A DNA stretch of 64,000 nt from Gordonia araii NBRC 100433 (GTDB taxonomy: Bacteria > Actinomycetota > Actinomycetes > Mycobacteriales > Mycobacteriaceae): the NCBI RefSeq assembly GCF_000241265.1, contig NZ_BAEE01000048.1, positions 1 through 64,000 on the forward strand, in the 5' to 3' direction. Made by a program: the position numbers and the translations under genes. Each line of letters opens with the position of its first letter. Position 1 is the stretch's first letter. Positions 1 through 64,000 of this stretch are shown here, piece after piece. Under the pieces are notes generated by a model. The model was not told where the DNA came from and ran no database searches. It saw only the letters and a program-made list of their open reading frames with translations.

Positions 1-154
1 CCTTCGCCGCGGGACCGGTCCACACATCGAGCAGATCGCCGTGCAGCTTGGCGACCGAGTGCAGCACCCCAGTCATTTCATCGCCACAGTCAGCCAACGT
101 CTTGGCACCATCACGAACGACGGCGGGTTCCACATGTAGCTTCGAATCGTCCAC
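1..154 (-). CDS. WXG100/ESX-type protein, N-terminal part (truncated by window edge)
   Basis: On the minus strand a GTG at 154-152 opens a frame that runs off the window (51 codons visible). A GGGAGG ribosome site lies about 6 nt upstream (161-166). The visible part is a helix-rich N-terminus with a valine-leucine heptad-like pattern, followed by V-W-T-G at the right distance (about residue 44) for the W-x-G turn of the WXG100 helical hairpin. By family, such proteins are small type VII secretion substrates or the N-terminal domains of larger ones. The visible segment cannot separate a stand-alone EsxA-like protein from the N-terminus of a longer toxin. It is divergent from the gene starting at 196. 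Confidence 0.6.
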   Translation of the reverse strand, partial: MDDSKLHVEPAVVRDGAKTLADCGDEMTGVLHSVAKLHGDLLDVWTGPAAK

Positions 155-195
155 CTGACACCTCCCGAACCGCAGACGACAAGTTGGAGATGCGC

Positions 196-354
196 ATGAA
201 CTGGCGGTCGAACACACCCCCAGAGGTCATCGAGGATGTCGACTCCCTCACCGAAGTCAGTGTAAAGGTCGCGGCGGATTTTCTCAGCGAGCATGATTCG
301 TTCGCACCCCTCACGGTCTTTGGCCACGACGCGAGCTCGGGGTTGAACTCATGA
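196..354 (+). CDS. small hypothetical protein (52 aa), coupled to downstream lipoprotein gene
   Basis: ATG at 196 has GGAG six bases upstream (186-189); an in-frame ATG at 190 is too close to that site. The 52-residue product contains an F-L-S-E-H-D-S-F-A-P segment. This resembles the start of small actinobacterial proteins with an 'FL.EHG.F.PF' motif, which are usually more than 100 residues, so this copy may be a shortened version or remnant. Its TGA overlaps the ATG of the lipoprotein gene (ATGA at 351-354), which indicates translational coupling. Function is unknown. The good ribosome site and coupling argue that it is real. Confidence 0.5.
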   Translation: MNWRSNTPPEVIEDVDSLTEVSVKVAADFLSEHDSFAPLTVFGHDASSGLNS

Positions 355-1067
355 ACCGGCGACTTGCTGTGGTCTGCACGGTGACGATCATCTTGTTCAC
401 CTCCGCCTGCTCCTCGACCGACCAGGGCGGCGATCCCAAGTCCGCCGGCCCTCTCAGCAGTTGCGACGCCACCGCACCGACCGGCAAGACCACCACGCTC
501 GAGACCGAGTCCTCGAACGGACGCACGGTGGAGGTGAAGATTCCGCTACTGCCGGAATGGGGCCGGCCAATAGGCTCCGGTATTCCCCAGCCCGGCGGTC
601 CCACCCCGGGACTCGGCAAGGGGTCGCGCGTCGACCGCTCGGGCGCATGGGTCATGGTCGATGCCGAGATCGACTTCGAACCGCCGACGCCAGTCGACGA
701 CTCGCCTCGGGAGCTGGGGTTCTGGCGGTTGCCACGACCATCGCCCATCCCGCCGGAGGAGTTGGGGATATCCATCGACGACGACCGCAACGGAACGGTT
801 TGCGGGCAGGAGGCCCACCTGCTGCGTCAGCACCCCACGCGTAACGGGTCGCAGGCACCCTATGTGCGCGGGGAGCTCACCATCACCTGTTCGTGCGGCG
901 GTGACACACCGGTCATAGTCGTCGTGAAGGTCGACACCCATGAACGGAGGCCACCCATAGATACCCGCAGCACACGCAACGACGGCCCACCTCCACACCC
1001 ATCTCTATTCGAGTCCGAGATCGCGTTGATCCTCGCGAACGTACAGGTCGGCTGGGAGAACGAGTAG
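351..1067 (+). CDS. putative lipoprotein, unknown function
   Basis: A 238-residue protein with a classical lipoprotein signal: basic N-terminus, hydrophobic stretch and an F-T-S-A-C lipobox, with Cys20 as the predicted acylated residue. The mature part is rich in proline, glycine and aspartate and has several cysteines (including C-S-C-G-G around residue 180) that could form disulfides outside the membrane. No known domain is recognised. It overlaps the upstream small ORF by 4 bp, and 125 bp separate it from the serpin-like gene downstream on the same strand, so the three may be one unit next to an ESX-type gene. Confidence 0.65.
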   Translation: MNRRLAVVCTVTIILFTSACSSTDQGGDPKSAGPLSSCDATAPTGKTTTLETESSNGRTVEVKIPLLPEWGRPIGSGIPQPGGPTPGLGKGSRVDRSGAWVMVDAEIDFEPPTPVDDSPRELGFWRLPRPSPIPPEELGISIDDDRNGTVCGQEAHLLRQHPTRNGSQAPYVRGELTITCSCGGDTPVIVVVKVDTHERRPPIDTRSTRNDGPPPHPSLFESEIALILANVQVGWENE

Positions 1068-1192
1068 GCGCGTTACTGCGAAAGCAACCGCCCGCGACCG
1101 ATCGGCCGCGGACGGAGGCAGCGTTGCGGGGCCAGTACGGCGACCCGATACGCTCACCAGCACCAGACATCACCGACCCGGGGGGTTCGCAC

Positions 1193-2479
1193 GTGTCCAC
1201 CGTCGCCGAAACACTCAACGACTTCGCCGTCCGCTTTCAGGACATGCACGCGACGGTCACCAGCAACGGGCAGCCGCCGTCCAACGGTTCCACGCCGCAC
1301 ATGGCGATGTCGCCGCTGGCGATGTGGGCCCCGCTCGCGTTGCTGGGCACGTCGGCCGTTGCGGCCGACAGCGATGTCCAGCCCTCGGTCGCCGCCGCCG
1401 AGAAGATGATCCACGCGGTCCTCCGTCAACCGCATCCGGCCTGCCCGGTGTCAGCCGGTCTGTGGATCGACGCCACCGTCGCCAACGACGACCTCGCCGA
1501 ACTCGTCGGACAACTCGCCGACTACGGACACAGCGCAGGGGCGGGAATCCCCGTACGGGCCCAACTCGACAAGTGGGCCAGCAGCCTGACGGGCGGGATC
1601 GTGCCCTGGTTTCCGCTCGACGAGGAGGACGACTCGTTCGCCATCCTGTCCGGTGATCCGGTGCGCGACCCGGCACTCGTCGGGGCCGTCGCGTTCACCA
1701 GCTCCGGCGACTGGCCCGTGCCGCTGGCGACGTGCTGGGCCGGCGCGCTGAGTGAATCATGGGGCATCGACCGCGCCCTGCAGGCGACCGGACCGGACTG
1801 CGGCCTGGCCTGGGATCCATCGCTCGGGTACGTGGGCGTGACCGTGAACCGCTGTGGCAACGGACTGTTCACGATCTCGGTGATCGCCGACCCTGACGTT
1901 CCCGACTCCGACGTGACTGCGGCGGCGGCACGACTCGCCCGTCGGTTCGCCACCGGCGAGCAGGTGTTGTTGCGCAACGTCGACCTCCCGTCCGGAGACC
2001 ATGGCTGGTGGCGCGTCGATGACAGCAGCTTCTACGACGGCTTCATTGAGCAGCAACACAATTCGGCTTTGATCCCGGCGTGGTCGGCGGGATACGTCTA
2101 CGACGTCATGCAGCTCGGGCTCGGCTATTGGGGTGTACTGCAGCAATCTCTGGCGCCACGCGTGGGACCCGATGACGCCCACGCGTCGGCGGGTCACGCC
2201 GCGTACAGCGGCTTCGGGCGGACTGGTTTTCAGGCCGCCGCCGTGACCGCCGTCCGCATCGGGCAGCAGGGGATGTTCGCCGCGCTGTACGCGACCCTTC
2301 TCCGAGAACCGTCAGACGCCGGTGAACAACCGCCCGGCGTGGGCGGCACGTTGGTGGAGTTGGAGTACCGGCATCCGTTCGCGGTCGTCGTCGCCACCGC
2401 ATCGGAATTTCGCGATCACTTCTGGCAAGGGCTGCCGTTGCACGTTGCGTGGGTCTCGACGGCCACGGAACCGGAGTGA
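1193..2479 (+). CDS. divergent serpin-like protein
   Basis: The GTG at 1193 is preferred to the upstream TTG at 1124 because a GGGGGG run precedes it closely. The 428-residue product matches the serpin layout: an N-terminal helix, then S-P-L-A-M-W (residues 40-45) where serpins have 'SPLSI', a Q-L-D-K-W-A-x-x-L-T-G-G-I-V stretch like the serpin 'IN-W-V-x-x-T-x-G-x-I' segment, a reactive-loop-hinge-like G-F-Q-A-A-A-V-T-A-V (345-354), and H-P-F-A-V-V-V (394-400) like the serpin 'RPFLF' strand. It ends in a L-P-L-H-V-A-W-V strand. No signal peptide is seen. Serpins trap serine or cysteine proteases. The hinge-to-HPF spacing (about 45 residues) is longer than usual, so inhibitory activity is uncertain. 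Assignment rests on motif order only. Confidence 0.5.
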   Translation: MSTVAETLNDFAVRFQDMHATVTSNGQPPSNGSTPHMAMSPLAMWAPLALLGTSAVAADSDVQPSVAAAEKMIHAVLRQPHPACPVSAGLWIDATVANDDLAELVGQLADYGHSAGAGIPVRAQLDKWASSLTGGIVPWFPLDEEDDSFAILSGDPVRDPALVGAVAFTSSGDWPVPLATCWAGALSESWGIDRALQATGPDCGLAWDPSLGYVGVTVNRCGNGLFTISVIADPDVPDSDVTAAAARLARRFATGEQVLLRNVDLPSGDHGWWRVDDSSFYDGFIEQQHNSALIPAWSAGYVYDVMQLGLGYWGVLQQSLAPRVGPDDAHASAGHAAYSGFGRTGFQAAAVTAVRIGQQGMFAALYATLLREPSDAGEQPPGVGGTLVELEYRHPFAVVVATASEFRDHFWQGLPLHVAWVSTATEPE

Positions 2480-2549
2480 TCGGGCTACTGGCTCGACGGG
2501 CTGGCCCGATCGCTGAGGCGGCGCCGCGCTACTCGACTTCACCGGTTGG

Positions 2550-2909
2550 CTAGCGGGCGGGACGCATGGTGGAGTGGCCGACCACGAACGGACCGAGGAA
2601 GACCGGCCCGCTGTACACGCCGCCCGGCCGCCGGTCGTAGATGAACCGGCCTCCCAGGTCATCGACGTAGCCGCCGGAACGCGTGTGATGCACCGTCAAG
2701 TATCGGGTGCCGAATGCCCCAAGGTGAATGAACCGATTGCCGTCCACGCGAGCGTACGAGTTGTAGACGACACCGAACTGAGTAGTGGATATTCGATATC
2801 CGCCGTTCGCCAGCCTGGCAGCCGATTCCGGTGCCGCACAGATGGTTCCGGCCGCAGCCGCCGTGACGACTGCGCTGATGGTGATGGCGCGCTTGCTTGA
2901 GATTTTCAT
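2550..2909 (-). CDS. small secreted protein, unknown function
   Basis: A 119-residue product beginning M-K-I-S-S-K-R with a hydrophobic core and an A-x-A-like cleavage region near residue 25, so a Sec signal peptide is likely. The mature part of about 90 residues is rich in Gly, Tyr, Val and Arg with regular spacing of aromatic residues, suggesting a small all-beta fold. It has only one cysteine, inside the signal peptide. No family is recognised. It is a stand-alone gene, convergent with the serpin-like gene and about 50 bp downstream of the GNAT toxin gene on the same strand. Confidence 0.6.
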   Translation of the reverse strand: MKISSKRAITISAVVTAAAAGTICAAPESAARLANGGYRISTTQFGVVYNSYARVDGNRFIHLGAFGTRYLTVHHTRSGGYVDDLGGRFIYDRRPGGVYSGPVFLGPFVVGHSTMRPAR

Positions 2910-2961
2910 GGCTACTCCTGTCGCGGAAACGGAGGGATTTGAACTCGATTCGCCCCTGCGC

Positions 2962-3468
2962 CTAACGATTCTCGCCTACCAGTGTCAGGTACAACCGATC
3001 CGTTCCAACAATCTCCCCGAAGCCAGCATCGACATACCACCGGCGCAACGCCGGCCGATCCTTCATCGGATCGACGACGACGTGGGCTCCACCAATCAGG
3101 CTCATGGCTTCGCTTGCGGTAACGATCGCGTCCGCAAGCAAGTCGATTCCCAGGCCTTCGCCGCGCAACGACCGGTCCAACGCAAACTTGCCGATGAGCA
3201 CGCCAGGTAGCTCATCACCTTGGTAACTCTTAGGCCTGATTTTCGCGAAGATCGATCGATCTTCTACCGCTCTCGTGATCGTCGGGAGAAGCGTGAAGTA
3301 CCCAACCACAAGCTCGCCACCTGCATCGGTCCAGACATGAGTCGCCGACTTGCCAAGTAGCTGGTCGTTGAGTGCATGCTTCTGGGGCCACGTATCAAGA
3401 GACGGCTCTCCGCAGTCGAAGAAGTCGAACCGATGATATGAGGTGAGCCGGACAGGGCTGTACGTCAC
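2962..3468 (-). CDS. GNAT-family acetyltransferase, probable toxin of a type II TA pair
   Basis: A 168-residue GCN5-like acetyltransferase. The opening (basic, then F-D-C-G-x-x-x-L-D-x-W) is typical of TacT/AtaT-type toxins that acetylate the amino group of charged tRNAs. The acetyl-CoA loop region R-S-L-R-G-E-G-L-G-I-D-L-L is near residue 100, and the end has the A-G-F-G-E pattern and conserved tyrosine of the fold. The GTG start at 3468 overlaps the stop of the upstream small gene (GTGA), the usual antitoxin-toxin arrangement. Toxicity is inferred from family and context. Confidence 0.8.
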   Translation of the reverse strand: MTYSPVRLTSYHRFDFFDCGEPSLDTWPQKHALNDQLLGKSATHVWTDAGGELVVGYFTLLPTITRAVEDRSIFAKIRPKSYQGDELPGVLIGKFALDRSLRGEGLGIDLLADAIVTASEAMSLIGGAHVVVDPMKDRPALRRWYVDAGFGEIVGTDRLYLTLVGENR

Positions 3469-3620
3469 GCCTTCTTGCGGCCCTGCCGTCGATTGGCGAT
3501 CGCAGCTTCGAGGCGGGCGGACGGGCGGGCGGGCTTCGTCAGCATACGCTCAAGCTCACCACGACTGACGCGCGTGACGTCAACGCGGACATGCTCCTTG
3601 CCAATCTCGGCGATACCCAT
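3465..3620 (-). CDS. probable antitoxin of the GNAT TA pair (51 aa)
   Basis: A 51-residue ORF from ATG 3620 to the TGA that overlaps the GNAT start by 4 bp. The sequence starts M-G-I-A-E-I-G-K-E-H-V-R-V-D-V-T, resembling the DNA-binding beta strand of ribbon-helix-helix antitoxins. It ends in a very basic tail (R-R-Q-G-R-K-K-A). It is shorter than usual DUF1778-type antitoxins (about 90 residues). No alternative upstream start exists, because the frame is closed by a TGA about 50 bp upstream. The Shine-Dalgarno GGAG is about 12 nt away, so translation may be weak. Confidence 0.55.
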   Translation of the reverse strand: MGIAEIGKEHVRVDVTRVSRGELERMLTKPARPSARLEAAIANRRQGRKKA

Positions 3621-3832
3621 GCTGACGAGGGTACTCCAGAACGTCGTTCCGTGATCTGAAGGTAGTCAATGTCATGTCGCTCGCCGCGCAGCTGCCGATC
3701 GCCGGTCTTAGTCGCACACTGGAGAACGCCGGAAAGAGATGCCGCGTGATTGTATCCCGGCGCCTGGGACGGTGCCCGGCAGCGTGTCAGGTGCCAGGAA
3801 ACGTCCTGAGCTGCACTGACAGAACAGGACGT

Positions 3833-3920
3833 TGGCGGAAGCGGAGGGATTTGAACCCCCGGTGGTTTTACCCACGCTCGCTTTCAAGGCGAGTGCATTC
3901 GGCCGCTCTGCCACGCTTCC
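3833..3920 (-). tRNA. tRNA-Ser (anticodon UGA)
   Basis: The minus strand folds as a class II tRNA. The acceptor stem GGAAGCG (from 3920) pairs with CGCTTCC (3843-3837). The anticodon loop is CTTGAAA with TGA at 3886-3884. There is a long variable arm with GTGGG/CCACC pairing and a T loop GGTTCAAATCC. The discriminator G (3836) is followed by an encoded CCA (3835-3833). The long variable arm and UGA anticodon identify serine. The adjacent toxin-antitoxin genes make this 3' end a possible integration point, but no duplicated tRNA end was seen in the window. Confidence 0.95.
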
Positions 3921-4014
3921 TTCGACGATCAGGCTAGCGGATGCGAGTTCGCGACCTCCACTGCGTTTGGCCACGGAACGACCGCCCGTGCGTTGCTGAT
4001 CCCAGGGCCGAACA

Positions 4015-5775
4015 ATGACCACAAGTACGTCACAGACGACGGTTGCGATTCTCGGCGTGGTTCAACCTTCTCCGCCCACCAGCGCATCACCACCTCCACA
4101 CCCCAACCCGGTATCACCCCGCAGCCGTGCGGCGTGCACCGGTGTCGGCATGGGCCTGCTCGTTGGCTCGATGCTGCTGGCCACTGCCAGCCTGTGCAGA
4201 AGCGGTGCGCTCGACCAGTACAGGAACAGTAGTTTCGGCGATGCTCGAACACTGGTCGGCCTGTCCTTGCTGCTGATCGCCGGACTCGGGTTGGCGGCCA
4301 TTCTTGTCGCCTTGGCGCGGCGACGGCGTCCGTACGTCCGGACCGCTGCACTTGCGATCCTCCTGTTCGGTGGCCTGGTCATGGCCACTGTGGCCGCGTA
4401 TTCAGGCATGCTCCAGGCGCGGACGCTTCGCGGTGAAGGGTACGCGCTGGCGCTGCAGTCGTTCTGGTTCCTGGTCGGAGCCCTGCCGTTCGCCGTCGTC
4501 GGAATCGGTACCCGATTCGTCAGTTCCCCTGACGGCCGAACGGGCCCGCTAGCAGCGGGTGCCGTCGCCTTGGTGATCCCGATCGCCGTTGCCGTAGCGA
4601 TGGCCCGCCCGTGGCAGGCAGACCCGCACAGTCAGAATCTGGCAATCGAGAAGATCGACGTACGGCCAGTGACTGTCGGCGTGCCGAACAAGATTGAAAC
4701 CGACGTCCCCGGAGGCTTCTCCGCGTTGCCGCCCGACGACTCTCGCAGGCGCGACGATCCTATTCCCGTAGGACCCGGCTACTACGCGGCTGGGGCCGTG
4801 TACAACGGCGATAACGGGAAACTGCGGTGGCGGCTCAAGATGGACGAGTACAGCTACACGGTGGTCGTCGTGCCCAACGCTGGGCTCGTCGTCGTCAACT
4901 ACCCCGCTCATGGGGACGATCCCCGCTCTAACGCCATCGATGCGGCAACTGGCGACGTACGCTGGGAAAACGACAACCTGGTGAGAGTCTGGGACGGCAT
5001 GTATCGACCGGCTTGGGCGACCGCGGCCGACCACTTGCTGTCCATCACCGAAGACGGACGGACTGTCCAGGCGATCTCACCGCGCGATGGGACCACGACG
5101 TGGCGTCACGACATCGGCCGAGACCAAAGCATCTGGGTAGTCGCCACCCACCCACAGCTAATGCTGGGCATCGTCGGGCCGGACAAGGTCCAGCAGACGT
5201 TGACGCTCGACGCGCAGACTGGCAAACGCTTGTCGGCCGAGCCGGGCCTCCACATCGACCGATTCTGGCACCGCTACGCCCCGGCGCCGCTCGCCGCGGA
5301 GTTTCGGAAGAACCCAGACGACGCAGCTCGGTCGGCAATCATCAACGCACGGACGCGCAAGGCCGTCCTACCTCTAGGAGAACAGCCGGACGGTACCCGG
5401 GTCTCCCTCACCACATGCGACGGAAACGGTGACTGTCTCATCGCGCGGTCAAAGGGCGGCAAGCGAACCACTCCGTACTACCGGACGACCGTCGTATCGC
5501 TGACGCGCAGTCACCCCGACATCGAGGTGAGACGCGCGACGTCCGACCCGAAGAGCCCGCTGTGGTTGCGCGATCAGATCGTGTGGGTTGATGACGGCTC
5601 TCCGGCATCCGGAGGCAAGAACGCGATCGTCGCCACCGATCGGCGGACGGGTCAGATGACTGTCCGCATCCCGACTCCGGGACCGGTCTACGATCTGCTA
5701 CCCGTCGCGGGGTCGGTCCTGGCAGTAGGCCCGAATGGCCAGATCGTCGCCCGGCTCGATGGAGTCCCACGATGA
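4015..5775 (+). CDS. membrane-anchored PQQ-like beta-propeller protein
   Basis: 586 residues: a proline/serine-rich cytoplasmic N-terminus, about four to five membrane helices (roughly residues 43-65, 80-102, 110-130, 145-165, 178-198), then a large extracytoplasmic domain from about residue 205. That domain contains PQQ-like propeller blades, seen as repeated 'D-A-A-T-G-x-x-x-W' motifs (D-A-A-T-G-D-V-R-W, P-R-D-G-T-T-T-W). No enzyme residues for alcohol dehydrogenase are evident, so it is more likely a scaffold or sensor. It overlaps the next gene by 4 bp (ATGA) and the two products are paralogous in layout. Actinobacterial proteins of this kind are uncharacterised. Confidence 0.7.
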   Translation: MTTSTSQTTVAILGVVQPSPPTSASPPPHPNPVSPRSRAACTGVGMGLLVGSMLLATASLCRSGALDQYRNSSFGDARTLVGLSLLLIAGLGLAAILVALARRRRPYVRTAALAILLFGGLVMATVAAYSGMLQARTLRGEGYALALQSFWFLVGALPFAVVGIGTRFVSSPDGRTGPLAAGAVALVIPIAVAVAMARPWQADPHSQNLAIEKIDVRPVTVGVPNKIETDVPGGFSALPPDDSRRRDDPIPVGPGYYAAGAVYNGDNGKLRWRLKMDEYSYTVVVVPNAGLVVVNYPAHGDDPRSNAIDAATGDVRWENDNLVRVWDGMYRPAWATAADHLLSITEDGRTVQAISPRDGTTTWRHDIGRDQSIWVVATHPQLMLGIVGPDKVQQTLTLDAQTGKRLSAEPGLHIDRFWHRYAPAPLAAEFRKNPDDAARSAIINARTRKAVLPLGEQPDGTRVSLTTCDGNGDCLIARSKGGKRTTPYYRTTVVSLTRSHPDIEVRRATSDPKSPLWLRDQIVWVDDGSPASGGKNAIVATDRRTGQMTVRIPTPGPVYDLLPVAGSVLAVGPNGQIVARLDGVPR

Positions 5776-7523
5776 GCAACGTGACCCCTCACCGAGACAC
5801 CCCTCGCCCCGCAGACCGGTACGACTGGGCGATCCCGGTCGTACGCGGCATAGGCTGGGCTGCAGCACTGTTCGCTGTGCTGAGTGTCGTCTTGCCATTG
5901 TCCGGGGCCGCTGCGCTCACCAGTGCCAGGTCAGCTTGGGCGTTGGTGTTGACCCTTTGCGGCTATGCCCTCGTCACAGCAGCGCTGGCGGCGACGGGAC
6001 TTGCTCGGCTCGCTCGCTACCCGGACAACCCCCCGGGCTGGATACCCGCTATCAGTTCGGTGCTCGCAATCGTTGGGCTCCCGACAGTCGTGGTGTGCGC
6101 GCACGCTCTGGGTTCGCAACGCACGGTTCTGATTCAGCTCGAAGCGCGCCCGACAGTCCTATTCGCATTGCTCGGCGCGATTGCCGGTGGCGTCGCAGCC
6201 GGCTGTGTGGCCGTCATCGGCGACCGACGGAACCATCAGTCGGATACCGCACGACATCGGCCACGTCGCGACGAAGCGTTGGTCGGCCTGGCAACCTTCC
6301 TCGTCGCGTCTTTGGTTTCCGGAACTCTTCTCAGTGTGGCGCCACCCGCTCCGAACATGGAGCCTGCTCCGCTAGCTCTGGCGGTACCGGTTCCCCCATA
6401 TCCCACTTCACTGGGCAACGTCGCGTACCGCATACGACAGACCGACGAACTCCGCAACACCGCAGTCCGCGTCGGTGGTCCGGGTTTCATAATCGCTACT
6501 CCTAGAGCGATTCGCGCCCACGATGGAACGACTGGAGAAATGCGTTGGGAAATGGACGCGGCCGAGCTACGTGGCCTCGACTCGCCTGACGCCAGAGAGA
6601 GTATTGCCGTATTCGGCTATGGCGACGACGCTACCGTGATGATCGTCGGCACGGACATAACGATAGGACTGGATGCTGCGACCGGCAGGCTCCTGTGGCG
6701 ATCGGCCGCACCGGAGTTCCGCCCGACGTCGCACGACTACGCACCGCAGCGAGCCCAGGTTCACGTCGAGCACCCGTCGACGGTCGACGAGAAGCCGAAG
6801 CCGCCGCGCATGGTCGTGCTCGACCCACGCCGAGGAACAATTCGTTGGCAGACCGAACTCCCGTGCCAGCCCGGCTATGATTCCACCGAGAAATTCGTCG
6901 TGACGTCGGTCTGTGGCAAACCCGCCGAGTTCGAGATCACCGATATCGAGTCACGCACGACCCGGCGCATCCGGTTGACGACACCCACCAACAGTAAGTT
7001 GACCGCTCCTGCCTACCTTGGCGAGGGATTGTTCGGAGCGTTCTACAGAACAGCTGTTCCACACCGTGATCGGGCAACCAGCTTTGATGAGGGTACCGCC
7101 ATGTTCGTCACCGTCTTCGACGCTGCGACAGGGGCCGAGGTTGACCATTTCGAACTGACGTCGCGGATATCCAGTGTGAATGGCGGGGTCATCGCCATGG
7201 GCGCGGACTATTCGAAGAGAAACGGGGTGTACGGGCAGGTGATCTCCCGCAATCTACAGACCAGGAAGTCGTCGAGCGTGCCTGTAAGGGTTCAAGGGAG
7301 CGACTTCGATCCTGATTGGCTTGGCGGTTCGCTTCTTGTCAGGGGCGATGAGGAGCGAGGAAGTGTCCCGCTCGTCGTCGATCCGCGCACCGGAACGATC
7401 ACGAGACGAGGATCGGCATGTATCGACAGCTTGCAGGACCTGCAGAGCGTGCCCGGCGCCGTACTGGAAGTATGTTCTGGTCATGACGGACCGTGGGGCT
7501 TCGAGATCGTCGGGCTTCGCTAG
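5772..7523 (+). CDS. membrane-anchored PQQ-like beta-propeller protein (paralogue of preceding gene)
   Basis: 583 residues with the same plan as the upstream product: a short N-terminus, four to five membrane helices within the first 195 residues, then an outside domain with blade motifs H-D-G-T-T-G-E-M-R-W, D-A-A-T-G-R-L-L-W and D-P-R-R-G-T-I-R-W. Cysteines in the outer domain (near residues 362, 378, 551 and 568) may form disulfides. The ATG lies inside the stop of the previous gene, so the two are translated together and may form a heteromer. Substrate or ligand is unknown. Confidence 0.7.
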   Translation: MSNVTPHRDTPRPADRYDWAIPVVRGIGWAAALFAVLSVVLPLSGAAALTSARSAWALVLTLCGYALVTAALAATGLARLARYPDNPPGWIPAISSVLAIVGLPTVVVCAHALGSQRTVLIQLEARPTVLFALLGAIAGGVAAGCVAVIGDRRNHQSDTARHRPRRDEALVGLATFLVASLVSGTLLSVAPPAPNMEPAPLALAVPVPPYPTSLGNVAYRIRQTDELRNTAVRVGGPGFIIATPRAIRAHDGTTGEMRWEMDAAELRGLDSPDARESIAVFGYGDDATVMIVGTDITIGLDAATGRLLWRSAAPEFRPTSHDYAPQRAQVHVEHPSTVDEKPKPPRMVVLDPRRGTIRWQTELPCQPGYDSTEKFVVTSVCGKPAEFEITDIESRTTRRIRLTTPTNSKLTAPAYLGEGLFGAFYRTAVPHRDRATSFDEGTAMFVTVFDAATGAEVDHFELTSRISSVNGGVIAMGADYSKRNGVYGQVISRNLQTRKSSSVPVRVQGSDFDPDWLGGSLLVRGDEERGSVPLVVDPRTGTITRRGSACIDSLQDLQSVPGAVLEVCSGHDGPWGFEIVGLR

Positions 7524-7627
7524 CCACCCTCCCGCTCCTCAGTTCGGCTCGCGCGCCTTCGGTCGGTGGCGCGCGAGCACATCTGAGGCGCGGGACTTAC
7601 GAACGGACAGTGCCTAGCATCGAGGCC

Positions 7628-8602
7628 ATGCGCGCCATTGCCTGCCACGACGGTGAACTGACCGTCGAAGATGTCCCCGTCCCCGAGGTCGCGAACAACG
7701 AGATTCTGATCCGCGTCGCGGCGGCCGGGGTCAACCGCGCCGACCTGCTGCAGCGTCGCGGGATGTACCCGCCGCCACCGGGAGCCAGCGACATCCTCGG
7801 CCTGGAGGTCTCGGGCACCGTCGTCGAGGTCGGGGCGCACATCACCGAGTTCCGCGTCGGCGACCAGGTCTGCGCGCTGCTCGCCGGCGGCGGCTACGCC
7901 GAGTTCGTCGCGGTACCCGCGGCCCAGGTCATCCCGGTCCCGAGCAGTGTTTCCCTCCGCGACGCGGCTGCGCTGCCCGAGGTCGCGTGCACGGTCGTCT
8001 CCAACCTCATCCTCACCGCGAAGCTCCAGCCCGGCGAGACGCTGTTGATCCACGGCGGCAGCAGCGGCATCGGCACCCACGCCATCCAGCTCGCCAAGCA
8101 GCTCGGCGCACGCGTCGCGATCACCGCCCGAACATCCGAGAAGCTGGAGCGCTGCCGCGAACTCGGTGCCGACATCGCGATCAACTACGCCGACGAGGAT
8201 TTCGTCAGCGTGATCAAGGAGGCCGGCGGCGCCGACGTCATCCTCGACATCATCGGCGCCAAATACCTCGAAGGGAATGTCGCCGCGCTCAACACCGGCG
8301 GCCGACTCGTCATCATCGGCATGCAGGGCGGCGTGAAGGGGACGCTCAACATCGGCCAGCTTCTCGCCAAGCGCGCGACCGTCGTCGGGACCACGCTTCG
8401 TTCCCGACCTACCTACGGCGACGGCAGTAAGGCCGAAATCGTCGCGGCCACACTAGAACTCACGTTGCCGATGCTCGCGGACGGAACGATCACCCCGGTT
8501 GTCGACTCGGTCTTTCCGCTCGCCGACGCCGCGGCCGCCCACGAGCGCCTCGACAGCGGTGACGCCATTGGAAAGGTCCTGCTCATCGTCGACGACGAGT
8601 AG
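7628..8602 (+). CDS. NAD(P)H:quinone oxidoreductase, zinc-free MDR family (PIG3/Rv3777-like)
   Basis: 324 residues from ATG 7628; the open frame extends upstream but family proteins start M-R-A-I-x-x. The GroES-like N-terminus has the A-A-G-V-N-R-A-D-L-L-Q-R-x-G-x-Y-P-P-P signature of the PIG3/quinone reductase group. The Rossmann region has H-G-G-S-S-G-I-G-T-H-A-I-Q. Zinc-binding cysteines are absent. By family it reduces quinones or enals with NADPH in the cytosol. Gene order (this gene, aminotransferase, Bpa, Wzm, Wzt, GlfT1) follows Rv3777 onward in M. tuberculosis. Its stop codon abuts the stop of the convergent MarR gene. Confidence 0.85.
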   Translation: MRAIACHDGELTVEDVPVPEVANNEILIRVAAAGVNRADLLQRRGMYPPPPGASDILGLEVSGTVVEVGAHITEFRVGDQVCALLAGGGYAEFVAVPAAQVIPVPSSVSLRDAAALPEVACTVVSNLILTAKLQPGETLLIHGGSSGIGTHAIQLAKQLGARVAITARTSEKLERCRELGADIAINYADEDFVSVIKEAGGADVILDIIGAKYLEGNVAALNTGGRLVIIGMQGGVKGTLNIGQLLAKRATVVGTTLRSRPTYGDGSKAEIVAATLELTLPMLADGTITPVVDSVFPLADAAAAHERLDSGDAIGKVLLIVDDE

Positions 8603-9118
8603 CTAGGAGCCGCCTTCCTCCGGACACGTCTCCCCCTCGACCGTGAGCTTCCCGAAGAGCCGGCCGAGTTCGAGGAAGTCGTCTTCACCGAGCACGTTGA
8701 CGACATGCTCGACGACCAGCGCGTCGCGGCACGCTATCAATTCCCGGAGGTGCTCGAGACCGGCGGCGCTGGGGCGTACCCAGCGGTGCCGCGCGTCGTC
8801 GCCCTTGACCTCTTCGACGCGCTCGACCAGACCCGCGTCGATCAGACGGCTCACCTGCCGCGAGACCGTACTCATTTGAATGTGCGTGGCGGCGGCGATA
8901 TCGGAGATACGCATCCGCGGCTCGCGGCCAAGCGCCTCCAGCACGCGCAGATCCGGCGTCGACGAGAATCCGGCGTCGGCCAGCCGCTGATTGACCGTCG
9001 CGAGTAGCTTCCAGCCGCCATGGACCACCGACTCCCACGCGCAGCGCTGAGCCGGGGTCAGCGCTGCGCGTTCATCGGCAGCTTGTTGCTCATCGTCAAA
9101 GTCGCGTAACGCAGTCAT
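8603..9118 (-). CDS. MarR-family transcriptional regulator
   Basis: 171 residues with a winged-helix core. The recognition helix region reads I-S-D-I-A-A-A-T-H-I-Q-M-S-T-V-S-R-Q-V-S-R-L (about residues 71-92), followed by the wing with D-D-A-R-H-R-W-V. Flanking helices for dimerisation match the family length (140-170). No ligand can be predicted. The gene stands alone, convergent with the quinone oxidoreductase; the 84-bp upstream gap shows no obvious palindrome. Confidence 0.85.
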   Translation of the reverse strand: MTALRDFDDEQQAADERAALTPAQRCAWESVVHGGWKLLATVNQRLADAGFSSTPDLRVLEALGREPRMRISDIAAATHIQMSTVSRQVSRLIDAGLVERVEEVKGDDARHRWVRPSAAGLEHLRELIACRDALVVEHVVNVLGEDDFLELGRLFGKLTVEGETCPEEGGS

Positions 9119-9202
9119 TCGTCCATCTCATCTCCCTGGTGCCGGGGATTCTACCGCTGTCGGTTGGTCGATTGACCCACTTTGCGGTATCGAGCGAGCA
9201 AT

Positions 9203-10399
9203 TCAGGCAAGTGACCCAAGCGTTCGCACCAGGTGATCGACTTCATACGGTGTTGAATATGGCCCCAGCCCAATCGTAACGGCGCCACCCTCGTCGTTCA
9301 CGCCCAGTTGCTCGAGTGCGGGGCTTGGCACGTTGGCCAACGACCGGATGCCGTTGTCGGCGAGCCGCCGCACCACATGTTCGGCCGGCACGCCCGAAAC
9401 CATGAAGCTGGTGATCGGTACACGATGCTCGGACCGGCCGAATACGCGCACCGCCGACAGGCTCTCCAAGGAGTTCATCATGTAGTAGTCGAGCCGCTGC
9501 AGATACTCGTAGAGGCCGTCCATCGACGACGCCAGACGGTGCCGCCGCTTGCCGACGGCGTCATCGTCGAGATTGGCCAAATGCTCAACGGAGGCAACGA
9601 GACCGGCCAGCAGCCCGCCGGCCGGCGGCACGAGTTCCAGGCGCGCCGGACCGCTCGCCGAACGGTCGAGCGCAATCGGTTCGAGACGATCGATGCGCCG
9701 CGGATCCGCGAACACCATCGCGGCCAACCGCGGCCCTCCCCAGCGGTGCGCCGACACCAGGAAGACATCCGCACCGGACTCGGTGATGTCGAGCGGCAGA
9801 TAGGGCGCCGCCGCGCTCGCGTCGACGACGAGCAGTGCGCCTGCCGCACGCGTCTTAGCGGCCACCTCGGCGACGTCGGCGATCGCCCCGGATGTCGACG
9901 AGGCGAGAGGCAGGGCCACGACCTTCGTCGCGTCCCCGATGGCCGTCATGTACTGCTCGATCGGGATCGTCCCGGTCTCGATGTCACTCTCGGCCCAGCG
10001 GGTCCGCGCCCCGGCCGTCCCCGCTCGCCGTTCCCACGGCACGGTGTTGGCGGGGTCGCTGTCGCGCGACAAGAGCACTTCGGTGCCCCACCACGAATGA
10101 CCGTCGAAGGCATCGGCGAGCCCGCTGACCAGGTGCGCGACCGACGGCCCGATCACCACACCGGCCGGATCCCCCTTGACGAGGTCGGCGATCGCGCGGC
10201 GGGCGGAGGCCAGGGCGTCCCCGGTCGCGCGCGCACCGGGATTCGATGTGCCGGGGTCGGTGACGAGTTCCCGGAAACCGGACGAAACCGCCATGGCGAC
10301 CGATGCCGGGATCAACATGCCGGCCTGCGGATCGAGGCGAATCCACCCGTCGCCCAACACAGGAAAGAGTCCCCGGGCGTGGGCGACGTCGAACGGCAT
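9203..10399 (-). CDS. class V aminotransferase-fold protein (Rv3778c-like), PLP lysine replaced
   Basis: 398 residues with the cysteine desulfurase/class V aminotransferase fold. A substrate-loop-like N-terminus reads L-D-P-Q-A-G-M; then G-P-S-V-A-H-L-V near residue 83, V-V-D-A-S-A-A-A-P near residue 190 and S-A-H-R-W-G-G-P (215-222). In active relatives the residue after His is the lysine that binds PLP. Here it is Arg219, so normal transamination or desulfuration is doubtful. The same position in the galactan locus as Rv3778c suggests a conserved, possibly non-catalytic role. Divergent from bpa (48 bp between starts). Confidence 0.8.
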   Translation of the reverse strand: MPFDVAHARGLFPVLGDGWIRLDPQAGMLIPASVAMAVSSGFRELVTDPGTSNPGARATGDALASARRAIADLVKGDPAGVVIGPSVAHLVSGLADAFDGHSWWGTEVLLSRDSDPANTVPWERRAGTAGARTRWAESDIETGTIPIEQYMTAIGDATKVVALPLASSTSGAIADVAEVAAKTRAAGALLVVDASAAAPYLPLDITESGADVFLVSAHRWGGPRLAAMVFADPRRIDRLEPIALDRSASGPARLELVPPAGGLLAGLVASVEHLANLDDDAVGKRRHRLASSMDGLYEYLQRLDYYMMNSLESLSAVRVFGRSEHRVPITSFMVSGVPAEHVVRRLADNGIRSLANVPSPALEQLGVNDEGGAVTIGLGPYSTPYEVDHLVRTLGSLA

Positions 10400-10447
10400 T
10401 CCATCACGATAAACCGCGTCGCCTCGCGGCTGAACGGCAGTGACACA

Positions 10448-10984
10448 ATGATCACCATGACTGACGGCAGGTTCGGAATCCCACTCCCCCTTCCCGACGA
10501 GGAATCACCGCAGCAGATCATCGTGGTCGGCGGCGGTGGCGACGGCGAATCAGGCGACGATTCATCCGGTGTCGCCGACCTCGTCGAGCAGCCCGCGAAG
10601 GTCATGCGGATCGGCACAATGATCAAGCAGCTCCTCGAGGAGGTGAAGGCCGCACCCCTCGACGAGGCGTCGCGCAACCGCCTGCGCGACATCCACAAGT
10701 CGTCGATCCGCGAACTCGAAGACGGTCTCGCCCCCGAACTGCGCGAGGAGCTGGAACGCCTCGCCCTGCCGTTCACCGACGACGAGACGCCGTCGGATGC
10801 GGAGCTGCGCATCGCCCAGGCCCAGCTGGTCGGATGGCTCGAAGGCCTGTTCCACGGAATCCAGACGGCCTTGTTCGCCCAGCAGATGGCGGCACGGGCC
10901 CAACTGGAACAGATGCGGCAGGGAGCCCTGCCGGGACCGGCAGGCAACCCCGGCCACCCGCAGGGCCCGGGGCAGTACCTGTAG
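10448..10984 (+). CDS. bpa: bacterial proteasome activator Bpa/PafE
   Basis: 178 residues. The helical core contains V-E-Q-P-A-K-V-M-R-I-G-T-M-I-K-Q-L-L-E-E and A-Q-A-Q-L-V-G-W-L-E-G-L-F-H-G-I-Q, characteristic of PafE (Rv3780). The flexible Gly/Pro tail ends in G-Q-Y-L, the motif that docks into the 20S proteasome alpha ring and opens the gate without ATP. The N-terminal 35 residues are poorly conserved and acidic. ATG 10448 is used; ATG 10457 is also possible and neither has a strong ribosome site. The gene lies 21 bp before wzm. Confidence 0.93.
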   Translation: MITMTDGRFGIPLPLPDEESPQQIIVVGGGGDGESGDDSSGVADLVEQPAKVMRIGTMIKQLLEEVKAAPLDEASRNRLRDIHKSSIRELEDGLAPELREELERLALPFTDDETPSDAELRIAQAQLVGWLEGLFHGIQTALFAQQMAARAQLEQMRQGALPGPAGNPGHPQGPGQYL

Positions 10985-11005
10985 ACGCTTGTATGCTGGT
11001 GACCC

Positions 11006-11863
11006 GTGTCGGTAGCAGCAGATGAGCGGGTGATCCCTCCCCCGCCGGAGACGTCGGATTCCCGGACGTTCCGGCGCGCGTTCGCCGACCTGGTCGACGG
11101 GCTGTACAACTTCCAGCTCTGGTTCCACCTCGGCTGGACCGACATCAAGCAGCGCTATCGCCGCTCGGTGCTCGGCCCGCTGTGGATCACCATCGCCACC
11201 GGCGTCACCGCCGTCGCCATGGGCATCCTCTACGGCACGCTGTTCGGGTTCTCCATCAAGGAATTCCTGCCCTACGTCATCCTCGGCCTCATCTTCTGGA
11301 ACTTCATCCAGAACACCGTCCTCGACGGCTCGGTGGTCTTCTCCACCAACGAGGGACTGATCAAGCAGTTGCCCGCCCCGATCAGCGTGCACGTCTACCG
11401 CGTCGTGTGGCGGCAGCTCATCATCTTCGCGCACAACATCGTCATCTTCTTCGTCGTGCTCGCGGTGTTCCGCCCGCCGATCAACTGGTGGGCCCTGCTC
11501 TTCTTCCCGGCGATGGCCCTGTTCGTGCTCAACGCGGTCTGGGTGACCATCGTCTTCGGCATCCTCTCGACACGGTTCCGCGACATCTCCCAGCTGACGA
11601 CGACGATCGTCCAGCTCGCCTTCTTCATGACGCCGATCATCTGGAAGCTCGGCCCGGAGATGGGCAATCGGGTCGGCAGCCGCGCGAAGCTCGTCGAGCT
11701 CAACCCGCTGTTCCACTACATCGAGATCACCCGCGGACCGCTGCTCGGCGAGCACGTCGAGTTCTACCACTGGGGGATCGTCATCGCCTGCACCGCGCTG
11801 GGCTGCGTCGCCGCGCTGATCGTGCTGCGCAACTACCGGTCCCGCGTGGCGTACTGGGTTTAG
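11006..11863 (+). CDS. wzm: galactan/O-antigen-type ABC transporter permease Wzm
   Basis: 285 residues, ABC-2 type permease with six membrane helices between residues about 50 and 280 and the Wzm cytoplasmic entry Y-R-R-S-V-L-G-P-L-W. The GTG start at 11006 is 21 bp after bpa. With Wzt it moves the lipid-linked galactan precursor across the plasma membrane, as shown for Rv3783/Rv3781. The stop is followed 11 bp later by wzt, with a ribosome site (GGAG) inside the gap. Confidence 0.92.
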   Translation: MSVAADERVIPPPPETSDSRTFRRAFADLVDGLYNFQLWFHLGWTDIKQRYRRSVLGPLWITIATGVTAVAMGILYGTLFGFSIKEFLPYVILGLIFWNFIQNTVLDGSVVFSTNEGLIKQLPAPISVHVYRVVWRQLIIFAHNIVIFFVVLAVFRPPINWWALLFFPAMALFVLNAVWVTIVFGILSTRFRDISQLTTTIVQLAFFMTPIIWKLGPEMGNRVGSRAKLVELNPLFHYIEITRGPLLGEHVEFYHWGIVIACTALGCVAALIVLRNYRSRVAYWV

Positions 11864-11874
11864 GAGCAACGACC

Positions 11875-12750
11875 ATGTCCGACGAGACGCAGGCCGCGGT
11901 GAGCGGCGAGAAGCCGGCGCACGGCGCCCGCAACAAGAACAAGATCGTCGCGGCCTCCGACGTCCGGGTCGACACGTGGGACGCCTGCGTCGACTTTCCG
12001 ATCTTCGACGCCAAAACCCGCTCGCTCAAGAAATCCGTCCTGGGCCGCGCGGGCGGCGTGATCGGCGCGTCGGACTCCGGCGTGCCGATGGTCGAAGCAC
12101 TGCGCAACATCAACCTGCACCTCGAACACGGCGACCGCGTCGGCCTCGTCGGTCACAACGGCGCCGGCAAGTCGACCCTGCTGCGCCTGCTGTCGGGAAT
12201 CTACGAACCCACGCGCGGGTCGTGCCGCGTGCGCGGTCGCGTCGCTCCCGTCTTCGACCTCGGCGTCGGCATGGACCCGGAGATCTCCGGCTTCGAGAAC
12301 ATCGTCATCCGCGGCATGTTTCTGGGCATGTCCCGCAAGGAGATGCTCGCCAAGACCGATGACATCGCCGAGTTCACCGAACTCGGGCAGCACCTGGAAA
12401 TGCCGCTGCGGACCTACTCCACGGGCATGCGCGTGCGCCTGGCCCTCGGTGTCGTGACCAGCATCGACCCCGAGATCCTCATCCTCGACGAGGGCATCGG
12501 AGCGGTCGACGCCGACTTCATGCGCAAGGCCCGCGTGCGTCTGCAGGCGCTGGTCGAGCGGTCCGGCATCCTGGTGTTCGCCAGCCATTCCAACGAGTTC
12601 CTCGCTCAGCTGTGCGACCGCGCCCTCTGGATCGACAAGGGCGAGATCAAGATGGAAGGCGGCATCGAGGAGGTCGTCGGCGCGTACGAGGGGCCCAACG
12701 CCGCCGCGCAGGTCCGCAAGGTGCTGGCCCGCATGGAGGCCGGCGAGTGA
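11875..12750 (+). CDS. wzt: galactan/O-antigen-type ABC transporter ATPase Wzt
   Basis: 291 residues. Walker A G-H-N-G-A-G-K-S-T (about 94-102), signature Y-S-T-G-M-R-V-R-L-A (about 182-191), Walker B I-L-I-L-D-E-G (about 201-207), and switch His in F-A-S-H-S. There is no C-terminal carbohydrate-binding extension, as in the mycobacterial protein, suggesting export without chain-end recognition. The ATG has GGAG about 8 nt upstream. The stop overlaps the GTG of glfT1 (GTGA), so permease, ATPase and galactan priming enzyme are made together. Confidence 0.92.
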   Translation: MSDETQAAVSGEKPAHGARNKNKIVAASDVRVDTWDACVDFPIFDAKTRSLKKSVLGRAGGVIGASDSGVPMVEALRNINLHLEHGDRVGLVGHNGAGKSTLLRLLSGIYEPTRGSCRVRGRVAPVFDLGVGMDPEISGFENIVIRGMFLGMSRKEMLAKTDDIAEFTELGQHLEMPLRTYSTGMRVRLALGVVTSIDPEILILDEGIGAVDADFMRKARVRLQALVERSGILVFASHSNEFLAQLCDRALWIDKGEIKMEGGIEEVVGAYEGPNAAAQVRKVLARMEAGE

Positions 12751-13661
12751 CGGCCGCTTCGCAACGCGTCGTCGCCGTGATCGTCACCCACCGCCGCGCC
12801 GAACTGCTCGCCGAATCGACGACGGTGATCGCCGGTCAGTCGCGGCCGGTCGACCACCTCATCGTCGTCGACAACGCCGACGAGCAGGTCGTCGCCGATC
12901 ATGTTGCCGCCCTCGATATCCCGACGACGTACATCGGGTCCCGGCACAATCTCGGCGGCGCGGGCGGATTCGCTCTCGGAATGTTGCACGCGCTGGCGCT
13001 CGGCGCCGACTGGGTGTGGTGCGCCGACGACGACGGACGGCCCGAGGGGCCCGAGGTCCTCGCGACGCTGCTCGACTGCGCGCAGCGCCACGGGCTCGGC
13101 GAGGTGTCGCCGGTGGTGGCGAACATCGACGATCCCGACGCGCTCGCCTTCCCGTTGCGGCGCGGACTGGTGTGGCGCCGCAAGCGGTCGGAGCTGTTCG
13201 GGCCCGGCGAGGATTCGTCGGACGACCTGTTGCCCGGCATCGCGTCGTTGATGAACGGCGCGCTGTTCGCCGCCGACACCATCGACCGCGTCGGGGTGCC
13301 GGATCTGCGGTTGTTCGTCCGCGGCGACGAGGTCGAGATGCACCGCCGCCTGGTTCGTTCGGGCATCGCCTTCGGCACCTGTCTGACCACGGCCTATCTG
13401 CACCCGGACGGCAGTGACGAGTTCCGCCCGATTCTCGGTGGCCGGATGCACACCCAGTACCCCGACAACGAGACGAAGCGCTTCTTCACCTACCGCAACC
13501 GCGGCTACCTGATGGCCCAGCCGGGCATGCGCAAGCTCCTGCCGCAGGAGTACGCGCGTTTCGCCTGGTTCTTCCTCGTGCAGCAGCGCGACCTGGCCGG
13601 GTTCCGCGAATGGCTGCGCCTGCGACGGCTCGGCCGCAACGAGCACTTCGACCGCCCGTAG
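12747..13661 (+). CDS. glfT1: galactofuranosyltransferase GlfT1
   Basis: 304 residues, the same length as Rv3782. GT2 fold: V-V-A-V-I-V-T-H at the start, the donor motif C-A-D-D-D-G-R (about 92-98), and a metal/acceptor region L-F-V-R-G-D-E-V-E (about 189-197). It adds the first two galactofuranose residues to decaprenyl-PP-GlcNAc-Rha on the cytoplasmic face. The start is GTG 12747, coupled to wzt by a 4-bp overlap; the longer upstream open frame is antisense noise inside wzt. Confidence 0.93.
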   Translation: MTAASQRVVAVIVTHRRAELLAESTTVIAGQSRPVDHLIVVDNADEQVVADHVAALDIPTTYIGSRHNLGGAGGFALGMLHALALGADWVWCADDDGRPEGPEVLATLLDCAQRHGLGEVSPVVANIDDPDALAFPLRRGLVWRRKRSELFGPGEDSSDDLLPGIASLMNGALFAADTIDRVGVPDLRLFVRGDEVEMHRRLVRSGIAFGTCLTTAYLHPDGSDEFRPILGGRMHTQYPDNETKRFFTYRNRGYLMAQPGMRKLLPQEYARFAWFFLVQQRDLAGFREWLRLRRLGRNEHFDRP

Positions 13662-14045
13662 TAGCGTCGCGACCTCGTCGGGCGATGGTCTCGATACGAA
13701 TCGCTCCTTCGTCGCGATTCACTCGACCACCGATAGTGATTCCCGTCTTCCCGGTGGTCGAGTGCCGACGAGGCGCCAGCCGAGTCGGCGTATCGAGACC
13801 CCGCAAGCCGACATGCCAACGATTCCCCCACGGTGGTCGAGTGCCTACGAGGCGCTAGCCGAGTCGGCGTATCGAGACCCGGCGAGACGCCATGCCAACG
13901 ACCCCTCACGGTGGGTGGTCGAGGGGCACCCTCACGGTCGTCGCGGAGCACCCCACGGTGGTCGAGTGCCGACGAGGCGCTAGCCGAGTCGGCGTATCGA
14001 GACCCGGCGAGACAGCATGCCAACCCGGTTACCGCACCACAAAAC
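13662..14045. repeat. field of interspersed 48-bp repeats, non-coding
   Basis: No gene is seen between glfT1 and the operator at 14045. The stretch holds at least four copies of one element: 13687-13731 (forward, variant core), and 13753-13800, 13832-13879 and 13957-14004 (all reverse). A partial copy lies near 13914. The element begins GGTCTCGATACG and ends CACTCGACCACC with an imperfectly palindromic core, so each copy can form a hairpin. Spacers share a short GGCGAGAC-x-x-CATGCCAA segment, so the units look like local tandem amplification of a REP-like element. Confidence 0.85.
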
Positions 14046-14060
14046 TAGAACATGTTCTAG
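14045..14060. promoter_or_regulatory. KstR-type operator upstream of LLM/SDR operon
   Basis: A perfect 16-bp palindrome CTAGAACATGTTCTAG. Its central 14 bases fit the published KstR pattern T-N2-AAC-N2-GTT-N2-A. It lies 40 bp before the ATG of the oxidoreductase gene, in a position to block transcription. Two other sites of the same pattern occur in the window. KstR recognition is inferred from the motif alone. Confidence 0.7.
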
Positions 14061-14100
14061 TGTGTGGGAGAGACACGCTGTCCCCTCCCAAGGAGCACCG

Positions 14101-14979
14101 ATGCGGTTCACATTCGCCGAGGCGATGACCGACCCCAGTTACTACGCACCACTGGCCCAAGCCGCCGAGGCCGCCGGGTACGACGGGATGACGATCCCCG
14201 ACTCGGTCGCCTACCCGGAAGAATCCGACGCGAAGTACCCCTACACCCCCGACGGCAACCGCGAGTTCCTCGAGGACAAGGCCTTCATCGAAACCTTCAT
14301 CCAGGCCGCCGCGCTCGGTGCGGTCACGACGAAGATCCGCTTCACCCCTTTCGTCGTGAAGCTCCCCATCCGCCCGCCCGCCCTCGTCGCCAAGCAGGCG
14401 ATGTCGGTGGCATACCTGACGAACAACCGTCTCGCCCTCGGTGTCGGCACCAGCCCCTGGCCCGAGGATTACGAGATCATGGGCGTCGACTTCGCTCGCC
14501 GCGGCAAGCGGATGGACGAGTGCATGGACATCATCAAGGGCCTGGAAACCGGCGACTACTTCGAATTCCACGGCGAGTTCTACGACATCCCCAAGATCAA
14601 GATGAGTCCCGCTCCGACCGAGCACATCCCCCTGCTCGTCGGCGGTCACGCCGATCTGGCCCTCAAGCGCGCGGTCATCCGGGGCGACGGATGGATGCAC
14701 GGCGGCGGCCCGCCCGAGGAACTCGACGCGCTGCTTGAGAAGATCGCCGGGATTCGCAAGGCGGAGGGCAAGGAGAACGACCCGTTCGAGATCCACGTGA
14801 TCTCGACGGACGCCTACACGGTGGACGGCTGCAAACGTCTGGAAGACAAGGGCATCACCGACGTCATCGTCGGCTTCCGCATGCCGTACATCATGGGGTC
14901 CGACGACGAGCCGTTGCAGAAGAAGGTCGACCACCTCAACTGGTACGGCGAGAACATCATCGCCAAGGTCAACGGCTGA
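14101..14979 (+). CDS. LLM-class F420-dependent oxidoreductase (Rv3520c-like)
   Basis: 292 residues, luciferase-like TIM barrel. A strong AAGGAG lies 7 nt before ATG 14101. Family features include the N-terminal F-A-E-A strand, D-G-M-T-I-P-D-S, the L-A-L-G-V-G-T-S-P-W-P turn (about 116-126) near the F420 site, and P-L-L-V-G-G-H near residue 180. The KstR-like palindrome upstream parallels Rv3520c, an F420-type oxidoreductase in the mycobacterial KstR regulon. A steroid-related substrate is therefore likely but not shown. The stop codon TGA shares its last base with the ATG of the SDR gene. Confidence 0.8.
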   Translation: MRFTFAEAMTDPSYYAPLAQAAEAAGYDGMTIPDSVAYPEESDAKYPYTPDGNREFLEDKAFIETFIQAAALGAVTTKIRFTPFVVKLPIRPPALVAKQAMSVAYLTNNRLALGVGTSPWPEDYEIMGVDFARRGKRMDECMDIIKGLETGDYFEFHGEFYDIPKIKMSPAPTEHIPLLVGGHADLALKRAVIRGDGWMHGGGPPEELDALLEKIAGIRKAEGKENDPFEIHVISTDAYTVDGCKRLEDKGITDVIVGFRMPYIMGSDDEPLQKKVDHLNWYGENIIAKVNG

Positions 14980-15728
14980 TGGGACGCCTCGACGGGAAGG
15001 TCGCGCTGATCAGCGGCGGTGCACGCGGCCTCGGCGCGTCGCACGCGCGTCGATTCGTCGACGAAGGCGCCAGCGTGGTGATCGGCGACATTCTCGTCGA
15101 AGAAGGCAAAGCGCTGGCCGACGAACTCGGTGCCGCGGCGGCCTTCGCCGAACTCGATGTGACCGACGCGGATTCGTGGGCTCGGGCCGTCGAGCAGACG
15201 ACCGAAAGATTCGGCACGCCGACGATCCTCGTCAACAACGCCGGCATCCAGAACGGCGGGCTGATCGGGTCCTTCGACCTCGGCGAGTGGGACCGGATCG
15301 TCGCGATCAATCTGACCGGCTCATTCCTGGGCTGCCGCGCGGTGGCCGACCCGATGATCGCCGCCGGGAACGGCGGTTCGATCATCAACACGTCGTCGAT
15401 ATCGGGCTTCCTCGGTTCGGTCGGCACCCACGGTTACAGCGCCACGAAGTTCGCCATCCGGGGCCTGACCAAGTCGGTGGCCGTCGAACTCGCACCCCAC
15501 AACATCCGGTGCAACTCGATCCACCCGGCCCAGGCGCGCACCGACATGGCCGCCGGCATCCCCGAGGATTTCCTGCAGACACCGCTGGGGCGGGCCGCCG
15601 ATCCAGCGGAGATCACCAACGTCGTGCTCTTCCTCGCGTCGGACGAAAGCTCCTACTGCACGGGTGCGGAATACCTCGTCGACGGCGGTCTCACGTCGAC
15701 CGTTCCGTACAACCTGCCGACTAGCTAG
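14979..15728 (+). CDS. SDR-family dehydrogenase, 20-beta/3-alpha hydroxysteroid dehydrogenase-like (Rv2002/FabG3-like)
   Basis: 249 residues, classical short-chain dehydrogenase. The cofactor loop is G-G-A-R-G-L-G (about 14-20), with D38 in G-D-I-L-V-E-E favouring NAD(H), then N-N-A-G, catalytic Ser in N-T-S-S-I-S-G, and Y-S-A-T-K. The stretches G-A-R-G-L-G-A-S-H, N-S-I-H-P and S-S-Y-C-T-G-A-E-Y-L-V-D-G-G closely follow Rv2002 (FabG3), a 20-beta-hydroxysteroid dehydrogenase. Start and stop overlap with the LLM gene, so both are one operon under the KstR-like site. The substrate is probably a steroid. Confidence 0.8.
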   Translation: MGRLDGKVALISGGARGLGASHARRFVDEGASVVIGDILVEEGKALADELGAAAAFAELDVTDADSWARAVEQTTERFGTPTILVNNAGIQNGGLIGSFDLGEWDRIVAINLTGSFLGCRAVADPMIAAGNGGSIINTSSISGFLGSVGTHGYSATKFAIRGLTKSVAVELAPHNIRCNSIHPAQARTDMAAGIPEDFLQTPLGRAADPAEITNVVLFLASDESSYCTGAEYLVDGGLTSTVPYNLPTS

Positions 15729-15732
15729 CTGG

Positions 15733-16101
15733 TCAGCTGCTCGACCAGACGCCCAGCTCGTTGCCGGCCGGGTCGGCGAAGTGGAACCTGCGTCCGCCCG
15801 GAAACTCGTACGGGTCTTGGAGAATCGTTCCGCCCGCGTCTTGAACGGCCGTCACCGTGGCGTCCAGATCGTCCGAGTAGAGCAGGATCAGCGGTCCGCC
15901 CGCGCCGCGAGGTTCCGCCTCGGGCGTGAATCCGCCATCCTCGTCGTCGCCTGGCCGGGACTTGAATCCGACGTACGCCGGGGCGCCGGGCGGCCCGTAG
16001 TCGGCGAACGACCAACCGAACGCTGCGCCGTAGAACGACTTGGCCGCGGCCAGGTCCGGTGCCGGTAGCTCGACGTAGTTGACGCTGTGATGGATGATCA
16101 T
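15733..16101 (-). CDS. VOC-family (glyoxalase/bleomycin-resistance-like) protein
   Basis: 122 residues made of two beta-alpha-beta-beta-beta modules. The first begins H-H-S-V-N-Y-V-E-L-P-A-P-D-L-A-A-A-K-S-F-Y; the second ends F-H-F-A-D-P-A-G-N-E-L-G-V-W. Likely metal ligands are His4/5 and the Glu of the final motif, but one or more may be lost. The family is too broad for a substrate to be named. It is convergent with the SDR gene (4 bp between stops) and 31 bp downstream of the GtrA gene's stop. Confidence 0.75.
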   Translation of the reverse strand: MIIHHSVNYVELPAPDLAAAKSFYGAAFGWSFADYGPPGAPAYVGFKSRPGDDEDGGFTPEAEPRGAGGPLILLYSDDLDATVTAVQDAGGTILQDPYEFPGGRRFHFADPAGNELGVWSSS

Positions 16102-16132
16102 GCGTCGACCGTATGCCGTCGGTCCGACATCG

Positions 16133-16645
16133 CTATTTCATCTTGAAGATGACGGCGCGCTGCACCACGAAGTTGATGACCGTCGCGGTGCCCTGGGCGA
16201 TGACGAACGACACCGCCGACATCAGCTTGTTGTCGCTGGTCCACAGGTGCTCGAGGACCGCATAGATACCCACCTGGACGGCAAACGTCGTCAGATACAG
16301 CAGCATGACCGCGACGAAGCGGGCGGCGCTCGGCTCGGCCTTGAACGTCCAGCGCCGGTTGATCAGATACGCGGTCGTCGTACCGAGTACGAAACCCAGT
16401 GCTTTGGCGTACGCGGGATCCCACCCGAGGCCGTACTGCAGCAGCATCGTGAGGCCGAAGTCGAGCACCGCCGACCCTGCGCCGGTGATGATGAATCGGA
16501 TGATCGCGGTCTTGAGATCGACGTCGTCGGCCATCTCCTCCGGACCGTCGATCGGCAGCTCCATCGGAGCCGGGATGTGCGGGTGGTGCTCCGCCTCGCC
16601 GGGCCCGCCAGCGGACTTTTCAGAATCAGGCACGCAGACCACCAT
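16133..16645 (-). CDS. GtrA-family membrane protein (Rv3789-like)
   Basis: 170 residues with four membrane helices. The core contains A-Y-L-I-N-R-R-W-T-F-K-A-E-P-S, R-F-V-A-V-M-L-L-Y and V-I-A-Q-G-T-A-T-V-I-N-F-V-V-Q-R-A-V-I-F, which closely follow Rv3789, the gene next to dprE1 in M. tuberculosis. Proposed roles there are decaprenyl-phospho-arabinose handling or anchoring of AftA. Here the first 45 residues are an extra polar segment; translation could instead begin at Met38. It is divergent from plsC with only 19 bp between start codons. Confidence 0.85.
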   Translation of the reverse strand: MVVCVPDSEKSAGGPGEAEHHPHIPAPMELPIDGPEEMADDVDLKTAIIRFIITGAGSAVLDFGLTMLLQYGLGWDPAYAKALGFVLGTTTAYLINRRWTFKAEPSAARFVAVMLLYLTTFAVQVGIYAVLEHLWTSDNKLMSAVSFVIAQGTATVINFVVQRAVIFKMK

Positions 16646-16664
16646 AGGTGGTAGACCTCAGTAC

Positions 16665-17351
16665 ATGTCGATTCACGACCTGCGCGCAGCATTCCGGTAC
16701 CGGGTCGCCCGACACCTCCTGATCGGTCCGTTCCTCTTCGCGTGGGGACGCCCGAAGACCACCGGGCACCAGAACATCCCCCGGAAGGGGCCGGTCATCC
16801 TCGCCGCCAATCACCTGGCGATCAGCGACTCCTTCTACGTGGTGCAGTGTGCCCGGCGGCCGGTGATGTTCCTGGCGAAGTCGGACTATTTCACCCAGCC
16901 CGGACTCAAGGGCCGATTCAAGAAGACCTTCTTCAGCGGCATGGGCCAGATCCCCGTCGACCGAAGCGGAGGGGCTGCCGCGTCTCCCGCGATCGAGGCG
17001 GCGACGTCCATCGTCGAAGGCGGCGGCGCCTGGGGCATCCACCCGGAGGGAACTCGCTCGCCCGACGGGAGGATGCATCGAGGCAAGACGGGTGTCGTCC
17101 GCGTGGCGGTCGCGACGGGCACACCGATCGTCCCGATCGCGCTCACCGGCACGGACAACCGGTCGTGGCGCAACTTCTGGAAGTCACGCGTGACCGTCGA
17201 CATCTTGCCCGCGATGGATTTGAGCTGGGTCGACCCCGACGACGAGAAGCAGATCCGCGAGGCCACCAATCGGCTGATGCAAGCGATCCGATCCGAGACC
17301 GGCCAGGAGTACGTCGATGTCTACGCCAAGCCGGGCAGCGCGACGAAATAG
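16665..17351 (+). CDS. 1-acyl-sn-glycerol-3-phosphate acyltransferase (PlsC family)
   Basis: 228 residues from ATG 16665; the longer open frame upstream is antisense to the GtrA gene. The acyltransferase has N-H-L-A-I-S-D-S at residues 45-52 (the usual H-x4-D motif, His46 and Asp51), a G-x-I-P-V-D-R-S block (about 93-100) and H-P-E-G-T-R-S-P-D-G (about 126-135). It probably acylates lysophosphatidic acid or a related lipid at the membrane. It is not part of the M. tuberculosis dprE1 neighbourhood, so it is an addition here. Confidence 0.85.
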   Translation: MSIHDLRAAFRYRVARHLLIGPFLFAWGRPKTTGHQNIPRKGPVILAANHLAISDSFYVVQCARRPVMFLAKSDYFTQPGLKGRFKKTFFSGMGQIPVDRSGGAAASPAIEAATSIVEGGGAWGIHPEGTRSPDGRMHRGKTGVVRVAVATGTPIVPIALTGTDNRSWRNFWKSRVTVDILPAMDLSWVDPDDEKQIREATNRLMQAIRSETGQEYVDVYAKPGSATK

Positions 17352-17423
17352 CCGGGTCGGGATCACCGGACGTCGCACCGGTGACCGCATCGGGCATCCA
17401 TCCGACCGCGGAGTAGCGTCCCA

Positions 17424-18770
17424 ATGATGAACCACCACTTGGCAAGCCCCCGCCGGGCACGGTCGGCGCAAATCTGGGCACGGTCGGCGGGAAACCGGGC
17501 ACGGTCGGCGGGAAACCGGGCACGGTCGGCGGGAAACCGGGCACGGTCGGCGGGAAACCGGGCACGGTCGGCGGCGGTGGCGACATCGATCGCCGTCGCC
17601 ACCACCATCACCACCGTCGCCGTCACGTCGATAGCCGTCGGACCGGCGTCGGCCGATGTCCTCCCGCCGACCGGCGCACCGGATTGGTCGGGCATGGACG
17701 TGCGTCACGTCGGCCCGCCGTCGGGGAGTAAGCCGGGCCAGCTGCTGGGTCAGGTGCCGCTGGCGTCACACCTGAGCGTGCCGGCCGCCGGTACCGCCGT
17801 GCGCATCCACTACGTAACACCGGATCAGCACCGCAAGACCGCTTCGAGCACCGGAGTCGTCTTCCTACCGCGCGGCAAGGCACCAGCTGGCGGATGGCCG
17901 GTGATCGCGTGGGCGCACGGCACGGTCGGGCTCGGCGACTCCTGCACGCCGTCGGCCCAGCCGCGCAGCGCACGCGACGCCCACTACCTGTCCCACTGGC
18001 TTCGTCAGGGCTACGCCATCGTCGGCACCGATTACGCCGGGCTGGGCACCCCCGGCCTGATGAGCTACCTCAACGGCAGCACCGAAGCCCACTCCATCGT
18101 CGACTCGGTGAAGGCCGCCAGGAAGACCGGATTGCCGCTGGCCAAACGCTGGACGATCGTCGGCCAGTCCCAAGGTGGCGGCGCGGCGCTGGCCGGCGCC
18201 CATCAGGCGACGGCACTGTCCCGCGGAACCGGGCTGGACTACCGCGGGGTGGTCGCCACGGGCACTCCGGCCAACATCGAGCACATCGTGTCGCTGGCCG
18301 GTCCGTACGCTGTGGCCCCGCTGCCCACGGGGCTGGCGACCTACATGGCCTACATCTTCGCCGGCTTCGGCGAGGCAAGGCCCGACCTGCACGTCGAGCG
18401 GATCCTGACGCCGCTCGGACGCCGCATGGTCGCCCAGGCGAAGACCCGGTGCTACCCGGAGATGTCCACGAGCGTCGAGCGCACGATCGGCCACTGGTTC
18501 AACGCGCCGCTGCGGTCGATCCCCGGCGTCCTCGGAGCGCTCACCGCCTACATGGGCACGCCGATCGACGGATACGACCGGCCCATCTTCCTGGGCCAGG
18601 GTCTGCTCGACATCGATGTGCCTGCACCGTCGTCGCTCTCGCTGTACGCCCAGCTGCGCGCCAACAACCAGCCTGTCGAGCTCCACGTCTACCCCAACCG
18701 CGACCACTCCGGGACCGTCTACGCCTCGACGGCCGATTCGACGCCGTTCCTGGCGCGAATCATGCGGTGA
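17424..18770 (+). CDS. secreted lipase (secretory lipase family) with repeat-expanded signal sequence
   Basis: 448 residues. The N-terminus contains six tandem 7-residue units (R-A-R-S-A-G-N), then a hydrophobic run and an A-S-A cleavage-like site near residue 77. The n-region is thus unusually long and positive. The mature alpha/beta hydrolase has the nucleophile elbow G-Q-S-Q-G-G (about 242-247), an oxyanion region W-A-H-G-T-V-G, an Asp in L-L-D-I-D-V and a His in N-R-D-H-S-G-T. This matches secreted triacylglycerol lipases of the LIP family. Alternative ATG is 17427; translation could also begin after the repeats, but no good start is seen there. Confidence 0.8.
   Translation: MMNHHLASPRRARSAQIWARSAGNRARSAGNRARSAGNRARSAGNRARSAAVATSIAVATTITTVAVTSIAVGPASADVLPPTGAPDWSGMDVRHVGPPSGSKPGQLLGQVPLASHLSVPAAGTAVRIHYVTPDQHRKTASSTGVVFLPRGKAPAGGWPVIAWAHGTVGLGDSCTPSAQPRSARDAHYLSHWLRQGYAIVGTDYAGLGTPGLMSYLNGSTEAHSIVDSVKAARKTGLPLAKRWTIVGQSQGGGAALAGAHQATALSRGTGLDYRGVVATGTPANIEHIVSLAGPYAVAPLPTGLATYMAYIFAGFGEARPDLHVERILTPLGRRMVAQAKTRCYPEMSTSVERTIGHWFNAPLRSIPGVLGALTAYMGTPIDGYDRPIFLGQGLLDIDVPAPSSLSLYAQLRANNQPVELHVYPNRDHSGTVYASTADSTPFLARIMR
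17455..17580. repeat. six tandem 21-bp repeats inside the lipase signal region
   Basis: Units beginning GGGCACGGTCGGCGGGAAACC start at 17455, 17476, 17497, 17518, 17539 and 17560, an exact 21-bp period. The first and last units diverge. Because 21 is a multiple of three the array stays in frame and encodes repeated R-A-R-S-A-G-N. Copy number is likely to vary between strains by slippage. Confidence 0.9.
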
Positions 18771-18877
18771 GATGCCCACTCGACGCAGGTGAGGTGCCCA
18801 CTCGGCAGGGTTGAGGTGCCCACTCGGCGCAGGTGAGGTGCCCACTCGGCGGGGGCGAGGTGCCCACTCGGCGCGTC
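18771..18877. repeat. five tandem 22-bp repeats upstream of dprE1
   Basis: The segment TGCCCACTCGGC recurs at 18773, 18795, 18817, 18839 and 18861, exactly 22 bp apart, within a unit of about AGGTGCCCACTCGGCGCAGGTG. It lies between the lipase stop and the dprE1 start (65 bp from the last copy). Twenty-two bp is about two helical turns, so each copy faces the same side of DNA. It could be a binding array or simple tandem expansion. Confidence 0.85.
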
Positions 18878-18941
18878 GCCTCGGTCACAACCTGACCGAC
18901 CACAGACCTCTCTCAGGTCGGCGCGGGTACCCTTCTCAGCG

Positions 18942-20363
18942 ATGTCTACCAGTGAACTCCCCATCGAGACCCGACGCCTCGTCGGCTGGGCGCGCACCAC
19001 GCCGATCACCGGACACGTGCTGTCCACCCCCGACGTCGAGGTCATCGCCAAGGCTGTCGCGCAGGTCGCCGACGACAACGCCGACAAGCCGTCGTACCTG
19101 CGCCGCGGCGTGATCGCCCGCGGCCTGGGCCGCTCGTACAACGAGTCGGCCCAGAACACCGGCGGCCTGACCGTCGACATGACCCGGCTCAACCGGATCC
19201 ACGACATCGACGCCGACACGGCCGTCGTCGACGTGGACGCCGGCGTCAGCCTGGACGAACTGATGCAGGCCGCGCTGCCGTCCGGACTCTGGGTCCCGGT
19301 GCTGCCGGGCACCCGCCAGGTCACCATCGGCGGCGCCATCGCCCACGACATCCACGGCAAGAACCACCACAGCCAGGGCAGCTTCGGCAACCACGTCGTG
19401 GAGATGCAGCTGCTGGTCGCCGACGGCCGCATCCTGACGCTCAAGCCCGAGGGCAGCGACGACGACCCGGATGGCTCGCTGTTCTGGGCCACCGTGGCCG
19501 GCATCGGCCTCACCGGCATCATCCTGCGCGCCAAGATCGCGATGAAGCGCACCGAGAGCGCCTACTTCATCGCCGACACCGCGACGACCAAGACACTCGA
19601 CGAGACGATCGCCCTGCACCTCGAGGACGGCTTCGAGGATGGCTACGAATACGCCTCGGGCTGGTTCGACTCGATGTCCAAGCCGCCGAAGCTGGGGCGC
19701 GGCTCGTTCAGCCGCGGCAACCTCGCCCGCGTCGACCAGCTACCGCCCAAGCTGCAGAAGGACCCGCTCAAGTTCGACGTCAAGCCGCTCGCGTCGTTGC
19801 CGAACATCTTCCCGAACGGCCTCGCCAACAAGCTGGACTTCGGCCTGATGTCGGAGTTCTACTACCGGCTGGGCTCGAACTCCCAGGGCTCGGTGAAATC
19901 GCTGCCGGCGTTCTACCACATGCTCGACATCGTCGGGAACTGGAACAACGCCTATGGTCGGACCGGCGGATTCGCGCAGTACCAGTTCATCGTGCCGACC
20001 GGCAACGAGGACGAGTTCAAGCGCCTGATCCAGGACATCCAGGCCTCCGGCCACGTCAGCTTCCTCAACGTGATCAAGCTGTTCGGCGACGGCAACAAGG
20101 CGCCGCTGAGCTTCCCGTTCAAGGGCTGGAACGTCTGCCTCGACTTCCCGGTCAAGCGCGGGCTCGCCGAGTTCTTGAACGAACTCGACCGCCGCGTCAT
20201 GGCGATGGGCGGGCGGCTCTACACCGCCAAGGATTCCCGCACGTCGGCGCAGAGCTTCCACGCCATGTATCCGCGGCTCGACGAGTGGCGCGCGACGCGC
20301 AGGGCCATCGACCCGACCGGCGTCTTCATGTCCGACATGGGCCGCCGCCTCGAACTCGCCTGA
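18942..20363 (+). CDS. dprE1: decaprenylphosphoryl-beta-D-ribose 2'-oxidase DprE1
   Basis: 473 residues. FAD-binding oxidase of the VAO family: the FAD loop region R-G-L-G-R-S-Y-N (about 60-67), the conserved [14 protein letters not shown] (130-143), and Cys399 in G-W-N-V-C-L-D-F. This cysteine is equivalent to M. tuberculosis Cys387, the residue attacked by benzothiazinones. It oxidises decaprenyl-phospho-ribose to the 2'-keto form; DprE2 then reduces it, giving the only arabinose donor for the cell wall. The tandem array upstream is the only notable feature in its promoter region. Confidence 0.96.
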
Positions 20364-20392
20364 CCCCGTTCTCCAGCACTGAAGGAACCACC

Positions 20393-21154
20393 ATGATCAA
20401 CGCCGTCGGCGCACCCCAATCCATCCTGGTCCTCGGAGGCAGCTCCGAGATCGGCCTGGCCATCACCGCCGAGTACCTCAAGCTCGGCCCGGCGCGCGTC
20501 GTGCTCGCCTGCGTACCGGGCGACGAGGCCGCCGCTGCCGCCGTCGAGTCGATGAAGTCCGCCGGTGCCACCGACGTCAGCGTGATCGACTTCGACGCGC
20601 TGGACACCGCCAGCCACCCCGGCGTCGTCGATCAGGCCTTCGCCAACGGCGACATCGACGTCGCCATCGTCGCCTTCGGCATCCAGGGCGACGACGAGCA
20701 GGCCTGGCAGGACCAGCGCCTGGCCGTGCTGGAGGCGCAGATCAACTACACCGCCGCCGTCTCCGTCGGCGTCCTGCTCGGCGAGAAGATGCGCGCCCAG
20801 GGCCACGGCCAGATCATCGCGATGAGTTCGGTCGCCGGTGAGCGCGTGCGCCGGTCCAACTTCGTCTACGGCTCCACCAAGGCCGGGCTCGACGGCTTCT
20901 ACCTCGGCCTGGGCGAAGCGCTGCGCGAGTACGGCCCGCGGGTGCTGGTCATCCGTCCCGGCCAGGTACGCACCCGTCTGTCGGCGCATGTGAAGGAAGC
21001 GCCGCTGACAGTGAACAAGGAGGACGTCGCCGAATTGGCGGTCGCCGCCGCGGGCAAGGGCAAAGAGATCGTATGGGCGCCCGGCCCGTTCCGCTTCATC
21101 ATGATGGTGCTCCGCCACATCCCGCGGGCGGTGTTCCGCAAGCTGCCGATCTGA
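20393..21154 (+). CDS. dprE2: decaprenylphosphoryl-2-keto-ribose reductase DprE2
   Basis: 253 residues, short-chain dehydrogenase. The nucleotide loop is G-G-S-S-E-I-G (about 15-21). The active site has Ser in M-S-S-V-A-G and Y-G-S-T-K. The C-terminus is basic and hydrophobic, ending R-A-V-F-R-K-L-P-I, as in the family, and may sit on the membrane. ATG 20393 has GAAGGA upstream. It acts directly after DprE1, 29 bp upstream. Confidence 0.95.
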
Positions 21155-21159
21155 CCCCT

Positions 21160-21215
21160 GGCGCCGGGAGTCCGCGAGCGGGCCAAGTGTCCTTGGCACC
21201 GGGAGTCCGCGAGCG
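21160..21215. repeat. two direct copies of a 21-bp sequence between dprE2 and aftA
   Basis: GGCGCCGGGAGTCCGCGAGCG at 21160-21180 recurs at 21195-21215 with one change (GGCACC). The repeats lie 35 bp apart in the 67-bp gap and end just before the aftA start. No clear role; could act in regulation or be short duplicated DNA. Confidence 0.7.
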
Positions 21216-21221
21216 CACCGT

Positions 21222-23240
21222 GTGAATCCGATAGATTCGGCAGTCGTGAGCGCATCGACGACCGTCACCGGAACATCTGACGCCCAGCCCCCCGAAACAC
21301 TGGGCGCTCGGCGCAACGGAATCGGCCTGGATGCCGCGCGCCTGCTGGCCGCCCTCGTCGGCGGTGCGGCCGTCTCCTGGATCGCGCTGTACGCCATCTC
21401 GACGGTGGACTGGCCCGCCTACAACTCGTCGAACGTCCTGCGCGCCCTGACGACGGTCGGGCAGGTCGGCGCGATCGCAGTCCTCCTCGTCGCCGTGCTG
21501 TTGTACCGCCGACGCCCGGACGGCAACCGCCTCGTCGTGGATGCCCTGTCCGCCATCGGCATGGCCGGGCTCGTCACGGTGACCCTCGGGATGCCGCTGG
21601 CGGCGACCAAGCTCTATCTGTTCGGCTTGTCGGTGGACCAGCAGTTCCGCGTCGAGTATCTGACGAGGCTGACGTCGTCGCCGCGCCTGGCGGACATGAC
21701 CTACGAGGGCCTGCCGCCCTTCTACCCGGCCGGCTGGTTCTGGTTCGGCGGGCGCTTCGCCGACCTGTCGGGAATCCCCGGCTGGGAGGCCTACAAACCG
21801 TGGGCGATCATCTCGCTCGCCGCGACCGCCGCGCTGGCCACGGTGCTGTGGAACCGGATGATCGGGGGCGACCGCGGTGTCGCTGTCTCCGTGGCCGTCA
21901 CGCTGGCGGTCCTCGCCTACGCCTCGCCCGAGCCGTATGCCGCGGTGCTGATCCTGCTCGGCGTCGCGTTGCTGCCGACGATCGTGCACGCGCTGCGCGG
22001 ACCGAAGGACATCGCCGTCGACGATCTTGATCTCCGGTCGACCCGGTGGATCGCCGTCCTCGCGTCCGGTGTGTTCTTGGGGCTCTGCGCCACCTTCTAC
22101 ACGCTCTACGCCGGAGTCTTCGCGCTCACCGCCGCGCTCGTGGCGCTGTGGCTGGTCGTCAACGGGTGGATCGCGGCAGCCAACAAGTCGGTGCCCACCG
22201 CGACGGTCCGGCAGATCCGACGCCGGATGGCGCTGGTGTACGGGGTGCGGCTGGCGGTGATGGCCGTCGCGGCCGCCGCCGTCGCCCTGATCACGTGGGC
22301 GCCGTACCTGCTGGCGCGAGTACAGAACCGCCCGGCCAGCGGCGGCACCGCCGAGCACTATCTGCCGGAGTCCGGCGCCCAGCTGCCGCTCCCGATGCTG
22401 CAGCTGTCGGCCTTCGCGGTGCTGACCCTCATCGGCTTCATCTGGGTGGCGTGGCGCTTCCGCGAGCGCACGATCGCGCTGGCCTTCGCCGCCGCCGTCG
22501 TCGCGATCTACCTGGTCTGCCTCGTATCGATGGCCCGGACGGCCACCGGGTCGACGCTGCTCGCCTTCCGCCTCGAACCAGTGCTCACGGCGGTCCTCGC
22601 GGCCGCCGGCGTGCTCGGGGTCGCGCAGCTCGCGTCCTGGCTGGTCGGCCGGCTCGGCGACATACGGTTCCTCATCGGGGCGGTCGCGACCGTCGCCGCG
22701 ATCGGCACGGCCCAGCACGTCCCCGGCATGCTCGCCGGCGACATCATCCTGGCCTACTCCGACACCGACGGCTCCGGCCAGCGCGCCGACAAACGGCCGG
22801 CCGGAGCCCAGGCGTACTACCCGAAGGTGCGCGAGGCCATCGCCGAACAAACCGGGAAGCCCGCGACCGACCTGGTCGTGCTGACCGCCGACTTCGACTT
22901 CCTCTCGATCTACCCGTACTGGGGTTTCCAGGGTCTGACGTCGCACTACGCGAATCCCCTTGCGGAGTTCGACAAGCGCGCCGCCGCGATCGAGGAGTGG
23001 TCCGCGGCTGAGAACCCCGCCGAGTTGCTCGCCAAACTGGATGCGTCGCCGTGGCGCACGCCAGACGTCTTCCTGTTCCGCTACAGCCCCGACGGGTACA
23101 CGCTGAAGCTCGCCCGCGACGTCTACCCGAACGACCCGAACGTCAAGCGCTACACCATCACCTTCAAGAAGTCGGCGTTCGACGGCCCGCAGTTCACCGT
23201 GACCGAGATCGGCCCGTTCGTCCTCGTCGTCCGGAAGTAA
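21222..23240 (+). CDS. aftA: galactan 5-O-arabinofuranosyltransferase AftA
   Basis: 672 residues, polytopic GT-C glycosyltransferase with about eleven membrane helices and a C-terminal outside domain. The loop after the second helix pair carries V-D-Q-Q-F-R-V-E-Y-L-T-R-L (about 136-148), and the next loop has Y-E-G-L-P-P-F-Y-P-A-G-W-F-W, both typical of AftA (Rv3792). It transfers the first arabinofuranose residue from decaprenyl-phospho-arabinose onto galactan. GTG 21222 is used; GTG 21246 is a possible later start. Confidence 0.94.
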   Translation: MNPIDSAVVSASTTVTGTSDAQPPETLGARRNGIGLDAARLLAALVGGAAVSWIALYAISTVDWPAYNSSNVLRALTTVGQVGAIAVLLVAVLLYRRRPDGNRLVVDALSAIGMAGLVTVTLGMPLAATKLYLFGLSVDQQFRVEYLTRLTSSPRLADMTYEGLPPFYPAGWFWFGGRFADLSGIPGWEAYKPWAIISLAATAALATVLWNRMIGGDRGVAVSVAVTLAVLAYASPEPYAAVLILLGVALLPTIVHALRGPKDIAVDDLDLRSTRWIAVLASGVFLGLCATFYTLYAGVFALTAALVALWLVVNGWIAAANKSVPTATVRQIRRRMALVYGVRLAVMAVAAAAVALITWAPYLLARVQNRPASGGTAEHYLPESGAQLPLPMLQLSAFAVLTLIGFIWVAWRFRERTIALAFAAAVVAIYLVCLVSMARTATGSTLLAFRLEPVLTAVLAAAGVLGVAQLASWLVGRLGDIRFLIGAVATVAAIGTAQHVPGMLAGDIILAYSDTDGSGQRADKRPAGAQAYYPKVREAIAEQTGKPATDLVVLTADFDFLSIYPYWGFQGLTSHYANPLAEFDKRAAAIEEWSAAENPAELLAKLDASPWRTPDVFLFRYSPDGYTLKLARDVYPNDPNVKRYTITFKKSAFDGPQFTVTEIGPFVLVVRK

Positions 23241-23243
23241 CGC

Positions 23244-24023
23244 CTAGCTTGGGGCCGCTCGACGCTTGTCGATCAGCGCCTCGATACCGTCGAGGATGCG
23301 TTCCAGCCCGAAATCGACCATGAACGCATCCTCGTCGTCGACCCCGTCGGACGACCCGGACACGTCGAACAGCCCTTCGCGCACAACCGCACTCAGATGC
23401 GGCAGCGGCGCCCGCGCGACGAGTTCGGTCAGTCCAGTCGCGTATTCGACGGCTTCTTCGTCGGTGGTGATGCCGCGCCGCTCGCGCGAGCGCTCAAGGC
23501 CCCGGGCCAGCGACACCTCGTTGCGCGCGTAGCCGTTCACAAGCATCAGCACCGACAGCTTCTCCAACGGGATGAGTGGTTCGTCGGCCAGCACGCCGAG
23601 GGCCCAATCCATCCACGCCAGCGCTTTCGGCATCATCGGCGGACCCGAGACAGGCACGTCCAGGATCCAGCCGTGGGCCCGCATCTCGTCCATCAGCATG
23701 GCGGCCCACTGCTTGAGCCCCGCGCGCCAATCGTCGGCCCCAGCAGCCGGCGGACGGCTGAACACCTCGTCGACCATCAGCTCCAGCAACTCGTCCTTCG
23801 AACCGACGTGACGATAGAGGGACATCGTGGAGTAGCCGAGCGCCTTCGCGACGCTCGCCATCGACACCGCGGCCAGACCGCCGTCGTCGGCCAGTCGCGT
23901 CGCCGCGGCGACGATCTGGTCGAGACTCAGCTCCGCCGGTCGTCCGCGGCGCGCTTCCGGGCCCAATCCCCACGCGGTCCGCACATACGACGGCAGTTGT
24001 TCTTCGGCGGTCATGGTCATCAT
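23244..24023 (-). CDS. TetR-family repressor of the adjacent ABC exporter
   Basis: 259 residues. An N-terminal helix-turn-helix has L-S-L-D-Q-I-V-A-A-A-T-R-L-A and A-L-G-Y-S-T-M-S-L-Y-R-H-V (about 61-73), followed by a large ligand-binding domain of the TetR_C type with an acidic insert near residue 230. It is divergent from the DrrA-like ABC gene with a 58-bp gap that holds a palindromic operator. Most likely it represses both genes and is released by a drug or lipid ligand. Confidence 0.85.
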   Translation of the reverse strand: MMTMTAEEQLPSYVRTAWGLGPEARRGRPAELSLDQIVAAATRLADDGGLAAVSMASVAKALGYSTMSLYRHVGSKDELLELMVDEVFSRPPAAGADDWRAGLKQWAAMLMDEMRAHGWILDVPVSGPPMMPKALAWMDWALGVLADEPLIPLEKLSVLMLVNGYARNEVSLARGLERSRERRGITTDEEAVEYATGLTELVARAPLPHLSAVVREGLFDVSGSSDGVDDEDAFMVDFGLERILDGIEALIDKRRAAPS

Positions 24024-24044
24024 CCTAGGTTTAGTGTATGGTCT

Positions 24045-24060
24045 ACGCTAGATAGCGTAT
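24045..24060. promoter_or_regulatory. palindromic operator between tetR and drrA-like gene
   Basis: TACGCTAGATAGCGTA: 7-bp perfect arms (TACGCTA/TAGCGTA) around a 2-bp centre. It lies 21 bp before the ABC ATPase ATG (which has AAAGGAG) and 21 bp before the repressor start on the other strand. Size and position suit a TetR dimer controlling both directions. Confidence 0.7.
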
Positions 24061-24081
24061 GAGATACACAAAGGAGTTCTC

Positions 24082-24954
24082 ATGATTGTCGATGTCCGCG
24101 AACTACAGAAGTCCTTCGGCGACCACACCGTCCTCGACTCGGTCTCGTTCTCGATCCCTCGAGGCTCGGTGTTCGGGCTGCTTGGCCCCAACGGCGCCGG
24201 CAAGACCACCGTCGTCAACATCCTCAGCACCTTGCTGCGCCCCGACGGCGGGCAAGCGCTCGTCGCCGGTCACGACGTGGCCACCGATCCACGTGCGGTG
24301 CGGTCGGCGATCAGCGTCACCGGTCAGTTCGCCGCCGTCGACGAACTGCTCACCGGTCGCGAGAACCTGGTGATGATGGCCAGGCTGAACCGGCTGCCGC
24401 GGTCTTCGATCCCGACCGTCGCCGGCGAGCTGCTCGACCGGTTCGACCTGGTCGACGCGGCATCACGGCGCGCCGGAACCTACTCGGGCGGAATGCGCCG
24501 TCGCCTCGACATCGCCATCAGCCTGCTGGCCCGGCCGCAAGTGCTCTTCCTCGACGAGCCGACGACCGGTCTCGACCCGCGCAGCCGACAAGAGGTGTGG
24601 GCCGCGGTCAAAGAACTCGCGGCCGACGGCACGACCGTCCTGCTCACCACGCAGTATCTCGAAGAAGCCGACCAATTGGCCGACCGGATCGCCGTCCTCG
24701 ACGACGGCCGGGTCGTGGCCGACGGCACCGCGGCCGAGCTGAAGAGCCGCGTCGGCACCGAGGTCGTCGAGGTCGAGTTCGCCGACGGATCCGTCGAACA
24801 GATCCCCACCGACGGCAGCGTCGCACAGATGCGCGCCATCCTCGACGACCTCGACGCCGCATCCGGGACGGCACGGCGAATCGGCGTCCGCACACCAACC
24901 CTCGACGATGTGTTCCTCACCCTCACCGAACCGAAAGCAGGTGCCCTCGTATGA
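24082..24954 (+). CDS. ABC exporter ATPase, DrrA/daunorubicin-resistance type
   Basis: 290 residues. Walker A G-P-N-G-A-G-K-T-T (about 36-44), signature Y-S-G-G-M-R-R-R-L (about 134-142), Walker B V-L-F-L-D-E-P-T, and switch region T-T-Q-Y. The C-terminal extension with T-L-D-D-V-F-L-x-L-T is typical of DrrA. It powers export of a hydrophobic drug or lipid with the permease encoded next. The stop overlaps the permease start (ATGA). Confidence 0.88.
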   Translation: MIVDVRELQKSFGDHTVLDSVSFSIPRGSVFGLLGPNGAGKTTVVNILSTLLRPDGGQALVAGHDVATDPRAVRSAISVTGQFAAVDELLTGRENLVMMARLNRLPRSSIPTVAGELLDRFDLVDAASRRAGTYSGGMRRRLDIAISLLARPQVLFLDEPTTGLDPRSRQEVWAAVKELAADGTTVLLTTQYLEEADQLADRIAVLDDGRVVADGTAAELKSRVGTEVVEVEFADGSVEQIPTDGSVAQMRAILDDLDAASGTARRIGVRTPTLDDVFLTLTEPKAGALV

Positions 24955-25757
24955 CCGCAATGACCACCACCCCACCGTCGCCGGCGACGACGATCGCCGC
25001 CGCGGCAGGCGATGTCGCGACGATGGTCGGGCGCAGCCTGCGGCACACCGTCCGCAACATCGACGCACTGCTCACCGCCGTGTTCCTGCCGGTGATGATG
25101 CTGGTGCTGTTCACCGTGGTGTTCGGCGGCGCGATGGACACCGGGCAGGCCTACATCGACTACGTGGTGCCCGGTGTCATCCTGCTCTGCGCCGGCTTCG
25201 GCGCCGCGTCGACGGCCATCAGCGTCACCAAGGACATGACCGAGGGCATCGTGGCCCGGTTCCGCACGATGAACATCGTGCCGTCGGCCGTGCTCGCCGG
25301 ACACGTGACGGCGAGCGTCGCCCGCAACCTCGTCTCGACCGCCCTGGTCCTGGCGACCGCGCTGCTGCTCGGCTTCCGCCCGAGCGCGTCGCCGTCGCAA
25401 TGGCTGGGCGCGATCGGCCTCGTCGTGCTGTTCATCGTCGCGATGTCGTGGTTCTCCGCGATGGTCGGCCTGGTGGCCAAGACCGTCGACGCCGCCGCGG
25501 CGCTGGGCTTCTTCGTCCTGTTCCTGCCGTACGCGTCGAGCGCATTCGTCCCCATCGACACGATGCCGGGATGGCTGCAGCCGATCGCGACCCACCAGCC
25601 CATCACGCCGATCATCGAGACCCTGCGCGCCCTGCTGCACGACGTCCCGACCGGCGCCGGATCGCAGGCGTGGACCGCGGTGGCCTGGTGCCTCGGGATC
25701 ACCGTCGCATCGATCGCCGGCTGTGTCGTGCTCTGGAACCGGTCCCGCGGCCGGTAG
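24951..25757 (+). CDS. ABC-2 type permease, DrrB type
   Basis: 268 residues with six membrane helices and the ABC-2 signature region around D-M-T-E-G-I-V-A-R-F-R-T-M (about 93-105), which contacts the ATPase. The start ATG 24951 overlaps the ATPase stop by 4 bp. It forms an exporter with DrrA-like protein under the TetR operator. The substrate is unknown; the surrounding cell-wall genes make a lipid possible, but a drug efflux role is equally plausible. Confidence 0.87.
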   Translation: MTAMTTTPPSPATTIAAAAGDVATMVGRSLRHTVRNIDALLTAVFLPVMMLVLFTVVFGGAMDTGQAYIDYVVPGVILLCAGFGAASTAISVTKDMTEGIVARFRTMNIVPSAVLAGHVTASVARNLVSTALVLATALLLGFRPSASPSQWLGAIGLVVLFIVAMSWFSAMVGLVAKTVDAAAALGFFVLFLPYASSAFVPIDTMPGWLQPIATHQPITPIIETLRALLHDVPTGAGSQAWTAVAWCLGITVASIAGCVVLWNRSRGR

Positions 25758-25768
25758 ACACCATCGCG

Positions 25769-26236
25769 TCAGTCGTCGTCGGAACCCGGTGCCAGATGAT
25801 CGGCGAGGAACCGGACGGCGTACTCGTAGCCCCGCACGCCCAGCCCGGCGATCACCCCGACCGCCAGCGGTGAGACGTAGGAGTGGTGGCGGAACGGCTC
25901 CCGCTTGTGGATGTTGCTGATGTGGACCTCGACGATCGGCACCTCGGGGAACACGAGCGCGTCCGCCAGGGCGACGGAGGTGTGGGTCCAGGCTCCGGGA
26001 TTGATGATGATCCCGCCGACCTGGCCGCGCGCCTCGTGCAGCCAGTCGATCATCTCGCCCTCGTGGTTGGTCTGCGCCGCACGCAGCCCGAACCCGAGCT
26101 CGGCGGCGATGCGCTCGCAGTCGCGCACCACTTCGGCCAGCGTCTGCTCGCCGTAGACGTCGGGCTGCCGCAGCCCCAGCGTGTTGAGATTGGGACCGTT
26201 GAGCAGCAGCAGGGGAAGTGCTCCGTTCTCAGCCAT
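25769..26236 (-). CDS. aroQ: type II 3-dehydroquinate dehydratase AroQ
   Basis: 155 residues. Starts M-A-E-N-G-A-L-P with the signature L-L-L-N-G-P-N-L-N-T-L-G-L-R-Q-P-D-V-Y-G. The catalytic tyrosine is in the D-V-Y-G loop, and the conserved H-I-S-N-I-H and E-P-F-R-H-H-S-Y motifs follow. The enzyme makes 3-dehydroshikimate in aromatic amino acid synthesis. ATG 26236 matches family length; the open frame upstream is not needed. It stands alone, 69 bp from embC in the opposite direction, far from other aro genes as far as this window shows. Confidence 0.93.
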   Translation of the reverse strand: MAENGALPLLLLNGPNLNTLGLRQPDVYGEQTLAEVVRDCERIAAELGFGLRAAQTNHEGEMIDWLHEARGQVGGIIINPGAWTHTSVALADALVFPEVPIVEVHISNIHKREPFRHHSYVSPLAVGVIAGLGVRGYEYAVRFLADHLAPGSDDD

Positions 26237-26305
26237 GTCACAACAGTAAGCCGTTGACGCGACTGATGCCGGTAGCGGCGGTCCCAACGACTACCATGGC
26301 CCTTT

Positions 26306-29300
26306 GTGCCTGCCCAGACAATCCGCCGCGCCCGCGCGGCCGCCATCGTCACCGGCCTGCTGGGTTTTCTGTTGGCACTGGCCGCCCCGTTGATGCCGGT
26401 CAACCAGACGACGGCCGAACTCTCCTGGCCCCAGCAGGGCACCCTCCGCAGCGTCAACGCACCCCTGATCTCCTATGTCCCCGTCGACATGGAAATCTCC
26501 ATCCCCTGCTCGGCGGTGAACCGACTCGGCGACGGCGACTCGGTGCTGCTGTCGACGTTGCCGCGCCAGGCCAGCCCGTCGCCGGAGCGAGGCCTGTTCG
26601 TCCGCCGCAGCGACGACCGCTCGACGGTCGCGGTCACCGTGCGCAATCTGCCCGTCGCCTCCGCGCCGATCGGCGACGTCACCGGCCCGGACTGCCGAAG
26701 CATCAAGGTCGTCGCGACCGCCGACGCCGTCACCGCGACCTTCGTCGGTCTGCGCCATGCCGACGGCTCGGAAGTGCGCGGCACGACGGCCGATCGCAAC
26801 GACGAGCACCTGGCCACCGATCAGCGCCCGCAACTCACTGGATTCTTCACCGACCTGTCCGGTTCGGCCGCCGACGTGCCCGGCATGACCGCGCACGCGA
26901 CCATCGACACCCGCTACGACACGCCCGCGACCTGGCTCAAACGCATCGTGCTGATCGTCGGCGTACTCGCCACGATCGCCTCCCTCGTCGCGTTGGCCGT
27001 CCTCGACGGTTCCGACGGCCGCAAGCACCGCCGCTTCGTCCCGGCCGGCTGGTGGCGGCTGAAACCGCGCGACTACACCGTGCTGGGCCTACTGGCCGTC
27101 TGGCATTTCGTCGGCCCCAACACCTCCGACGACGGCTATCTACTGACGATGTCGCGGGTGGGCCAGGACAGCGTCTACACCGCCAACTACTTCCGGTGGT
27201 TCGGCGCGCCCGAAGCACCCTTCGGCTGGTACTACGCCGTCTTCGGCTGGCTCTCCGAGGTGAACCTGTCGAGCCCGTGGCTCCGACTGCCCGCCCTCGC
27301 GTGCGGCATCGCCGTCTGGCTCATCCTGAGCCACGAGGTGCTGCCGCGCCTCGGCCGCGCTGCCAGCCGCCCGGTCGTGGGCGCCACCGCGGCTGCCGCC
27401 TTCCTCGCGATGTGGTTCCCCTTCGACAACGGATTGCGCCCGGAACCCATCATCTGCCTCGGCGCACTGCTGACCTGGTGCTCGGTGGAACGGGCGATCG
27501 CCACCGGACGCCTCCTTCCGGCAGCGGTCGCCTGCACCATCGGCGCGTTCAGCCTGGCCGCCGGACCGACCGGACTCCTGGCCGTCGCCGCGCTGATCGC
27601 CGGAGCCAGGCCGATGCTGCTCGCGCTGATCAAGCGCGCCAAGGACATCGACGCCCAGCTCTTCGGCGACGACGCGACCGCACAGCATCGCTGGCGCACG
27701 ATCGGCACCTACCTCGCGCTGCTGGCGCCGATTCTGGCGGCCGGCACCTTCGTCGTCTTCATCGTCTTCTCCAACCTGACGCTGCGATCGTTCATGGACG
27801 CCAGCACCATGAAGACGGCCCTGGGACCGTCGCTGCACTGGTACAACGAGATCGACCGCTACTCGTCGCTCTTCGAGTACTCCGCCAACGGATCGATCTC
27901 GCGACGCTTCGCCGTGCTCATCCTGCTGCTCTCGCTCGCGGTCTCGGCCGCCATGCTGCTGCGCAAGGGCCGCATCCCCGGCACGGCCAGCGGCCCGACG
28001 CGGCGCATCGTCGGCATCGTCTTCGCGTCGCTGCTGTTCCTGATGTTCACCCCCACCAAGTGGACCCACCACTTCGGGGTCTTCGCCGGACTGGGCGCAG
28101 CCCTGGCCGCCATCGCGGCCATCGCCGTCGGACACCAGGCGATGCACTCGCGGCGCAACCGCACGATCTTCGCCTCGCTGACACTGTTCATCGCCGGCCT
28201 GGCGTTCACGGCGCCGAACTCGTACTTCTACTCGTCGGCGTGGGGAATGCCGTGGGGCACCGAACAGGTGACGTGGGGCTTCCGCGTCGCGAGCGTGCTG
28301 CTGGTCGCATCCCTCGCGCTGCTCGCCCTGGCGCTCTACTTCCACCTGCGCGAACCGTTCACCGGGATCGACCCGCATGCGACGAGTGAGCCGAGCGGGA
28401 CCGTTCCGGGTGCCGCCGAGGCGGCCGACGGGGTCGGCAGGACGGCGCGTCTGCGCTCGGCCCTGGTGTCCGAACCGCTCGTCTTCGTCGTATCAGCCGT
28501 GGTGCTCTTCGAGGTGGCGACGGCTGTCTTCGCCGGTATCAGGCAATCGGGGTCGTATTCCGTTCCGCGCTCCAACATCGAAGCGCTGGCCGGCAGCGAA
28601 TGCGGCATGGCCGAGAAGATCTGGACCGAGGAGAACCCTTCCGACTTCCAGCTGACTCCCGCCGATCGCACCCTCACACAAAGCCAGGCGCTGGCGGGCC
28701 CGCGCCCCCGGCCGGGAGCGGACGCGGGCGTCGCGCCCACCGATGGCTTCACCCCCGACGGGGTGCCGACGTCGATGGTGACCAGCGCCAGCCAAGGCTC
28801 GCTGGGCGTCCTCGCCGACACCGCCAACGACGACCCCGGCGCGCTCTCGGCCAACAGCGGCGGCACCTCGGGCGGACGCACGGACACCCCCGGCGTCAAC
28901 GGCAGCCACGCCCGTCTCCCGTTCTTCCTCGACCCGGCCCGCACCCCGGTGCTGGGCAGCTATTCCAGCTCCGGACAGGCACCCGCCCGACTGCGATCCG
29001 GCTGGTACGCCCTGCCCCGCGACTTCCGCGAGCACCCGTTGCTGGCCTTCTCCGTCGCCGGCTGGTTCGAACGGCCCGACCTGGTCTTCGAATACTCGAC
29101 GACCCCGCTCGGCCCGGACACGCGCGACGATCAGATCGGCGTCGCCGGTTCGATCCCGCTCATCGACCCCGGACCTCGACCGTCGTGGCGCAACGTCCGC
29201 CTCGACACCGAGTCGTTGCCCGCGGACGCGACGGCGGTCCGGATCGTCGCCCGCGACGACAATCTCGCCGCCGACCGCTACATCGTGGTCACCCCGCCCC

Positions 29301-29695
29301 GGCTGCCGCGGATGACCACGCTGCAGCAGGTGGTCGGGAAGGACGATCCGGTTCACGTCGACTGGACGTCGGGACTCGTGTTCCCGTGTCAGCGGCCGTT
29401 CGGCCACCACTACGGCGTCGCGGAGATCCCGAAGTGGCGGATCCGGCCCGGTGCCGACCTGGCGGCGGCGGTGTCGACGTGGCAGAGCGCGCCGGGCGGC
29501 GGTCCGCTCGGCTGGCTGGAGGTCTCCCAGCGACCCGAAACGGTGGCGACCTACCTCAAGGGCGACATCGGCCGCGATTGGGGCGCACTGGAGGCCTACC
29601 GGCCGTTCGACCCGACGAGCACGGCGCCCGCGGATATCACCACCGGAACCCAAACCCGCAGCGGGCTCTGGCGACCTGCGCCGATCCGTCACTGA
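26306..29695 (+). CDS. embC: arabinosyltransferase, EmbC position
   Basis: 1129 residues, GT53 arabinosyltransferase. One N-terminal helix, an extracytoplasmic jelly-roll segment (about 40-210), a bundle of membrane helices with the catalytic loop motif N-T-S-D-D-G-Y (about 272-278) whose Asp pair is essential, and a large C-terminal carbohydrate-binding domain (about 760-1129). It elongates arabinan with alpha-1,5 links from decaprenyl-phospho-arabinose. The symbol follows gene order (C-A-B); whether it acts on lipoarabinomannan or arabinogalactan cannot be read from sequence. GTG start 26306. Confidence 0.88.
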   Translation: MPAQTIRRARAAAIVTGLLGFLLALAAPLMPVNQTTAELSWPQQGTLRSVNAPLISYVPVDMEISIPCSAVNRLGDGDSVLLSTLPRQASPSPERGLFVRRSDDRSTVAVTVRNLPVASAPIGDVTGPDCRSIKVVATADAVTATFVGLRHADGSEVRGTTADRNDEHLATDQRPQLTGFFTDLSGSAADVPGMTAHATIDTRYDTPATWLKRIVLIVGVLATIASLVALAVLDGSDGRKHRRFVPAGWWRLKPRDYTVLGLLAVWHFVGPNTSDDGYLLTMSRVGQDSVYTANYFRWFGAPEAPFGWYYAVFGWLSEVNLSSPWLRLPALACGIAVWLILSHEVLPRLGRAASRPVVGATAAAAFLAMWFPFDNGLRPEPIICLGALLTWCSVERAIATGRLLPAAVACTIGAFSLAAGPTGLLAVAALIAGARPMLLALIKRAKDIDAQLFGDDATAQHRWRTIGTYLALLAPILAAGTFVVFIVFSNLTLRSFMDASTMKTALGPSLHWYNEIDRYSSLFEYSANGSISRRFAVLILLLSLAVSAAMLLRKGRIPGTASGPTRRIVGIVFASLLFLMFTPTKWTHHFGVFAGLGAALAAIAAIAVGHQAMHSRRNRTIFASLTLFIAGLAFTAPNSYFYSSAWGMPWGTEQVTWGFRVASVLLVASLALLALALYFHLREPFTGIDPHATSEPSGTVPGAAEAADGVGRTARLRSALVSEPLVFVVSAVVLFEVATAVFAGIRQSGSYSVPRSNIEALAGSECGMAEKIWTEENPSDFQLTPADRTLTQSQALAGPRPRPGADAGVAPTDGFTPDGVPTSMVTSASQGSLGVLADTANDDPGALSANSGGTSGGRTDTPGVNGSHARLPFFLDPARTPVLGSYSSSGQAPARLRSGWYALPRDFREHPLLAFSVAGWFERPDLVFEYSTTPLGPDTRDDQIGVAGSIPLIDPGPRPSWRNVRLDTESLPADATAVRIVARDDNLAADRYIVVTPPRLPRMTTLQQVVGKDDPVHVDWTSGLVFPCQRPFGHHYGVAEIPKWRIRPGADLAAAVSTWQSAPGGGPLGWLEVSQRPETVATYLKGDIGRDWGALEAYRPFDPTSTAPADITTGTQTRSGLWRPAPIRH

Positions 29696-29759
29696 TCGCG
29701 GCGGCCGAGCATGGTGGCGATCAACAATTCCTCAGGTGCGTCGCCTACGATGAGACTTC

Positions 29760-32700
29760 GTGTCTGTGTCTTCCACGCAATCCGCGGCCGCCCGGCCCGA
29801 GCCCGAGGGCTCCGGCGCTGACGACTCGAATCGAGTGAAGTCCCTGCGGCTGGTCGCGATCCTCGCCGGCCTCCTCGGAATCGTTGCGTGCGCGCTCACG
29901 CCGCTGCTCCCCGTCAAGGCCGTCGACTCGTCGTTCACCTGGCCGCAGGGCCAGCGCCTGACCACCTCGTCGTCGGTCACCGCTCCGCTGATCGCGCAGA
30001 CCGCGAAGTCGGTCGACATCACGATCCCGTGCGAGGTGCTGCGCATCCTGCCGACCGGCACAGTGCTGACCACGATGCCCGACGGCGCCCCCAACGCCGG
30101 TAACCGACAGCTCTCGGTGAAGGTCGGCGAGACGGCCACCGTGATGAGCCGCAACAGCCTGCTGGCCAGCGCGCCGCACAACCAGCTCGGGCGGTGCAGC
30201 GAGCTGGTCATCCGCTCCGGTTCCGCCGGTCCCAGCGCTCAGTTCGTCGGACTCGGCCCGATCACCACGGCTGCTCCGGAGGCGCAACCCCAGATCGACG
30301 GCATCTTCTCGCCGCTGACCCCGGACACCGTCAACCGCGCCGCGGAACAGGGCCTGTCCGCGCGCATCGCGATCGACAACCGCTACGAGTCGTCGCCGAC
30401 GCTGCTCAAGCGCCTGACCATGATCATCGGGCTACTCGCTGTGCTCGCCGCGCTCGCCTCCCTCGCACTGCTGGACCGCCGCTCGCCGACCGCTGCCGAC
30501 GCCTACCGGCAATCCGAGACTGCCGGTGACGTTCCCCCGCGCATCGGCTTCGTCGCGTCGCTGAAGCCGCGCCTCTCCGACCTCGCCGTCACCGCCGTGC
30601 TGCTGGTCTGGGCCCTGCTCGGAGCCGGCGGACCCGACGACGGATACATCCTCAACATGGGCCGCGTCGCGGGCGAAGCCGGCTATCTGCCGAACTACTA
30701 CCGCTTCTACGGCATCGCCGAATCGCCGTTCAGCTGGTACTACGACTTCCTCGCCCACTGGTCGTCGGTCTCGACGGCGATGCTGTGGATGCATCTTCCG
30801 AGCCTGATCGCCGGGCTGGTCTCCTGGTACATCCTCAGTCGCGTCCTCCTGCCTCGCCTCGGTGCGGCCGTCTCCCGCGGCTGGCCGGTGTGGACCGCGG
30901 CCGCGGTGTTCGTCGGCTTCTGGATGCCGTTCTGCAGCGGCCTGCGCAGCGAGTCGATCATCGTCCTCGGTTCGCTGGTCACCTGGTGGGCCGTCGAGTC
31001 GGCCATCACCTCCAAGCGACTGTTCCCGGCCGCACTTGCCGTCATCGCCGCCGCGTTCACCTTTGCCGCCGCACCGCACGGCGTCATCGGCATCGCCATC
31101 CTGCTGGTCGGGGCGCGCGCCCTGCTCGCCATCGGTGTGACGCGCAGCCGCGAGATCGGCTGGGCCGCGATCCTCGCCCCGATCGGCGCCGCCGGGCTGG
31201 TCGTGCTGCTGGCCGTGTTCGGCGACCAGACGCTGGCCACCGTCGCCGAGGCGATGAAGATCCGCTACCAGGTCGGACCGAACCTCCCCTGGTTCCAGGA
31301 ATACCTGCGCTACTACTTCCTGACCGTCACCACCCCCGACGCCGCCCTGGCGCGCCGCGTTCCGGTGCTGCTGCTGTTCGCCGCGGCCTTCGTGACCGTC
31401 GCCGTACTGCTGCGCCGCGGTGAGATCGAGGGCGTCCGCAGCGGGCCGGCCTGGCGCGCGGTCGGAGCCATCGGCGTCACGATGGTGCTGCTGATCTTCA
31501 CGCCGACCAAGTGGACGATGCAGTTCGGCGTGTATGCCGGCCTGGCCGCCGCCGTCGCCGCGACCGCCACCCTCGCCGTCGCACAGTCGGCCGCCCGCTC
31601 GACTCGAAACCTCACCGTGTTTGTGTCGGGTCTGATGTTCGCGATGGCCGCCGCGACCGCCGGGCGCAACGCATGGCCGTTCCTATACAACGCTGGCATC
31701 GCCTGGTTCGACCGCGCGCCCGTGATCGCCGGGATCCCGATGTCGACGGTGTTCCTCATCCTCGCCGTCGCGACCGGTGCCCTCGCCGCCTGGCAGCACC
31801 TGCGCCTGGACTACGTCGAGAACAAGGGGCTCGAGCATCACGCCGAGGCCGAGAAGGCGGAGGAAGGCGAGGCCGCGGACGAGCACACCGAGGAGGTCGG
31901 CAACCGCGTCCGCCTCCTGCTCGCCGGATCGCCGCTCGCGGTGATCGCCGGTGGCCTGGTGATTCTGGAATTGGCGCTCTTCGCCAAAGCGGCCGTGACC
32001 CGCTACCCGGTGGCTACCGCCTTCTCCACCAACGTCGCGACGCTGCGCGGACAACCGTGCGCGCTGGCCGACAAGGTTCTCGTCGAGCCGGACGCCAACG
32101 ACGGCATGCTCGTTCCGGCGTCGGGTCGCAACGCGTCGCAGGCGCTGGCCGGCACCGGCTCGGTCGGGTTCACCCCCGACGGGATCACAACGAATCTCTC
32201 CGCCGAGATGGGTAGCGCGCGGCCAGGTCAGGCGCAGGTCGCCGGCTCCTCGTCGAAGCCGTTCGCCGTGATGGGCACCTGGGAAGCTGGCACGACCGGC
32301 GGCTATGGACCGGAGACGGTCAACGGCTCTCGCGCCGCACTCCCCTACGGCCTGGACCCGTCGCGCACGCCGGTGCTCGGCAGCTACGGCTTTGCCGGCG
32401 AGGCTCGCCTCACCTCCGACTGGTACCGGCTGCCGCAGCGCAACGCCTCGCCGCTGCTGGTGGTGTCGGCGGCCGGCGCGATCTCGACGATCGACGCCTT
32501 CGGGGCCCGCGTGTTCGGCCAGTCGCTGCGTTTCCAGTTCGGCAAGCGCGGCCCGAACGGCGAGTTCCAGGAGATGGGCCCCGGTGCGATCCCGATCGAT
32601 CCGGGCCCGGTCGTCCCGAACCGTCCGTGGCGCAACCTGCGCATCCCGATGTCGGCGGCGCCTCCCGGTGCCGAAGTGGTTCGCCTCATCGCCCTCGACA

Positions 32701-33155
32701 ACAATCTGGGGACGTCGCAGTTCATCATGCTGACCCCGCCGCGAGCGCCCAAGGTAGTGACCCTGCAAGATCTGGTCGGGTCGACCGACCCGGCTCTCGT
32801 CGACTTCATGGTCGCCGCCCACTTCCCGTGCCAGCGCCCGATGGCCCTGCGGCACGGCGTCGTCGAGATTCCGCAGTGGCGGATCCTGCCCGACTACGCG
32901 ACCGCGTTGACCCAGTCGCGCACCTGGCAGAACAGCGCGGGCGGCGGTTTGCTCGCCGTCAGCGAAGCGACAACCTCTGCCACCGCGGTGCCGAGCTACC
33001 TCGACGGGGACTGGCATCGCGGCTGGGGTGCGCTGGAACGCCTCACCCCGAGGGATCCCAAGGCGGGACCCGCGGACGTGACCACCGATCAACGCAGGCA
33101 ATGGGGCTGGTCGCGGACCGGATCCATCAGGTTGGAGCCCGGCAAGAATGACTGA
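29760..33155 (+). CDS. embA: arabinosyltransferase, EmbA position
   Basis: 1131 residues with the same domain plan as its neighbours. The catalytic loop reads G-G-P-D-D-G-Y-I-L (about 298-306): the Asp pair is kept but the usual N-T-S before it is replaced, the most divergent of the three. In mycobacteria EmbA forms a heterodimer with EmbB to build the branched hexa-arabinose end of arabinogalactan. There is a charged insert (E-A-E-K-A-E-E-G-E) near residue 700 between membrane and C-terminal domains. Its stop overlaps the embB start by 8 bp, indicating coupled translation. Confidence 0.88.
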   Translation: MSVSSTQSAAARPEPEGSGADDSNRVKSLRLVAILAGLLGIVACALTPLLPVKAVDSSFTWPQGQRLTTSSSVTAPLIAQTAKSVDITIPCEVLRILPTGTVLTTMPDGAPNAGNRQLSVKVGETATVMSRNSLLASAPHNQLGRCSELVIRSGSAGPSAQFVGLGPITTAAPEAQPQIDGIFSPLTPDTVNRAAEQGLSARIAIDNRYESSPTLLKRLTMIIGLLAVLAALASLALLDRRSPTAADAYRQSETAGDVPPRIGFVASLKPRLSDLAVTAVLLVWALLGAGGPDDGYILNMGRVAGEAGYLPNYYRFYGIAESPFSWYYDFLAHWSSVSTAMLWMHLPSLIAGLVSWYILSRVLLPRLGAAVSRGWPVWTAAAVFVGFWMPFCSGLRSESIIVLGSLVTWWAVESAITSKRLFPAALAVIAAAFTFAAAPHGVIGIAILLVGARALLAIGVTRSREIGWAAILAPIGAAGLVVLLAVFGDQTLATVAEAMKIRYQVGPNLPWFQEYLRYYFLTVTTPDAALARRVPVLLLFAAAFVTVAVLLRRGEIEGVRSGPAWRAVGAIGVTMVLLIFTPTKWTMQFGVYAGLAAAVAATATLAVAQSAARSTRNLTVFVSGLMFAMAAATAGRNAWPFLYNAGIAWFDRAPVIAGIPMSTVFLILAVATGALAAWQHLRLDYVENKGLEHHAEAEKAEEGEAADEHTEEVGNRVRLLLAGSPLAVIAGGLVILELALFAKAAVTRYPVATAFSTNVATLRGQPCALADKVLVEPDANDGMLVPASGRNASQALAGTGSVGFTPDGITTNLSAEMGSARPGQAQVAGSSSKPFAVMGTWEAGTTGGYGPETVNGSRAALPYGLDPSRTPVLGSYGFAGEARLTSDWYRLPQRNASPLLVVSAAGAISTIDAFGARVFGQSLRFQFGKRGPNGEFQEMGPGAIPIDPGPVVPNRPWRNLRIPMSAAPPGAEVVRLIALDNNLGTSQFIMLTPPRAPKVVTLQDLVGSTDPALVDFMVAAHFPCQRPMALRHGVVEIPQWRILPDYATALTQSRTWQNSAGGGLLAVSEATTSATAVPSYLDGDWHRGWGALERLTPRDPKAGPADVTTDQRRQWGWSRTGSIRLEPGKND

Positions 33156-36100
33156 CGCAAAGATGACGACGCGCACCGAGCGCAAGCCCAATATCCTCAC
33201 CGCCAACGACTACCGCGGGGCCAAGATCCTCGCCGCCGTCGCCGGTCTACTCGGCACGATCCTGGCGATCGCCATGGCGGTCCTGCCGGTCGAGCGCACC
33301 ACCGCGAAGATCCAGTGGCCGGAGAACAACACGGTCTCGTCGGTTGTCGCGCCCCTGGTGTCGTACGTGGCCACCGACATGACCGTCGCGGTGCCGTGTT
33401 CGGCCGCCACCCAGCTTCCCGACGACGGCGGCGTACTGCTCTCCACGCTGCCGAAGGACGGCCTCGCGGCCACCGCCCGCGGCCTGTTCGTCAACGCGAC
33501 CTCCGACGCGCTGGTCGTCATCGACCGCAACGTCGTGATCCTCAACGCTCCGCGCGACGCAGCGCAGGCGAACCCCGACTGCCGCATCGTGTTCAGCGGC
33601 AATGCCGACGGCGTGCATGCGGCCATCGAGGGGCTGGACGAGCAACGCTTCCCGAACGCCCTGCTGAACTACCGCACCGGCGACCACGAGATGCGCCCGC
33701 AGATCGTCGGCGTGTACTCCGACCTTTCCGGAACCGCGCCTGCCGGGTTGTCCTTCACCGCCGACATCGACACCCGCTACGTCACCAGCCCGACGCCGAT
33801 CAAGTTCTGGCTGATGGTCTTCGGCATCATCATGACGCTGCTGTCGCTCATCGCGCTCGGCGTGCTGGACTCGCGCGACGGCCTGCGGCACCGCCGGGTG
33901 CTGCCCGCCGGCTGGTGGAAGGTGACCTGGCTCGACGGCCTGGTCACCGCGATCCTGGTGTTCTGGTGGTTCGGCGGCGCCAACACCTCCGACGACGGTT
34001 ACAACATGACCGTCGGCCGCATCGCGAGCGGCGCCGGCTACGCCGACAACTACTTCCGCTACTTCGGTGTGCCGCAGGACCCGTTCGGCTGGCACTTCCA
34101 AGTCATCTCATGGATGACGCAGGTCAGCGTCGCGGCGTGGTGGATGCGGCTGCCGGCGCTGCTGCTGGGCCTGCTCGGCTGGTGGCTGATCAGCCGCGAA
34201 GTCATCCCCCGGCTCGGCCGTGCCGTGCGCACCAGCACGCCGGCGATGTGGGCGGGCGCGTTCGTGTTCCTGGCGATCTGGCTGCCCTACAACAACGGCA
34301 TCCGACCCGAGCCGGCCGAGGCCGTCGGCGCCTTGCTGACCTGGTGCTGTGTCGAGCGCGCGATCGCCACGCGGCGTCTGCTGCCGTACGCGATCGCAGC
34401 GGTGACCGCCGCCTTCACCCTGGCCTTGGCCCCCGGTGGCCTGATGGCCGCGGCGGCGCTGCTGGCGGGCCTGCGCCCAGTCGTGAAGACCCTGGTCACC
34501 CGACGCAAGCGCGACGGGTGGCTGCCGATGCTGGCGCCCATCCTGGCCGCCGGCACCTCGGTGCTCTACATGATCTTCGCCGACCAGTCGATCCGGCCGC
34601 TGATCACCGGCAACCGTGTCGCGGCCGACGTCGGGCCGACGCTGGAGTGGTGGCAGGAGCCGATCCGCTACTACTACCTGATCCTGCAGACCGGTGACGG
34701 CACGCTGTCGCGGCGCATCGGCATCCTGCTGATGTTGCTCGCTCTCTTCTACGTGATGTTCCGCCTGCTGCGCGGCAATCACCCGAACGGCGTTGCGCGG
34801 GCACCGATCTGGCGGCTGATCGCGGTCATGCTCGGCACGATGTTCTTCATCGCCTTCACCCCGACCAAGTGGACCCACCACTTCGGCGTCTATGCCGGCA
34901 TCGCCGGCGGCCTCGCGGCTGCGGCCGCCGCGCTGATGGCACCGGCCTTGCTCGCCTCCCGCCGCAACCGGGCCTTCGCCGCGTCGTCGGTGTTCTTCGT
35001 GACGGCGATGGCGTTCGCCGGCATCAACATGTGGTGGTTCGTCGGCAACTACGGCGTCCCGTGGCGGGACCGACCGGTCGCTCTCGCCGGGATCAACGTC
35101 AGCTGGATGTGGCTGGGTCTGGCCGTCGCCACGGCACTGCTTGGCCTCTACTACCACTTCCGTGACGACTATGTCGACGAGCAGAAGCGCACCGGACCGG
35201 TCGTTCCCGGCTTCCCGGTGAAGATCGCGCCGCTGCCCGCGGTCGCCACCCTCATCGTCCTGTTCATGGTCGCCAGCCTGGCCAAGGGGGCCTGGGTGCA
35301 ACGCGACAGCTGGTCGTGGACCAAGTCGAACGCTCGGGCAATGGCCGGCAACGAATGCGCACTGGCCAACGACGTCTTGGTCTCCGTCGATCCCACGCGC
35401 GGCATCCTGCTTCCGGCCGCCGTCGACGGACGGCCAGCACCTTCGGTCGCCGGTGCCCTCGGCGGAGGCCGCACCGGGTTCACCCCCGACGGCCTGCCCG
35501 ACAACATCATGTCGTCGTCGAAGACCGACGACGGCGGCGAGCTGCCGTCGCAGGAAAACCCGGGCGCTTCGGCGAACGAGTCCGCCGCCGGTGGAACCTG
35601 GGGCGGCCGCAGCGAGGTGGCTGGAGTCAACGGCTCGCACCACTTGCTGCCGTTCGGACTCGACCGCTCACGCACTCCCGTGCTGGGTTCCTACGGTGCG
35701 CCGGGCGGCAAAGCCGCACTCCAATCCGGCTGGTACCAGTTGCCGTTCAACACGTCCGAGCCGGACAAGGACCGGCCGCTGTTGGTGGTCGCCGCCGCCG
35801 GTCAGATCCAGGGCGTCGATCACGACAACATCGCGAAGAAGGGTCAGCGGGTCGTCGTCGAGTTCGGCCGTCGTGGCCCGGGCGGTGCGGTGACGCCGCT
35901 GGGCCGCATGTCCCCGCTCGACGCCGGTGAGGCGCCGGCTTGGCGCGACCTGCGCTTCCCGTTGGCCTCCGCCCCGCGCAACGCCGACGTCGTCCGCATC
36001 ATCGCCGCCGACGAGTCAGATTCGCCGAAGGAGTGGCTGGCCGTCACACCGCCGCGCGTCGATCAGCTGCGCACTCTCAATGATGTTGTCGGACAGACAG

Positions 36101-36456
36101 ATCCGGTATTCATCGACTGGCTGCCCGGTTTCGTGTTCCCGTGCCAGCGGCCGATCGCGGTGCGCAACGGTGTCCTCGAGGTGCCGAAGTGGCGCATCAT
36201 GCCCGAGGCCGACGCCACCCGCCGCAACAGCCAGACGTGGATGGCAGGCAAAGCCGGCGGGCCGCTCGGCATCACCGAGGCGCTGCTGACTCCGACGTTG
36301 CTGCCGACCTATCTGCGCAACAACTGGGGCCGCGACTGGGGCGCGCTGCAGCGGTTCACCGAGATCGATCCGGCACCACCGGCGACGCTGGTGCTCGGGA
36401 CGGCCCGCCAGTCGGGACTCTGGGACCTCGCGCCGATGCGCTCGACCGGCTACTGA
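33148..36456 (+). CDS. embB: arabinosyltransferase, EmbB position
   Basis: 1102 residues, GT53. Catalytic loop A-N-T-S-D-D-G-Y-N-M (about 279-288). The membrane loop Y-F-R-Y-F-G-V-P-Q-D-P-F-G-W-H-F, which follows it and borders the ethambutol pocket in EmbB structures, is conserved. A C-terminal carbohydrate-binding domain starts about residue 730. With EmbA it adds alpha-1,3-branched arabinan. The embA-embB overlap supports the heterodimer. The operon ends in a strong hairpin at 36472-36514. Confidence 0.88.
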   Translation: MTDAKMTTRTERKPNILTANDYRGAKILAAVAGLLGTILAIAMAVLPVERTTAKIQWPENNTVSSVVAPLVSYVATDMTVAVPCSAATQLPDDGGVLLSTLPKDGLAATARGLFVNATSDALVVIDRNVVILNAPRDAAQANPDCRIVFSGNADGVHAAIEGLDEQRFPNALLNYRTGDHEMRPQIVGVYSDLSGTAPAGLSFTADIDTRYVTSPTPIKFWLMVFGIIMTLLSLIALGVLDSRDGLRHRRVLPAGWWKVTWLDGLVTAILVFWWFGGANTSDDGYNMTVGRIASGAGYADNYFRYFGVPQDPFGWHFQVISWMTQVSVAAWWMRLPALLLGLLGWWLISREVIPRLGRAVRTSTPAMWAGAFVFLAIWLPYNNGIRPEPAEAVGALLTWCCVERAIATRRLLPYAIAAVTAAFTLALAPGGLMAAAALLAGLRPVVKTLVTRRKRDGWLPMLAPILAAGTSVLYMIFADQSIRPLITGNRVAADVGPTLEWWQEPIRYYYLILQTGDGTLSRRIGILLMLLALFYVMFRLLRGNHPNGVARAPIWRLIAVMLGTMFFIAFTPTKWTHHFGVYAGIAGGLAAAAAALMAPALLASRRNRAFAASSVFFVTAMAFAGINMWWFVGNYGVPWRDRPVALAGINVSWMWLGLAVATALLGLYYHFRDDYVDEQKRTGPVVPGFPVKIAPLPAVATLIVLFMVASLAKGAWVQRDSWSWTKSNARAMAGNECALANDVLVSVDPTRGILLPAAVDGRPAPSVAGALGGGRTGFTPDGLPDNIMSSSKTDDGGELPSQENPGASANESAAGGTWGGRSEVAGVNGSHHLLPFGLDRSRTPVLGSYGAPGGKAALQSGWYQLPFNTSEPDKDRPLLVVAAAGQIQGVDHDNIAKKGQRVVVEFGRRGPGGAVTPLGRMSPLDAGEAPAWRDLRFPLASAPRNADVVRIIAADESDSPKEWLAVTPPRVDQLRTLNDVVGQTDPVFIDWLPGFVFPCQRPIAVRNGVLEVPKWRIMPEADATRRNSQTWMAGKAGGPLGITEALLTPTLLPTYLRNNWGRDWGALQRFTEIDPAPPATLVLGTARQSGLWDLAPMRSTGY

Positions 36457-36471
36457 TCCGTTTCGGCGATT

Positions 36472-36514
36472 CTGCCGAGCGGACGGGTCGCTATGTGGTC
36501 CGTCCGCTCGGCAG
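36472..36514. terminator. bidirectional hairpin after embB, shared with the convergent gene
   Basis: CTGCCGAGCGGACGG (36472-36486) pairs perfectly with CCGTCCGCTCGGCAG (36500-36514) across a 13-nt loop that contains the stop codon of the convergent gene (36491-36493). It is placed to stop both embB and the opposite transcript. A second copy lies at 37536-37578. There is no U tract, as is common in actinobacteria. Confidence 0.75.
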
Positions 36515-37450
36515 TTCGCAGTCGGGGCACCGCGACGGCACACCGGTCCAGCCGAGTCGAGTGAGCATCAGCCCGACCTTGCGGGCCGTGCTGCACGGCC
36601 GGTCGTAGACCTGGCCCCAGCCCAGCCGAAGAGTGCGCCGATCTGATCCGACGGCCGCATCCAGGTCGCGCTCCAAGTCGCGGTCGCGGGCCCGTACCTC
36701 GTCGTGGAACAATCGGCCGTCGAGTTCGACGACGAGACACCATTCGTCGTAGTCGATGTCGCGGAAGCCGCGACGGCCGACTCGCGTCGGCGCCTGCCGC
36801 CTCGGGGTGGGCAACCCGTGAGCGCGCTCGACCCGCGTCAAGTAACGGTGTTCGAGGACCGAGCAGGTACCCGCCTCTACGTCGTCGAGGACCCCGTTGA
36901 CCAGGGCGCGCCGCGAGTACCACTTTCGCTCGGCCAGTACGCGGCGCAGACGGTCCACCGTCGTCACCCGTGCCCGCACAGAGTCGGCCAGGACGGCGAT
37001 CGTCTCCAGTTCGCCTGGCGCTGTCGCCGCGACGTCAAGCACGGCGTGTTCGATGCGAACGCGCGGTGGCCGAGCCGTTCCCATGACCCGCTCGGCCAAT
37101 CCGGAGTAGCGATGCACGACTACCCCGGCCCGGCGGGGCGCAGCACTCTTGCGCCCGACGGCGAGATGGATCGGCTGGCCGCTCATCGAGTCGAGACCGC
37201 CCGCTCGCAGCGCCGATTCATGACTCAGCGCCGCGCCCGGCACGCTCAGCACCGCGGCCCAGGCGCGCTGGCGCCACGTCAGCGGTCCGGTGTGATTGAT
37301 GAACACTCCCCGACTCAGCCGCACCCATTGCCTCCTGCGAACTCGATGGCGTAGCCACGCCAGCGACACACCGCAGTCGAGAAGCTGTCGCCGCGTGATG
37401 ACACCGTCCTGGGCTAAGAGGAGTTCGTCGAGTTCACCGGTCGGGGCCAT
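36491..37450 (-). CDS. AbiEi-like antitoxin domain plus DUF559/Vsr-like nuclease-fold protein
   Basis: 319 residues. The N-terminal 60 residues form a winged helix of the AbiEi antitoxin-like type (D-E-L-L-L-A-Q-D-G-V-I-T-R-R-Q-L, then W-V-R-L-S-R-G-V-F). The C-terminal 110 residues are a restriction-endonuclease-like fold with D-Y-D-E-W-C-L-V-V-E-L-D-G (about 233-245) and a conserved R-D-x-x-L-E-R-D-L-D segment. A partner toxin gene is not present. Such proteins are common and uncharacterised in actinobacteria; a related one lies at 59095. The last residues C-E-L-P-S-G-R-T-T come from the hairpin repeat. Confidence 0.65.
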   Translation of the reverse strand: MAPTGELDELLLAQDGVITRRQLLDCGVSLAWLRHRVRRRQWVRLSRGVFINHTGPLTWRQRAWAAVLSVPGAALSHESALRAGGLDSMSGQPIHLAVGRKSAAPRRAGVVVHRYSGLAERVMGTARPPRVRIEHAVLDVAATAPGELETIAVLADSVRARVTTVDRLRRVLAERKWYSRRALVNGVLDDVEAGTCSVLEHRYLTRVERAHGLPTPRRQAPTRVGRRGFRDIDYDEWCLVVELDGRLFHDEVRARDRDLERDLDAAVGSDRRTLRLGWGQVYDRPCSTARKVGLMLTRLGWTGVPSRCPDCELPSGRTT

Positions 37451-37535
37451 GCTCTAAGCGTGCCCCGGCTACCACACCGGAAGGCTTGGAAACCAGCCCG
37501 GCCTGTGGACAGCGCAGCGCATGTGGAAACCGATT

Positions 37536-37578
37536 CTGCCGAGCGGACGGGTCGCTATGTGGTCCGCCCGCTCGGCAG
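37536..37578. terminator. hairpin after the MFS gene, repeat copy of the post-embB hairpin
   Basis: CTGCCGAGCGGACGG (37536-37550) pairs with CCGCCCGCTCGGCAG (37564-37578) with one mismatch. It is nearly identical (one base change over about 45 bp) to 36472-36514. The MFS stop codon (37555-37557) lies in its loop. It separates two genes read on the minus strand. Confidence 0.7.
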
Positions 37579-38892
37579 TTCTGCCTCGCCGGCCTCATCG
37601 GGCTCGTCGACGAGCGGATGCGCTATCTCGTCGCGCCAGAGTCTGGCGGCGACGTAGAACACCGCGGCGATGGGTACCGGGATGAGTCCGGCCAAGACGA
37701 AGGTCGCGGTGAGTCCAAGAACTTCGCTGACCGGTGCGGCGATCGCCATGGACACCGGCATCAGTGCGATAGATACGAAGAAGTCCAGACTGGCGACCCG
37801 CCCGAGCAGAGCGGGCGGTACGCGTCGCTGCAGCAACGTGCCCCACAGCACCATCGGGCCGTCGAACAGGATCCCGGTGAGGAACCCGGCCAACACCACC
37901 ATCCAGGTGGCGCTCGCGACACCGACCAGGACCAGCGGCAGACTCGCCAGTCCCCAGATCGCGAACATGACGGTGAGGTAGCGGCGCGGCATGGGGATCG
38001 ACGCGAAGAACAGCGATGTGAGCGCAGCCCCGACGCCGAATGCGGCGAGTACCAACGCGTGATCCGACGCGTCGCCGCCGACCCGTTCGCGCAGCAGGAA
38101 CGGAATCAGCACCTCGATGGGACCCAGCGTCGCCAGCACCAGAACCGACGAGAAGAACAGCGTCGCCCATAGCCATGGAGTCCGCCACAGATAGGCGAAG
38201 CCCTCGGCGAGGTCCTTGAACACACCCTGGATCGGGTTGCCCGACAACGTGTTCGGATCCCGCCGCAGCGGGACAGGTGCCATGGCCAAGTAGCACAGAC
38301 CCGAGAGGATGGAGGCGACGGCGGCCAGGAGGACGGCGTAGCCCGGCGCCGTCGCGGCGATCACCCATCCGGCGATCATCGGTCCGACCGCCTGGTACGC
38401 GACCGGCCGCAGGAATCCTTCGACGCCGTTGGCGGCCTGCAGTTGCGTCGGCGCCAGGATCGCCGGCAGCATCGCCGAGTACGCCGGGTAGTACATGCCC
38501 GTCGTGACACCGGCGAGCAAAGCGGCGATGACGACATGCCACATCTGCAGCGTGCCGGTGAGCGAGGCGATTCCGACGGCGGCGAACACGGCGGTCTTCG
38601 CCACTTCGAGTGCGATCACGATGCGTCGCTGGGATACCCGATCGGCGAGCACTCCACCTGCCAGGGTGGAGACGACCATGCCGATGGCCGCTGCCGCCGT
38701 CGCCACCGAGACCTGTGTCGGCCGACCGCCCAGTCCGATGACCTGCCAGACGAGGGTGATCGCCCACACGCCGTCGGCGAAGATCGACAGGATGAGACCG
38801 CCGACGAGCCACCGGTACTGCCGGCGCGCGAACGGCGCCAGCGCACGGGGCAACTGGACGTGTTCGTGTGGCGTGCGGGCTGTGGTGGTCAC
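37555..38892 (-). CDS. MFS transporter (multidrug/EntS-like efflux family)
   Basis: 445 residues with about twelve membrane helices. The loop after the second helix has L-A-D-R-V-S-Q-R-R (MFS motif A-like). The layout resembles EntS/MFS_3-type exporters. It opens P-R-A-L-A-P-F-A-R-R-Q-Y-R-W-L, an amphipathic N-terminus. The substrate is not predictable. The C-terminus E-L-P-S-G-R-T-T is encoded by the hairpin repeat and is the same as that of the next gene on this strand. Confidence 0.8.
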   Translation of the reverse strand: MTTTARTPHEHVQLPRALAPFARRQYRWLVGGLILSIFADGVWAITLVWQVIGLGGRPTQVSVATAAAAIGMVVSTLAGGVLADRVSQRRIVIALEVAKTAVFAAVGIASLTGTLQMWHVVIAALLAGVTTGMYYPAYSAMLPAILAPTQLQAANGVEGFLRPVAYQAVGPMIAGWVIAATAPGYAVLLAAVASILSGLCYLAMAPVPLRRDPNTLSGNPIQGVFKDLAEGFAYLWRTPWLWATLFFSSVLVLATLGPIEVLIPFLLRERVGGDASDHALVLAAFGVGAALTSLFFASIPMPRRYLTVMFAIWGLASLPLVLVGVASATWMVVLAGFLTGILFDGPMVLWGTLLQRRVPPALLGRVASLDFFVSIALMPVSMAIAAPVSEVLGLTATFVLAGLIPVPIAAVFYVAARLWRDEIAHPLVDEPDEAGEAELPSGRTT

Positions 38893-39215
38893 GAATCGAG
38901 CATGCCCGATCCGCCCGGATCAAAGCCACGGATTTTTCGTGGTCGGAGATCGCTGTCGAGCGCGTCCCCGTGGGTGGTCGAGGACACACCCTTGGCATCC
39001 CGGCCAACGATGGTCTCGATACGCCCGCGTCGCTTCGCTCCCCGGGCACTCGACCACCGAATAGAAGAACACCGACTCACAAACACCCGACCCGTCCAGA
39101 GCGCGGCCCCATGGGTAGTCAAGTGCCCCGACGCTGGGCGTGTCGACCCCATGGGTGGTCGAGTGCCGGCGAGCCGCCAGGCGAGCCGGCGTATCGAGAC
39201 CAGGCGAGACAGCGG
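38893..39215. repeat. non-coding stretch with interspersed repeat copies
   Basis: No gene is supported in these 323 bp. Two full copies of the 48-bp element are present: 39012-39058 (forward, variant core CCGCGTCGCTTCGCTCC) and 39154-39201 (reverse). A partial copy lies near 38973. Direct runs 'ATGGGTGGTC/ATGGGTAGTC' near 39111 and 39151 look like decayed element ends. Confidence 0.75.
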
Positions 39216-40169
39216 CTAGTTGTCGCCGTCTCCGTCGCCCTGCTCGCTGTCCTGACCTGGCTCCGGCGGACCCTGGTCGTCGCCGCCCTGATTGCCATCG
39301 CCCTGGTTGCCATCGTTCTGGTCACCCTGCGGACCTTGCATGTCGGGTTGCCCGGGCTCCGGCGGGCTGTCGGGACCGCGGAACTCGGTCTGGCCCGGCT
39401 CCGGCGGGGCCTGCGGCTCGGGCGCGGGAGCCGGCGGGGCCTGCCGCTGCTGCGGATGAATGTAGCTACCGGCCGGGCAGGCGGGATCCTGGTTCGACGC
39501 GCAGTACTGCCGCGTCAGGTTGTTGTTCGTCGAGCCGTCCGCCCCGGTGGGCCCGCCGGCGATCGGCCTCCCGTTCGCGTCCCACACTCCGGTCGCACTG
39601 CGGTCGCCGCCGTTCTCGCGTGGGTTCGTTCCGGCACCGTGGTTCGGGTTGGTGCAGATCGTGCCCTCGCACTTCACGTAGTGCGGTCCGCCCTTGGGGT
39701 CGCGCTGCGCGTTCGGTCCGACGTAGCTGCCCTTGGGGCAGGCCGGGTTCTGGTTGCGCGCGCAGTATTCCTGGGTCAGATTGTTGCCGGTCGAACCGTC
39801 GGCCCCGACCGGGCCGCCGTTGACGGGCTTGCCCTGGGTGTTCCAGTAGCCGTGTTTGTCGTGGTAGGGCGTGAACTGGCCGACATAGCTACCCACCGGG
39901 CAGCGAGGATCCTGGTTGTGCGCGCAGTAGTGGCGGTCCAGGTTGTTGCCGGTCGAACCGTCGGCCCCCTTCGGACCGCCGTTGATCGGGTACCCGTCGA
40001 TGTCCCAGCCGGCGGTTCTCGGATCCGGTTTACTCGGGTCACCGGTGACGGCCGCCGAACCCGGCGGGGCCTTCGAGGACTCCGCGGTGTCGTCACCGTC
40101 CGAACTGCATCCTCCAACTATCAGAACCAGCGCCGCCAGTGCCGAGAATACTCCGAGAAATCGTTTCAT
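39216..40169 (-). CDS. putative lipoprotein with three cysteine-containing repeats
   Basis: 317 residues. Lipoprotein signal with lipobox V-G-G-C (Cys21). The mature part has three units of about 70 residues built on G-G-P-x-G-A-D-G-S-T-x-N-N-L-x-x-x-Y-C-A-x-N-Q-x-P-x-C-P-x-G-S-Y (near residues 63, 116 and 203). Between units two and three lies C-E-G-T-I-C-T-N-P. The last 85 residues are a low-complexity Pro/Gln/Gly/Asp tail. The paired cysteines suggest a small disulfide module at the cell surface. No known family is recognised. Confidence 0.7.
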   Translation of the reverse strand: MKRFLGVFSALAALVLIVGGCSSDGDDTAESSKAPPGSAAVTGDPSKPDPRTAGWDIDGYPINGGPKGADGSTGNNLDRHYCAHNQDPRCPVGSYVGQFTPYHDKHGYWNTQGKPVNGGPVGADGSTGNNLTQEYCARNQNPACPKGSYVGPNAQRDPKGGPHYVKCEGTICTNPNHGAGTNPRENGGDRSATGVWDANGRPIAGGPTGADGSTNNNLTRQYCASNQDPACPAGSYIHPQQRQAPPAPAPEPQAPPEPGQTEFRGPDSPPEPGQPDMQGPQGDQNDGNQGDGNQGGDDQGPPEPGQDSEQGDGDGDN

Positions 40170-40288
40170 GATCTACTCCTGATCCGCATCGGATGAGACG
40201 CGCAATTAGTCGATTGGCACGTCAATCCGGACGGTATCAGCTTCCCGTCGCGTAGGCAGCCGAATCTCCATCCGACCGGAAAAGGAGG

Positions 40289-41839
40289 CTAGATCGGCAT
40301 CAGGTAATGCTTGCGCGGATTGCGGATGATGCGCTTGTCGCGCAACTGCGCCAGCGCCTTGCGGAGTTGCAACCGCGTCTCCGACGGTTCGATCACGGCG
40401 TCGATGTACCCCTTCTCCGCGGCGAGATACGGGTTGGCCATCATGACGTTGTAGAAGTCGATGAAGTCGCGGCGCACCTTGTCCGCGTCGGCCGCCGACA
40501 ACCCCTCGGTCTGCCTGCGGGTCAGCAGAACAGCGGCCGACTCCGCTCCCATCACCGCGATCTTGGCCGTCGGCCACGCGAAGTTGAGGTCGGCACCGAG
40601 CTGCTTGCAGCCCATCACGGCATAGGCGCCGCCGTAGGCCTTGCGCAGCACGACGGTGATCTTCGGGACGTCCGCCTCGACATAGGCGTAGAGGAACTTG
40701 CCCGAGCGCCGGATGGTGCCCTTGGACTCCTCGACGACGCCGGGCAGGATGCCTGGGGTGTCCACCAGGAACACCAGCGGGATGTTGAAGGCGTTGCAGA
40801 TGCGAACGAAGCGGGTCGCTTTCTCGGAGGCGTCGGTGTCGAGCGTGCCCGCCATGACACTCGGCTGATTGGCGACGATCCCCACGCTGTGCCCGTCGAC
40901 GCGGGCGAACCCGGTGAGCAGGTTCGGTGCGAACAGTTCGCCGATCTCGTGGAAAGCGCCGTCGTCGAACAGGCGGATGATTAGATCTTTCATGTCATAG
41001 CCGGCGTTGTCGCTGTCCGGCATGAACTCGTTGAGGGCGAGATCGGACTCGGTGACCTCGGGCTCCAGGCCCGGGTTGATCACCGGCGGCTCCTCGTGAC
41101 AGGTCGACGGCATGTACTCCAGGTATTCGCGTACCCAGTCGAAGGCAGCCTTCTCATCCTTCGCGACGTGGTGGATGTTGCCCCACCGGGCCTGATTGTG
41201 CGCGCTGCCCAGATCCTCGGCCGACGTGTCCTCGCCGTTGACCGCCTTGAGGATGTCGGGACCGGTGACGAACATGTAGCTCTTGTCCTCGACGCCGACC
41301 AGGATGTCGGTGTTCGCCGGGGTGTACACCGCGCCGCCCGCGCACTTGCCGAGGATGATCGACACCTGCGGGGTGAGACCGGACAGCAGTTCGTTGCGGC
41401 GGCCCATCTCCGCGTACCACGCGAGCGACGTGACCGCGTCCTGGATGCGCGCGCCGGCCGAGTCGTTGATGCCGACCATCGGGCAGCCGGTCTTGCCCGC
41501 GAACTCCATGAGCGCGGAGACCTTGCGGCCGAACATCTCGCCGACCGAACCGCCCATGACGGACTGGTCGTGCGAGAAGGCGGCGACCGGCCGGCCGTTG
41601 ACCAGACCGTGGCCGGTGACGACACCGTCGCCGTAGCCGCTCTCACCGGCTCCCGGTGCCTTGACCAGTGCGCCGATCTCGACGAAGGTGCCCGGGTCGA
41701 AGAGCATGTTCAACCGCTCGCGCGGGGAGCAGATGCCCTTGGCCGCGCGTTTGGCGATCGCCTTCTCACCACCGGGTTCCTTGGCAGCCTCCAGCTTCTC
41801 GCGGAGGTCGGCGAGCTTACTCGCGGTCGTCTGGCTCAT
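40289..41839 (-). CDS. accD4: acyl-CoA carboxylase beta subunit AccD4
   Basis: 516 residues, two carboxyltransferase domains. The first has G-A-R-I-Q-D-A-V near residue 129; the second has [11 protein letters not shown] and [10 protein letters not shown] for CoA and biotin binding. With biotinylated AccA3 and AccD5 it carboxylates a long acyl-CoA to give the extender unit condensed by Pks13. It lies 30 bp downstream of pks13 on the same strand, as in M. tuberculosis. Confidence 0.95.
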
Positions 41840-41869
41840 TCGCCCAGTCCCTTCATGCGCATCGGCGCC

Positions 41870-44800
41870 CTACGAGCGCAGATTCTTCATGCGTTCGGTC
41901 AGGTCGGTACCGATCTTCGAGATGTACGGCTCGTCGACGATCGACAGGTGGTCACCGCCGACGTGCAGAATCTCCAGGTCGTCGACGACTTCGCCCCAGC
42001 GGCCGTCCTCGTCGATCTCGGCCCACTTGGGCTCCAGCTCGATCGCCCCGTCGTGCATGCGGTCGGCCCGGTAGAGGACGACCTTGCCGTCGTAGGCCTG
42101 CGGCTCGATCTGGTCGAGGATGCGGTTCTCGATGAACGACGTCCGCTGGTGCTCGATGATGCCGCCGGGGATCTTGGTGCTGCTCATCGCCATCATCTCC
42201 ATGATGATCTGGAACTGCCCCTCGTCGTCGGCCTCGACCAGCCGGTCCATCGGGATCGGGATGTCCTCGTCGAGGTCGTAGTTGCGGATGGCGAAGTCCT
42301 TCCACCGCTCCAGCCGCTCCCGTTTGGTGTCGGGGGTCTCGACGAGATCCTCCTTGGGGCGGACGACGTCGATCAACCCGAGAACGGCCACCTCCTCGCC
42401 CGCCTCGCGCAGCAACTGCGCCACGCCGTAGGCGAGTGCGCCGCCGAAGGACCAGCCGACGAGGACGTACGGGCCGTGCGGCTGGACTTCGCGCAGCCGC
42501 GGCAGGTACTCGCGCACCCGGTCTTCGATCGGGCCTTCCACGCCACGGTCGAAGCCGATGACCGGCTGATCGTCGGGCAGTCGTTTGAGCAGTGCCTCGT
42601 AGGCGCTGGTGTTGCCGCCCGCAGGATGGAACAGCAGGACCGGGACCGGGTCGCCCGCCGACGTGTCGTAGGTCTTCTTCCCGTCCGGCACCAGCCGCAG
42701 GTAGCGCAGGAACCCGTCGGTCGCAGCGCCCGCGTCGAGGTACTGGCGTACGTACTCCGACATCTCCTCGATGGTTTCGGAATCGAGAATGTCCTCGACA
42801 TCGACGTCGCCGCCGGTGCGCTCGTTGAGCTTGTCGGTCAGCTGCTGGGCGACGTCCTCGCTCAGCACCGGCAGCTTGTTGAAGATGCCGCCGGCCGACT
42901 TGCCGGTCACGACCGCGTACACGCCGAACGTCAACCGCTCCGCCGCGTCGCGCGGCGGGACGTCGGAACCGGCCGCGGCCGCGACCGCCGCCTGATCGGT
43001 GAGGTCGACGGCCTTGGCAGCCGGGCTCTCCTTCGGGGCGGCCTTCGACGTCGGCTCGCTTGATCTCGATACACCCGCCTCGCTTCGCTCCTCGGGCACC
43101 GGTGGGTTGAGTGGCGGCGACGAAGGAGCCGCTGTATCGAAACCTCGACCCTCAGAAGTCGGCTTCGCCTCCTTCTGAGTCTTTTCCTTGGCGAGCTGCT
43201 CGTCGATATAGGCGTTCAGCGCCGCGGTGTCGAGTTCGCCGCCGCCCGCGGCGTTCTCGGCCAGGGTGTCGAGCTGGTCGCGATGGGTCACGGCGAAGGC
43301 CACGAACTTCTCCACGTCGGCCAGGCTCGCCTGCCGCATCGCCTGCAGCTGCAGCTGCGGGATGTCGAACTCGTACTCCACGCGGTTCTTGATGCGGACG
43401 GCCATGAGCGAGTCCAGGCCCAGCTCGATCAGCGCGACCTCGCGCGGCAGGTCCTCGGGGTCGTAGCCCATCGACTCGCCGACGATGATCGCGAGACGGT
43501 CGCCGACCTTTTCGCCGGACGCGGGATCCCACTTGTCACCGATGTTGTCGACGACTTCGTCCTCGACGATCACCTTGTCGTCGGCGAAGGCTGCGGCACC
43601 GGTGTGCTGCTGGTCGCGTTCCGACTTCGTCTCACCATGGTCTCGATACGCGGACTCGCCTAGCGGCTCGTCTCGCACTCGACCACCGTCAGGATACGCG
43701 GCCTCGCCTAGCGGCTCGTCTCGCACTCGACCACCGTCAGAAGGATTACTCCCATTGGTGGACGCACTCGACGACCCAGACAGACGACCACCGTCAGAAG
43801 CGCCGCTCCCGTCGGCGAAGGCAGTCGACGTACCCGTCACGACAGCCTCGAACAACAACCGGAAGTGCTTGCCCTCCGGGGCGTGCACGGTGACCGAACC
43901 GCCACCCGGATGCGGGCTCAGCGTCGTGGTGAGGGTGCCCGACGACGGGATGTCGCCGTGGGTCTCGCTCGCCCCGACGGTCGCGTCGGCGAACACCTGC
44001 GACGCGGCCGCGGCGACGAGCGCACGAGGATCGTCGACGGCGGAGGCGTTGACCTCCCAGGCGTGCCGGCCGTCGGGCAGCGCGACGTGGCTGCCCGGGA
44101 TCTTGCCCGCGCCCGAGCCGCTGGCGAGTTCTGCGGTCAGCCAGTAGTCGCGGCGGTCGAAATGCGTGCGCGGGATGTCGGCGAAGTCGCCCGCACCGAA
44201 GAGCGCCGCGACGTTGCACGGATGACCGTGGACGTACAGCTTCATCAGGGCGTTGACGAGGCCGTGGCTCTCGTCCTCCTTGCGCTTGAGCGTCTCGACC
44301 AGCTCGGCGTCGTGCAGCCCGGCACTGAACGTGACCGCCGCGACGGAGATCAGCACGGCCGGGTTCGGCGACAGCTCGACAAAGGTGCGGTGCCCGTTCT
44401 CCACCGATTTCGCGATCGCCTGGCTGAACCACACGCTGTGGCGCAGGCCCTTGAGGAAGTAGTCGATGGTGTGCACCGGCTCGTGGCCCGGCCGGTAGAA
44501 AGTCTCCCGGTCGACCGAGCTGTAGAAACCGACGCTCGGCCGCTGCGGATCGATTCCGGTGAGCTCGTAGGCGAGTTCGCCGAGCAGCGGGTCCATCTGC
44601 GACGTGTGGCTCGCGCCCTTCGTCTGCAGCTTCCGCCCCAGCTTGCCCTCGGCCTCGGCTCGTTCGACGATCGCGTCGACTTGTGGCTCCGGTCCGCCGA
44701 TCACGGTGTGCGTCGGCGCGGCGTACACGCAGATCTCCAGATCCGGGTAGTCGACGAGCACGCCCTCGATGTCCTCGGCGCTGTATTCGACGAGCGCCAT

Positions 44801-47383
44801 GAGGCGGATGTCATCGCCGGCCAGCATCGATTCGCCCTCGCCCATCAGCCGCGAGCGCTGACAGATGACGCGGGTCGCGTCCTCCAGCGACAGGCCGCCG
44901 CTGATGTAGGCGGCCGAAGCCTCGCCCATCGAGTGGGGCACCAGCACACCGGGCACGGCGCCGAAGTGGCGCATAGTGTCGGCCAGCGCGACCTGGATCG
45001 TGTAAATGCCGACCTGGCTGGTCTCGATGCCGTAGGTCTGGGCGTCGTCGAGGAACATCTCGGCGATCGAATAGCCCAGCTCCCGCTGCACGTACTCGTC
45101 GACGCGGTCGACGTACTTCTTGAAGACCGGGTTCTCCAGGTAGAGCTGCTTGGCCATCTTGCGGTGCTGTGAGCCGAAGCCGGACAGCAGCCAGACCGCC
45201 GACGCCGGGTCGGGCGCCTCCGCGGTGTAGACGATCGGATTGCTCTTGCCCTCGGCGACCGCCGTCATGCCCTTGATCGCGTCTTCGTGGCTGCGCGCCA
45301 TGACGACGCTGCGGGTACGACCGTGGTTGCGGTGCGCGAGGGCCCGGCCGATGTCGACGAGCGGGGTGTTGCGGCCTTCGTCGGACTCCAGCCATTCGAC
45401 GAGCCGCTTGGCGGCCTTGCGGCGGCGAGACGAGACGAAACCGGAGATGACCAGCGGGATAACCGAGCCCTCTTGGGCGCAGGGGGCGAAGCCCTCGGCG
45501 GGATCGACCTCGACCTCGTCGACGGTCTCCTCGTCCTTCTTCGCCTGCGCCGCGAGGATCGCCCGCTCGGCGTCGGTCAGGTACTCGTCGTCGTCCTCGT
45601 CTGACTCCGCGGCCGAAGTCTCGGCCAGGGCGGTGCCGTCCGCGGACTCGTCCTGCGCGGCCGCGTCGCTGGACGGCGCCGGATGCAGATCCGAATCGAG
45701 GACCTCGCGCACGACCAGGTGCGCGTTGGTGCCGCCGAAACCGAAGCCGGATACGCCAGCGACGGCGTGCCCGCTGTAGCGCGGCCATTCGGAGATCTCG
45801 TCGTTGACCTTGAGATTGGTCGCCTCGAACTGGATGTACGGGTTGGGGCCGGCATAGTTCAGCGAAGCCGGCAGCTTGTCCTTGGTCAGCGAGAGCACGA
45901 CCTTGGCGAGCGCGCCCGCGCCCGCCGCGGATTCCATGTGCCCGAAGTTCGTCTTGGCCGAGCCCAGCAGCGCGGGCTTGCCGGGCTCGCGCCCCTTGCC
46001 GACCACCCGACCGAGGGCGTCGGCCTCGATCGGATCGCCGAGGATGGTGCCGGTACCGTGCGCCTCCACGTAGTCAACGTCGCGCGGGTCGACCGCGGCA
46101 TCGGTGTAGGCCGACCGCAGCACCTCGACCTGAGCCTCGGGATTTGGCGCGAAGATGCCGTTGGACCGGCCGTCGGAGTTCACCGCGGATCCCGCGATGA
46201 CCGCGAGGATCTGGTCGCCGTCGCGCCGGGCGTCGGCGATGCGCTTGAGAACGAACATGCCGCCGCCCTCGGAGCGCACCATGCCGTCGGCGTCGGAGGA
46301 GAAGGCCTTGATGTGCCCGTCCTTGGCGACCGCGCCGATCGTGTCGAAGCCGACCGTCGCCGCCGGGGTGAGCAGCATGTTGACGCCACCGGCCACCGCG
46401 ACGTCGGATTCGCCCGCGCGCAGGCTCTGTACCGCCTGGTGCACCGAGACCAGCGACGACGAGCAGGCGGTGTCCACCGCCACCGACGGGCCGTGGAAGT
46501 CGAAGAAGTAGGACGTGCGGTTGGCGATGATCGAGGTCGCGGTACCGGTCAGCGCGTAGGCCGCCGTCTCGTCGGAGCCCTCGCCGAGGCCCAGTGCCGC
46601 CAGCAACTGGTAGTCGTTGGTCGAGGTGCCGACGAAGACGCCGACCTGTCCGCCCTTGAGGTCGCTGGGCGGGATATGCGCGTGCTCGAGCGCCTCCCAC
46701 GTCAGCTCCAGCACGAGCCGCTGCTGCGGGTCGACCATCTCGACCTCGCGCGGGCTCATCTGGAAGAAGTCGCCGTCGAACGCCTTGACGTTGTCGAGGT
46801 AGCCGCCGCGCAGGTTGCGCTTCTCCAGCACCTCGACCATGCGGGGATCGGACCGGAACTCGCTCCACCGGTCCTCGGGCAGCTCGGAGATTCCGTCGCG
46901 CCCGGTAATCAGGGCCTCCCACGTCGACTCGGGGGTCTCCCCGGCCTTGGGGAACCGAGTCGAGAAGCCGACGATGGCGATGTCGTCGTCGGCGTTGCGC
47001 TCGCGCTCCCAGAAGGCGTCGACGTCGTGGAGTCCCTCGTCGGGATCGCCTTCGATGATGCGCTTGGCCAGCGACGCGATCGTCGGGTGCTGATAGACCA
47101 CCGTCGCGGTCAGCACCACGCCGGTCTTGTCCTCGATGTCTCCGCCCAGCGCGACCGCGTCGCGCGACGACAGCCCGAACTCCTCCATCGGACGGTCCTC
47201 GGAGATCTGGTCGACCGGCATGCCGGTCGCCTCCGACACCCACTCGCGCAGCCAGTCGCGCAACTCGGCGACGGTCAGGTCGCCGATGGTCTCACCGGCG
47301 GTTCCGCTGGTCTCGGGCGTCGACTGGTCGTCGGCACCGACGGGTGCATCCTCGTCGGGCGGCGTGCTATTCAGTTCAGACAT
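41870..47383 (-). CDS. pks13: mycolate-condensing polyketide synthase Pks13
   Basis: 1837 residues from ATG 47383 (10 bp after fadD32). Domain order: ACP1 (pantetheine Ser73 in G-L-S-S), ketosynthase with Cys307 in T-A-C-S-S-S, acyltransferase with Ser818 in P-H-S-M-G-E-A, ACP2 with Ser1325 in G-L-D-S-L, thioesterase with Ser1645 in G-W-S-F-G-G. It joins the meromycoloyl chain from FadD32 with the carboxyacyl chain from AccD4 to give the alpha-alkyl beta-keto precursor of mycolate, released onto trehalose. The AT-ACP2 linker (about 1213-1255) and ACP2-TE linker (about 1412-1445) include segments encoded by the chromosomal interspersed repeat, an unusual feature. Confidence 0.96.
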   Translation of the reverse strand: MSELNSTPPDEDAPVGADDQSTPETSGTAGETIGDLTVAELRDWLREWVSEATGMPVDQISEDRPMEEFGLSSRDAVALGGDIEDKTGVVLTATVVYQHPTIASLAKRIIEGDPDEGLHDVDAFWERERNADDDIAIVGFSTRFPKAGETPESTWEALITGRDGISELPEDRWSEFRSDPRMVEVLEKRNLRGGYLDNVKAFDGDFFQMSPREVEMVDPQQRLVLELTWEALEHAHIPPSDLKGGQVGVFVGTSTNDYQLLAALGLGEGSDETAAYALTGTATSIIANRTSYFFDFHGPSVAVDTACSSSLVSVHQAVQSLRAGESDVAVAGGVNMLLTPAATVGFDTIGAVAKDGHIKAFSSDADGMVRSEGGGMFVLKRIADARRDGDQILAVIAGSAVNSDGRSNGIFAPNPEAQVEVLRSAYTDAAVDPRDVDYVEAHGTGTILGDPIEADALGRVVGKGREPGKPALLGSAKTNFGHMESAAGAGALAKVVLSLTKDKLPASLNYAGPNPYIQFEATNLKVNDEISEWPRYSGHAVAGVSGFGFGGTNAHLVVREVLDSDLHPAPSSDAAAQDESADGTALAETSAAESDEDDDEYLTDAERAILAAQAKKDEETVDEVEVDPAEGFAPCAQEGSVIPLVISGFVSSRRRKAAKRLVEWLESDEGRNTPLVDIGRALAHRNHGRTRSVVMARSHEDAIKGMTAVAEGKSNPIVYTAEAPDPASAVWLLSGFGSQHRKMAKQLYLENPVFKKYVDRVDEYVQRELGYSIAEMFLDDAQTYGIETSQVGIYTIQVALADTMRHFGAVPGVLVPHSMGEASAAYISGGLSLEDATRVICQRSRLMGEGESMLAGDDIRLMALVEYSAEDIEGVLVDYPDLEICVYAAPTHTVIGGPEPQVDAIVERAEAEGKLGRKLQTKGASHTSQMDPLLGELAYELTGIDPQRPSVGFYSSVDRETFYRPGHEPVHTIDYFLKGLRHSVWFSQAIAKSVENGHRTFVELSPNPAVLISVAAVTFSAGLHDAELVETLKRKEDESHGLVNALMKLYVHGHPCNVAALFGAGDFADIPRTHFDRRDYWLTAELASGSGAGKIPGSHVALPDGRHAWEVNASAVDDPRALVAAAASQVFADATVGASETHGDIPSSGTLTTTLSPHPGGGSVTVHAPEGKHFRLLFEAVVTGTSTAFADGSGASDGGRLSGSSSASTNGSNPSDGGRVRDEPLGEAAYPDGGRVRDEPLGESAYRDHGETKSERDQQHTGAAAFADDKVIVEDEVVDNIGDKWDPASGEKVGDRLAIIVGESMGYDPEDLPREVALIELGLDSLMAVRIKNRVEYEFDIPQLQLQAMRQASLADVEKFVAFAVTHRDQLDTLAENAAGGGELDTAALNAYIDEQLAKEKTQKEAKPTSEGRGFDTAAPSSPPLNPPVPEERSEAGVSRSSEPTSKAAPKESPAAKAVDLTDQAAVAAAAGSDVPPRDAAERLTFGVYAVVTGKSAGGIFNKLPVLSEDVAQQLTDKLNERTGGDVDVEDILDSETIEEMSEYVRQYLDAGAATDGFLRYLRLVPDGKKTYDTSAGDPVPVLLFHPAGGNTSAYEALLKRLPDDQPVIGFDRGVEGPIEDRVREYLPRLREVQPHGPYVLVGWSFGGALAYGVAQLLREAGEEVAVLGLIDVVRPKEDLVETPDTKRERLERWKDFAIRNYDLDEDIPIPMDRLVEADDEGQFQIIMEMMAMSSTKIPGGIIEHQRTSFIENRILDQIEPQAYDGKVVLYRADRMHDGAIELEPKWAEIDEDGRWGEVVDDLEILHVGGDHLSIVDEPYISKIGTDLTERMKNLRS
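43062..43149. repeat. interspersed repeat copy inside pks13 (ACP2-thioesterase linker)
   Basis: GATCTCGATACACCCGCCTCGCTTCGCTCCTCGGGCACCGGTGG followed by a degenerate inverted half ending TGTATCGAAACC. It is close to the intergenic copy at 39012-39058. It is translated in frame on the minus strand as a Pro/Ser/Glu-rich linker. Confidence 0.75.
43639..43740. repeat. two tandem interspersed repeat copies inside pks13 (AT-ACP2 linker)
   Basis: GGTCTCGATACGCGGACTCGCCTAGCGGCTCGTCTCGCACTCGACCACC at 43639-43687, then a tandem near-copy lacking the first bases at about 43692-43740. It is read in frame as two units of D-G-G-R-V-R-D-E-P-L-G-E-[AS]-A-Y. The same element is present in intergenic DNA at 13.7-14.0, 39.0-39.2 and 57.3 kb. 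Confidence 0.85.
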
Positions 47384-47393
47384 CGGGTCCAGC

Positions 47394-49301
47394 CTACTGG
47401 TCGGGCGCGTCCGGGAAGGCAGTCTGCTGGTAGCCGCCCCGCAGCGTGCCATCGACGTAGGCCGCCTTGGCCGCGCGTCGCGCGATCTTGCCGCTGGAGG
47501 TGCGCGGGATGGAGCCGGCGGGCACCAGCAGCACGTCGCGCACCATCACGCCGTGGCGCTGGGCGATGGCGGTGCGCACGGTGTCGGCGATCTCCTGCGG
47601 GTCGACCCGCTTGCCCGGGCCGCGCTCGGCGACGATCACCAGCTGCTCCGACGAGTCGTCGGCGTCGTAGGTCAGACCGCTGCTCGAATTCTCGAAGACG
47701 ACGGCGGGCAGTTCGTTCGCGGGCACCGAGAAGGCGGCGACGAAGCCGGGGCGCAGCGACGAGCTGGCCTCCTGCGCGCTGAACTCCAGGTCCTGCGGGT
47801 AGTGGTTGCGACCGTCGACGATGACGAGGTCCTTGACGCGACCGGTGATGTAGAGCTCGTTGTCGAGCCAGACGCCGTAGTCGCCGGTCGCCATCCACTT
47901 GGCGTCGGCGTCGGTGCCCTCGGCGTGACTGCCCGACTCCAGCGGCTTGGCGAGCTTGTTGAAGAAGGTCTTCTCGGTCTCTTCTTCCTTGTTCCAGTAG
48001 CCCTTGCCGATGTTGAGGCCGTGCAGCCAGATCTCGCCGACGTGACCGTCGGGGCGCTCGGTGCCGGTCTCCGGATCGACGATAACGGCCCACTGGCTCA
48101 TCGCGACCTGGCCGCAGGAGACCTGCGGAACGGCGTTCGGGGCATCCTCGTCGACGAGGGTCAGCTTGCCCGCGTTGAGGTCCTCGCGGTCAACGTAGAT
48201 GATCTTCGCCTCGTTCTCGCGCGCGGTCGCCGAGACGAACAGCGTCGCCTCCGCCATGCCGTAACACGGCTTGATCGCCGTCTTCGGCAGACCGTAGGGG
48301 CCGAACGCGTCGTTGAACTTCTTCATCGAGCTCACGGTCACCGGCTCGGAGCCGTTGATCAGGCCGATGACGTTCGACAGGTCCAGTTCCTCGCCGTCCT
48401 TGGGCAGGCCGCGGGCGGCGGCGTGCTCGAAGGCGAAGTTCGGTGCGGCGGCGAAGGTACCGGCGCCGTCGCTGTGCGCGGCGAGTTCCTTGATCCAGCG
48501 ACCCGGGCGGCGCACGAAGGCCTGCGGGCTCATGATCGTGATGTAGCGACCGCCGAGCGCCGGCAGGATGACCGTCAGCAGACCCATGTCGTGGAACATC
48601 GGCAGCCAGGTCACACCGCGCGAGTTCAGGTCGATCTCGATGGTGTCGTAGATCTGCAGAACGTTGGCCGCGACGGCCAGGTAGGTGATCTCCACACCGG
48701 CGGGGACGCGGGTCGAGCCCGAGGTGTACTGCAGGTAGGCGACGGTGTCCTTGTTGTGGTCCTTGCCGGCGACCGGCGCGACCCACGAGGAGCCGACCGA
48801 GTCGGGCACGGCGTCGACGGCGATGACGCGCGGACGCTCCTTGGCCGGACGGTCGGAGAAGAAGTCGCGAACGGCCTCGGCCGACTTGGTCGACGTCAGG
48901 ATCGCGGTGGGTTCGCAGTCGTCGAGGACGGCGTGCAGGCGGTCGGTGTGACCGGGCTCGTCCGGGGAGAACAGCGGAACGGCGATGTTGCTGGCGTACA
49001 GGGCGGCGAAGAAGCCGATCACGTACTCCAGCGACTGCGGCGCCAGAATCGCGACGCGGTCACCGTGCTTGGTGACCTGCTGCAGCCGGGCCGCGACGGC
49101 ACGCAGCCGCTTGCCGAACTGCGCCCAGGTCAGATCCTGCGCTTCGCCGTCGCGCTCGCGGGAGTAGTCGATGAACCGGTATGCCAGGGTGTCGGCCTGG
49201 TCGCGAACGTTTCGCTCGACATAGTCGACGAGGGTGGCCTCCTCGGTGAAATGGAGGTTTCCATCCTTGTCGAGGAACTGTTCAAACTCGGTGTTCAGCA
49301 T
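47394..49301 (-). CDS. fadD32: long-chain fatty-acid AMP ligase FadD32
   Basis: 635 residues, adenylate-forming enzyme. P-loop Y-T-S-G-S-T-R-V-P (192-200), Y-G-M-A-E-A-T-L-F in the acyl-adenylate core, W-M-A-T-G-D-Y-G before the hinge, and conserved lysine in [10 protein letters not shown] near the end. It has the FAAL-type insertion that blocks CoA use. It activates meromycolic acid and loads it onto ACP1 of Pks13. ATG 49301 has GGAG 6 nt upstream. First gene of the fadD32-pks13-accD4 operon. Confidence 0.96.
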
Positions 49302-49492
49302 TCGTACTCCTGTGCCGTGTCCCGCGAAGCGGTTCCACGGCTGTTCTAGGGCCTCCGCGGCACGCAGTGGGGGCTGCAGACCGGCGGTGGGTCGTGTGGT
49401 CAGGTCAGGTTGTCCCTAGTCCGTCGCGCGCATCGGCGAGCCCGCCGCGGTCATACCGCGACGCGCCTGTCGGGCGCGGATCCTCGGCTATC

Positions 49493-50464
49493 TTACTCTC
49501 CCTTGAGAATGGGAATGATCGGCGCGAACGCATCCATCTGCGTGGGGAAAACGCCCACGTAGGACATGGCGGTCCGCTCGCGCACGTTGCGGATCTGGTC
49601 GGCGATCTCCTCGAAGGAGCCGATCGCGATGTACGGCGAGCTCAGCACGTCGTCGACGGTGAACTCCGTGTCCCGCTCGATGTTCGGGGGGTAGCCCTGG
49701 TCGAGCGCCTTGAGCGCCATCTCGGCGGTCGCGACACGGTCATCGGTGATGACGATCACGGCGATCGTCCAGTTCAACTCGATGTCGTCGAACCGGTCGC
49801 CGGCGACGTCGCGGATCCGGTCGACCCGCTCTGCCGTCTTGTCGATGGTCATGTCCGACAGCTTCATCTTGCCCTCGGGCGTGGTGCCCGGCGCGACGGA
49901 GATGATGTCGGCGTGCTTGGCCGCGAGCGCCAGCATTTTGGGGCCGCCACCGCCGACGGCGATCGGCGGACGCGGGCCCTGGCGCGGGCGGGGGCTGCCT
50001 TCGAGCCCGTTGATCTGATAGAACTCGCCGTCGAAGTTGACGGTCTCGCCGCGCATCAGACCGTCGAGGATGGTCAGCGCCTCGTCGAGCCGGCGGATGC
50101 GTTTGCCCGGGGATTCGAATTCGATGCCCGCCTTGTCGAATTCGTCCTTCATCCAGCCCGCGCCGATGCCCAGTTCAAGGCGCCCCTTGGAGAGGACGTC
50201 GATGGTCGTGGCCTCCTTGGCCAGGATCGCGGGGTGGCGGAAACCGTTCGCCAGCACCGACGTGCCCAAGCGAATGGTGCTCGTCGCCTGAGTCAGCGCG
50301 CCCAGCGCGGCCATCGGACCGACCTGATTGCCCAGGTGGTCGGGGACGGCGAAGGTGTCGAAGCCGTACTCCTCGGCGGTTTGGGCGAGTTGGACGAACT
50401 TGCGCGCGCCGCCCTCTTCCTTATTGCCCTCACCACCGGCTCCGAATCGGAACTTCCGGGTCAT
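49493..50464 (-). CDS. LLM-class F420-dependent oxidoreductase (TIGR03621-like)
   Basis: 323 residues, TIM-barrel luciferase-like. Opens with F-R-F-G-A-G, then G-F-D-T-F-A-V-P-D-H-L, L-E-L-G-I-G-A-G-W near residue 97, and P-I-A-V-G-G-G-G-P near residue 166. It probably uses F420, on family grounds; the substrate is unknown. In M. tuberculosis fadD32 is followed upstream directly by Rv3802c, so this gene is inserted into the conserved mycolate cluster. The gap to fadD32 (191 bp) suggests fadD32 has its own promoter. Confidence 0.78.
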   Translation of the reverse strand: MTRKFRFGAGGEGNKEEGGARKFVQLAQTAEEYGFDTFAVPDHLGNQVGPMAALGALTQATSTIRLGTSVLANGFRHPAILAKEATTIDVLSKGRLELGIGAGWMKDEFDKAGIEFESPGKRIRRLDEALTILDGLMRGETVNFDGEFYQINGLEGSPRPRQGPRPPIAVGGGGPKMLALAAKHADIISVAPGTTPEGKMKLSDMTIDKTAERVDRIRDVAGDRFDDIELNWTIAVIVITDDRVATAEMALKALDQGYPPNIERDTEFTVDDVLSSPYIAIGSFEEIADQIRNVRERTAMSYVGVFPTQMDAFAPIIPILKGE

Positions 50465-50563
50465 CCACCACTCCTGTATCGGCCATCAGAAACTCAACCG
50501 ACGATACGGTACGCGGTCCTCGCCTAACCGGCCAAATGCGCGATCGTGAAGCTCCGATGCTGA

Positions 50564-51556
50564 TCAGGAGTGTTTAGGGCGCGGCGCGGCCTCGATCGCG
50601 CGCACCGCCCAGGCGTACATCCACTGCGTTGCCGTCGCACCGTTGTACTGCCAATACCGCTTCGTGGCGTACATCGCGTGAACCGGGTTGGTCGCCGCCC
50701 CGGCCAATTGCCCGACCGCGCGCAGCGGGTTGGCGATCGTCGGCGAATCGCAGATGAGGTCGCCGGGTGCACAGATCCCGGACACACGGTCGTGCAGCAC
50801 GCCGAACCCGCCGTTGCGCGCGCCGTTCATGGTGATGCCCGGCACCAGGTTGCGGAAGCCGCCGAGCGCCACCTCGGCACCGACGCCGGGCGGGTTCGGG
50901 CCGATGTTGATCTGCTGGTCGACGACGCGCCTTCCGTCGGCGATCAGCCCGACGCCGATCACCAGATCCTGATCCTCGGGGTCGAGCACGCCGCGGCCGT
51001 TGCCGATGTTGCTGGCGATGTCGCCGGCGATCACCGCTCCCTGCGAGAAGCCCATGATGACGTAGGACGTGATCGGGCAGCGCTCGTTGAGCTTCTTGAT
51101 GTGCCCGGCGGTCCGGGCGTAGCCCTGTCGGCGCGACACGTCGTAGTCGGCCTGGCGGTCGGTGAGGTTGGTCGGGTTCCGGAACTCGGCCGTGTACGGG
51201 ATCGTGTAGACGCGTGCCCGGTTCGCCGAATACTTCTGGCCGAGCGCCTTAGACACCCGCAGCATCAGCGAATTCGGATTGGCGCGCGGATTGAACGGGT
51301 CGTCCTTGGCCGACGACTCCCACGTGCCCGGGATGACGACGACCTCGACGTCGGGACAGTCGGCGGATTGGGAGTCGGGCCGCTCCGGCGGAGGCGGAGG
51401 CGGCTGCGGGCCCGGTGTCGGCGCGCAGGCCCGCAGGATCCACAGCAGCAGTGCGATCACCGCGACGAGAATGAGGATGACGACCAACCAGCGGCGCATC
51501 CGGCCGCGCTTGGCTCCGCGGGCTCCGCGAGAGGACCCAGTGTTCTTCGCGCTCAT
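50564..51556 (-). CDS. cutinase-like serine esterase (Culp6/Rv3802c-like)
   Basis: 330 residues. N-terminal basic segment and a single membrane helix (about 22-41), a proline linker, then a cutinase fold: C-P-D-V-E-V-V-V-I-P-G-T, nucleophile Ser171 in G-F-S-Q-G-A, and C-terminal D-x-I-C-D-S-P with the catalytic Asp and a later His (N-P-V-H-A-M-Y). Rv3802c, in the same position near fadD32, is an essential phospholipase/thioesterase linked to envelope lipid balance. This is the likely counterpart, held on the outer face of the membrane. Confidence 0.88.
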   Translation of the reverse strand: MSAKNTGSSRGARGAKRGRMRRWLVVILILVAVIALLLWILRACAPTPGPQPPPPPPERPDSQSADCPDVEVVVIPGTWESSAKDDPFNPRANPNSLMLRVSKALGQKYSANRARVYTIPYTAEFRNPTNLTDRQADYDVSRRQGYARTAGHIKKLNERCPITSYVIMGFSQGAVIAGDIASNIGNGRGVLDPEDQDLVIGVGLIADGRRVVDQQINIGPNPPGVGAEVALGGFRNLVPGITMNGARNGGFGVLHDRVSGICAPGDLICDSPTIANPLRAVGQLAGAATNPVHAMYATKRYWQYNGATATQWMYAWAVRAIEAAPRPKHS

Positions 51557-51560
51557 CGGG

Positions 51561-52085
51561 TCAGCAGTAGTTTTCGTGCGCGGCCCGAATGACCTTGTCG
51601 GCCTTGATATTCGCCTGCTCGACGGTCTTCTCGCCGGGGCCGACGGCGGCGACGACGAAAGCCTTCATCGACGTCGGGTCGCCGTTCTTGCCGCGCTGGT
51701 CGCACACGAACTGCGCCATGGTCAGGGCAATGGTGTTGTCGGTGTCGCCCATGATGGTGACGTTCATCCGCTTGAGCGCGTCGAGGTAGCGCTTGGTCTT
51801 GGCGTTCACCGGGGCCGTGGCCTCGCCCGACTTGTTCGTCGAGCCGGGGAAATCCGACGGCTGCGTCGTCGACGGGTTGGGCGCGGTGGCCGGCATGCCC
51901 GGCTTCGACGTGTCGGTGCCCGACGGTGCCGCGATCGACGTGGGGGATTCGAAATGCGTGGTCGTTACCGAGGTGGCGGTGATCGGCGCGCTGGCCGTCG
52001 AATCATCACCGCCGCACGCCGTGCACATGCCCACGATCAACCCGGCCGCTCCCGCGGCGAGTGTGATGCGCTGCAACCTGGTCAC
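51561..52085 (-). CDS. putative DUF732-type lipoprotein
   Basis: 174 residues from GTG 52085; the longer open frame starting at 52124 adds a non-signal segment. The N-terminus has a hydrophobic stretch and lipobox (C-T-A-C, Cys24), then a Thr/Pro/Ser-rich linker of about 70 residues. The C-terminal helical domain has Y-L-D-A-L-K-R-M-N-V and two cysteines (F-V-C-D and final E-N-Y-C) that could pair, the pattern of DUF732. It is 4 bp before the cutinase gene, so they are co-expressed. Function unknown. Confidence 0.7.
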   Translation of the reverse strand: MTRLQRITLAAGAAGLIVGMCTACGGDDSTASAPITATSVTTTHFESPTSIAAPSGTDTSKPGMPATAPNPSTTQPSDFPGSTNKSGEATAPVNAKTKRYLDALKRMNVTIMGDTDNTIALTMAQFVCDQRGKNGDPTSMKAFVVAAVGPGEKTVEQANIKADKVIRAAHENYC

Positions 52086-52328
52086 CGTTTCCCACTTTCC
52101 TCGCACTGCCCGATCGTCGGGCACTCAACCGCAAAGATTACCCGCGATTGGCGCCCAAACCGCGCAGCAAATGCCGCCACCTGCGACGACGCCCGAGATT
52201 CTTGGCGATATCTCAGTCCGGGGCCAGCGATCCGACAGCTAAGCGTCGCCAGGTGTTGTCTGCGCCACGCGGCGACGCTACCCGCACGCGTCAGATGTCC
52301 GTTTTGCCGATCTTCATCTAATGTGATC

Positions 52329-52342
52329 TAGAACACGTTATA
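52329..52342. promoter_or_regulatory. KstR-type operator upstream of ABC transporter genes
   Basis: TAGAACACGTTATA fits T-N2-AAC-N2-GTT-N2-A. It is 38 bp before the GTG of the substrate-binding protein gene. The rest of the 295-bp gap between the divergent genes shows no other feature. Confidence 0.65.
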
Positions 52343-52380
52343 GTTCGCCGCAAGTCCTCAACGACTGAAGGGAACCGACA

Positions 52381-53610
52381 GTGAAAACACCGTTCAACGT
52401 GGGGCGGATCACCCGCTCGACGATTGCCGCCGGCGCAGCCGGCGTATTGATTCTGGGCGCGCTGACCGCGTGTACCAGCGATGGCGACGATGCCGGACCG
52501 ACGACCGAGCTGCCGACCTCGGCGGCGACCGGCGACGCGGTCAAGATCGGTCTGATCGGCGCCTCCGGCGGCGTGGTGTCGATCCCGCAGCTGACGCAGG
52601 GCGCCGAGGCCGCGGCGAAGTACCTCAACGACAACGGCGGCGGGATCAACGGGCACAAGGTCGAGCTGGTCATCTGCAACCAGCAGGAGGATCCGGCCTC
52701 GGCGACCAAGTGCGCCAACGAGATGGTGGAGAAGAAGGTCGCCGTCGTCGCGGTCCCGATGACCTCGCAGGGCGCGGTCATGCTGCCGATCGTCGCGCGG
52801 GCGGGCATCCCCTATGTCGCTCAGGCGCCGGTTTCCGCCGTCGAGATGGGCGCGCCGGGCGGATTCATGATCTCCGGCGGCACCGTCGCCGTGCTCAACG
52901 CCGAGGCACAGACCGCGGCGAAGGAGGGCGTCAAGAAGTTCACCATCCTGATCGGCGACTCCGGTGACGCCGCAGCGTCGGTGGGCCAGATGGCACAGGC
53001 CTTCTTCAAGCCGGCCGGCATCGAGGTCAAGGTCGTCACCATCCCGTCGAACGTCGCCGACCCGACCCCGCAGATCAGCGCCGGTCTCGCCGACAAGCCG
53101 GACGCGGTGACCATCCTCGGCGACTCCCGTCAGTGCATCTCCAGCCTGAAGGCGCTCAAGACCGCGGCGCCCGAGGTGAAGAAGTACCTGATCGCCAGCT
53201 GCCTGGACAAGACGGTGACCGACAACGTCGGGATGGACTCCGTTGAAGGCGCCAAGGCCTTCACCACCGTCATCACCACCGGTGAAGAGGAGTCGGTGGT
53301 CCAGTACCGCTCGGTGGTCGCCAAGTACGCGCCCGACGTCGACCCCAACGGCCTGGCCTACCTCGGCTACCAGGTGATCAGCTCGATCGCGGCGGTCGGC
53401 AAGGACCTGCCGGCCGGGCCGATCAGCGCGCAGCAGTACAAGGACGCGCTGGCGGCGGCCAAGGACGTTCCGGTTCCGGCTGCCCCGGGCCTCACGTTCA
53501 CCTGCAACCGCACGGCATTCCCGCAGGCTCCCAACCTGTGCAGCAAGTCGATGCTCGTCAGTGACGTCGGCACCGACGGAAAGCTGGAGAACAGCACCGT
53601 CGTGAACTAG
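52381..53610 (+). CDS. ABC transporter substrate-binding lipoprotein (branched-chain amino acid/hydrophobic ligand type)
   Basis: 409 residues. Signal with lipobox L-G-A-L-T-A-C (Cys31). The mature part is a type I periplasmic-binding fold of the LivJ class: V-K-I-G-L-I-G-A-S-G-G, then a Y-L-N-D-N-G-G-G-I-N-G-H motif in the first lobe, and A-Y-L-G-Y-Q-V near the second. GTG start with AAGGGAA upstream. Relatives bind amino acids, amides, urea or aromatic/hydrophobic acids. The KstR-like site and nearby FadD17 suggest a steroid-derived or side-chain acid as ligand, which is inference. Confidence 0.85.
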   Translation: MKTPFNVGRITRSTIAAGAAGVLILGALTACTSDGDDAGPTTELPTSAATGDAVKIGLIGASGGVVSIPQLTQGAEAAAKYLNDNGGGINGHKVELVICNQQEDPASATKCANEMVEKKVAVVAVPMTSQGAVMLPIVARAGIPYVAQAPVSAVEMGAPGGFMISGGTVAVLNAEAQTAAKEGVKKFTILIGDSGDAAASVGQMAQAFFKPAGIEVKVVTIPSNVADPTPQISAGLADKPDAVTILGDSRQCISSLKALKTAAPEVKKYLIASCLDKTVTDNVGMDSVEGAKAFTTVITTGEEESVVQYRSVVAKYAPDVDPNGLAYLGYQVISSIAAVGKDLPAGPISAQQYKDALAAAKDVPVPAAPGLTFTCNRTAFPQAPNLCSKSMLVSDVGTDGKLENSTVVN

Positions 53611-53694
53611 CGACAACCGCATTCGGGGGCCGCCACGTGCGGCCCCCGAATGTGTTGTCCCGACCGTCCCCGCACTTCTCCGACAGGTAGGACC

Positions 53695-56502
53695 ATGGAC
53701 CACTTCGCCTATCTCGCCATGGGCATCGGCAACGGAGCCGTCTACGCGGCCCTCGGCCTCGCCCTGGTGATGACCTACAAGAGTTCCGGCGTGGTGAACT
53801 TCGCCACCGGAGCCATCGCGCTCTACACGGCCTACACCTACGCCTACCTGCGACAGGGCAAGCTGCTCAACCCCATCCCCGGTTTCGACGCCAAGATCGA
53901 CCTGGGCACCAAGCTCAGCGTCGGCGCGGCGATGGCCGGTGCGCTCGCCATCGCGACGGTGCTCGGCGTCCTGCTCTATCTCATCGTCTTCCGGCCGATG
54001 CGCACCGCGCCGGCCCTTGCGAAAGCGGTGGCCGCCATCGGCGTCATGCTCGTCATCCAGGCGCTGATCAGCCTGCAGGTAAAGGACGACTCGCCGGCGG
54101 TGAAGGCGATCTTCCCGTCGGGCACGATCACGATCGGCGGCCAACGCGTCACCACCGACCACTTCTGGCTGGCCGCAGTCGTCATCGGCATCGCCGTCTG
54201 CGCGGCGCTGGTGCTGCGCTACACCCGGTTCGGGATCGCCACCGAGGCGGCCGCCGAGTCGGAGAAGGGCGCCCTGGTCACCGGCCTGTCGCCGAACCGC
54301 ATCGCGTGTGCCAACTGGGCGCTGTCATCGGCGACCGCCGGTCTGGCGGGAATCCTGATCGCGCCCGTCGCCACGCTCAGCCCGTTCGCCTACAGCCTCT
54401 TCCTGGTCCCCGCACTGGCCGCGGCGCTCGTCGGCAACTTCACCAGCATCGGCGTGACCGTCGGCGCCGGTCTGGTCATCGGCATGCTGATGAGCGAGGT
54501 GACCAAACTCCAGGACGTCTTCGACTGGCTGCCGCGCTACGGTCTCGGCGAGGCCGTGCCGCTCGTGCTGATTCTGGGCTTCCTGCTGCTCCGCGGCCAA
54601 GCGCTGCCGGGGCGCGGCGCGTTGATACGACAGGATCTGGGACGCGCGCCTCGACCGAACCGGCTGATCCTCCCGACCGTGCTCGGCGTCGCCGTCGCGA
54701 TCGCCGCCCTCTACCTCACTTCGGGCAGCCTGCGCCTGGCCGTGATCATGAGCATGATCTTCGCGATCATCGCCCTCTCCCAAGTGGTCATCACCGGATA
54801 CGCCGGCCAGGTGTCGCTGGCGCAACTCACGCTGGCGGGCGCCGGCGCGTTCGCCTTGGCGCGCATCACCGCAGACTGGGGTCTGCCCTTTCCCCTCGCG
54901 CCGCTGCTGGCCGCACTGGTCGCCACCGTGATCGGCATCGTCGTCGGGCTGCCGTCGCTGCGCGTGCGGGGGCTGCCGTTGATGGTGGCGACCCTGGCGC
55001 TTGCGGTCTTCCTGGAGCAGGCGTGGTTCCAGAACCCCGACCTCAACGGGCAGAGCGAACAGCTCAAGAACATGGACGACCCGACCGGTGCCGCCCTCCG
55101 GATCCCGGACCCGACGTTGTTCGGCATCGACATGGCGGTCGGCTCCGGGGACGGCTACCGCATCTCGTTCGGCGTGCTGTGCCTGACCGTGCTGACGCTG
55201 TGCGCACTCGGCGTGGCCTTCCTGCGGCGCAGCCGCCTCGGTGCGGCGATGCTCGCCGTGCGCGCCAACGAGCGGTCGGCGGCCGCCTCGGGGATCAACG
55301 TCGGCGCGACCAAACTGATCGCCTTCGCCGTCGCCTCCTTCCTCGCCGGCCTCGGCGGTGTCCTCCTCGCCTACCAGCAGACGCTGGCCGCGGCGTCCAG
55401 CTACGCCGTCCTCGCGGGCATCGGCCTGTTCGCCGCCTTCTACATCGCGGGCGTGACGTCGGTGTCCGGTGCGTTGCTCGGCGGCATCCTCGCGCCCGGC
55501 GCGCTGATGGCGTTCATCCTCGACAAGTACCTCCACTTCGGCGACTTCTACATGCTGGCCACCGGCATCCTGCTGATCCTCACCGTGGTGACCAGCCCCG
55601 ACGGGATCAGCGGGCACCTCCACCGGATCCCGCTGCCCGCATGGCTGCGCGGCCGCACCCGGGTCGCGACGGCGAGCGCCACACCCGCCACCGCACTACT
55701 GGGCGAGGCGGAACAGCCGGGCGACTCGGCCGGGATCGACGGGCCCGACCGCACGCCGGTGCTGTCGCTCAACGACGTGACCGTCGCCTACGGCCCGGTC
55801 ACCGCCGTGAACAGTGTCGACCTCGATCTCCGTCCGGGCGAGATCGTCGGCCTGATCGGGCCGAACGGTGCGGGCAAGACCACCCTGGTCGACGCGATCA
55901 GCGGTTTCGCGTCGTCGACCGGCTCGATCACCCTGGGCGGGGAAAGCCTCATCGGGCTCTCGCCGCACCGCCGTGCCCGCTCCGGCCTGGGTCGCAGCTT
56001 CCAGGACGTCGAGCTCTACGAAGAGCTGACCGTCGCCGAGAACGTCAGTGTCGGCGTCGCGCGTGACGAGCACGACGTCGCGGGTACCGTCACCCAGGCG
56101 CTGGGCCTTCTCGAGATCGCGGACCTGGCCGACACGATGGTCGCCGACCTCTCGCAGGGTCAGCGGCAGCTCGTCTCGGTCGCCCGCGTGCTGGCCGGGC
56201 GACCGACCGTCGCGCTGCTCGACGAGCCGGCCGCCGGCCTCGACTCGACCGAGAGTCGCTGGCTGGGCGAACGCCTGCGGTCCGCCGCTTCGCGCGGGGT
56301 CACGATGCTGCTCATCGACCACGACATGGACCTGGTCCTGCGCCTGTGCGATCGGGTGATCGTGCTCGACCTCGGTGAAGTCGTCGCGGCCGGACCACCG
56401 GAATTGATCCGCACCGATCCGAGCGTGATCCGCGCCTACCTGGGCTCGACCGGCGAGCATCCCGGCGACGTCACGACCGCGAGCGAGGAGTCCCAGTCAT
56501 GA
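53695..56502 (+). CDS. fused LivH-LivM-LivG branched-chain-type ABC transporter (permease-permease-ATPase)
   Basis: 935 residues from ATG 53695. Residues about 1-300: LivH-like permease (G-A-V-Y-A-A-L-G-L-A-L-V-M, V-V-N-F-A-T-G-A). About 320-650: LivM-like permease (V-I-T-G-Y-A-G-Q-V-S-L-A-Q, L-R-V-R-G-L-P-L-M-V-A-T-L). About 685-930: LivG-like ATPase with Walker A G-P-N-G-A-G-K-T-T (near 720), signature L-S-Q-G-Q-R-Q, and Walker B V-A-L-L-D-E-P-A-A-G. The three usually separate subunits are one chain. The stop overlaps the livF-like start (ATGA). Confidence 0.9.
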   Translation: MDHFAYLAMGIGNGAVYAALGLALVMTYKSSGVVNFATGAIALYTAYTYAYLRQGKLLNPIPGFDAKIDLGTKLSVGAAMAGALAIATVLGVLLYLIVFRPMRTAPALAKAVAAIGVMLVIQALISLQVKDDSPAVKAIFPSGTITIGGQRVTTDHFWLAAVVIGIAVCAALVLRYTRFGIATEAAAESEKGALVTGLSPNRIACANWALSSATAGLAGILIAPVATLSPFAYSLFLVPALAAALVGNFTSIGVTVGAGLVIGMLMSEVTKLQDVFDWLPRYGLGEAVPLVLILGFLLLRGQALPGRGALIRQDLGRAPRPNRLILPTVLGVAVAIAALYLTSGSLRLAVIMSMIFAIIALSQVVITGYAGQVSLAQLTLAGAGAFALARITADWGLPFPLAPLLAALVATVIGIVVGLPSLRVRGLPLMVATLALAVFLEQAWFQNPDLNGQSEQLKNMDDPTGAALRIPDPTLFGIDMAVGSGDGYRISFGVLCLTVLTLCALGVAFLRRSRLGAAMLAVRANERSAAASGINVGATKLIAFAVASFLAGLGGVLLAYQQTLAAASSYAVLAGIGLFAAFYIAGVTSVSGALLGGILAPGALMAFILDKYLHFGDFYMLATGILLILTVVTSPDGISGHLHRIPLPAWLRGRTRVATASATPATALLGEAEQPGDSAGIDGPDRTPVLSLNDVTVAYGPVTAVNSVDLDLRPGEIVGLIGPNGAGKTTLVDAISGFASSTGSITLGGESLIGLSPHRRARSGLGRSFQDVELYEELTVAENVSVGVARDEHDVAGTVTQALGLLEIADLADTMVADLSQGQRQLVSVARVLAGRPTVALLDEPAAGLDSTESRWLGERLRSAASRGVTMLLIDHDMDLVLRLCDRVIVLDLGEVVAAGPPELIRTDPSVIRAYLGSTGEHPGDVTTASEESQS

Positions 56503-57242
56503 GTGCGTTGCGCTGTGCCGGCGTCGATGCCGGCTACGTGAAGAAGAGCCCGTGCGTGCGGGGCGTGGATCTCGCGGTCGACCGCGGCGAGATCGTCGCG
56601 CTGCTCGGCCCCAACGGCGCCGGGAAGACAACCCTCCTGATGACGCTGGCCGGGCTGCTGCCCCGTCTCGGCGGAGAGGTGCTCGTCGACGAGGAGCCGC
56701 TGCGCTCGGGCGACCCCCGTGCGGCTGTGCGCGCCGGCATGGTGCTGGTCCCCGACGATCGGGCGCTGTTCCGGAACCTCACCACCGCCCAGCACCTCCG
56801 GCTGGCCGTGCCCCGTGCCGGTCGCGGATCACTGGATCCCCGTCGCCGCAAGGCCGAATCGACCGAGGCGATCGACGGCGTACTGGCGCACTTCCCCGCG
56901 CTGACCAACCGGCTCGACGTCGCCGCCGGCGAGCTGTCCGGGGGCGAGCAACAGATGCTCGCCATCGCCCGTGCCCTGCTCCAGCGCCCGCGGATCCTGA
57001 TGATCGACGAGCTGAGCATGGGGCTCGCACCGGTCATCGTCGAATCGATGCTGCCCGTGCTGCGGTCGGTCGCCGAGCAGGAGGGAACGGCCGTGCTGCT
57101 CGTCGAACAGCATGTGCGACTGGCACTGGAGGTGGCCGACCGGGCCGTCGTCCTCGCGCACGGCGAGGTCGCGCTGACCGACGACGCCGCCGCCCTGGCA
57201 GCCGATTCCGCGCGTCTGGAGCAGGCCTACCTGGGCGTCTGA
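56499..57242 (+). CDS. LivF-type ABC transporter ATPase
   Basis: 247 residues. Walker A G-P-N-G-A-G-K-T-T-L (about 37-46), signature L-S-G-G-E-Q-Q-M-L (about 146-154), Walker B I-L-M-I-D-E-L-S-M-G-L-A-P, and switch V-E-Q-H-V. These match LivF. It pairs with the ATPase part of the fused protein. It contains a short insert near residues 104-120 (P-R-A-G-R-G-S-L-D-P-R) compared with typical LivF. Translationally coupled to the fused gene. Confidence 0.88.
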   Translation: MSALRCAGVDAGYVKKSPCVRGVDLAVDRGEIVALLGPNGAGKTTLLMTLAGLLPRLGGEVLVDEEPLRSGDPRAAVRAGMVLVPDDRALFRNLTTAQHLRLAVPRAGRGSLDPRRRKAESTEAIDGVLAHFPALTNRLDVAAGELSGGEQQMLAIARALLQRPRILMIDELSMGLAPVIVESMLPVLRSVAEQEGTAVLLVEQHVRLALEVADRAVVLAHGEVALTDDAAALAADSARLEQAYLGV

Positions 57243-57408
57243 CCGTATTTGGTGGTCGAGTGCCGGCATATTGGCGGTCGCGGCCCGCATAATTAGTGGT
57301 CACATGCGGCCTACTGATGGTCGCATGCCGGACATCATTTGGTGGTCGAGTGCCGGCGAGGCGCTAGCCGAGCCGGCGTATCGAGACCCGGCGAGAGTCC
57401 GGCCCGAC
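57243..57408. repeat. non-coding gap with interspersed repeat copies
   Basis: One full reverse copy of the 48-bp element lies at 57341-57388 and a partial copy begins at 57251. Two decayed fragments (TTAGTGGTCACATGCGGC, TGATGGTCGCATGCCGG) lie between. It separates the convergent livF-like and fadD17-like genes. Confidence 0.8.
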
Positions 57409-58989
57409 TCAACCCGAGACGATGTACTTCGTCCCGCGGGGCTCGCGCTCCCAGAGCTGCTCACCGTCGTGCGCCCTGGCACCCTCCTGCTTGAGCGCGC
57501 GCTTGATGATCTTGTTCGTCGCGGTCGTCGGCAGCTTCGGACTCACCCGGACGTAGCGCGGCCATGCCTTGGGCGAGAGATCGGGCTGTCCGGCGAGGAA
57601 GGAGGCGAAGGCCTCAGGCGTCGGGGTGTCGTCGCCGCTGGGCACGACCGCAGCCATCACCGCGTCGCCGACCGTGTCGTCGGGCACGCCGTACACGGCC
57701 ACCTGCCCGACCTCCGGCATGCGCTGCAGGATGCGCTCGATCGGCCCGGCGGTGAGGTTCTCACCGTCAACGCGCATCCAGTCGCCGGTGCGCCCGGCCA
57801 GGTAGATCCAGCCGTCGGCGTCGCGGTAGCCGAGATCGCCGGACCAGTACATGCCCTCGCGCATGCGCTCCGAGGTGGTGGCCTCGTCGTTGTAGTAGCC
57901 GGTGAACATTCCCGCGCCCGAGGTGTTGACGATCTCGCCGATCGCCTCGTCGGCGTTGAGGAGCGCACCGTTCTCGTCGAACTGCGCGACCGCGCATTCG
58001 GTGACCGTGGACGGGTTGTAGACGGCGACGCCGGGGAAGCCCTTGCCGATCGATCCCTTAGGCGTGCCCGGCTCCCGGGTGATGATGACGGCGAGTTCGC
58101 TGGAGCCGTAGCCGTCCCACACCATGCAGTCGAAGCGCCTGGCGAAGTCGTCGATGTCGCGGTCGGTGGCCTCGTTGCCGAATGCCGCGCGCAGCGGGTT
58201 GTCGGCGTCGTCGGGCCGCTCGGGTGTCGCCAGGATGTACGCGAGCGGCTTGCCGACGTAGTTCATGTAGGTCACGCCGAAGCGGCGGACATCGTCGAGG
58301 AACGTCGAAGCCGAGAACTTGGCCGGCACCATCGACGCGCCGCTGGCCGCGGCGACGCAGTAGCCGCCGAGCAGGGCGGCCGAGTGGAACAGCGGCATCG
58401 ACAGGTAACAGACGTCGTCGGCGGTGATCCCGAACTTTTCGACGAGCGGCGGACCGGCGAAGGGGATCAGCATGTGCGCGAGTTGGACCGGTTTCGGATC
58501 GCCGCTGGTTCCCGACGTGAAGATCAGCATGAACGGGTCGACGGCGCCCGGTGTCGAGTGCGGGGTCAATTCGGGCGCGGCGGCGACGCGCTGCGCCCAC
58601 TCGTCGGTCGAGGTGTCGAAGACTTGGACGTCGCCCAGGTCGAGCCCGTCGAGGAGCTCTCGGTGCTCGGCGTCGGTCAGGAGGATCTGGCAGTCGGCGC
58701 GCCGGATGTCGCGGGCGAGTCCCTCGCCCCGGCGCGTGTTGTTGATCCCGGCGGTCACGTAGCCGCCGAGCGCACCGGCGGCGATGGCGAAGAGCATCGT
58801 CGGCGTGTTGCCCAGGAGGACACCGATGTGCATCGGCCGCGACGAGTCGGCGGCATCCAGGACGGTGGCGGCGACGCGCCGCGCATCGGCAATGTACGCG
58901 CGCCAGCTCCACGTTCCGGTGTCGTGGCGGATCGCGATGCCGTCGTCGTCGGCGCGTTCGGCAAGGAGTTGGGTCACGGTTTCAGCCAT
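57409..58989 (-). CDS. fadD17: fatty-acyl/steroid-acyl-CoA synthetase FadD17-like
   Basis: 526 residues, adenylate-forming ligase. P-loop F-T-S-G-T-S-G-D-P-K (about 171-180), A5 W-D-G-Y-G-S-S-E, Y-W-S-G-D-L-G-Y-R-D, D-W-M-R-V-D-G-E-N, and lysine near the end in N-K-I-I-K-R. The stretches H-I-G-V-L-L-G-N-T-P, Y-V-G-K-P-L-A-Y-I-L-A-T-P-E and E-R-M-x-x-G-x-Y follow FadD17 (Rv3506) of the KstR-controlled cholesterol locus. It probably activates a sterol side-chain acid to its CoA ester. A KstR-like site lies 10 bp before its start. Confidence 0.82.
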   Translation of the reverse strand: MAETVTQLLAERADDDGIAIRHDTGTWSWRAYIADARRVAATVLDAADSSRPMHIGVLLGNTPTMLFAIAAGALGGYVTAGINNTRRGEGLARDIRRADCQILLTDAEHRELLDGLDLGDVQVFDTSTDEWAQRVAAAPELTPHSTPGAVDPFMLIFTSGTSGDPKPVQLAHMLIPFAGPPLVEKFGITADDVCYLSMPLFHSAALLGGYCVAAASGASMVPAKFSASTFLDDVRRFGVTYMNYVGKPLAYILATPERPDDADNPLRAAFGNEATDRDIDDFARRFDCMVWDGYGSSELAVIITREPGTPKGSIGKGFPGVAVYNPSTVTECAVAQFDENGALLNADEAIGEIVNTSGAGMFTGYYNDEATTSERMREGMYWSGDLGYRDADGWIYLAGRTGDWMRVDGENLTAGPIERILQRMPEVGQVAVYGVPDDTVGDAVMAAVVPSGDDTPTPEAFASFLAGQPDLSPKAWPRYVRVSPKLPTTATNKIIKRALKQEGARAHDGEQLWEREPRGTKYIVSG

Positions 58990-58999
58990 GCCCCAAATC

Positions 59000-59013
59000 T
59001 AGAACGTGTTACA
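59000..59013. promoter_or_regulatory. KstR-type operator upstream of fadD17-like gene
   Basis: TAGAACGTGTTACA (plus strand) fits T-N2-AAC-N2-GTT-N2-A. It is 10 bp from the ATG at 58989, so a repressor would overlap the start of a short-leader transcript. Confidence 0.65.
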
Positions 59014-59094
59014 GAAACGCGTGGCCGTTTGTCCGATTCACGGCGGGCCAACACTCATCACGTTGGCGAAAGCTCCGGTATCCGGTGCAGACGC

Positions 59095-59973
59095 CTAACG
59101 GATCGGCGCGTGATCGTCTTCCAACGCCCCGCGAATCTCGGCAACGAATCGTTCCGGGTGATCGACCACATCGCTCCACGTGAAGTTGAGTACCCGCCAT
59201 CCGGCGGCGATGAGCGCGTTGCGCCTCGTGCGGTCGTGCTGGAAGGCCGTCGCGTCGCGGTGGAACGCGAACCCGTCGATCTCGACGGCGAGTCGACAAT
59301 CGGGAAACGCGAAGTCGATGAGGTAGCCGCACGACGGATAGCCGGCCGACCATCCGGTGATGCCGGCACGCCGAAACACGCGCACCACGACCCGCTCGGC
59401 CTCCGACCGAGCACCGCTGCGGATCAGCGTGAGGTACCGGGCGACCCGTGACGCCCCGTGACGTTTGGGATAGCGAGCGTGGGCCGCCGCCAACGATGTC
59501 GGCGTCACCCGGTGAGCCAACAGTGCTGCGTCGAGGATCTGGATGCCCAGGTCCAGCGACGCATCAAGCGCGGTCAGCGCTGGTGCGGTTACGCGCAGGC
59601 CCCGGTGGTCGAGGACATCCTCGTCGGCGAGCACCCGGTGCCGCACGACCGTCGTCGATGTACGGCGTGGATGCCGTCCCGGTACGGGCGCGAACACCAC
59701 GTGCCTGCGCGGTTCGTCACCGCAGAGTCCCAACCACCACGCCGCTGCCGCGCCCCCGAGTACCGCCGAACCACCGACCGAGCACACCGCGAGCCTCGCC
59801 TGCGCGCGAGCGGTGCGAGCGCACGAGGCGACCAGGTATACCCCACGCGCGACCGGCCGCCACTCCCCGGACGCGATGCGTCGCTGAATGCCGGACCGAC
59901 TGAACCCGAGTGCACGCGCGTCAGCGCTTGTGAGCACTCCGTCGTGCCGAATCACGAACTCGTTGAAGTCCAT
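59095..59973 (-). CDS. AbiEi-like domain plus DUF559/Vsr-like nuclease-fold protein
   Basis: 292 residues. N-terminal winged helix (F-V-I-R-H-D-G-V-L-T-S-A-D-A, W-R-P-V-A-R-G-V-Y). Middle linker region with R-G-L-R-V-T-A-P-A-L-T-A-L-D. C-terminal DUF559/Vsr-like fold: Y-L-I-D-F-A-F-P-D-C-R-L-A-V-E-I-D-G (about 219-236) gives the D...E-x-D motif, followed by H-D-R-T-R-R-N-A-L-I-A-A-G-W. This one keeps all nuclease-like acidic residues more clearly than the copy at 36491. No partner gene. Possibly defence-related; unproven. Confidence 0.65.
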   Translation of the reverse strand: MDFNEFVIRHDGVLTSADARALGFSRSGIQRRIASGEWRPVARGVYLVASCARTARAQARLAVCSVGGSAVLGGAAAAWWLGLCGDEPRRHVVFAPVPGRHPRRTSTTVVRHRVLADEDVLDHRGLRVTAPALTALDASLDLGIQILDAALLAHRVTPTSLAAAHARYPKRHGASRVARYLTLIRSGARSEAERVVVRVFRRAGITGWSAGYPSCGYLIDFAFPDCRLAVEIDGFAFHRDATAFQHDRTRRNALIAAGWRVLNFTWSDVVDHPERFVAEIRGALEDDHAPIR

Positions 59974-60085
59974 GCCGGTTTAGACGCACGGATGGACCTG
60001 CCGGTTCCACCCGCTCCCCGACGCTCGATGATCTGTTTGGCGAAGGCTCCGGTTTCCGGCACCGCCGCCTAACGGATTGGTACTA

Positions 60086-61570
60086 CTACTTGCCGACGAC
60101 GGCCCCGCGGCGAGGAGTCCAGGTGATCTTGCCGCGCTGGAAGGTGGCTACCTTGCCCTTGCGGTCCTTGGTGGGACGCTCGCTGCTCGTCGGGAGACCC
60201 AGCTTTCCACCGGGACCGCCGACCGAGACATACGCTCCGCCGATGGCGCCGCCGACGATCCGCGGCCCCTTCGGGCCGGTGATGATTCGCGCGCCGCGGA
60301 AGTCCTGCGCGCGACCGCCCGGCACCGAGTACTCGGGGGTCAGGCATTCGCCGAGCAGGCGCTTGTTGGCGTTGTACACCTTCTTGATCGCACCGGCGGT
60401 ACGGCAGGCCGGCCGGTCCTCCGACAGTCCGAGCGCGCTCGCGGCCTGTGGCCACGCCTGCGTCATCTCGAACTGCCAATAGGGCCACGTGTGGGTGCCC
60501 GACGGGCGGTAGACCGCCTGACCGGGAATGCCCTTGCGGTTCAGCTCGGTGGCGAACTGCTGTGATGTCACCCGCGAGAGCAGTTCCAGTCCGACGCCGG
60601 AGTAATTGGTGGCCAGCAGCGGGATGTCCGTCGGCTTGTCATGCGGGCCGACGACGCCGTTGCCCGAGGAGATGTAGAGACTCGTGCCGTGCAGCTTGTC
60701 GGCGAGCAGGTACGGATCGTGCTCGCGCCAAGCCGGGTTGCTGGGGAGGCCGAACATCTTCTGCGCGTCATAGCCGCCGGCGTCGCGCATCGCGAACTGG
60801 ATCGCCGGCTGCATGCCCAGCGAGGTCATCTGCAGGATCCCGGAGAAGGAGGCGGCGAACTTGTAGAACCCGGGATTGCGGGAGGCCAGCATCATGGCGG
60901 CCGTCCCGCCCATGGACAGGCCCTCGACGCCGCGCACATCGGTCGACCGCCAATCGCGCTCGATGATCGTCGGCAACTCGCGGATGAGGAACGTCTCCCA
61001 CTTGTAGTTCTTGCCGCGGTCCGGATGCAGCCAATCGGTGTAGAAGCTCGACTCGCCGCCGACCGGCAGGATGACGTTGAGGTTCTTGTCCTTGTAGAAG
61101 TCGACGACGTTGGTGTTGATCACCCAGCCGTTCTGGTCATCCTGGGCGCGCAGACCGTCGAGCATCGTCATCTGCGGGAACTTCGCCGTCGGCCGCGACC
61201 ACCAATCGCGCGCGAGTAGCAGCTGCACCTGGATCTCGGTGTTCATCGCGGGCGAGAACACCCACAGCGCGACGCGGCGGTCGGTGTACCAGAACGTCTT
61301 GGTGACCCGAACCTCTTGCGGATTCGCCACCGGTTGCGCCGGAGGAGGCGGTGCCGGTGCCTGGCGCGGCGGCGGTTTCGGCGCACCCCGAGGCGGTGGG
61401 GCCGCCGGGTTCGGCGCCGGCGCGCCGGGAGCGGGCGGCGGTGGCTCGGCCGTTGCCGGTGCGACGAGGGGCAACGTCAGCGCGGCCGACAACGCACAGG
61501 CAATGGCAACGCCACGCGCACGCTGCGCCCGACCGGTCAAGACCGACGCTCGAGCACCTCTCGTCCTCAC
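60086..61570 (-). CDS. antigen-85-type mycolyltransferase with C-terminal LGFP-like segment
   Basis: 494 residues. GTG 61570 with GAAGGAG upstream. Signal peptide (hydrophobic A-C-A-L-S-A-A-L-T-L, cut near A-T-A-E), a proline/alanine linker to residue 85, then the mycolyltransferase fold with nucleophile Ser219 in G-L-S-M-G-G and catalytic His in S-G-T-H-T-W-P-Y-W. After residue 390 comes a C-terminal part with L-G-L-P-T-S-x-E-x-P and F-Q-R-G-K-I-T-W-T-P-R-R-G-A, an LGFP-type cell-wall-binding repeat, as in corynebacterial PS1-like proteins. It transfers mycolate between trehalose esters and arabinogalactan. Unlike MPT51 (Rv3803c) at this locus, it keeps the active serine. Confidence 0.88.
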   Translation of the reverse strand: MRTRGARASVLTGRAQRARGVAIACALSAALTLPLVAPATAEPPPPAPGAPAPNPAAPPPRGAPKPPPRQAPAPPPPAQPVANPQEVRVTKTFWYTDRRVALWVFSPAMNTEIQVQLLLARDWWSRPTAKFPQMTMLDGLRAQDDQNGWVINTNVVDFYKDKNLNVILPVGGESSFYTDWLHPDRGKNYKWETFLIRELPTIIERDWRSTDVRGVEGLSMGGTAAMMLASRNPGFYKFAASFSGILQMTSLGMQPAIQFAMRDAGGYDAQKMFGLPSNPAWREHDPYLLADKLHGTSLYISSGNGVVGPHDKPTDIPLLATNYSGVGLELLSRVTSQQFATELNRKGIPGQAVYRPSGTHTWPYWQFEMTQAWPQAASALGLSEDRPACRTAGAIKKVYNANKRLLGECLTPEYSVPGGRAQDFRGARIITGPKGPRIVGGAIGGAYVSVGGPGGKLGLPTSSERPTKDRKGKVATFQRGKITWTPRRGAVVGK

Positions 61571-61629
61571 AGCTCACAGCTCCTTCGCAAACAGCCGGGC
61601 TACGCGGCTTCATCCCCTCGTCGGGCACG

Positions 61630-61678
61630 AAAACACAACGCCCTCCGTGTAGTTCTTACACGGAGGGCGTTGTGTTTT
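61630..61678. terminator. strong intrinsic terminator
   Basis: A perfect 22-bp inverted repeat: AAAACACAACGCCCTCCGTGTA (61630-61651) and its complement 61657-61678, with a 5-nt loop and A/T-rich ends that give a U run in either direction. It lies after the stop of the mycolyltransferase gene at 61735 and before the next gene on the same strand, so each has separate transcription. Confidence 0.88.
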
Positions 61679-61734
61679 GGTTATGCCACGCTGTGACAGA
61701 TGAGATTTTTGTTACTGGAGGTGCTTGCCCCGTA

Positions 61735-62709
61735 CTACCGGAAGAAGCCGCGCGACTTCGCGTTCCAGACCATGTCCTGCCAGTAGCCCCACGCGTGGGT
61801 CCCGGCCGCGTCATAGGTCATGACGGGCAGGCCCTGGATGGCGGCGGACGCCTGGAAGGCCTTGGCCTGGGTGAACGCGAGGAACTCCAGCGTCGAACCC
61901 TTGAACAGGTCGTCGAACACGTTCGGCAGCGCGTTGTACTTGCCGAACAGGCCGTTGCCGGAGCCGACGAAGATCTTCATGCCGTGCATGTTGCCGATGT
62001 TCCACATCGGGTCGTTCTGGAACCACTGCAGGCCCCAGATCGGCCACATCGAGTCGACGTTCCACGGCTTCGGGTCGACGTCGAGCATCGCCAGACGGAT
62101 CATCGTGCGCATGCCCGGTGCCGAGAGGAAGTTGTAGCCGGACAGCGAGCCGGCGCGGTCGAAGTGGCGGCGGTTCTGGGCGCCGATCGTCAGGGCGGCG
62201 TTACCACCCATCGAGAGGCCCATGATCGCGTACTTGCGGGACTTGCCGACGCGGAAGCCGCGGGCGTCGAGGCCGCGGATCAGGGTGCGGCTGATGACGC
62301 AGTTCCAGCGGTAGGTGTAGCGCTGGTTGTTGAAGTTACTCGGAGCGACCCAGTCGGTGTAGAAGCTGGCCGGACCACCGATCGGCTCGACGACGTTGAC
62401 GCCGGAGCGGACCATTTCCTGGATGTTCGTGTTGATCTCCCAGCCGCTGTAGTCGTACTGGGCGCGCATGCCGTCGAGCATGATCACGGTCTTGTAGTTG
62501 CCCTTGCGCTTCCACGCACGAACCTTGACCTTCGGCATCCCGCAGCCGTTGACGTAGAACTGCTGGAGCCCGACCTGCGTACCGCCGATACGGGCGGCGG
62601 CCTGGCCGACGCCGGCCACGGTGACGAGGCCCAGCGAGGTTGCTACCGCCACGAGCATGACGACGAGGCGGTTCCTCATCTTCGCCGTCTTAGACACAGT
62701 CTTCGACAT
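61735..62709 (-). CDS. antigen 85-type mycolyltransferase
   Basis: 324 residues from ATG 62709 (GGAG upstream; the longer frame to 62748 lacks one). Signal peptide (M-R-N-R-L-V-V-M-L-V-A-V-A-T-S-L-G, cleavage after A-A-A). Core: nucleophile Ser166 in G-L-S-M-G-G, F-Y-T-D-W binding loop, and catalytic His in G-T-H-A-W-G-Y-W-Q. It ends soon after the fold, as FbpA/B/C. It moves mycolic acid from trehalose monomycolate to arabinogalactan or to make the dimycolate. Located as fbpA (Rv3804c) next to aftB. Confidence 0.92.
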   Translation of the reverse strand: MSKTVSKTAKMRNRLVVMLVAVATSLGLVTVAGVGQAAARIGGTQVGLQQFYVNGCGMPKVKVRAWKRKGNYKTVIMLDGMRAQYDYSGWEINTNIQEMVRSGVNVVEPIGGPASFYTDWVAPSNFNNQRYTYRWNCVISRTLIRGLDARGFRVGKSRKYAIMGLSMGGNAALTIGAQNRRHFDRAGSLSGYNFLSAPGMRTMIRLAMLDVDPKPWNVDSMWPIWGLQWFQNDPMWNIGNMHGMKIFVGSGNGLFGKYNALPNVFDDLFKGSTLEFLAFTQAKAFQASAAIQGLPVMTYDAAGTHAWGYWQDMVWNAKSRGFFR

Positions 62710-62807
62710 ACGACTGAACTCTCCATCTCTGCCCGACGCGCGGCGCACCGGCTCGGTGGTCTTCAGCCTCGATCAACGGGGCTGCTCTTCATCGATTACA
62801 CAACGGC

Positions 62808-62837
62808 ATGAGGAATCCTGCATGGCGGGTTCCTCAT
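62808..62837. other. imperfect hairpin between aftB and the antigen-85 gene
   Basis: ATGAGGAATCC (62808-62818) pairs with GGGTTCCTCAT (62827-62837), 11 pairs with one G-T, 8-nt loop. It lies in the 327-bp gap with no gene; the rest of the gap presumably holds the promoter of the mycolyltransferase. It could be a terminator for aftB or a leader structure. Confidence 0.4.
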
Positions 62838-63036
62838 ACCGCAACGTTCGAGAATCGTATTGCAATCGCTTCGTGACTCACAAACCGTTGCTGTGTGTGA
62901 CGGCGCGAACAAGGCCGCCACTCGACTCTCGACAAAACTATCGTCGCAGGTCCGACAACCGTTAGCGCTGGTGGCAAGTTGACAGGAAACCAGCAGGTTC
63001 GATGGTCCCCCAAACCACAGCAGTCACAGCGTCGGG

Positions 63037-64000
63037 CTACTTCGGCCGGATCCGTGCGGGCATGGGAAGGCCGCACCGCTGGATCTCGTACTCCGGAATC
63101 CGGGACATGCGGTAGCTCGTGAAGCCCAACGACTGCCTCAGGCTGCTGCGGAACCGCTTCACCGTCCAGGGCTCGTCCTTGTAGGAGGCGATACGGTCCA
63201 TCGTCGCCGGACAGGTCAGCGCGACCTGGGCCTGCTGCACGACCTCCTGGTCGAGGAACAGCGGCAGCACCGGGTAGCGCCCGAAGGCGCCGGATTCGGC
63301 GATCACCCACTCCGTCGGCAGGATCTTGTCGTGACCGATGCGGCCGTCCTGCAACCGGTCGGTGTGCGCGGCGATCGGGTAGGCCAGGCCCATCTGGTCG
63401 ATGATGCGCACGTCGAGCGGCGCGAGCATGCCCGTCATCCCGAGGTTCAGGAAGAAGACCGACACCTGCCGCGGCGTGTTCGGCGGCATCTTGTCGGGCA
63501 ACCGGGCGTAGTACCACTCGTCGTAGTTGGCCGAGGCGATCAGCACCGCGCCTTCGTCGCGGAACTTCTCGATCGACTCCATCATCGCGCGCATGCGCGG
63601 GAACTGCAGGTAATCCTCGGCGGTGACCGGGTTTGCGACCCCCATGTTGACCGCGTAGAACCGCCGCTCGTCGACGATGCCGCTGCGGCCGATGTCGATG
63701 CCTTCGCCCTCCAGCGTGTTCTGGTGGACGACGACCGCCCAGCTCACCGTCGCGATCCACACGACGCCCAGCAGTACGGCGCCGCCCAGCGAGGTCCGAG
63801 TGCGCCGCTGGACGACCTCGTCGGCAGCGCTCTGCGGCGTCCGCCACGCCAGGCGCACGTGCTCGGGAACGGTCACCGGGATAACCATGATCGGCAGCAG
63901 CAGGATGAACAGCGGGGTAAGCAGCACGCGCGCGTGCATGAAGTCGCCGCCCTGGCGGATCCAGTACAGGGCCAGAATCGCACCGGCGGCCACGGTGACC
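63037..64000 (-). CDS. aftB: terminal arabinofuranosyltransferase AftB, C-terminal part (5' end beyond window)
   Basis: About 321 codons visible, running off the right edge on the minus strand. The beginning is membrane helices (R-Q-G-G-D-F-M-H-A-R, a motif shared by AftB), then one more helix (about 50 residues later) and an extracytoplasmic C-terminal domain with Y-Y-A-R-L-P-D-K, I-I-D-Q-M-G-L-A-Y-P and W-V-I-A-E-S-G. These match Rv3805c (AftB), which adds terminal beta-1,2-arabinose to arabinan ends. Position next to the antigen 85 gene agrees. Confidence 0.92.
   Translation of the reverse strand, partial: VTVAAGAILALYWIRQGGDFMHARVLLTPLFILLLPIMVIPVTVPEHVRLAWRTPQSAADEVVQRRTRTSLGGAVLLGVVWIATVSWAVVVHQNTLEGEGIDIGRSGIVDERRFYAVNMGVANPVTAEDYLQFPRMRAMMESIEKFRDEGAVLIASANYDEWYYARLPDKMPPNTPRQVSVFFLNLGMTGMLAPLDVRIIDQMGLAYPIAAHTDRLQDGRIGHDKILPTEWVIAESGAFGRYPVLPLFLDQEVVQQAQVALTCPATMDRIASYKDEPWTVKRFRSSLRQSLGFTSYRMSRIPEYEIQRCGLPMPARIRPK

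Follow-up and report, generated by a model that had tools for sequence, protein, structure and literature searches.

Three predicted KstR operators in a cell-wall gene region of Gordonia araii mark a putative dispersed sterol regulon

Introduction

The KstR regulon of mycobacteria is the closest described counterpart of the system considered here. In species other than Gordonia, KstR binding to its motif and the resulting repression have been described (PMC1995591), and the inducer is given as 3-oxo-4-cholestenoic acid (PMC8399759). Steroid catabolism can also be served by an ABC importer, as with CamABCD of Rhodococcus jostii RHA1, which imports cholate metabolites (PMC8399759, PMC6498646); according to the sections of PMC4810484 drawn on here, Gordonia lacks conservation of the cholate genes. 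Rv0764c, KstR, and cyp51 occur together in the open-licence literature, in a review whose relevant section calls the role of CYP51 in M. tuberculosis unclear (PMC6469627). Within the open-licence literature, we found no paper joining KstR, steroid, branched-chain amino acid, ABC transporter, and binding site, and none joining Rv1750c, fadD1, and KstR.

Here we analyze a window of 64,000 nucleotides from Gordonia araii NBRC 100433 (contig NZ_BAEE01000048.1, positions 1 to 64,000) and place its three candidate operators in a conservation-backed KstR operator map for a Gordonia genome.

Results

A scan of the window for the pattern TNNAACNNGTTNNA returned exact matches at 14046-14059, 52329-52342, and 59000-59013 and no others, against 0.09 expected; none of 100 shuffles reached three. 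The first-pass annotation was therefore right that three sites fit T-N2-AAC-N2-GTT-N2-A. Scores were assigned with a matrix built from the 47 sites in Table 3 of Kendall 2007, on which the published sites span 18.1-32.0 bits, and the window sites fall within or above this range. Predicted operator 1 (TAGAACATGTTCTA, 14046..14059) scores 33.0 bits and lies 41 bp 5' of the ATG at 14101; predicted operator 2 (TAGAACACGTTATA, 52329..52342) scores 27.5 bits and lies 38 bp 5' of the GTG at 52381; and predicted operator 3 (TAGAACGTGTTACA, 59000..59013) scores 23.4 bits and lies 10 bp 5' of the ATG at 58989 on the minus strand. These gaps agree with the 10-45 bp originally proposed, and we count three controlled units where four had been mentioned. 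Leaderless transcripts are common in mycobacteria. By sequence, all three qualify as good predicted operators of KstR. A divergent gene (51561-52085) starts 243 bp from site 2, which may influence it as well. Control by KstR2 was considered as well and rejected, as its pattern ANCAAGNNCTTGNT has 5 matches genome-wide versus 3 in the control and 0 in the window.

The window also encodes DprE1, DprE2, galactan export, and FadD32, and presumably the emb genes and pks13. The description of a steroid regulon inside a cell-wall region thus stands as to location but not as to cell-wall genes being targets, since apart from the three sites no position in the window exceeds 10 bits; nothing beyond proximity links these genes to the operators.

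Operator 1 precedes two plus-strand genes. The first (14101..14979) encodes an F420/LLM-class oxidoreductase of 292 aa with a Bac_luciferase domain, assigned to the TIGR03619 type at 167.1 bits against a cut-off of 166.9. The second (14979..15728), whose start overlaps the stop codon of the first, encodes an Rv2002-like short-chain dehydrogenase (SDR) of the hydroxysteroid dehydrogenase group. The oxidoreductase had been likened to Rv3520c, a name that does not hold: it scores 41.5 bits on TIGR03559, for which the cut-off is 335, a value that two other proteins encoded elsewhere in the genome do reach. Rv0953c and Rv0940c are LLM proteins, and we take the oxidoreductase to resemble the former. 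The likening of the SDR to Rv2002 was borne out, this being its best PDB match at 292.8 bits, with the next at 198.7. Operator 1 exceeds 18 bits before the orthologue in all 58 Gordonia genomes examined, and outside the genus it is retained at 19 of 22 loci. Of 30 Gordonia loci with the LLM gene, 5 also carry the SDR gene.

Operator 2 precedes a Liv-type ABC importer encoded on the plus strand by three genes, specifying a substrate-binding protein of 409 aa (52381..53610; Peripla_BP_6, 120.7 bits), a fused permease-permease-ATPase with two BPD_transp_2 stretches and an ABC_tran domain (53650..56502; start at 53650 or 53695), and a second ATPase that is LivF/UrtE-like by profile match (56499..57242). 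A model of the binding protein built from 14 sequences (mean pLDDT 83.2) predicts a type I binding fold; among the folds closest to it are proteins that bind branched-chain amino acids, aromatic acids, or urea, and one that is named as a fatty-acid binder. As the fold is close to those of many ligand classes, it does not settle the substrate or single out steroids, and the missing steroid binder in the fold-match lists carries no evidential weight. We infer that the most likely cargo of the importer is an acid derived from a steroid, or a compound related to one.

A cargo unrelated to steroids, such as amino, aromatic, or fatty acids, with the KstR site as a recent regulatory gain, is nonetheless a serious possibility to which we give somewhat less than even chances. 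It draws on the range of near folds and on the distribution of operator 2: among 30 Gordonia loci it exceeds 18 bits in 8 and is missing in 22, and it is also missing from the Williamsia and Nocardia loci examined, so that the importer is not everywhere under KstR control. In relatives lacking the site, rescoring 5' of the importer gene for KstR established no other shared operator. However, operator, importer, and ligase remain linked: in 12 of 28 genomes no more than 30 kb separates importer and ligase, and in 11 of 30 genomes of relatives the importer is within the same distance of cyp51; and sites 5' of the importer gene occur at two positions, approximately 50 and 115 bp.

Operator 3 precedes a minus-strand gene (57409..58989) for an acyl-CoA ligase of 526 aa, which most likely joins an acid to CoA. 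It passes the FadD1 model NF009927 with 901.9 bits (cut-off 800) and is 46% identical to a FadD17-like protein of the same genome. Assignments to FadD17 itself (NF005897, 581.6 bits versus a cut-off of 850), the identity originally proposed, and to CasI (518.8 bits versus 900) were rejected. With both the Rv3520c and FadD17 names wrong, the earlier argument that two of the units have KstR-linked mycobacterial counterparts fails as written, and correcting these names removes labels that would mislead follow-up. Among 42 Gordonia loci, operator 3 scores above 15 bits in 26; a weakened form is present in 13, and the remaining 3 lack it.

Like the importer, the FadD1-type gene is found near cyp51 in relatives (36 of 49 genomes). 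The CYP51 vicinity also contains a second P450, a ferredoxin-sized protein, and an aldehyde dehydrogenase; the order aldehyde dehydrogenase (Rv0768 type), SDR, TetR, P450, SDR, cyp51, ferredoxin is, we assume, that of M. tuberculosis Rv0763c-Rv0771. These associations suggest, without proof, that the KstR regulon extends to the poorly understood bacterial CYP51 neighbourhood. A bolder reading, which we regard as doubtful, is that the Gordonia KstR regulon gained an auxiliary sterol branch at cyp51, in which the importer, the ligase, CYP51, the second P450, the ferredoxin-sized protein, and the aldehyde dehydrogenase would carry out import, demethylation, and CoA activation of 14-methylated or oxidised sterol compounds. 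It is just as tentative that this branch is split in the present genome, leaving two pieces in the window, each with its own KstR operator. If the branch exists, bacterial CYP51 would have a catabolic role; if the cyp51 link holds, it would offer a direct test of CYP51 function in these bacteria.

The genome encodes one KstR (NF033703, 337.8 bits), the cut-off of 280 being passed in none of 14 control genomes, and kstR has its own predicted operator of 29.2 bits at a distance of 56 bp. Genome-wide, TNNAACNNGTTNNA occurs in 48 exact copies versus 10 for a reversed-pattern control. Absence of kstR and a chance-level motif frequency had been named in the first-pass annotation as findings that would count against the regulon; since kstR is present and the motif exceeds its control, neither does. 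Thirty of the 48 matches score above 18 bits, all of them outside genes; strong sites other than those in the window include some that precede the genes of HsaA, KstD, a steroid 3-ketoacyl-CoA thiolase, EchA19, and FadD8. Many genes beside strong sites lack an NCBIfam match at 1e-45, and the regulon is therefore not established as sterol-only. The symmetric core of the motif is present in 7-17 copies in all 36 Gordonia genomes searched (control, 0-4).

An account in which a different TetR regulator, recognizing an identical or closely similar palindrome, occupies some of the sites and makes the unit concerned respond to another signal is improbable. Dozens of TetR-type proteins are present, with 46 further weak KstR-model matches; the best of these, second to KstR itself, is encoded on contig C42 within the cyp51 cluster. 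In addition, the part of PMC8399759 concerned records that the cholate cluster of R. jostii RHA1 contains a KstR homologue. Nevertheless, a single protein clears the cut-off of the KstR model, the next scoring 42.4 bits versus 280, and the window sites fit a matrix derived from KstR sites. A pattern this short and loose does produce matches by chance, and of the 18 exact matches that score 18 bits or less, 16 are intragenic. As an account of the window sites, however, chance can be dismissed given their number relative to expectation, their high scores and promoter positions, and the finding that relatives retain sites 1 and 3 in the same place.

Discussion

The three sites are very probably operators of KstR, the repressor of sterol catabolism, within a regulon that comprises approximately 30 to 35 operators scattered across the Gordonia genome. 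This reading is based on the sites, kstR with its own operator, the genome-wide set, and conservation; from these we infer KstR binding and sterol induction in Gordonia, and the substrates proposed for importer and ligase are likewise predictions. In the proposed mechanism, a dimer of KstR, a TetR-type protein, would occupy the promoter and block transcription when sterol is absent. A sterol-derived ligand would free KstR from the promoter, after which the F420/LLM oxidoreductase and Rv2002-like SDR, the Liv-type importer, and the FadD1-type ligase would be made. Operators 2 and 3 would thereby tie an importer and an acid-activating ligase to sterol breakdown.

Comparison with known systems

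The closest solved relative of the SDR is Rv2002 (1nff), a likeness by sequence at the score given above; the target table of PMC1995591, in the portion compared, lists no KstR site for Rv2002, whereas the SDR unit in the window has operator 1. The ligase shares a subgroup with the steroid acyl-CoA ligases FadD17 and CasI but lies under both of their cut-offs and over that of FadD1. CamABCD is encoded by four genes (ro04885-ro04888), whereas the window importer has three, including a permease-permease-ATPase fusion; the two are likened as ABC importers with a role in steroid catabolism, which for the window importer is a predicted one. Neither a Liv-type importer nor a FadD1-type ligase, both in the Gordonia set, occurs in the parts of PMC1995591 compared. 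The KstR regulon of M. smegmatis and M. tuberculosis, as presented in those parts (Kendall 2007, PMC1995591), has in common with that of Gordonia the 14-bp palindrome and its flanks, an autoregulated kstR, and sterol genes at strong sites. KstR bound the sites of Rv0953c and Rv0940c, and the predicted Gordonia targets likewise include an F420/LLM gene.

KstR-type operators in the window and the genome

The pattern TNNAACNNGTTNNA has three exact matches in the window, starting at 14046, 52329, and 59000 (expected, 0.09), a number reached in none of 100 shuffles; as the first-pass annotation had reported, they lie 10–45 bp before start codons (41, 38, and 10 bp, respectively). They reach 33.0, 27.5, and 23.4 bits on a matrix derived from the 47 published sites of Kendall 2007 (Table 3; PMC1995591), which themselves score 18.1 to 32.0 bits. 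No other position in the window exceeds 10 bits, and the cell-wall genes around the three sites, in whose region the annotation had placed them, are neighbors only.

The genome (98 contigs, 3.9 Mb) contains the KstR homolog that such regulation requires: one protein passes the curated cut-off for this TetR-type repressor of sterol catabolism (337.8 bits versus 280), as does none in 14 control genomes, and its gene is preceded by a 29.2-bit operator 56 bp upstream. The motif is also, as proposed, more frequent than chance, with 48 exact copies genome-wide versus 10 for the reversed pattern. When one mismatch is allowed there is no excess (67 and 66 versus 59 and 71 for the control), so the signal comes from sites that match exactly and score high. 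Every one of the 48 exact sites falls within the stretches read; 30 exceed 18 bits, none of them inside a called gene, and 16 of the other 18 are within genes. With near-exact sites included, 35 exceed 18 bits in the 490 kb read (34 outside called genes), compared with one in 5 Mb of sequence simulated with matching dinucleotide composition, a comparison that speaks for site quality rather than density because the stretches were picked by pattern. In seven of these 35, the gap to the following start codon is 2 to 10 bp, a spacing that would be compatible with repression of leaderless transcripts. Each of the 36 Gordonia genomes searched carries 7 to 17 copies of the symmetric form TAGAACNNGTTCTA (0 to 4 copies of the control), which also occurs in 2/23 genomes of the wider order.

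Elsewhere in the genome, strong sites lie beside genes for HsaA (688.3, cut-off 450), 3-oxosteroid 1-dehydrogenase (971.7, cut-off 788), a steroid 3-ketoacyl-CoA thiolase (726.7, cut-off 515), EchA19 (439.5, cut-off 400), FadD8 (1029.6, cut-off 875), and an HsaD-like protein (270.0, under the cut-off of 400); many of the 49 neighboring genes scanned with NCBIfam at 1e-45 had no match. Further KstR-type sites were observed on this genome's contigs C63 (L038:5712-5725, 21.0 bits, between amidase-like and neutral-ceramidase-like genes, the latter scoring 511.5 bits against a cut-off of 1200) and C78 (L043:5953-5966, 27.2 bits, 114 bp upstream of an MmpL-like transporter gene scoring 409.4 bits against the MmpL3 model, cut-off 1400). 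On contig C48, a near-KstR site of 19.8 bits (L034:10288-10301) is flanked by genes for a steroid thiolase and a P450 and overlaps an exact copy of the KstR2 pattern.

An LLM oxidoreductase and a short-chain dehydrogenase

Operator 1 (14046-14059) precedes a gene (14101..14979, +) annotated as Rv3520c-like, an assignment we replace: its product scores 41.5 on the Rv3520c model (cut-off 335) and fits the F420/LLM oxidoreductase model TIGR03619 (167.1, cut-off 166.9). The SDR gene (14979..15728, +) overlaps its stop codon, and the annotated likeness to the hydroxysteroid dehydrogenase Rv2002 holds, this being the closest solved relative (292.8 bits; next best, 198.7). The search tool placed 58 further genomes in the genus. 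An operator above 18 bits precedes the LLM ortholog in 30/30 Gordonia loci and then in 28/28 further ones, one of the 59 genomes being left out as its contig starts at that place; the SDR gene is present in 5 of the first 30. With 48 non-Gordonia genomes giving an LLM match, 22 loci from other genera of the family were read, and 19 carry a site above 15 bits, all three misses belonging to one genus. Another LLM gene of this genome, in L041, is 27% identical and has a 28.9-bit operator. In the published set, sites before Rv0953c and Rv0940c are bound by KstR (Kendall, PMC1995591). The window holds a second F420/LLM oxidoreductase gene (49493-50464, −; TIGR03621, 389.5 bits, cut-off 213.15), which adjoins fadD32 and lacks a KstR site.

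A FadD1-type ligase

Operator 3 (59000-59013) lies 10 bp from the start of an acyl-CoA ligase gene (57409..58989, −). The product, previously called FadD17-like, passes the FadD1 model (901.9, cut-off 800) and neither the FadD17 nor the CasI model; this genome's FadD17-like protein is encoded in L036, third behind another operator, and likewise falls under its cut-off (658.3 versus 850). Among 42 Gordonia loci, from 49 genomes with a ligase match, the operator position exceeds 15 bits in 26, keeps the core and one arm but has lost the other arm's outer base in 13, and is missing from 3. Also adjoining operator 3 is a gene for a 292-aa protein (59095-59973, −) with AbiEi-type antitoxin and DUF559/MTES_1575 nuclease-like domains.

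A Liv-type importer

Behind operator 2 (52329-52342) lies the annotated Liv-type ABC transporter, an operon (52381-57242, +) encoding a binding protein, a permease-permease-ATPase fusion, and a second ATPase. The binding protein, whose closest named relative is in metagenome-assembled Gordonia sp. UBA5067 (84% identity), is predicted to adopt the type I binding-protein fold (mean pLDDT 83.2). The nearest folds bind branched-chain amino acids, aromatic acids, or urea, with one named fatty-acid binder, so the predicted fold, common to several ligand classes, does not fix the substrate. A match was obtained in 37 Gordonia genomes, and 30 best loci (46–100% identity) were read: 8, including this one, have an upstream operator above 18 bits, at ~50 bp in four and ~115 bp in four, and 22 have none, one of these (L060) being the inner of two tandem copies. 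No operator precedes the importer in the Williamsia and Nocardia loci. The fusion protein (53650-56502, +; ~940 aa) combines a pair of Liv-type permease domains with an ATPase, an arrangement conserved in the loci read from Gordonia, Williamsia, and Nocardia; in one Gordonia genome (G039, C126:3639-6228), the binding-protein gene is duplicated in tandem.

The cyp51 neighborhood

Within 30 kb, the ligase gene is linked to cyp51 in 36/49 Gordonia genomes, the importer to cyp51 in 11/30, and the importer to the ligase in 12/28, all three counts being lowered by split contigs. Here, the ligase adjoins the importer, and cyp51 is on a different contig, C42. We identified cyp51 through a relative's protein, which matches M. 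tuberculosis CYP51 at 650.1 bits and is 76% identical to that of this genome; its presence in 56/59 Gordonia genomes by itself tells little. Around cyp51 are genes for an Rv0768-type aldehyde dehydrogenase (894.5, cut-off 775), SDRs, a second P450 (closest solved structure, a CYP125 ancestor, 223.8 bits), and an Abhydrolase_10 hydrolase, and near the ligase is one for an EcKL/APH-type kinase-like protein. In 352 kb covering these and adjoining regions, sites above 15 bits precede the genes for the ligase and importer, an acyltransferase/thioesterase-like pair, and one other gene in L171, and none lies directly before cyp51. The cluster edge on C42 (L172:1560-1987) bears a pair of perfect KstR sites, each of 31.9 bits and separated by 22 bp; the acyltransferase-like reading frame behind them has 107 aa, compared with 264–265 aa in relatives. 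This gene neighborhood suggests that KstR may drive a CYP51-linked branch.

KstR very likely controls the oxidoreductase and ligase units, and likely controls the importer in the present species as well as in those few relatives that bear its site. The three units would represent an extension of a known regulon, that of KstR.
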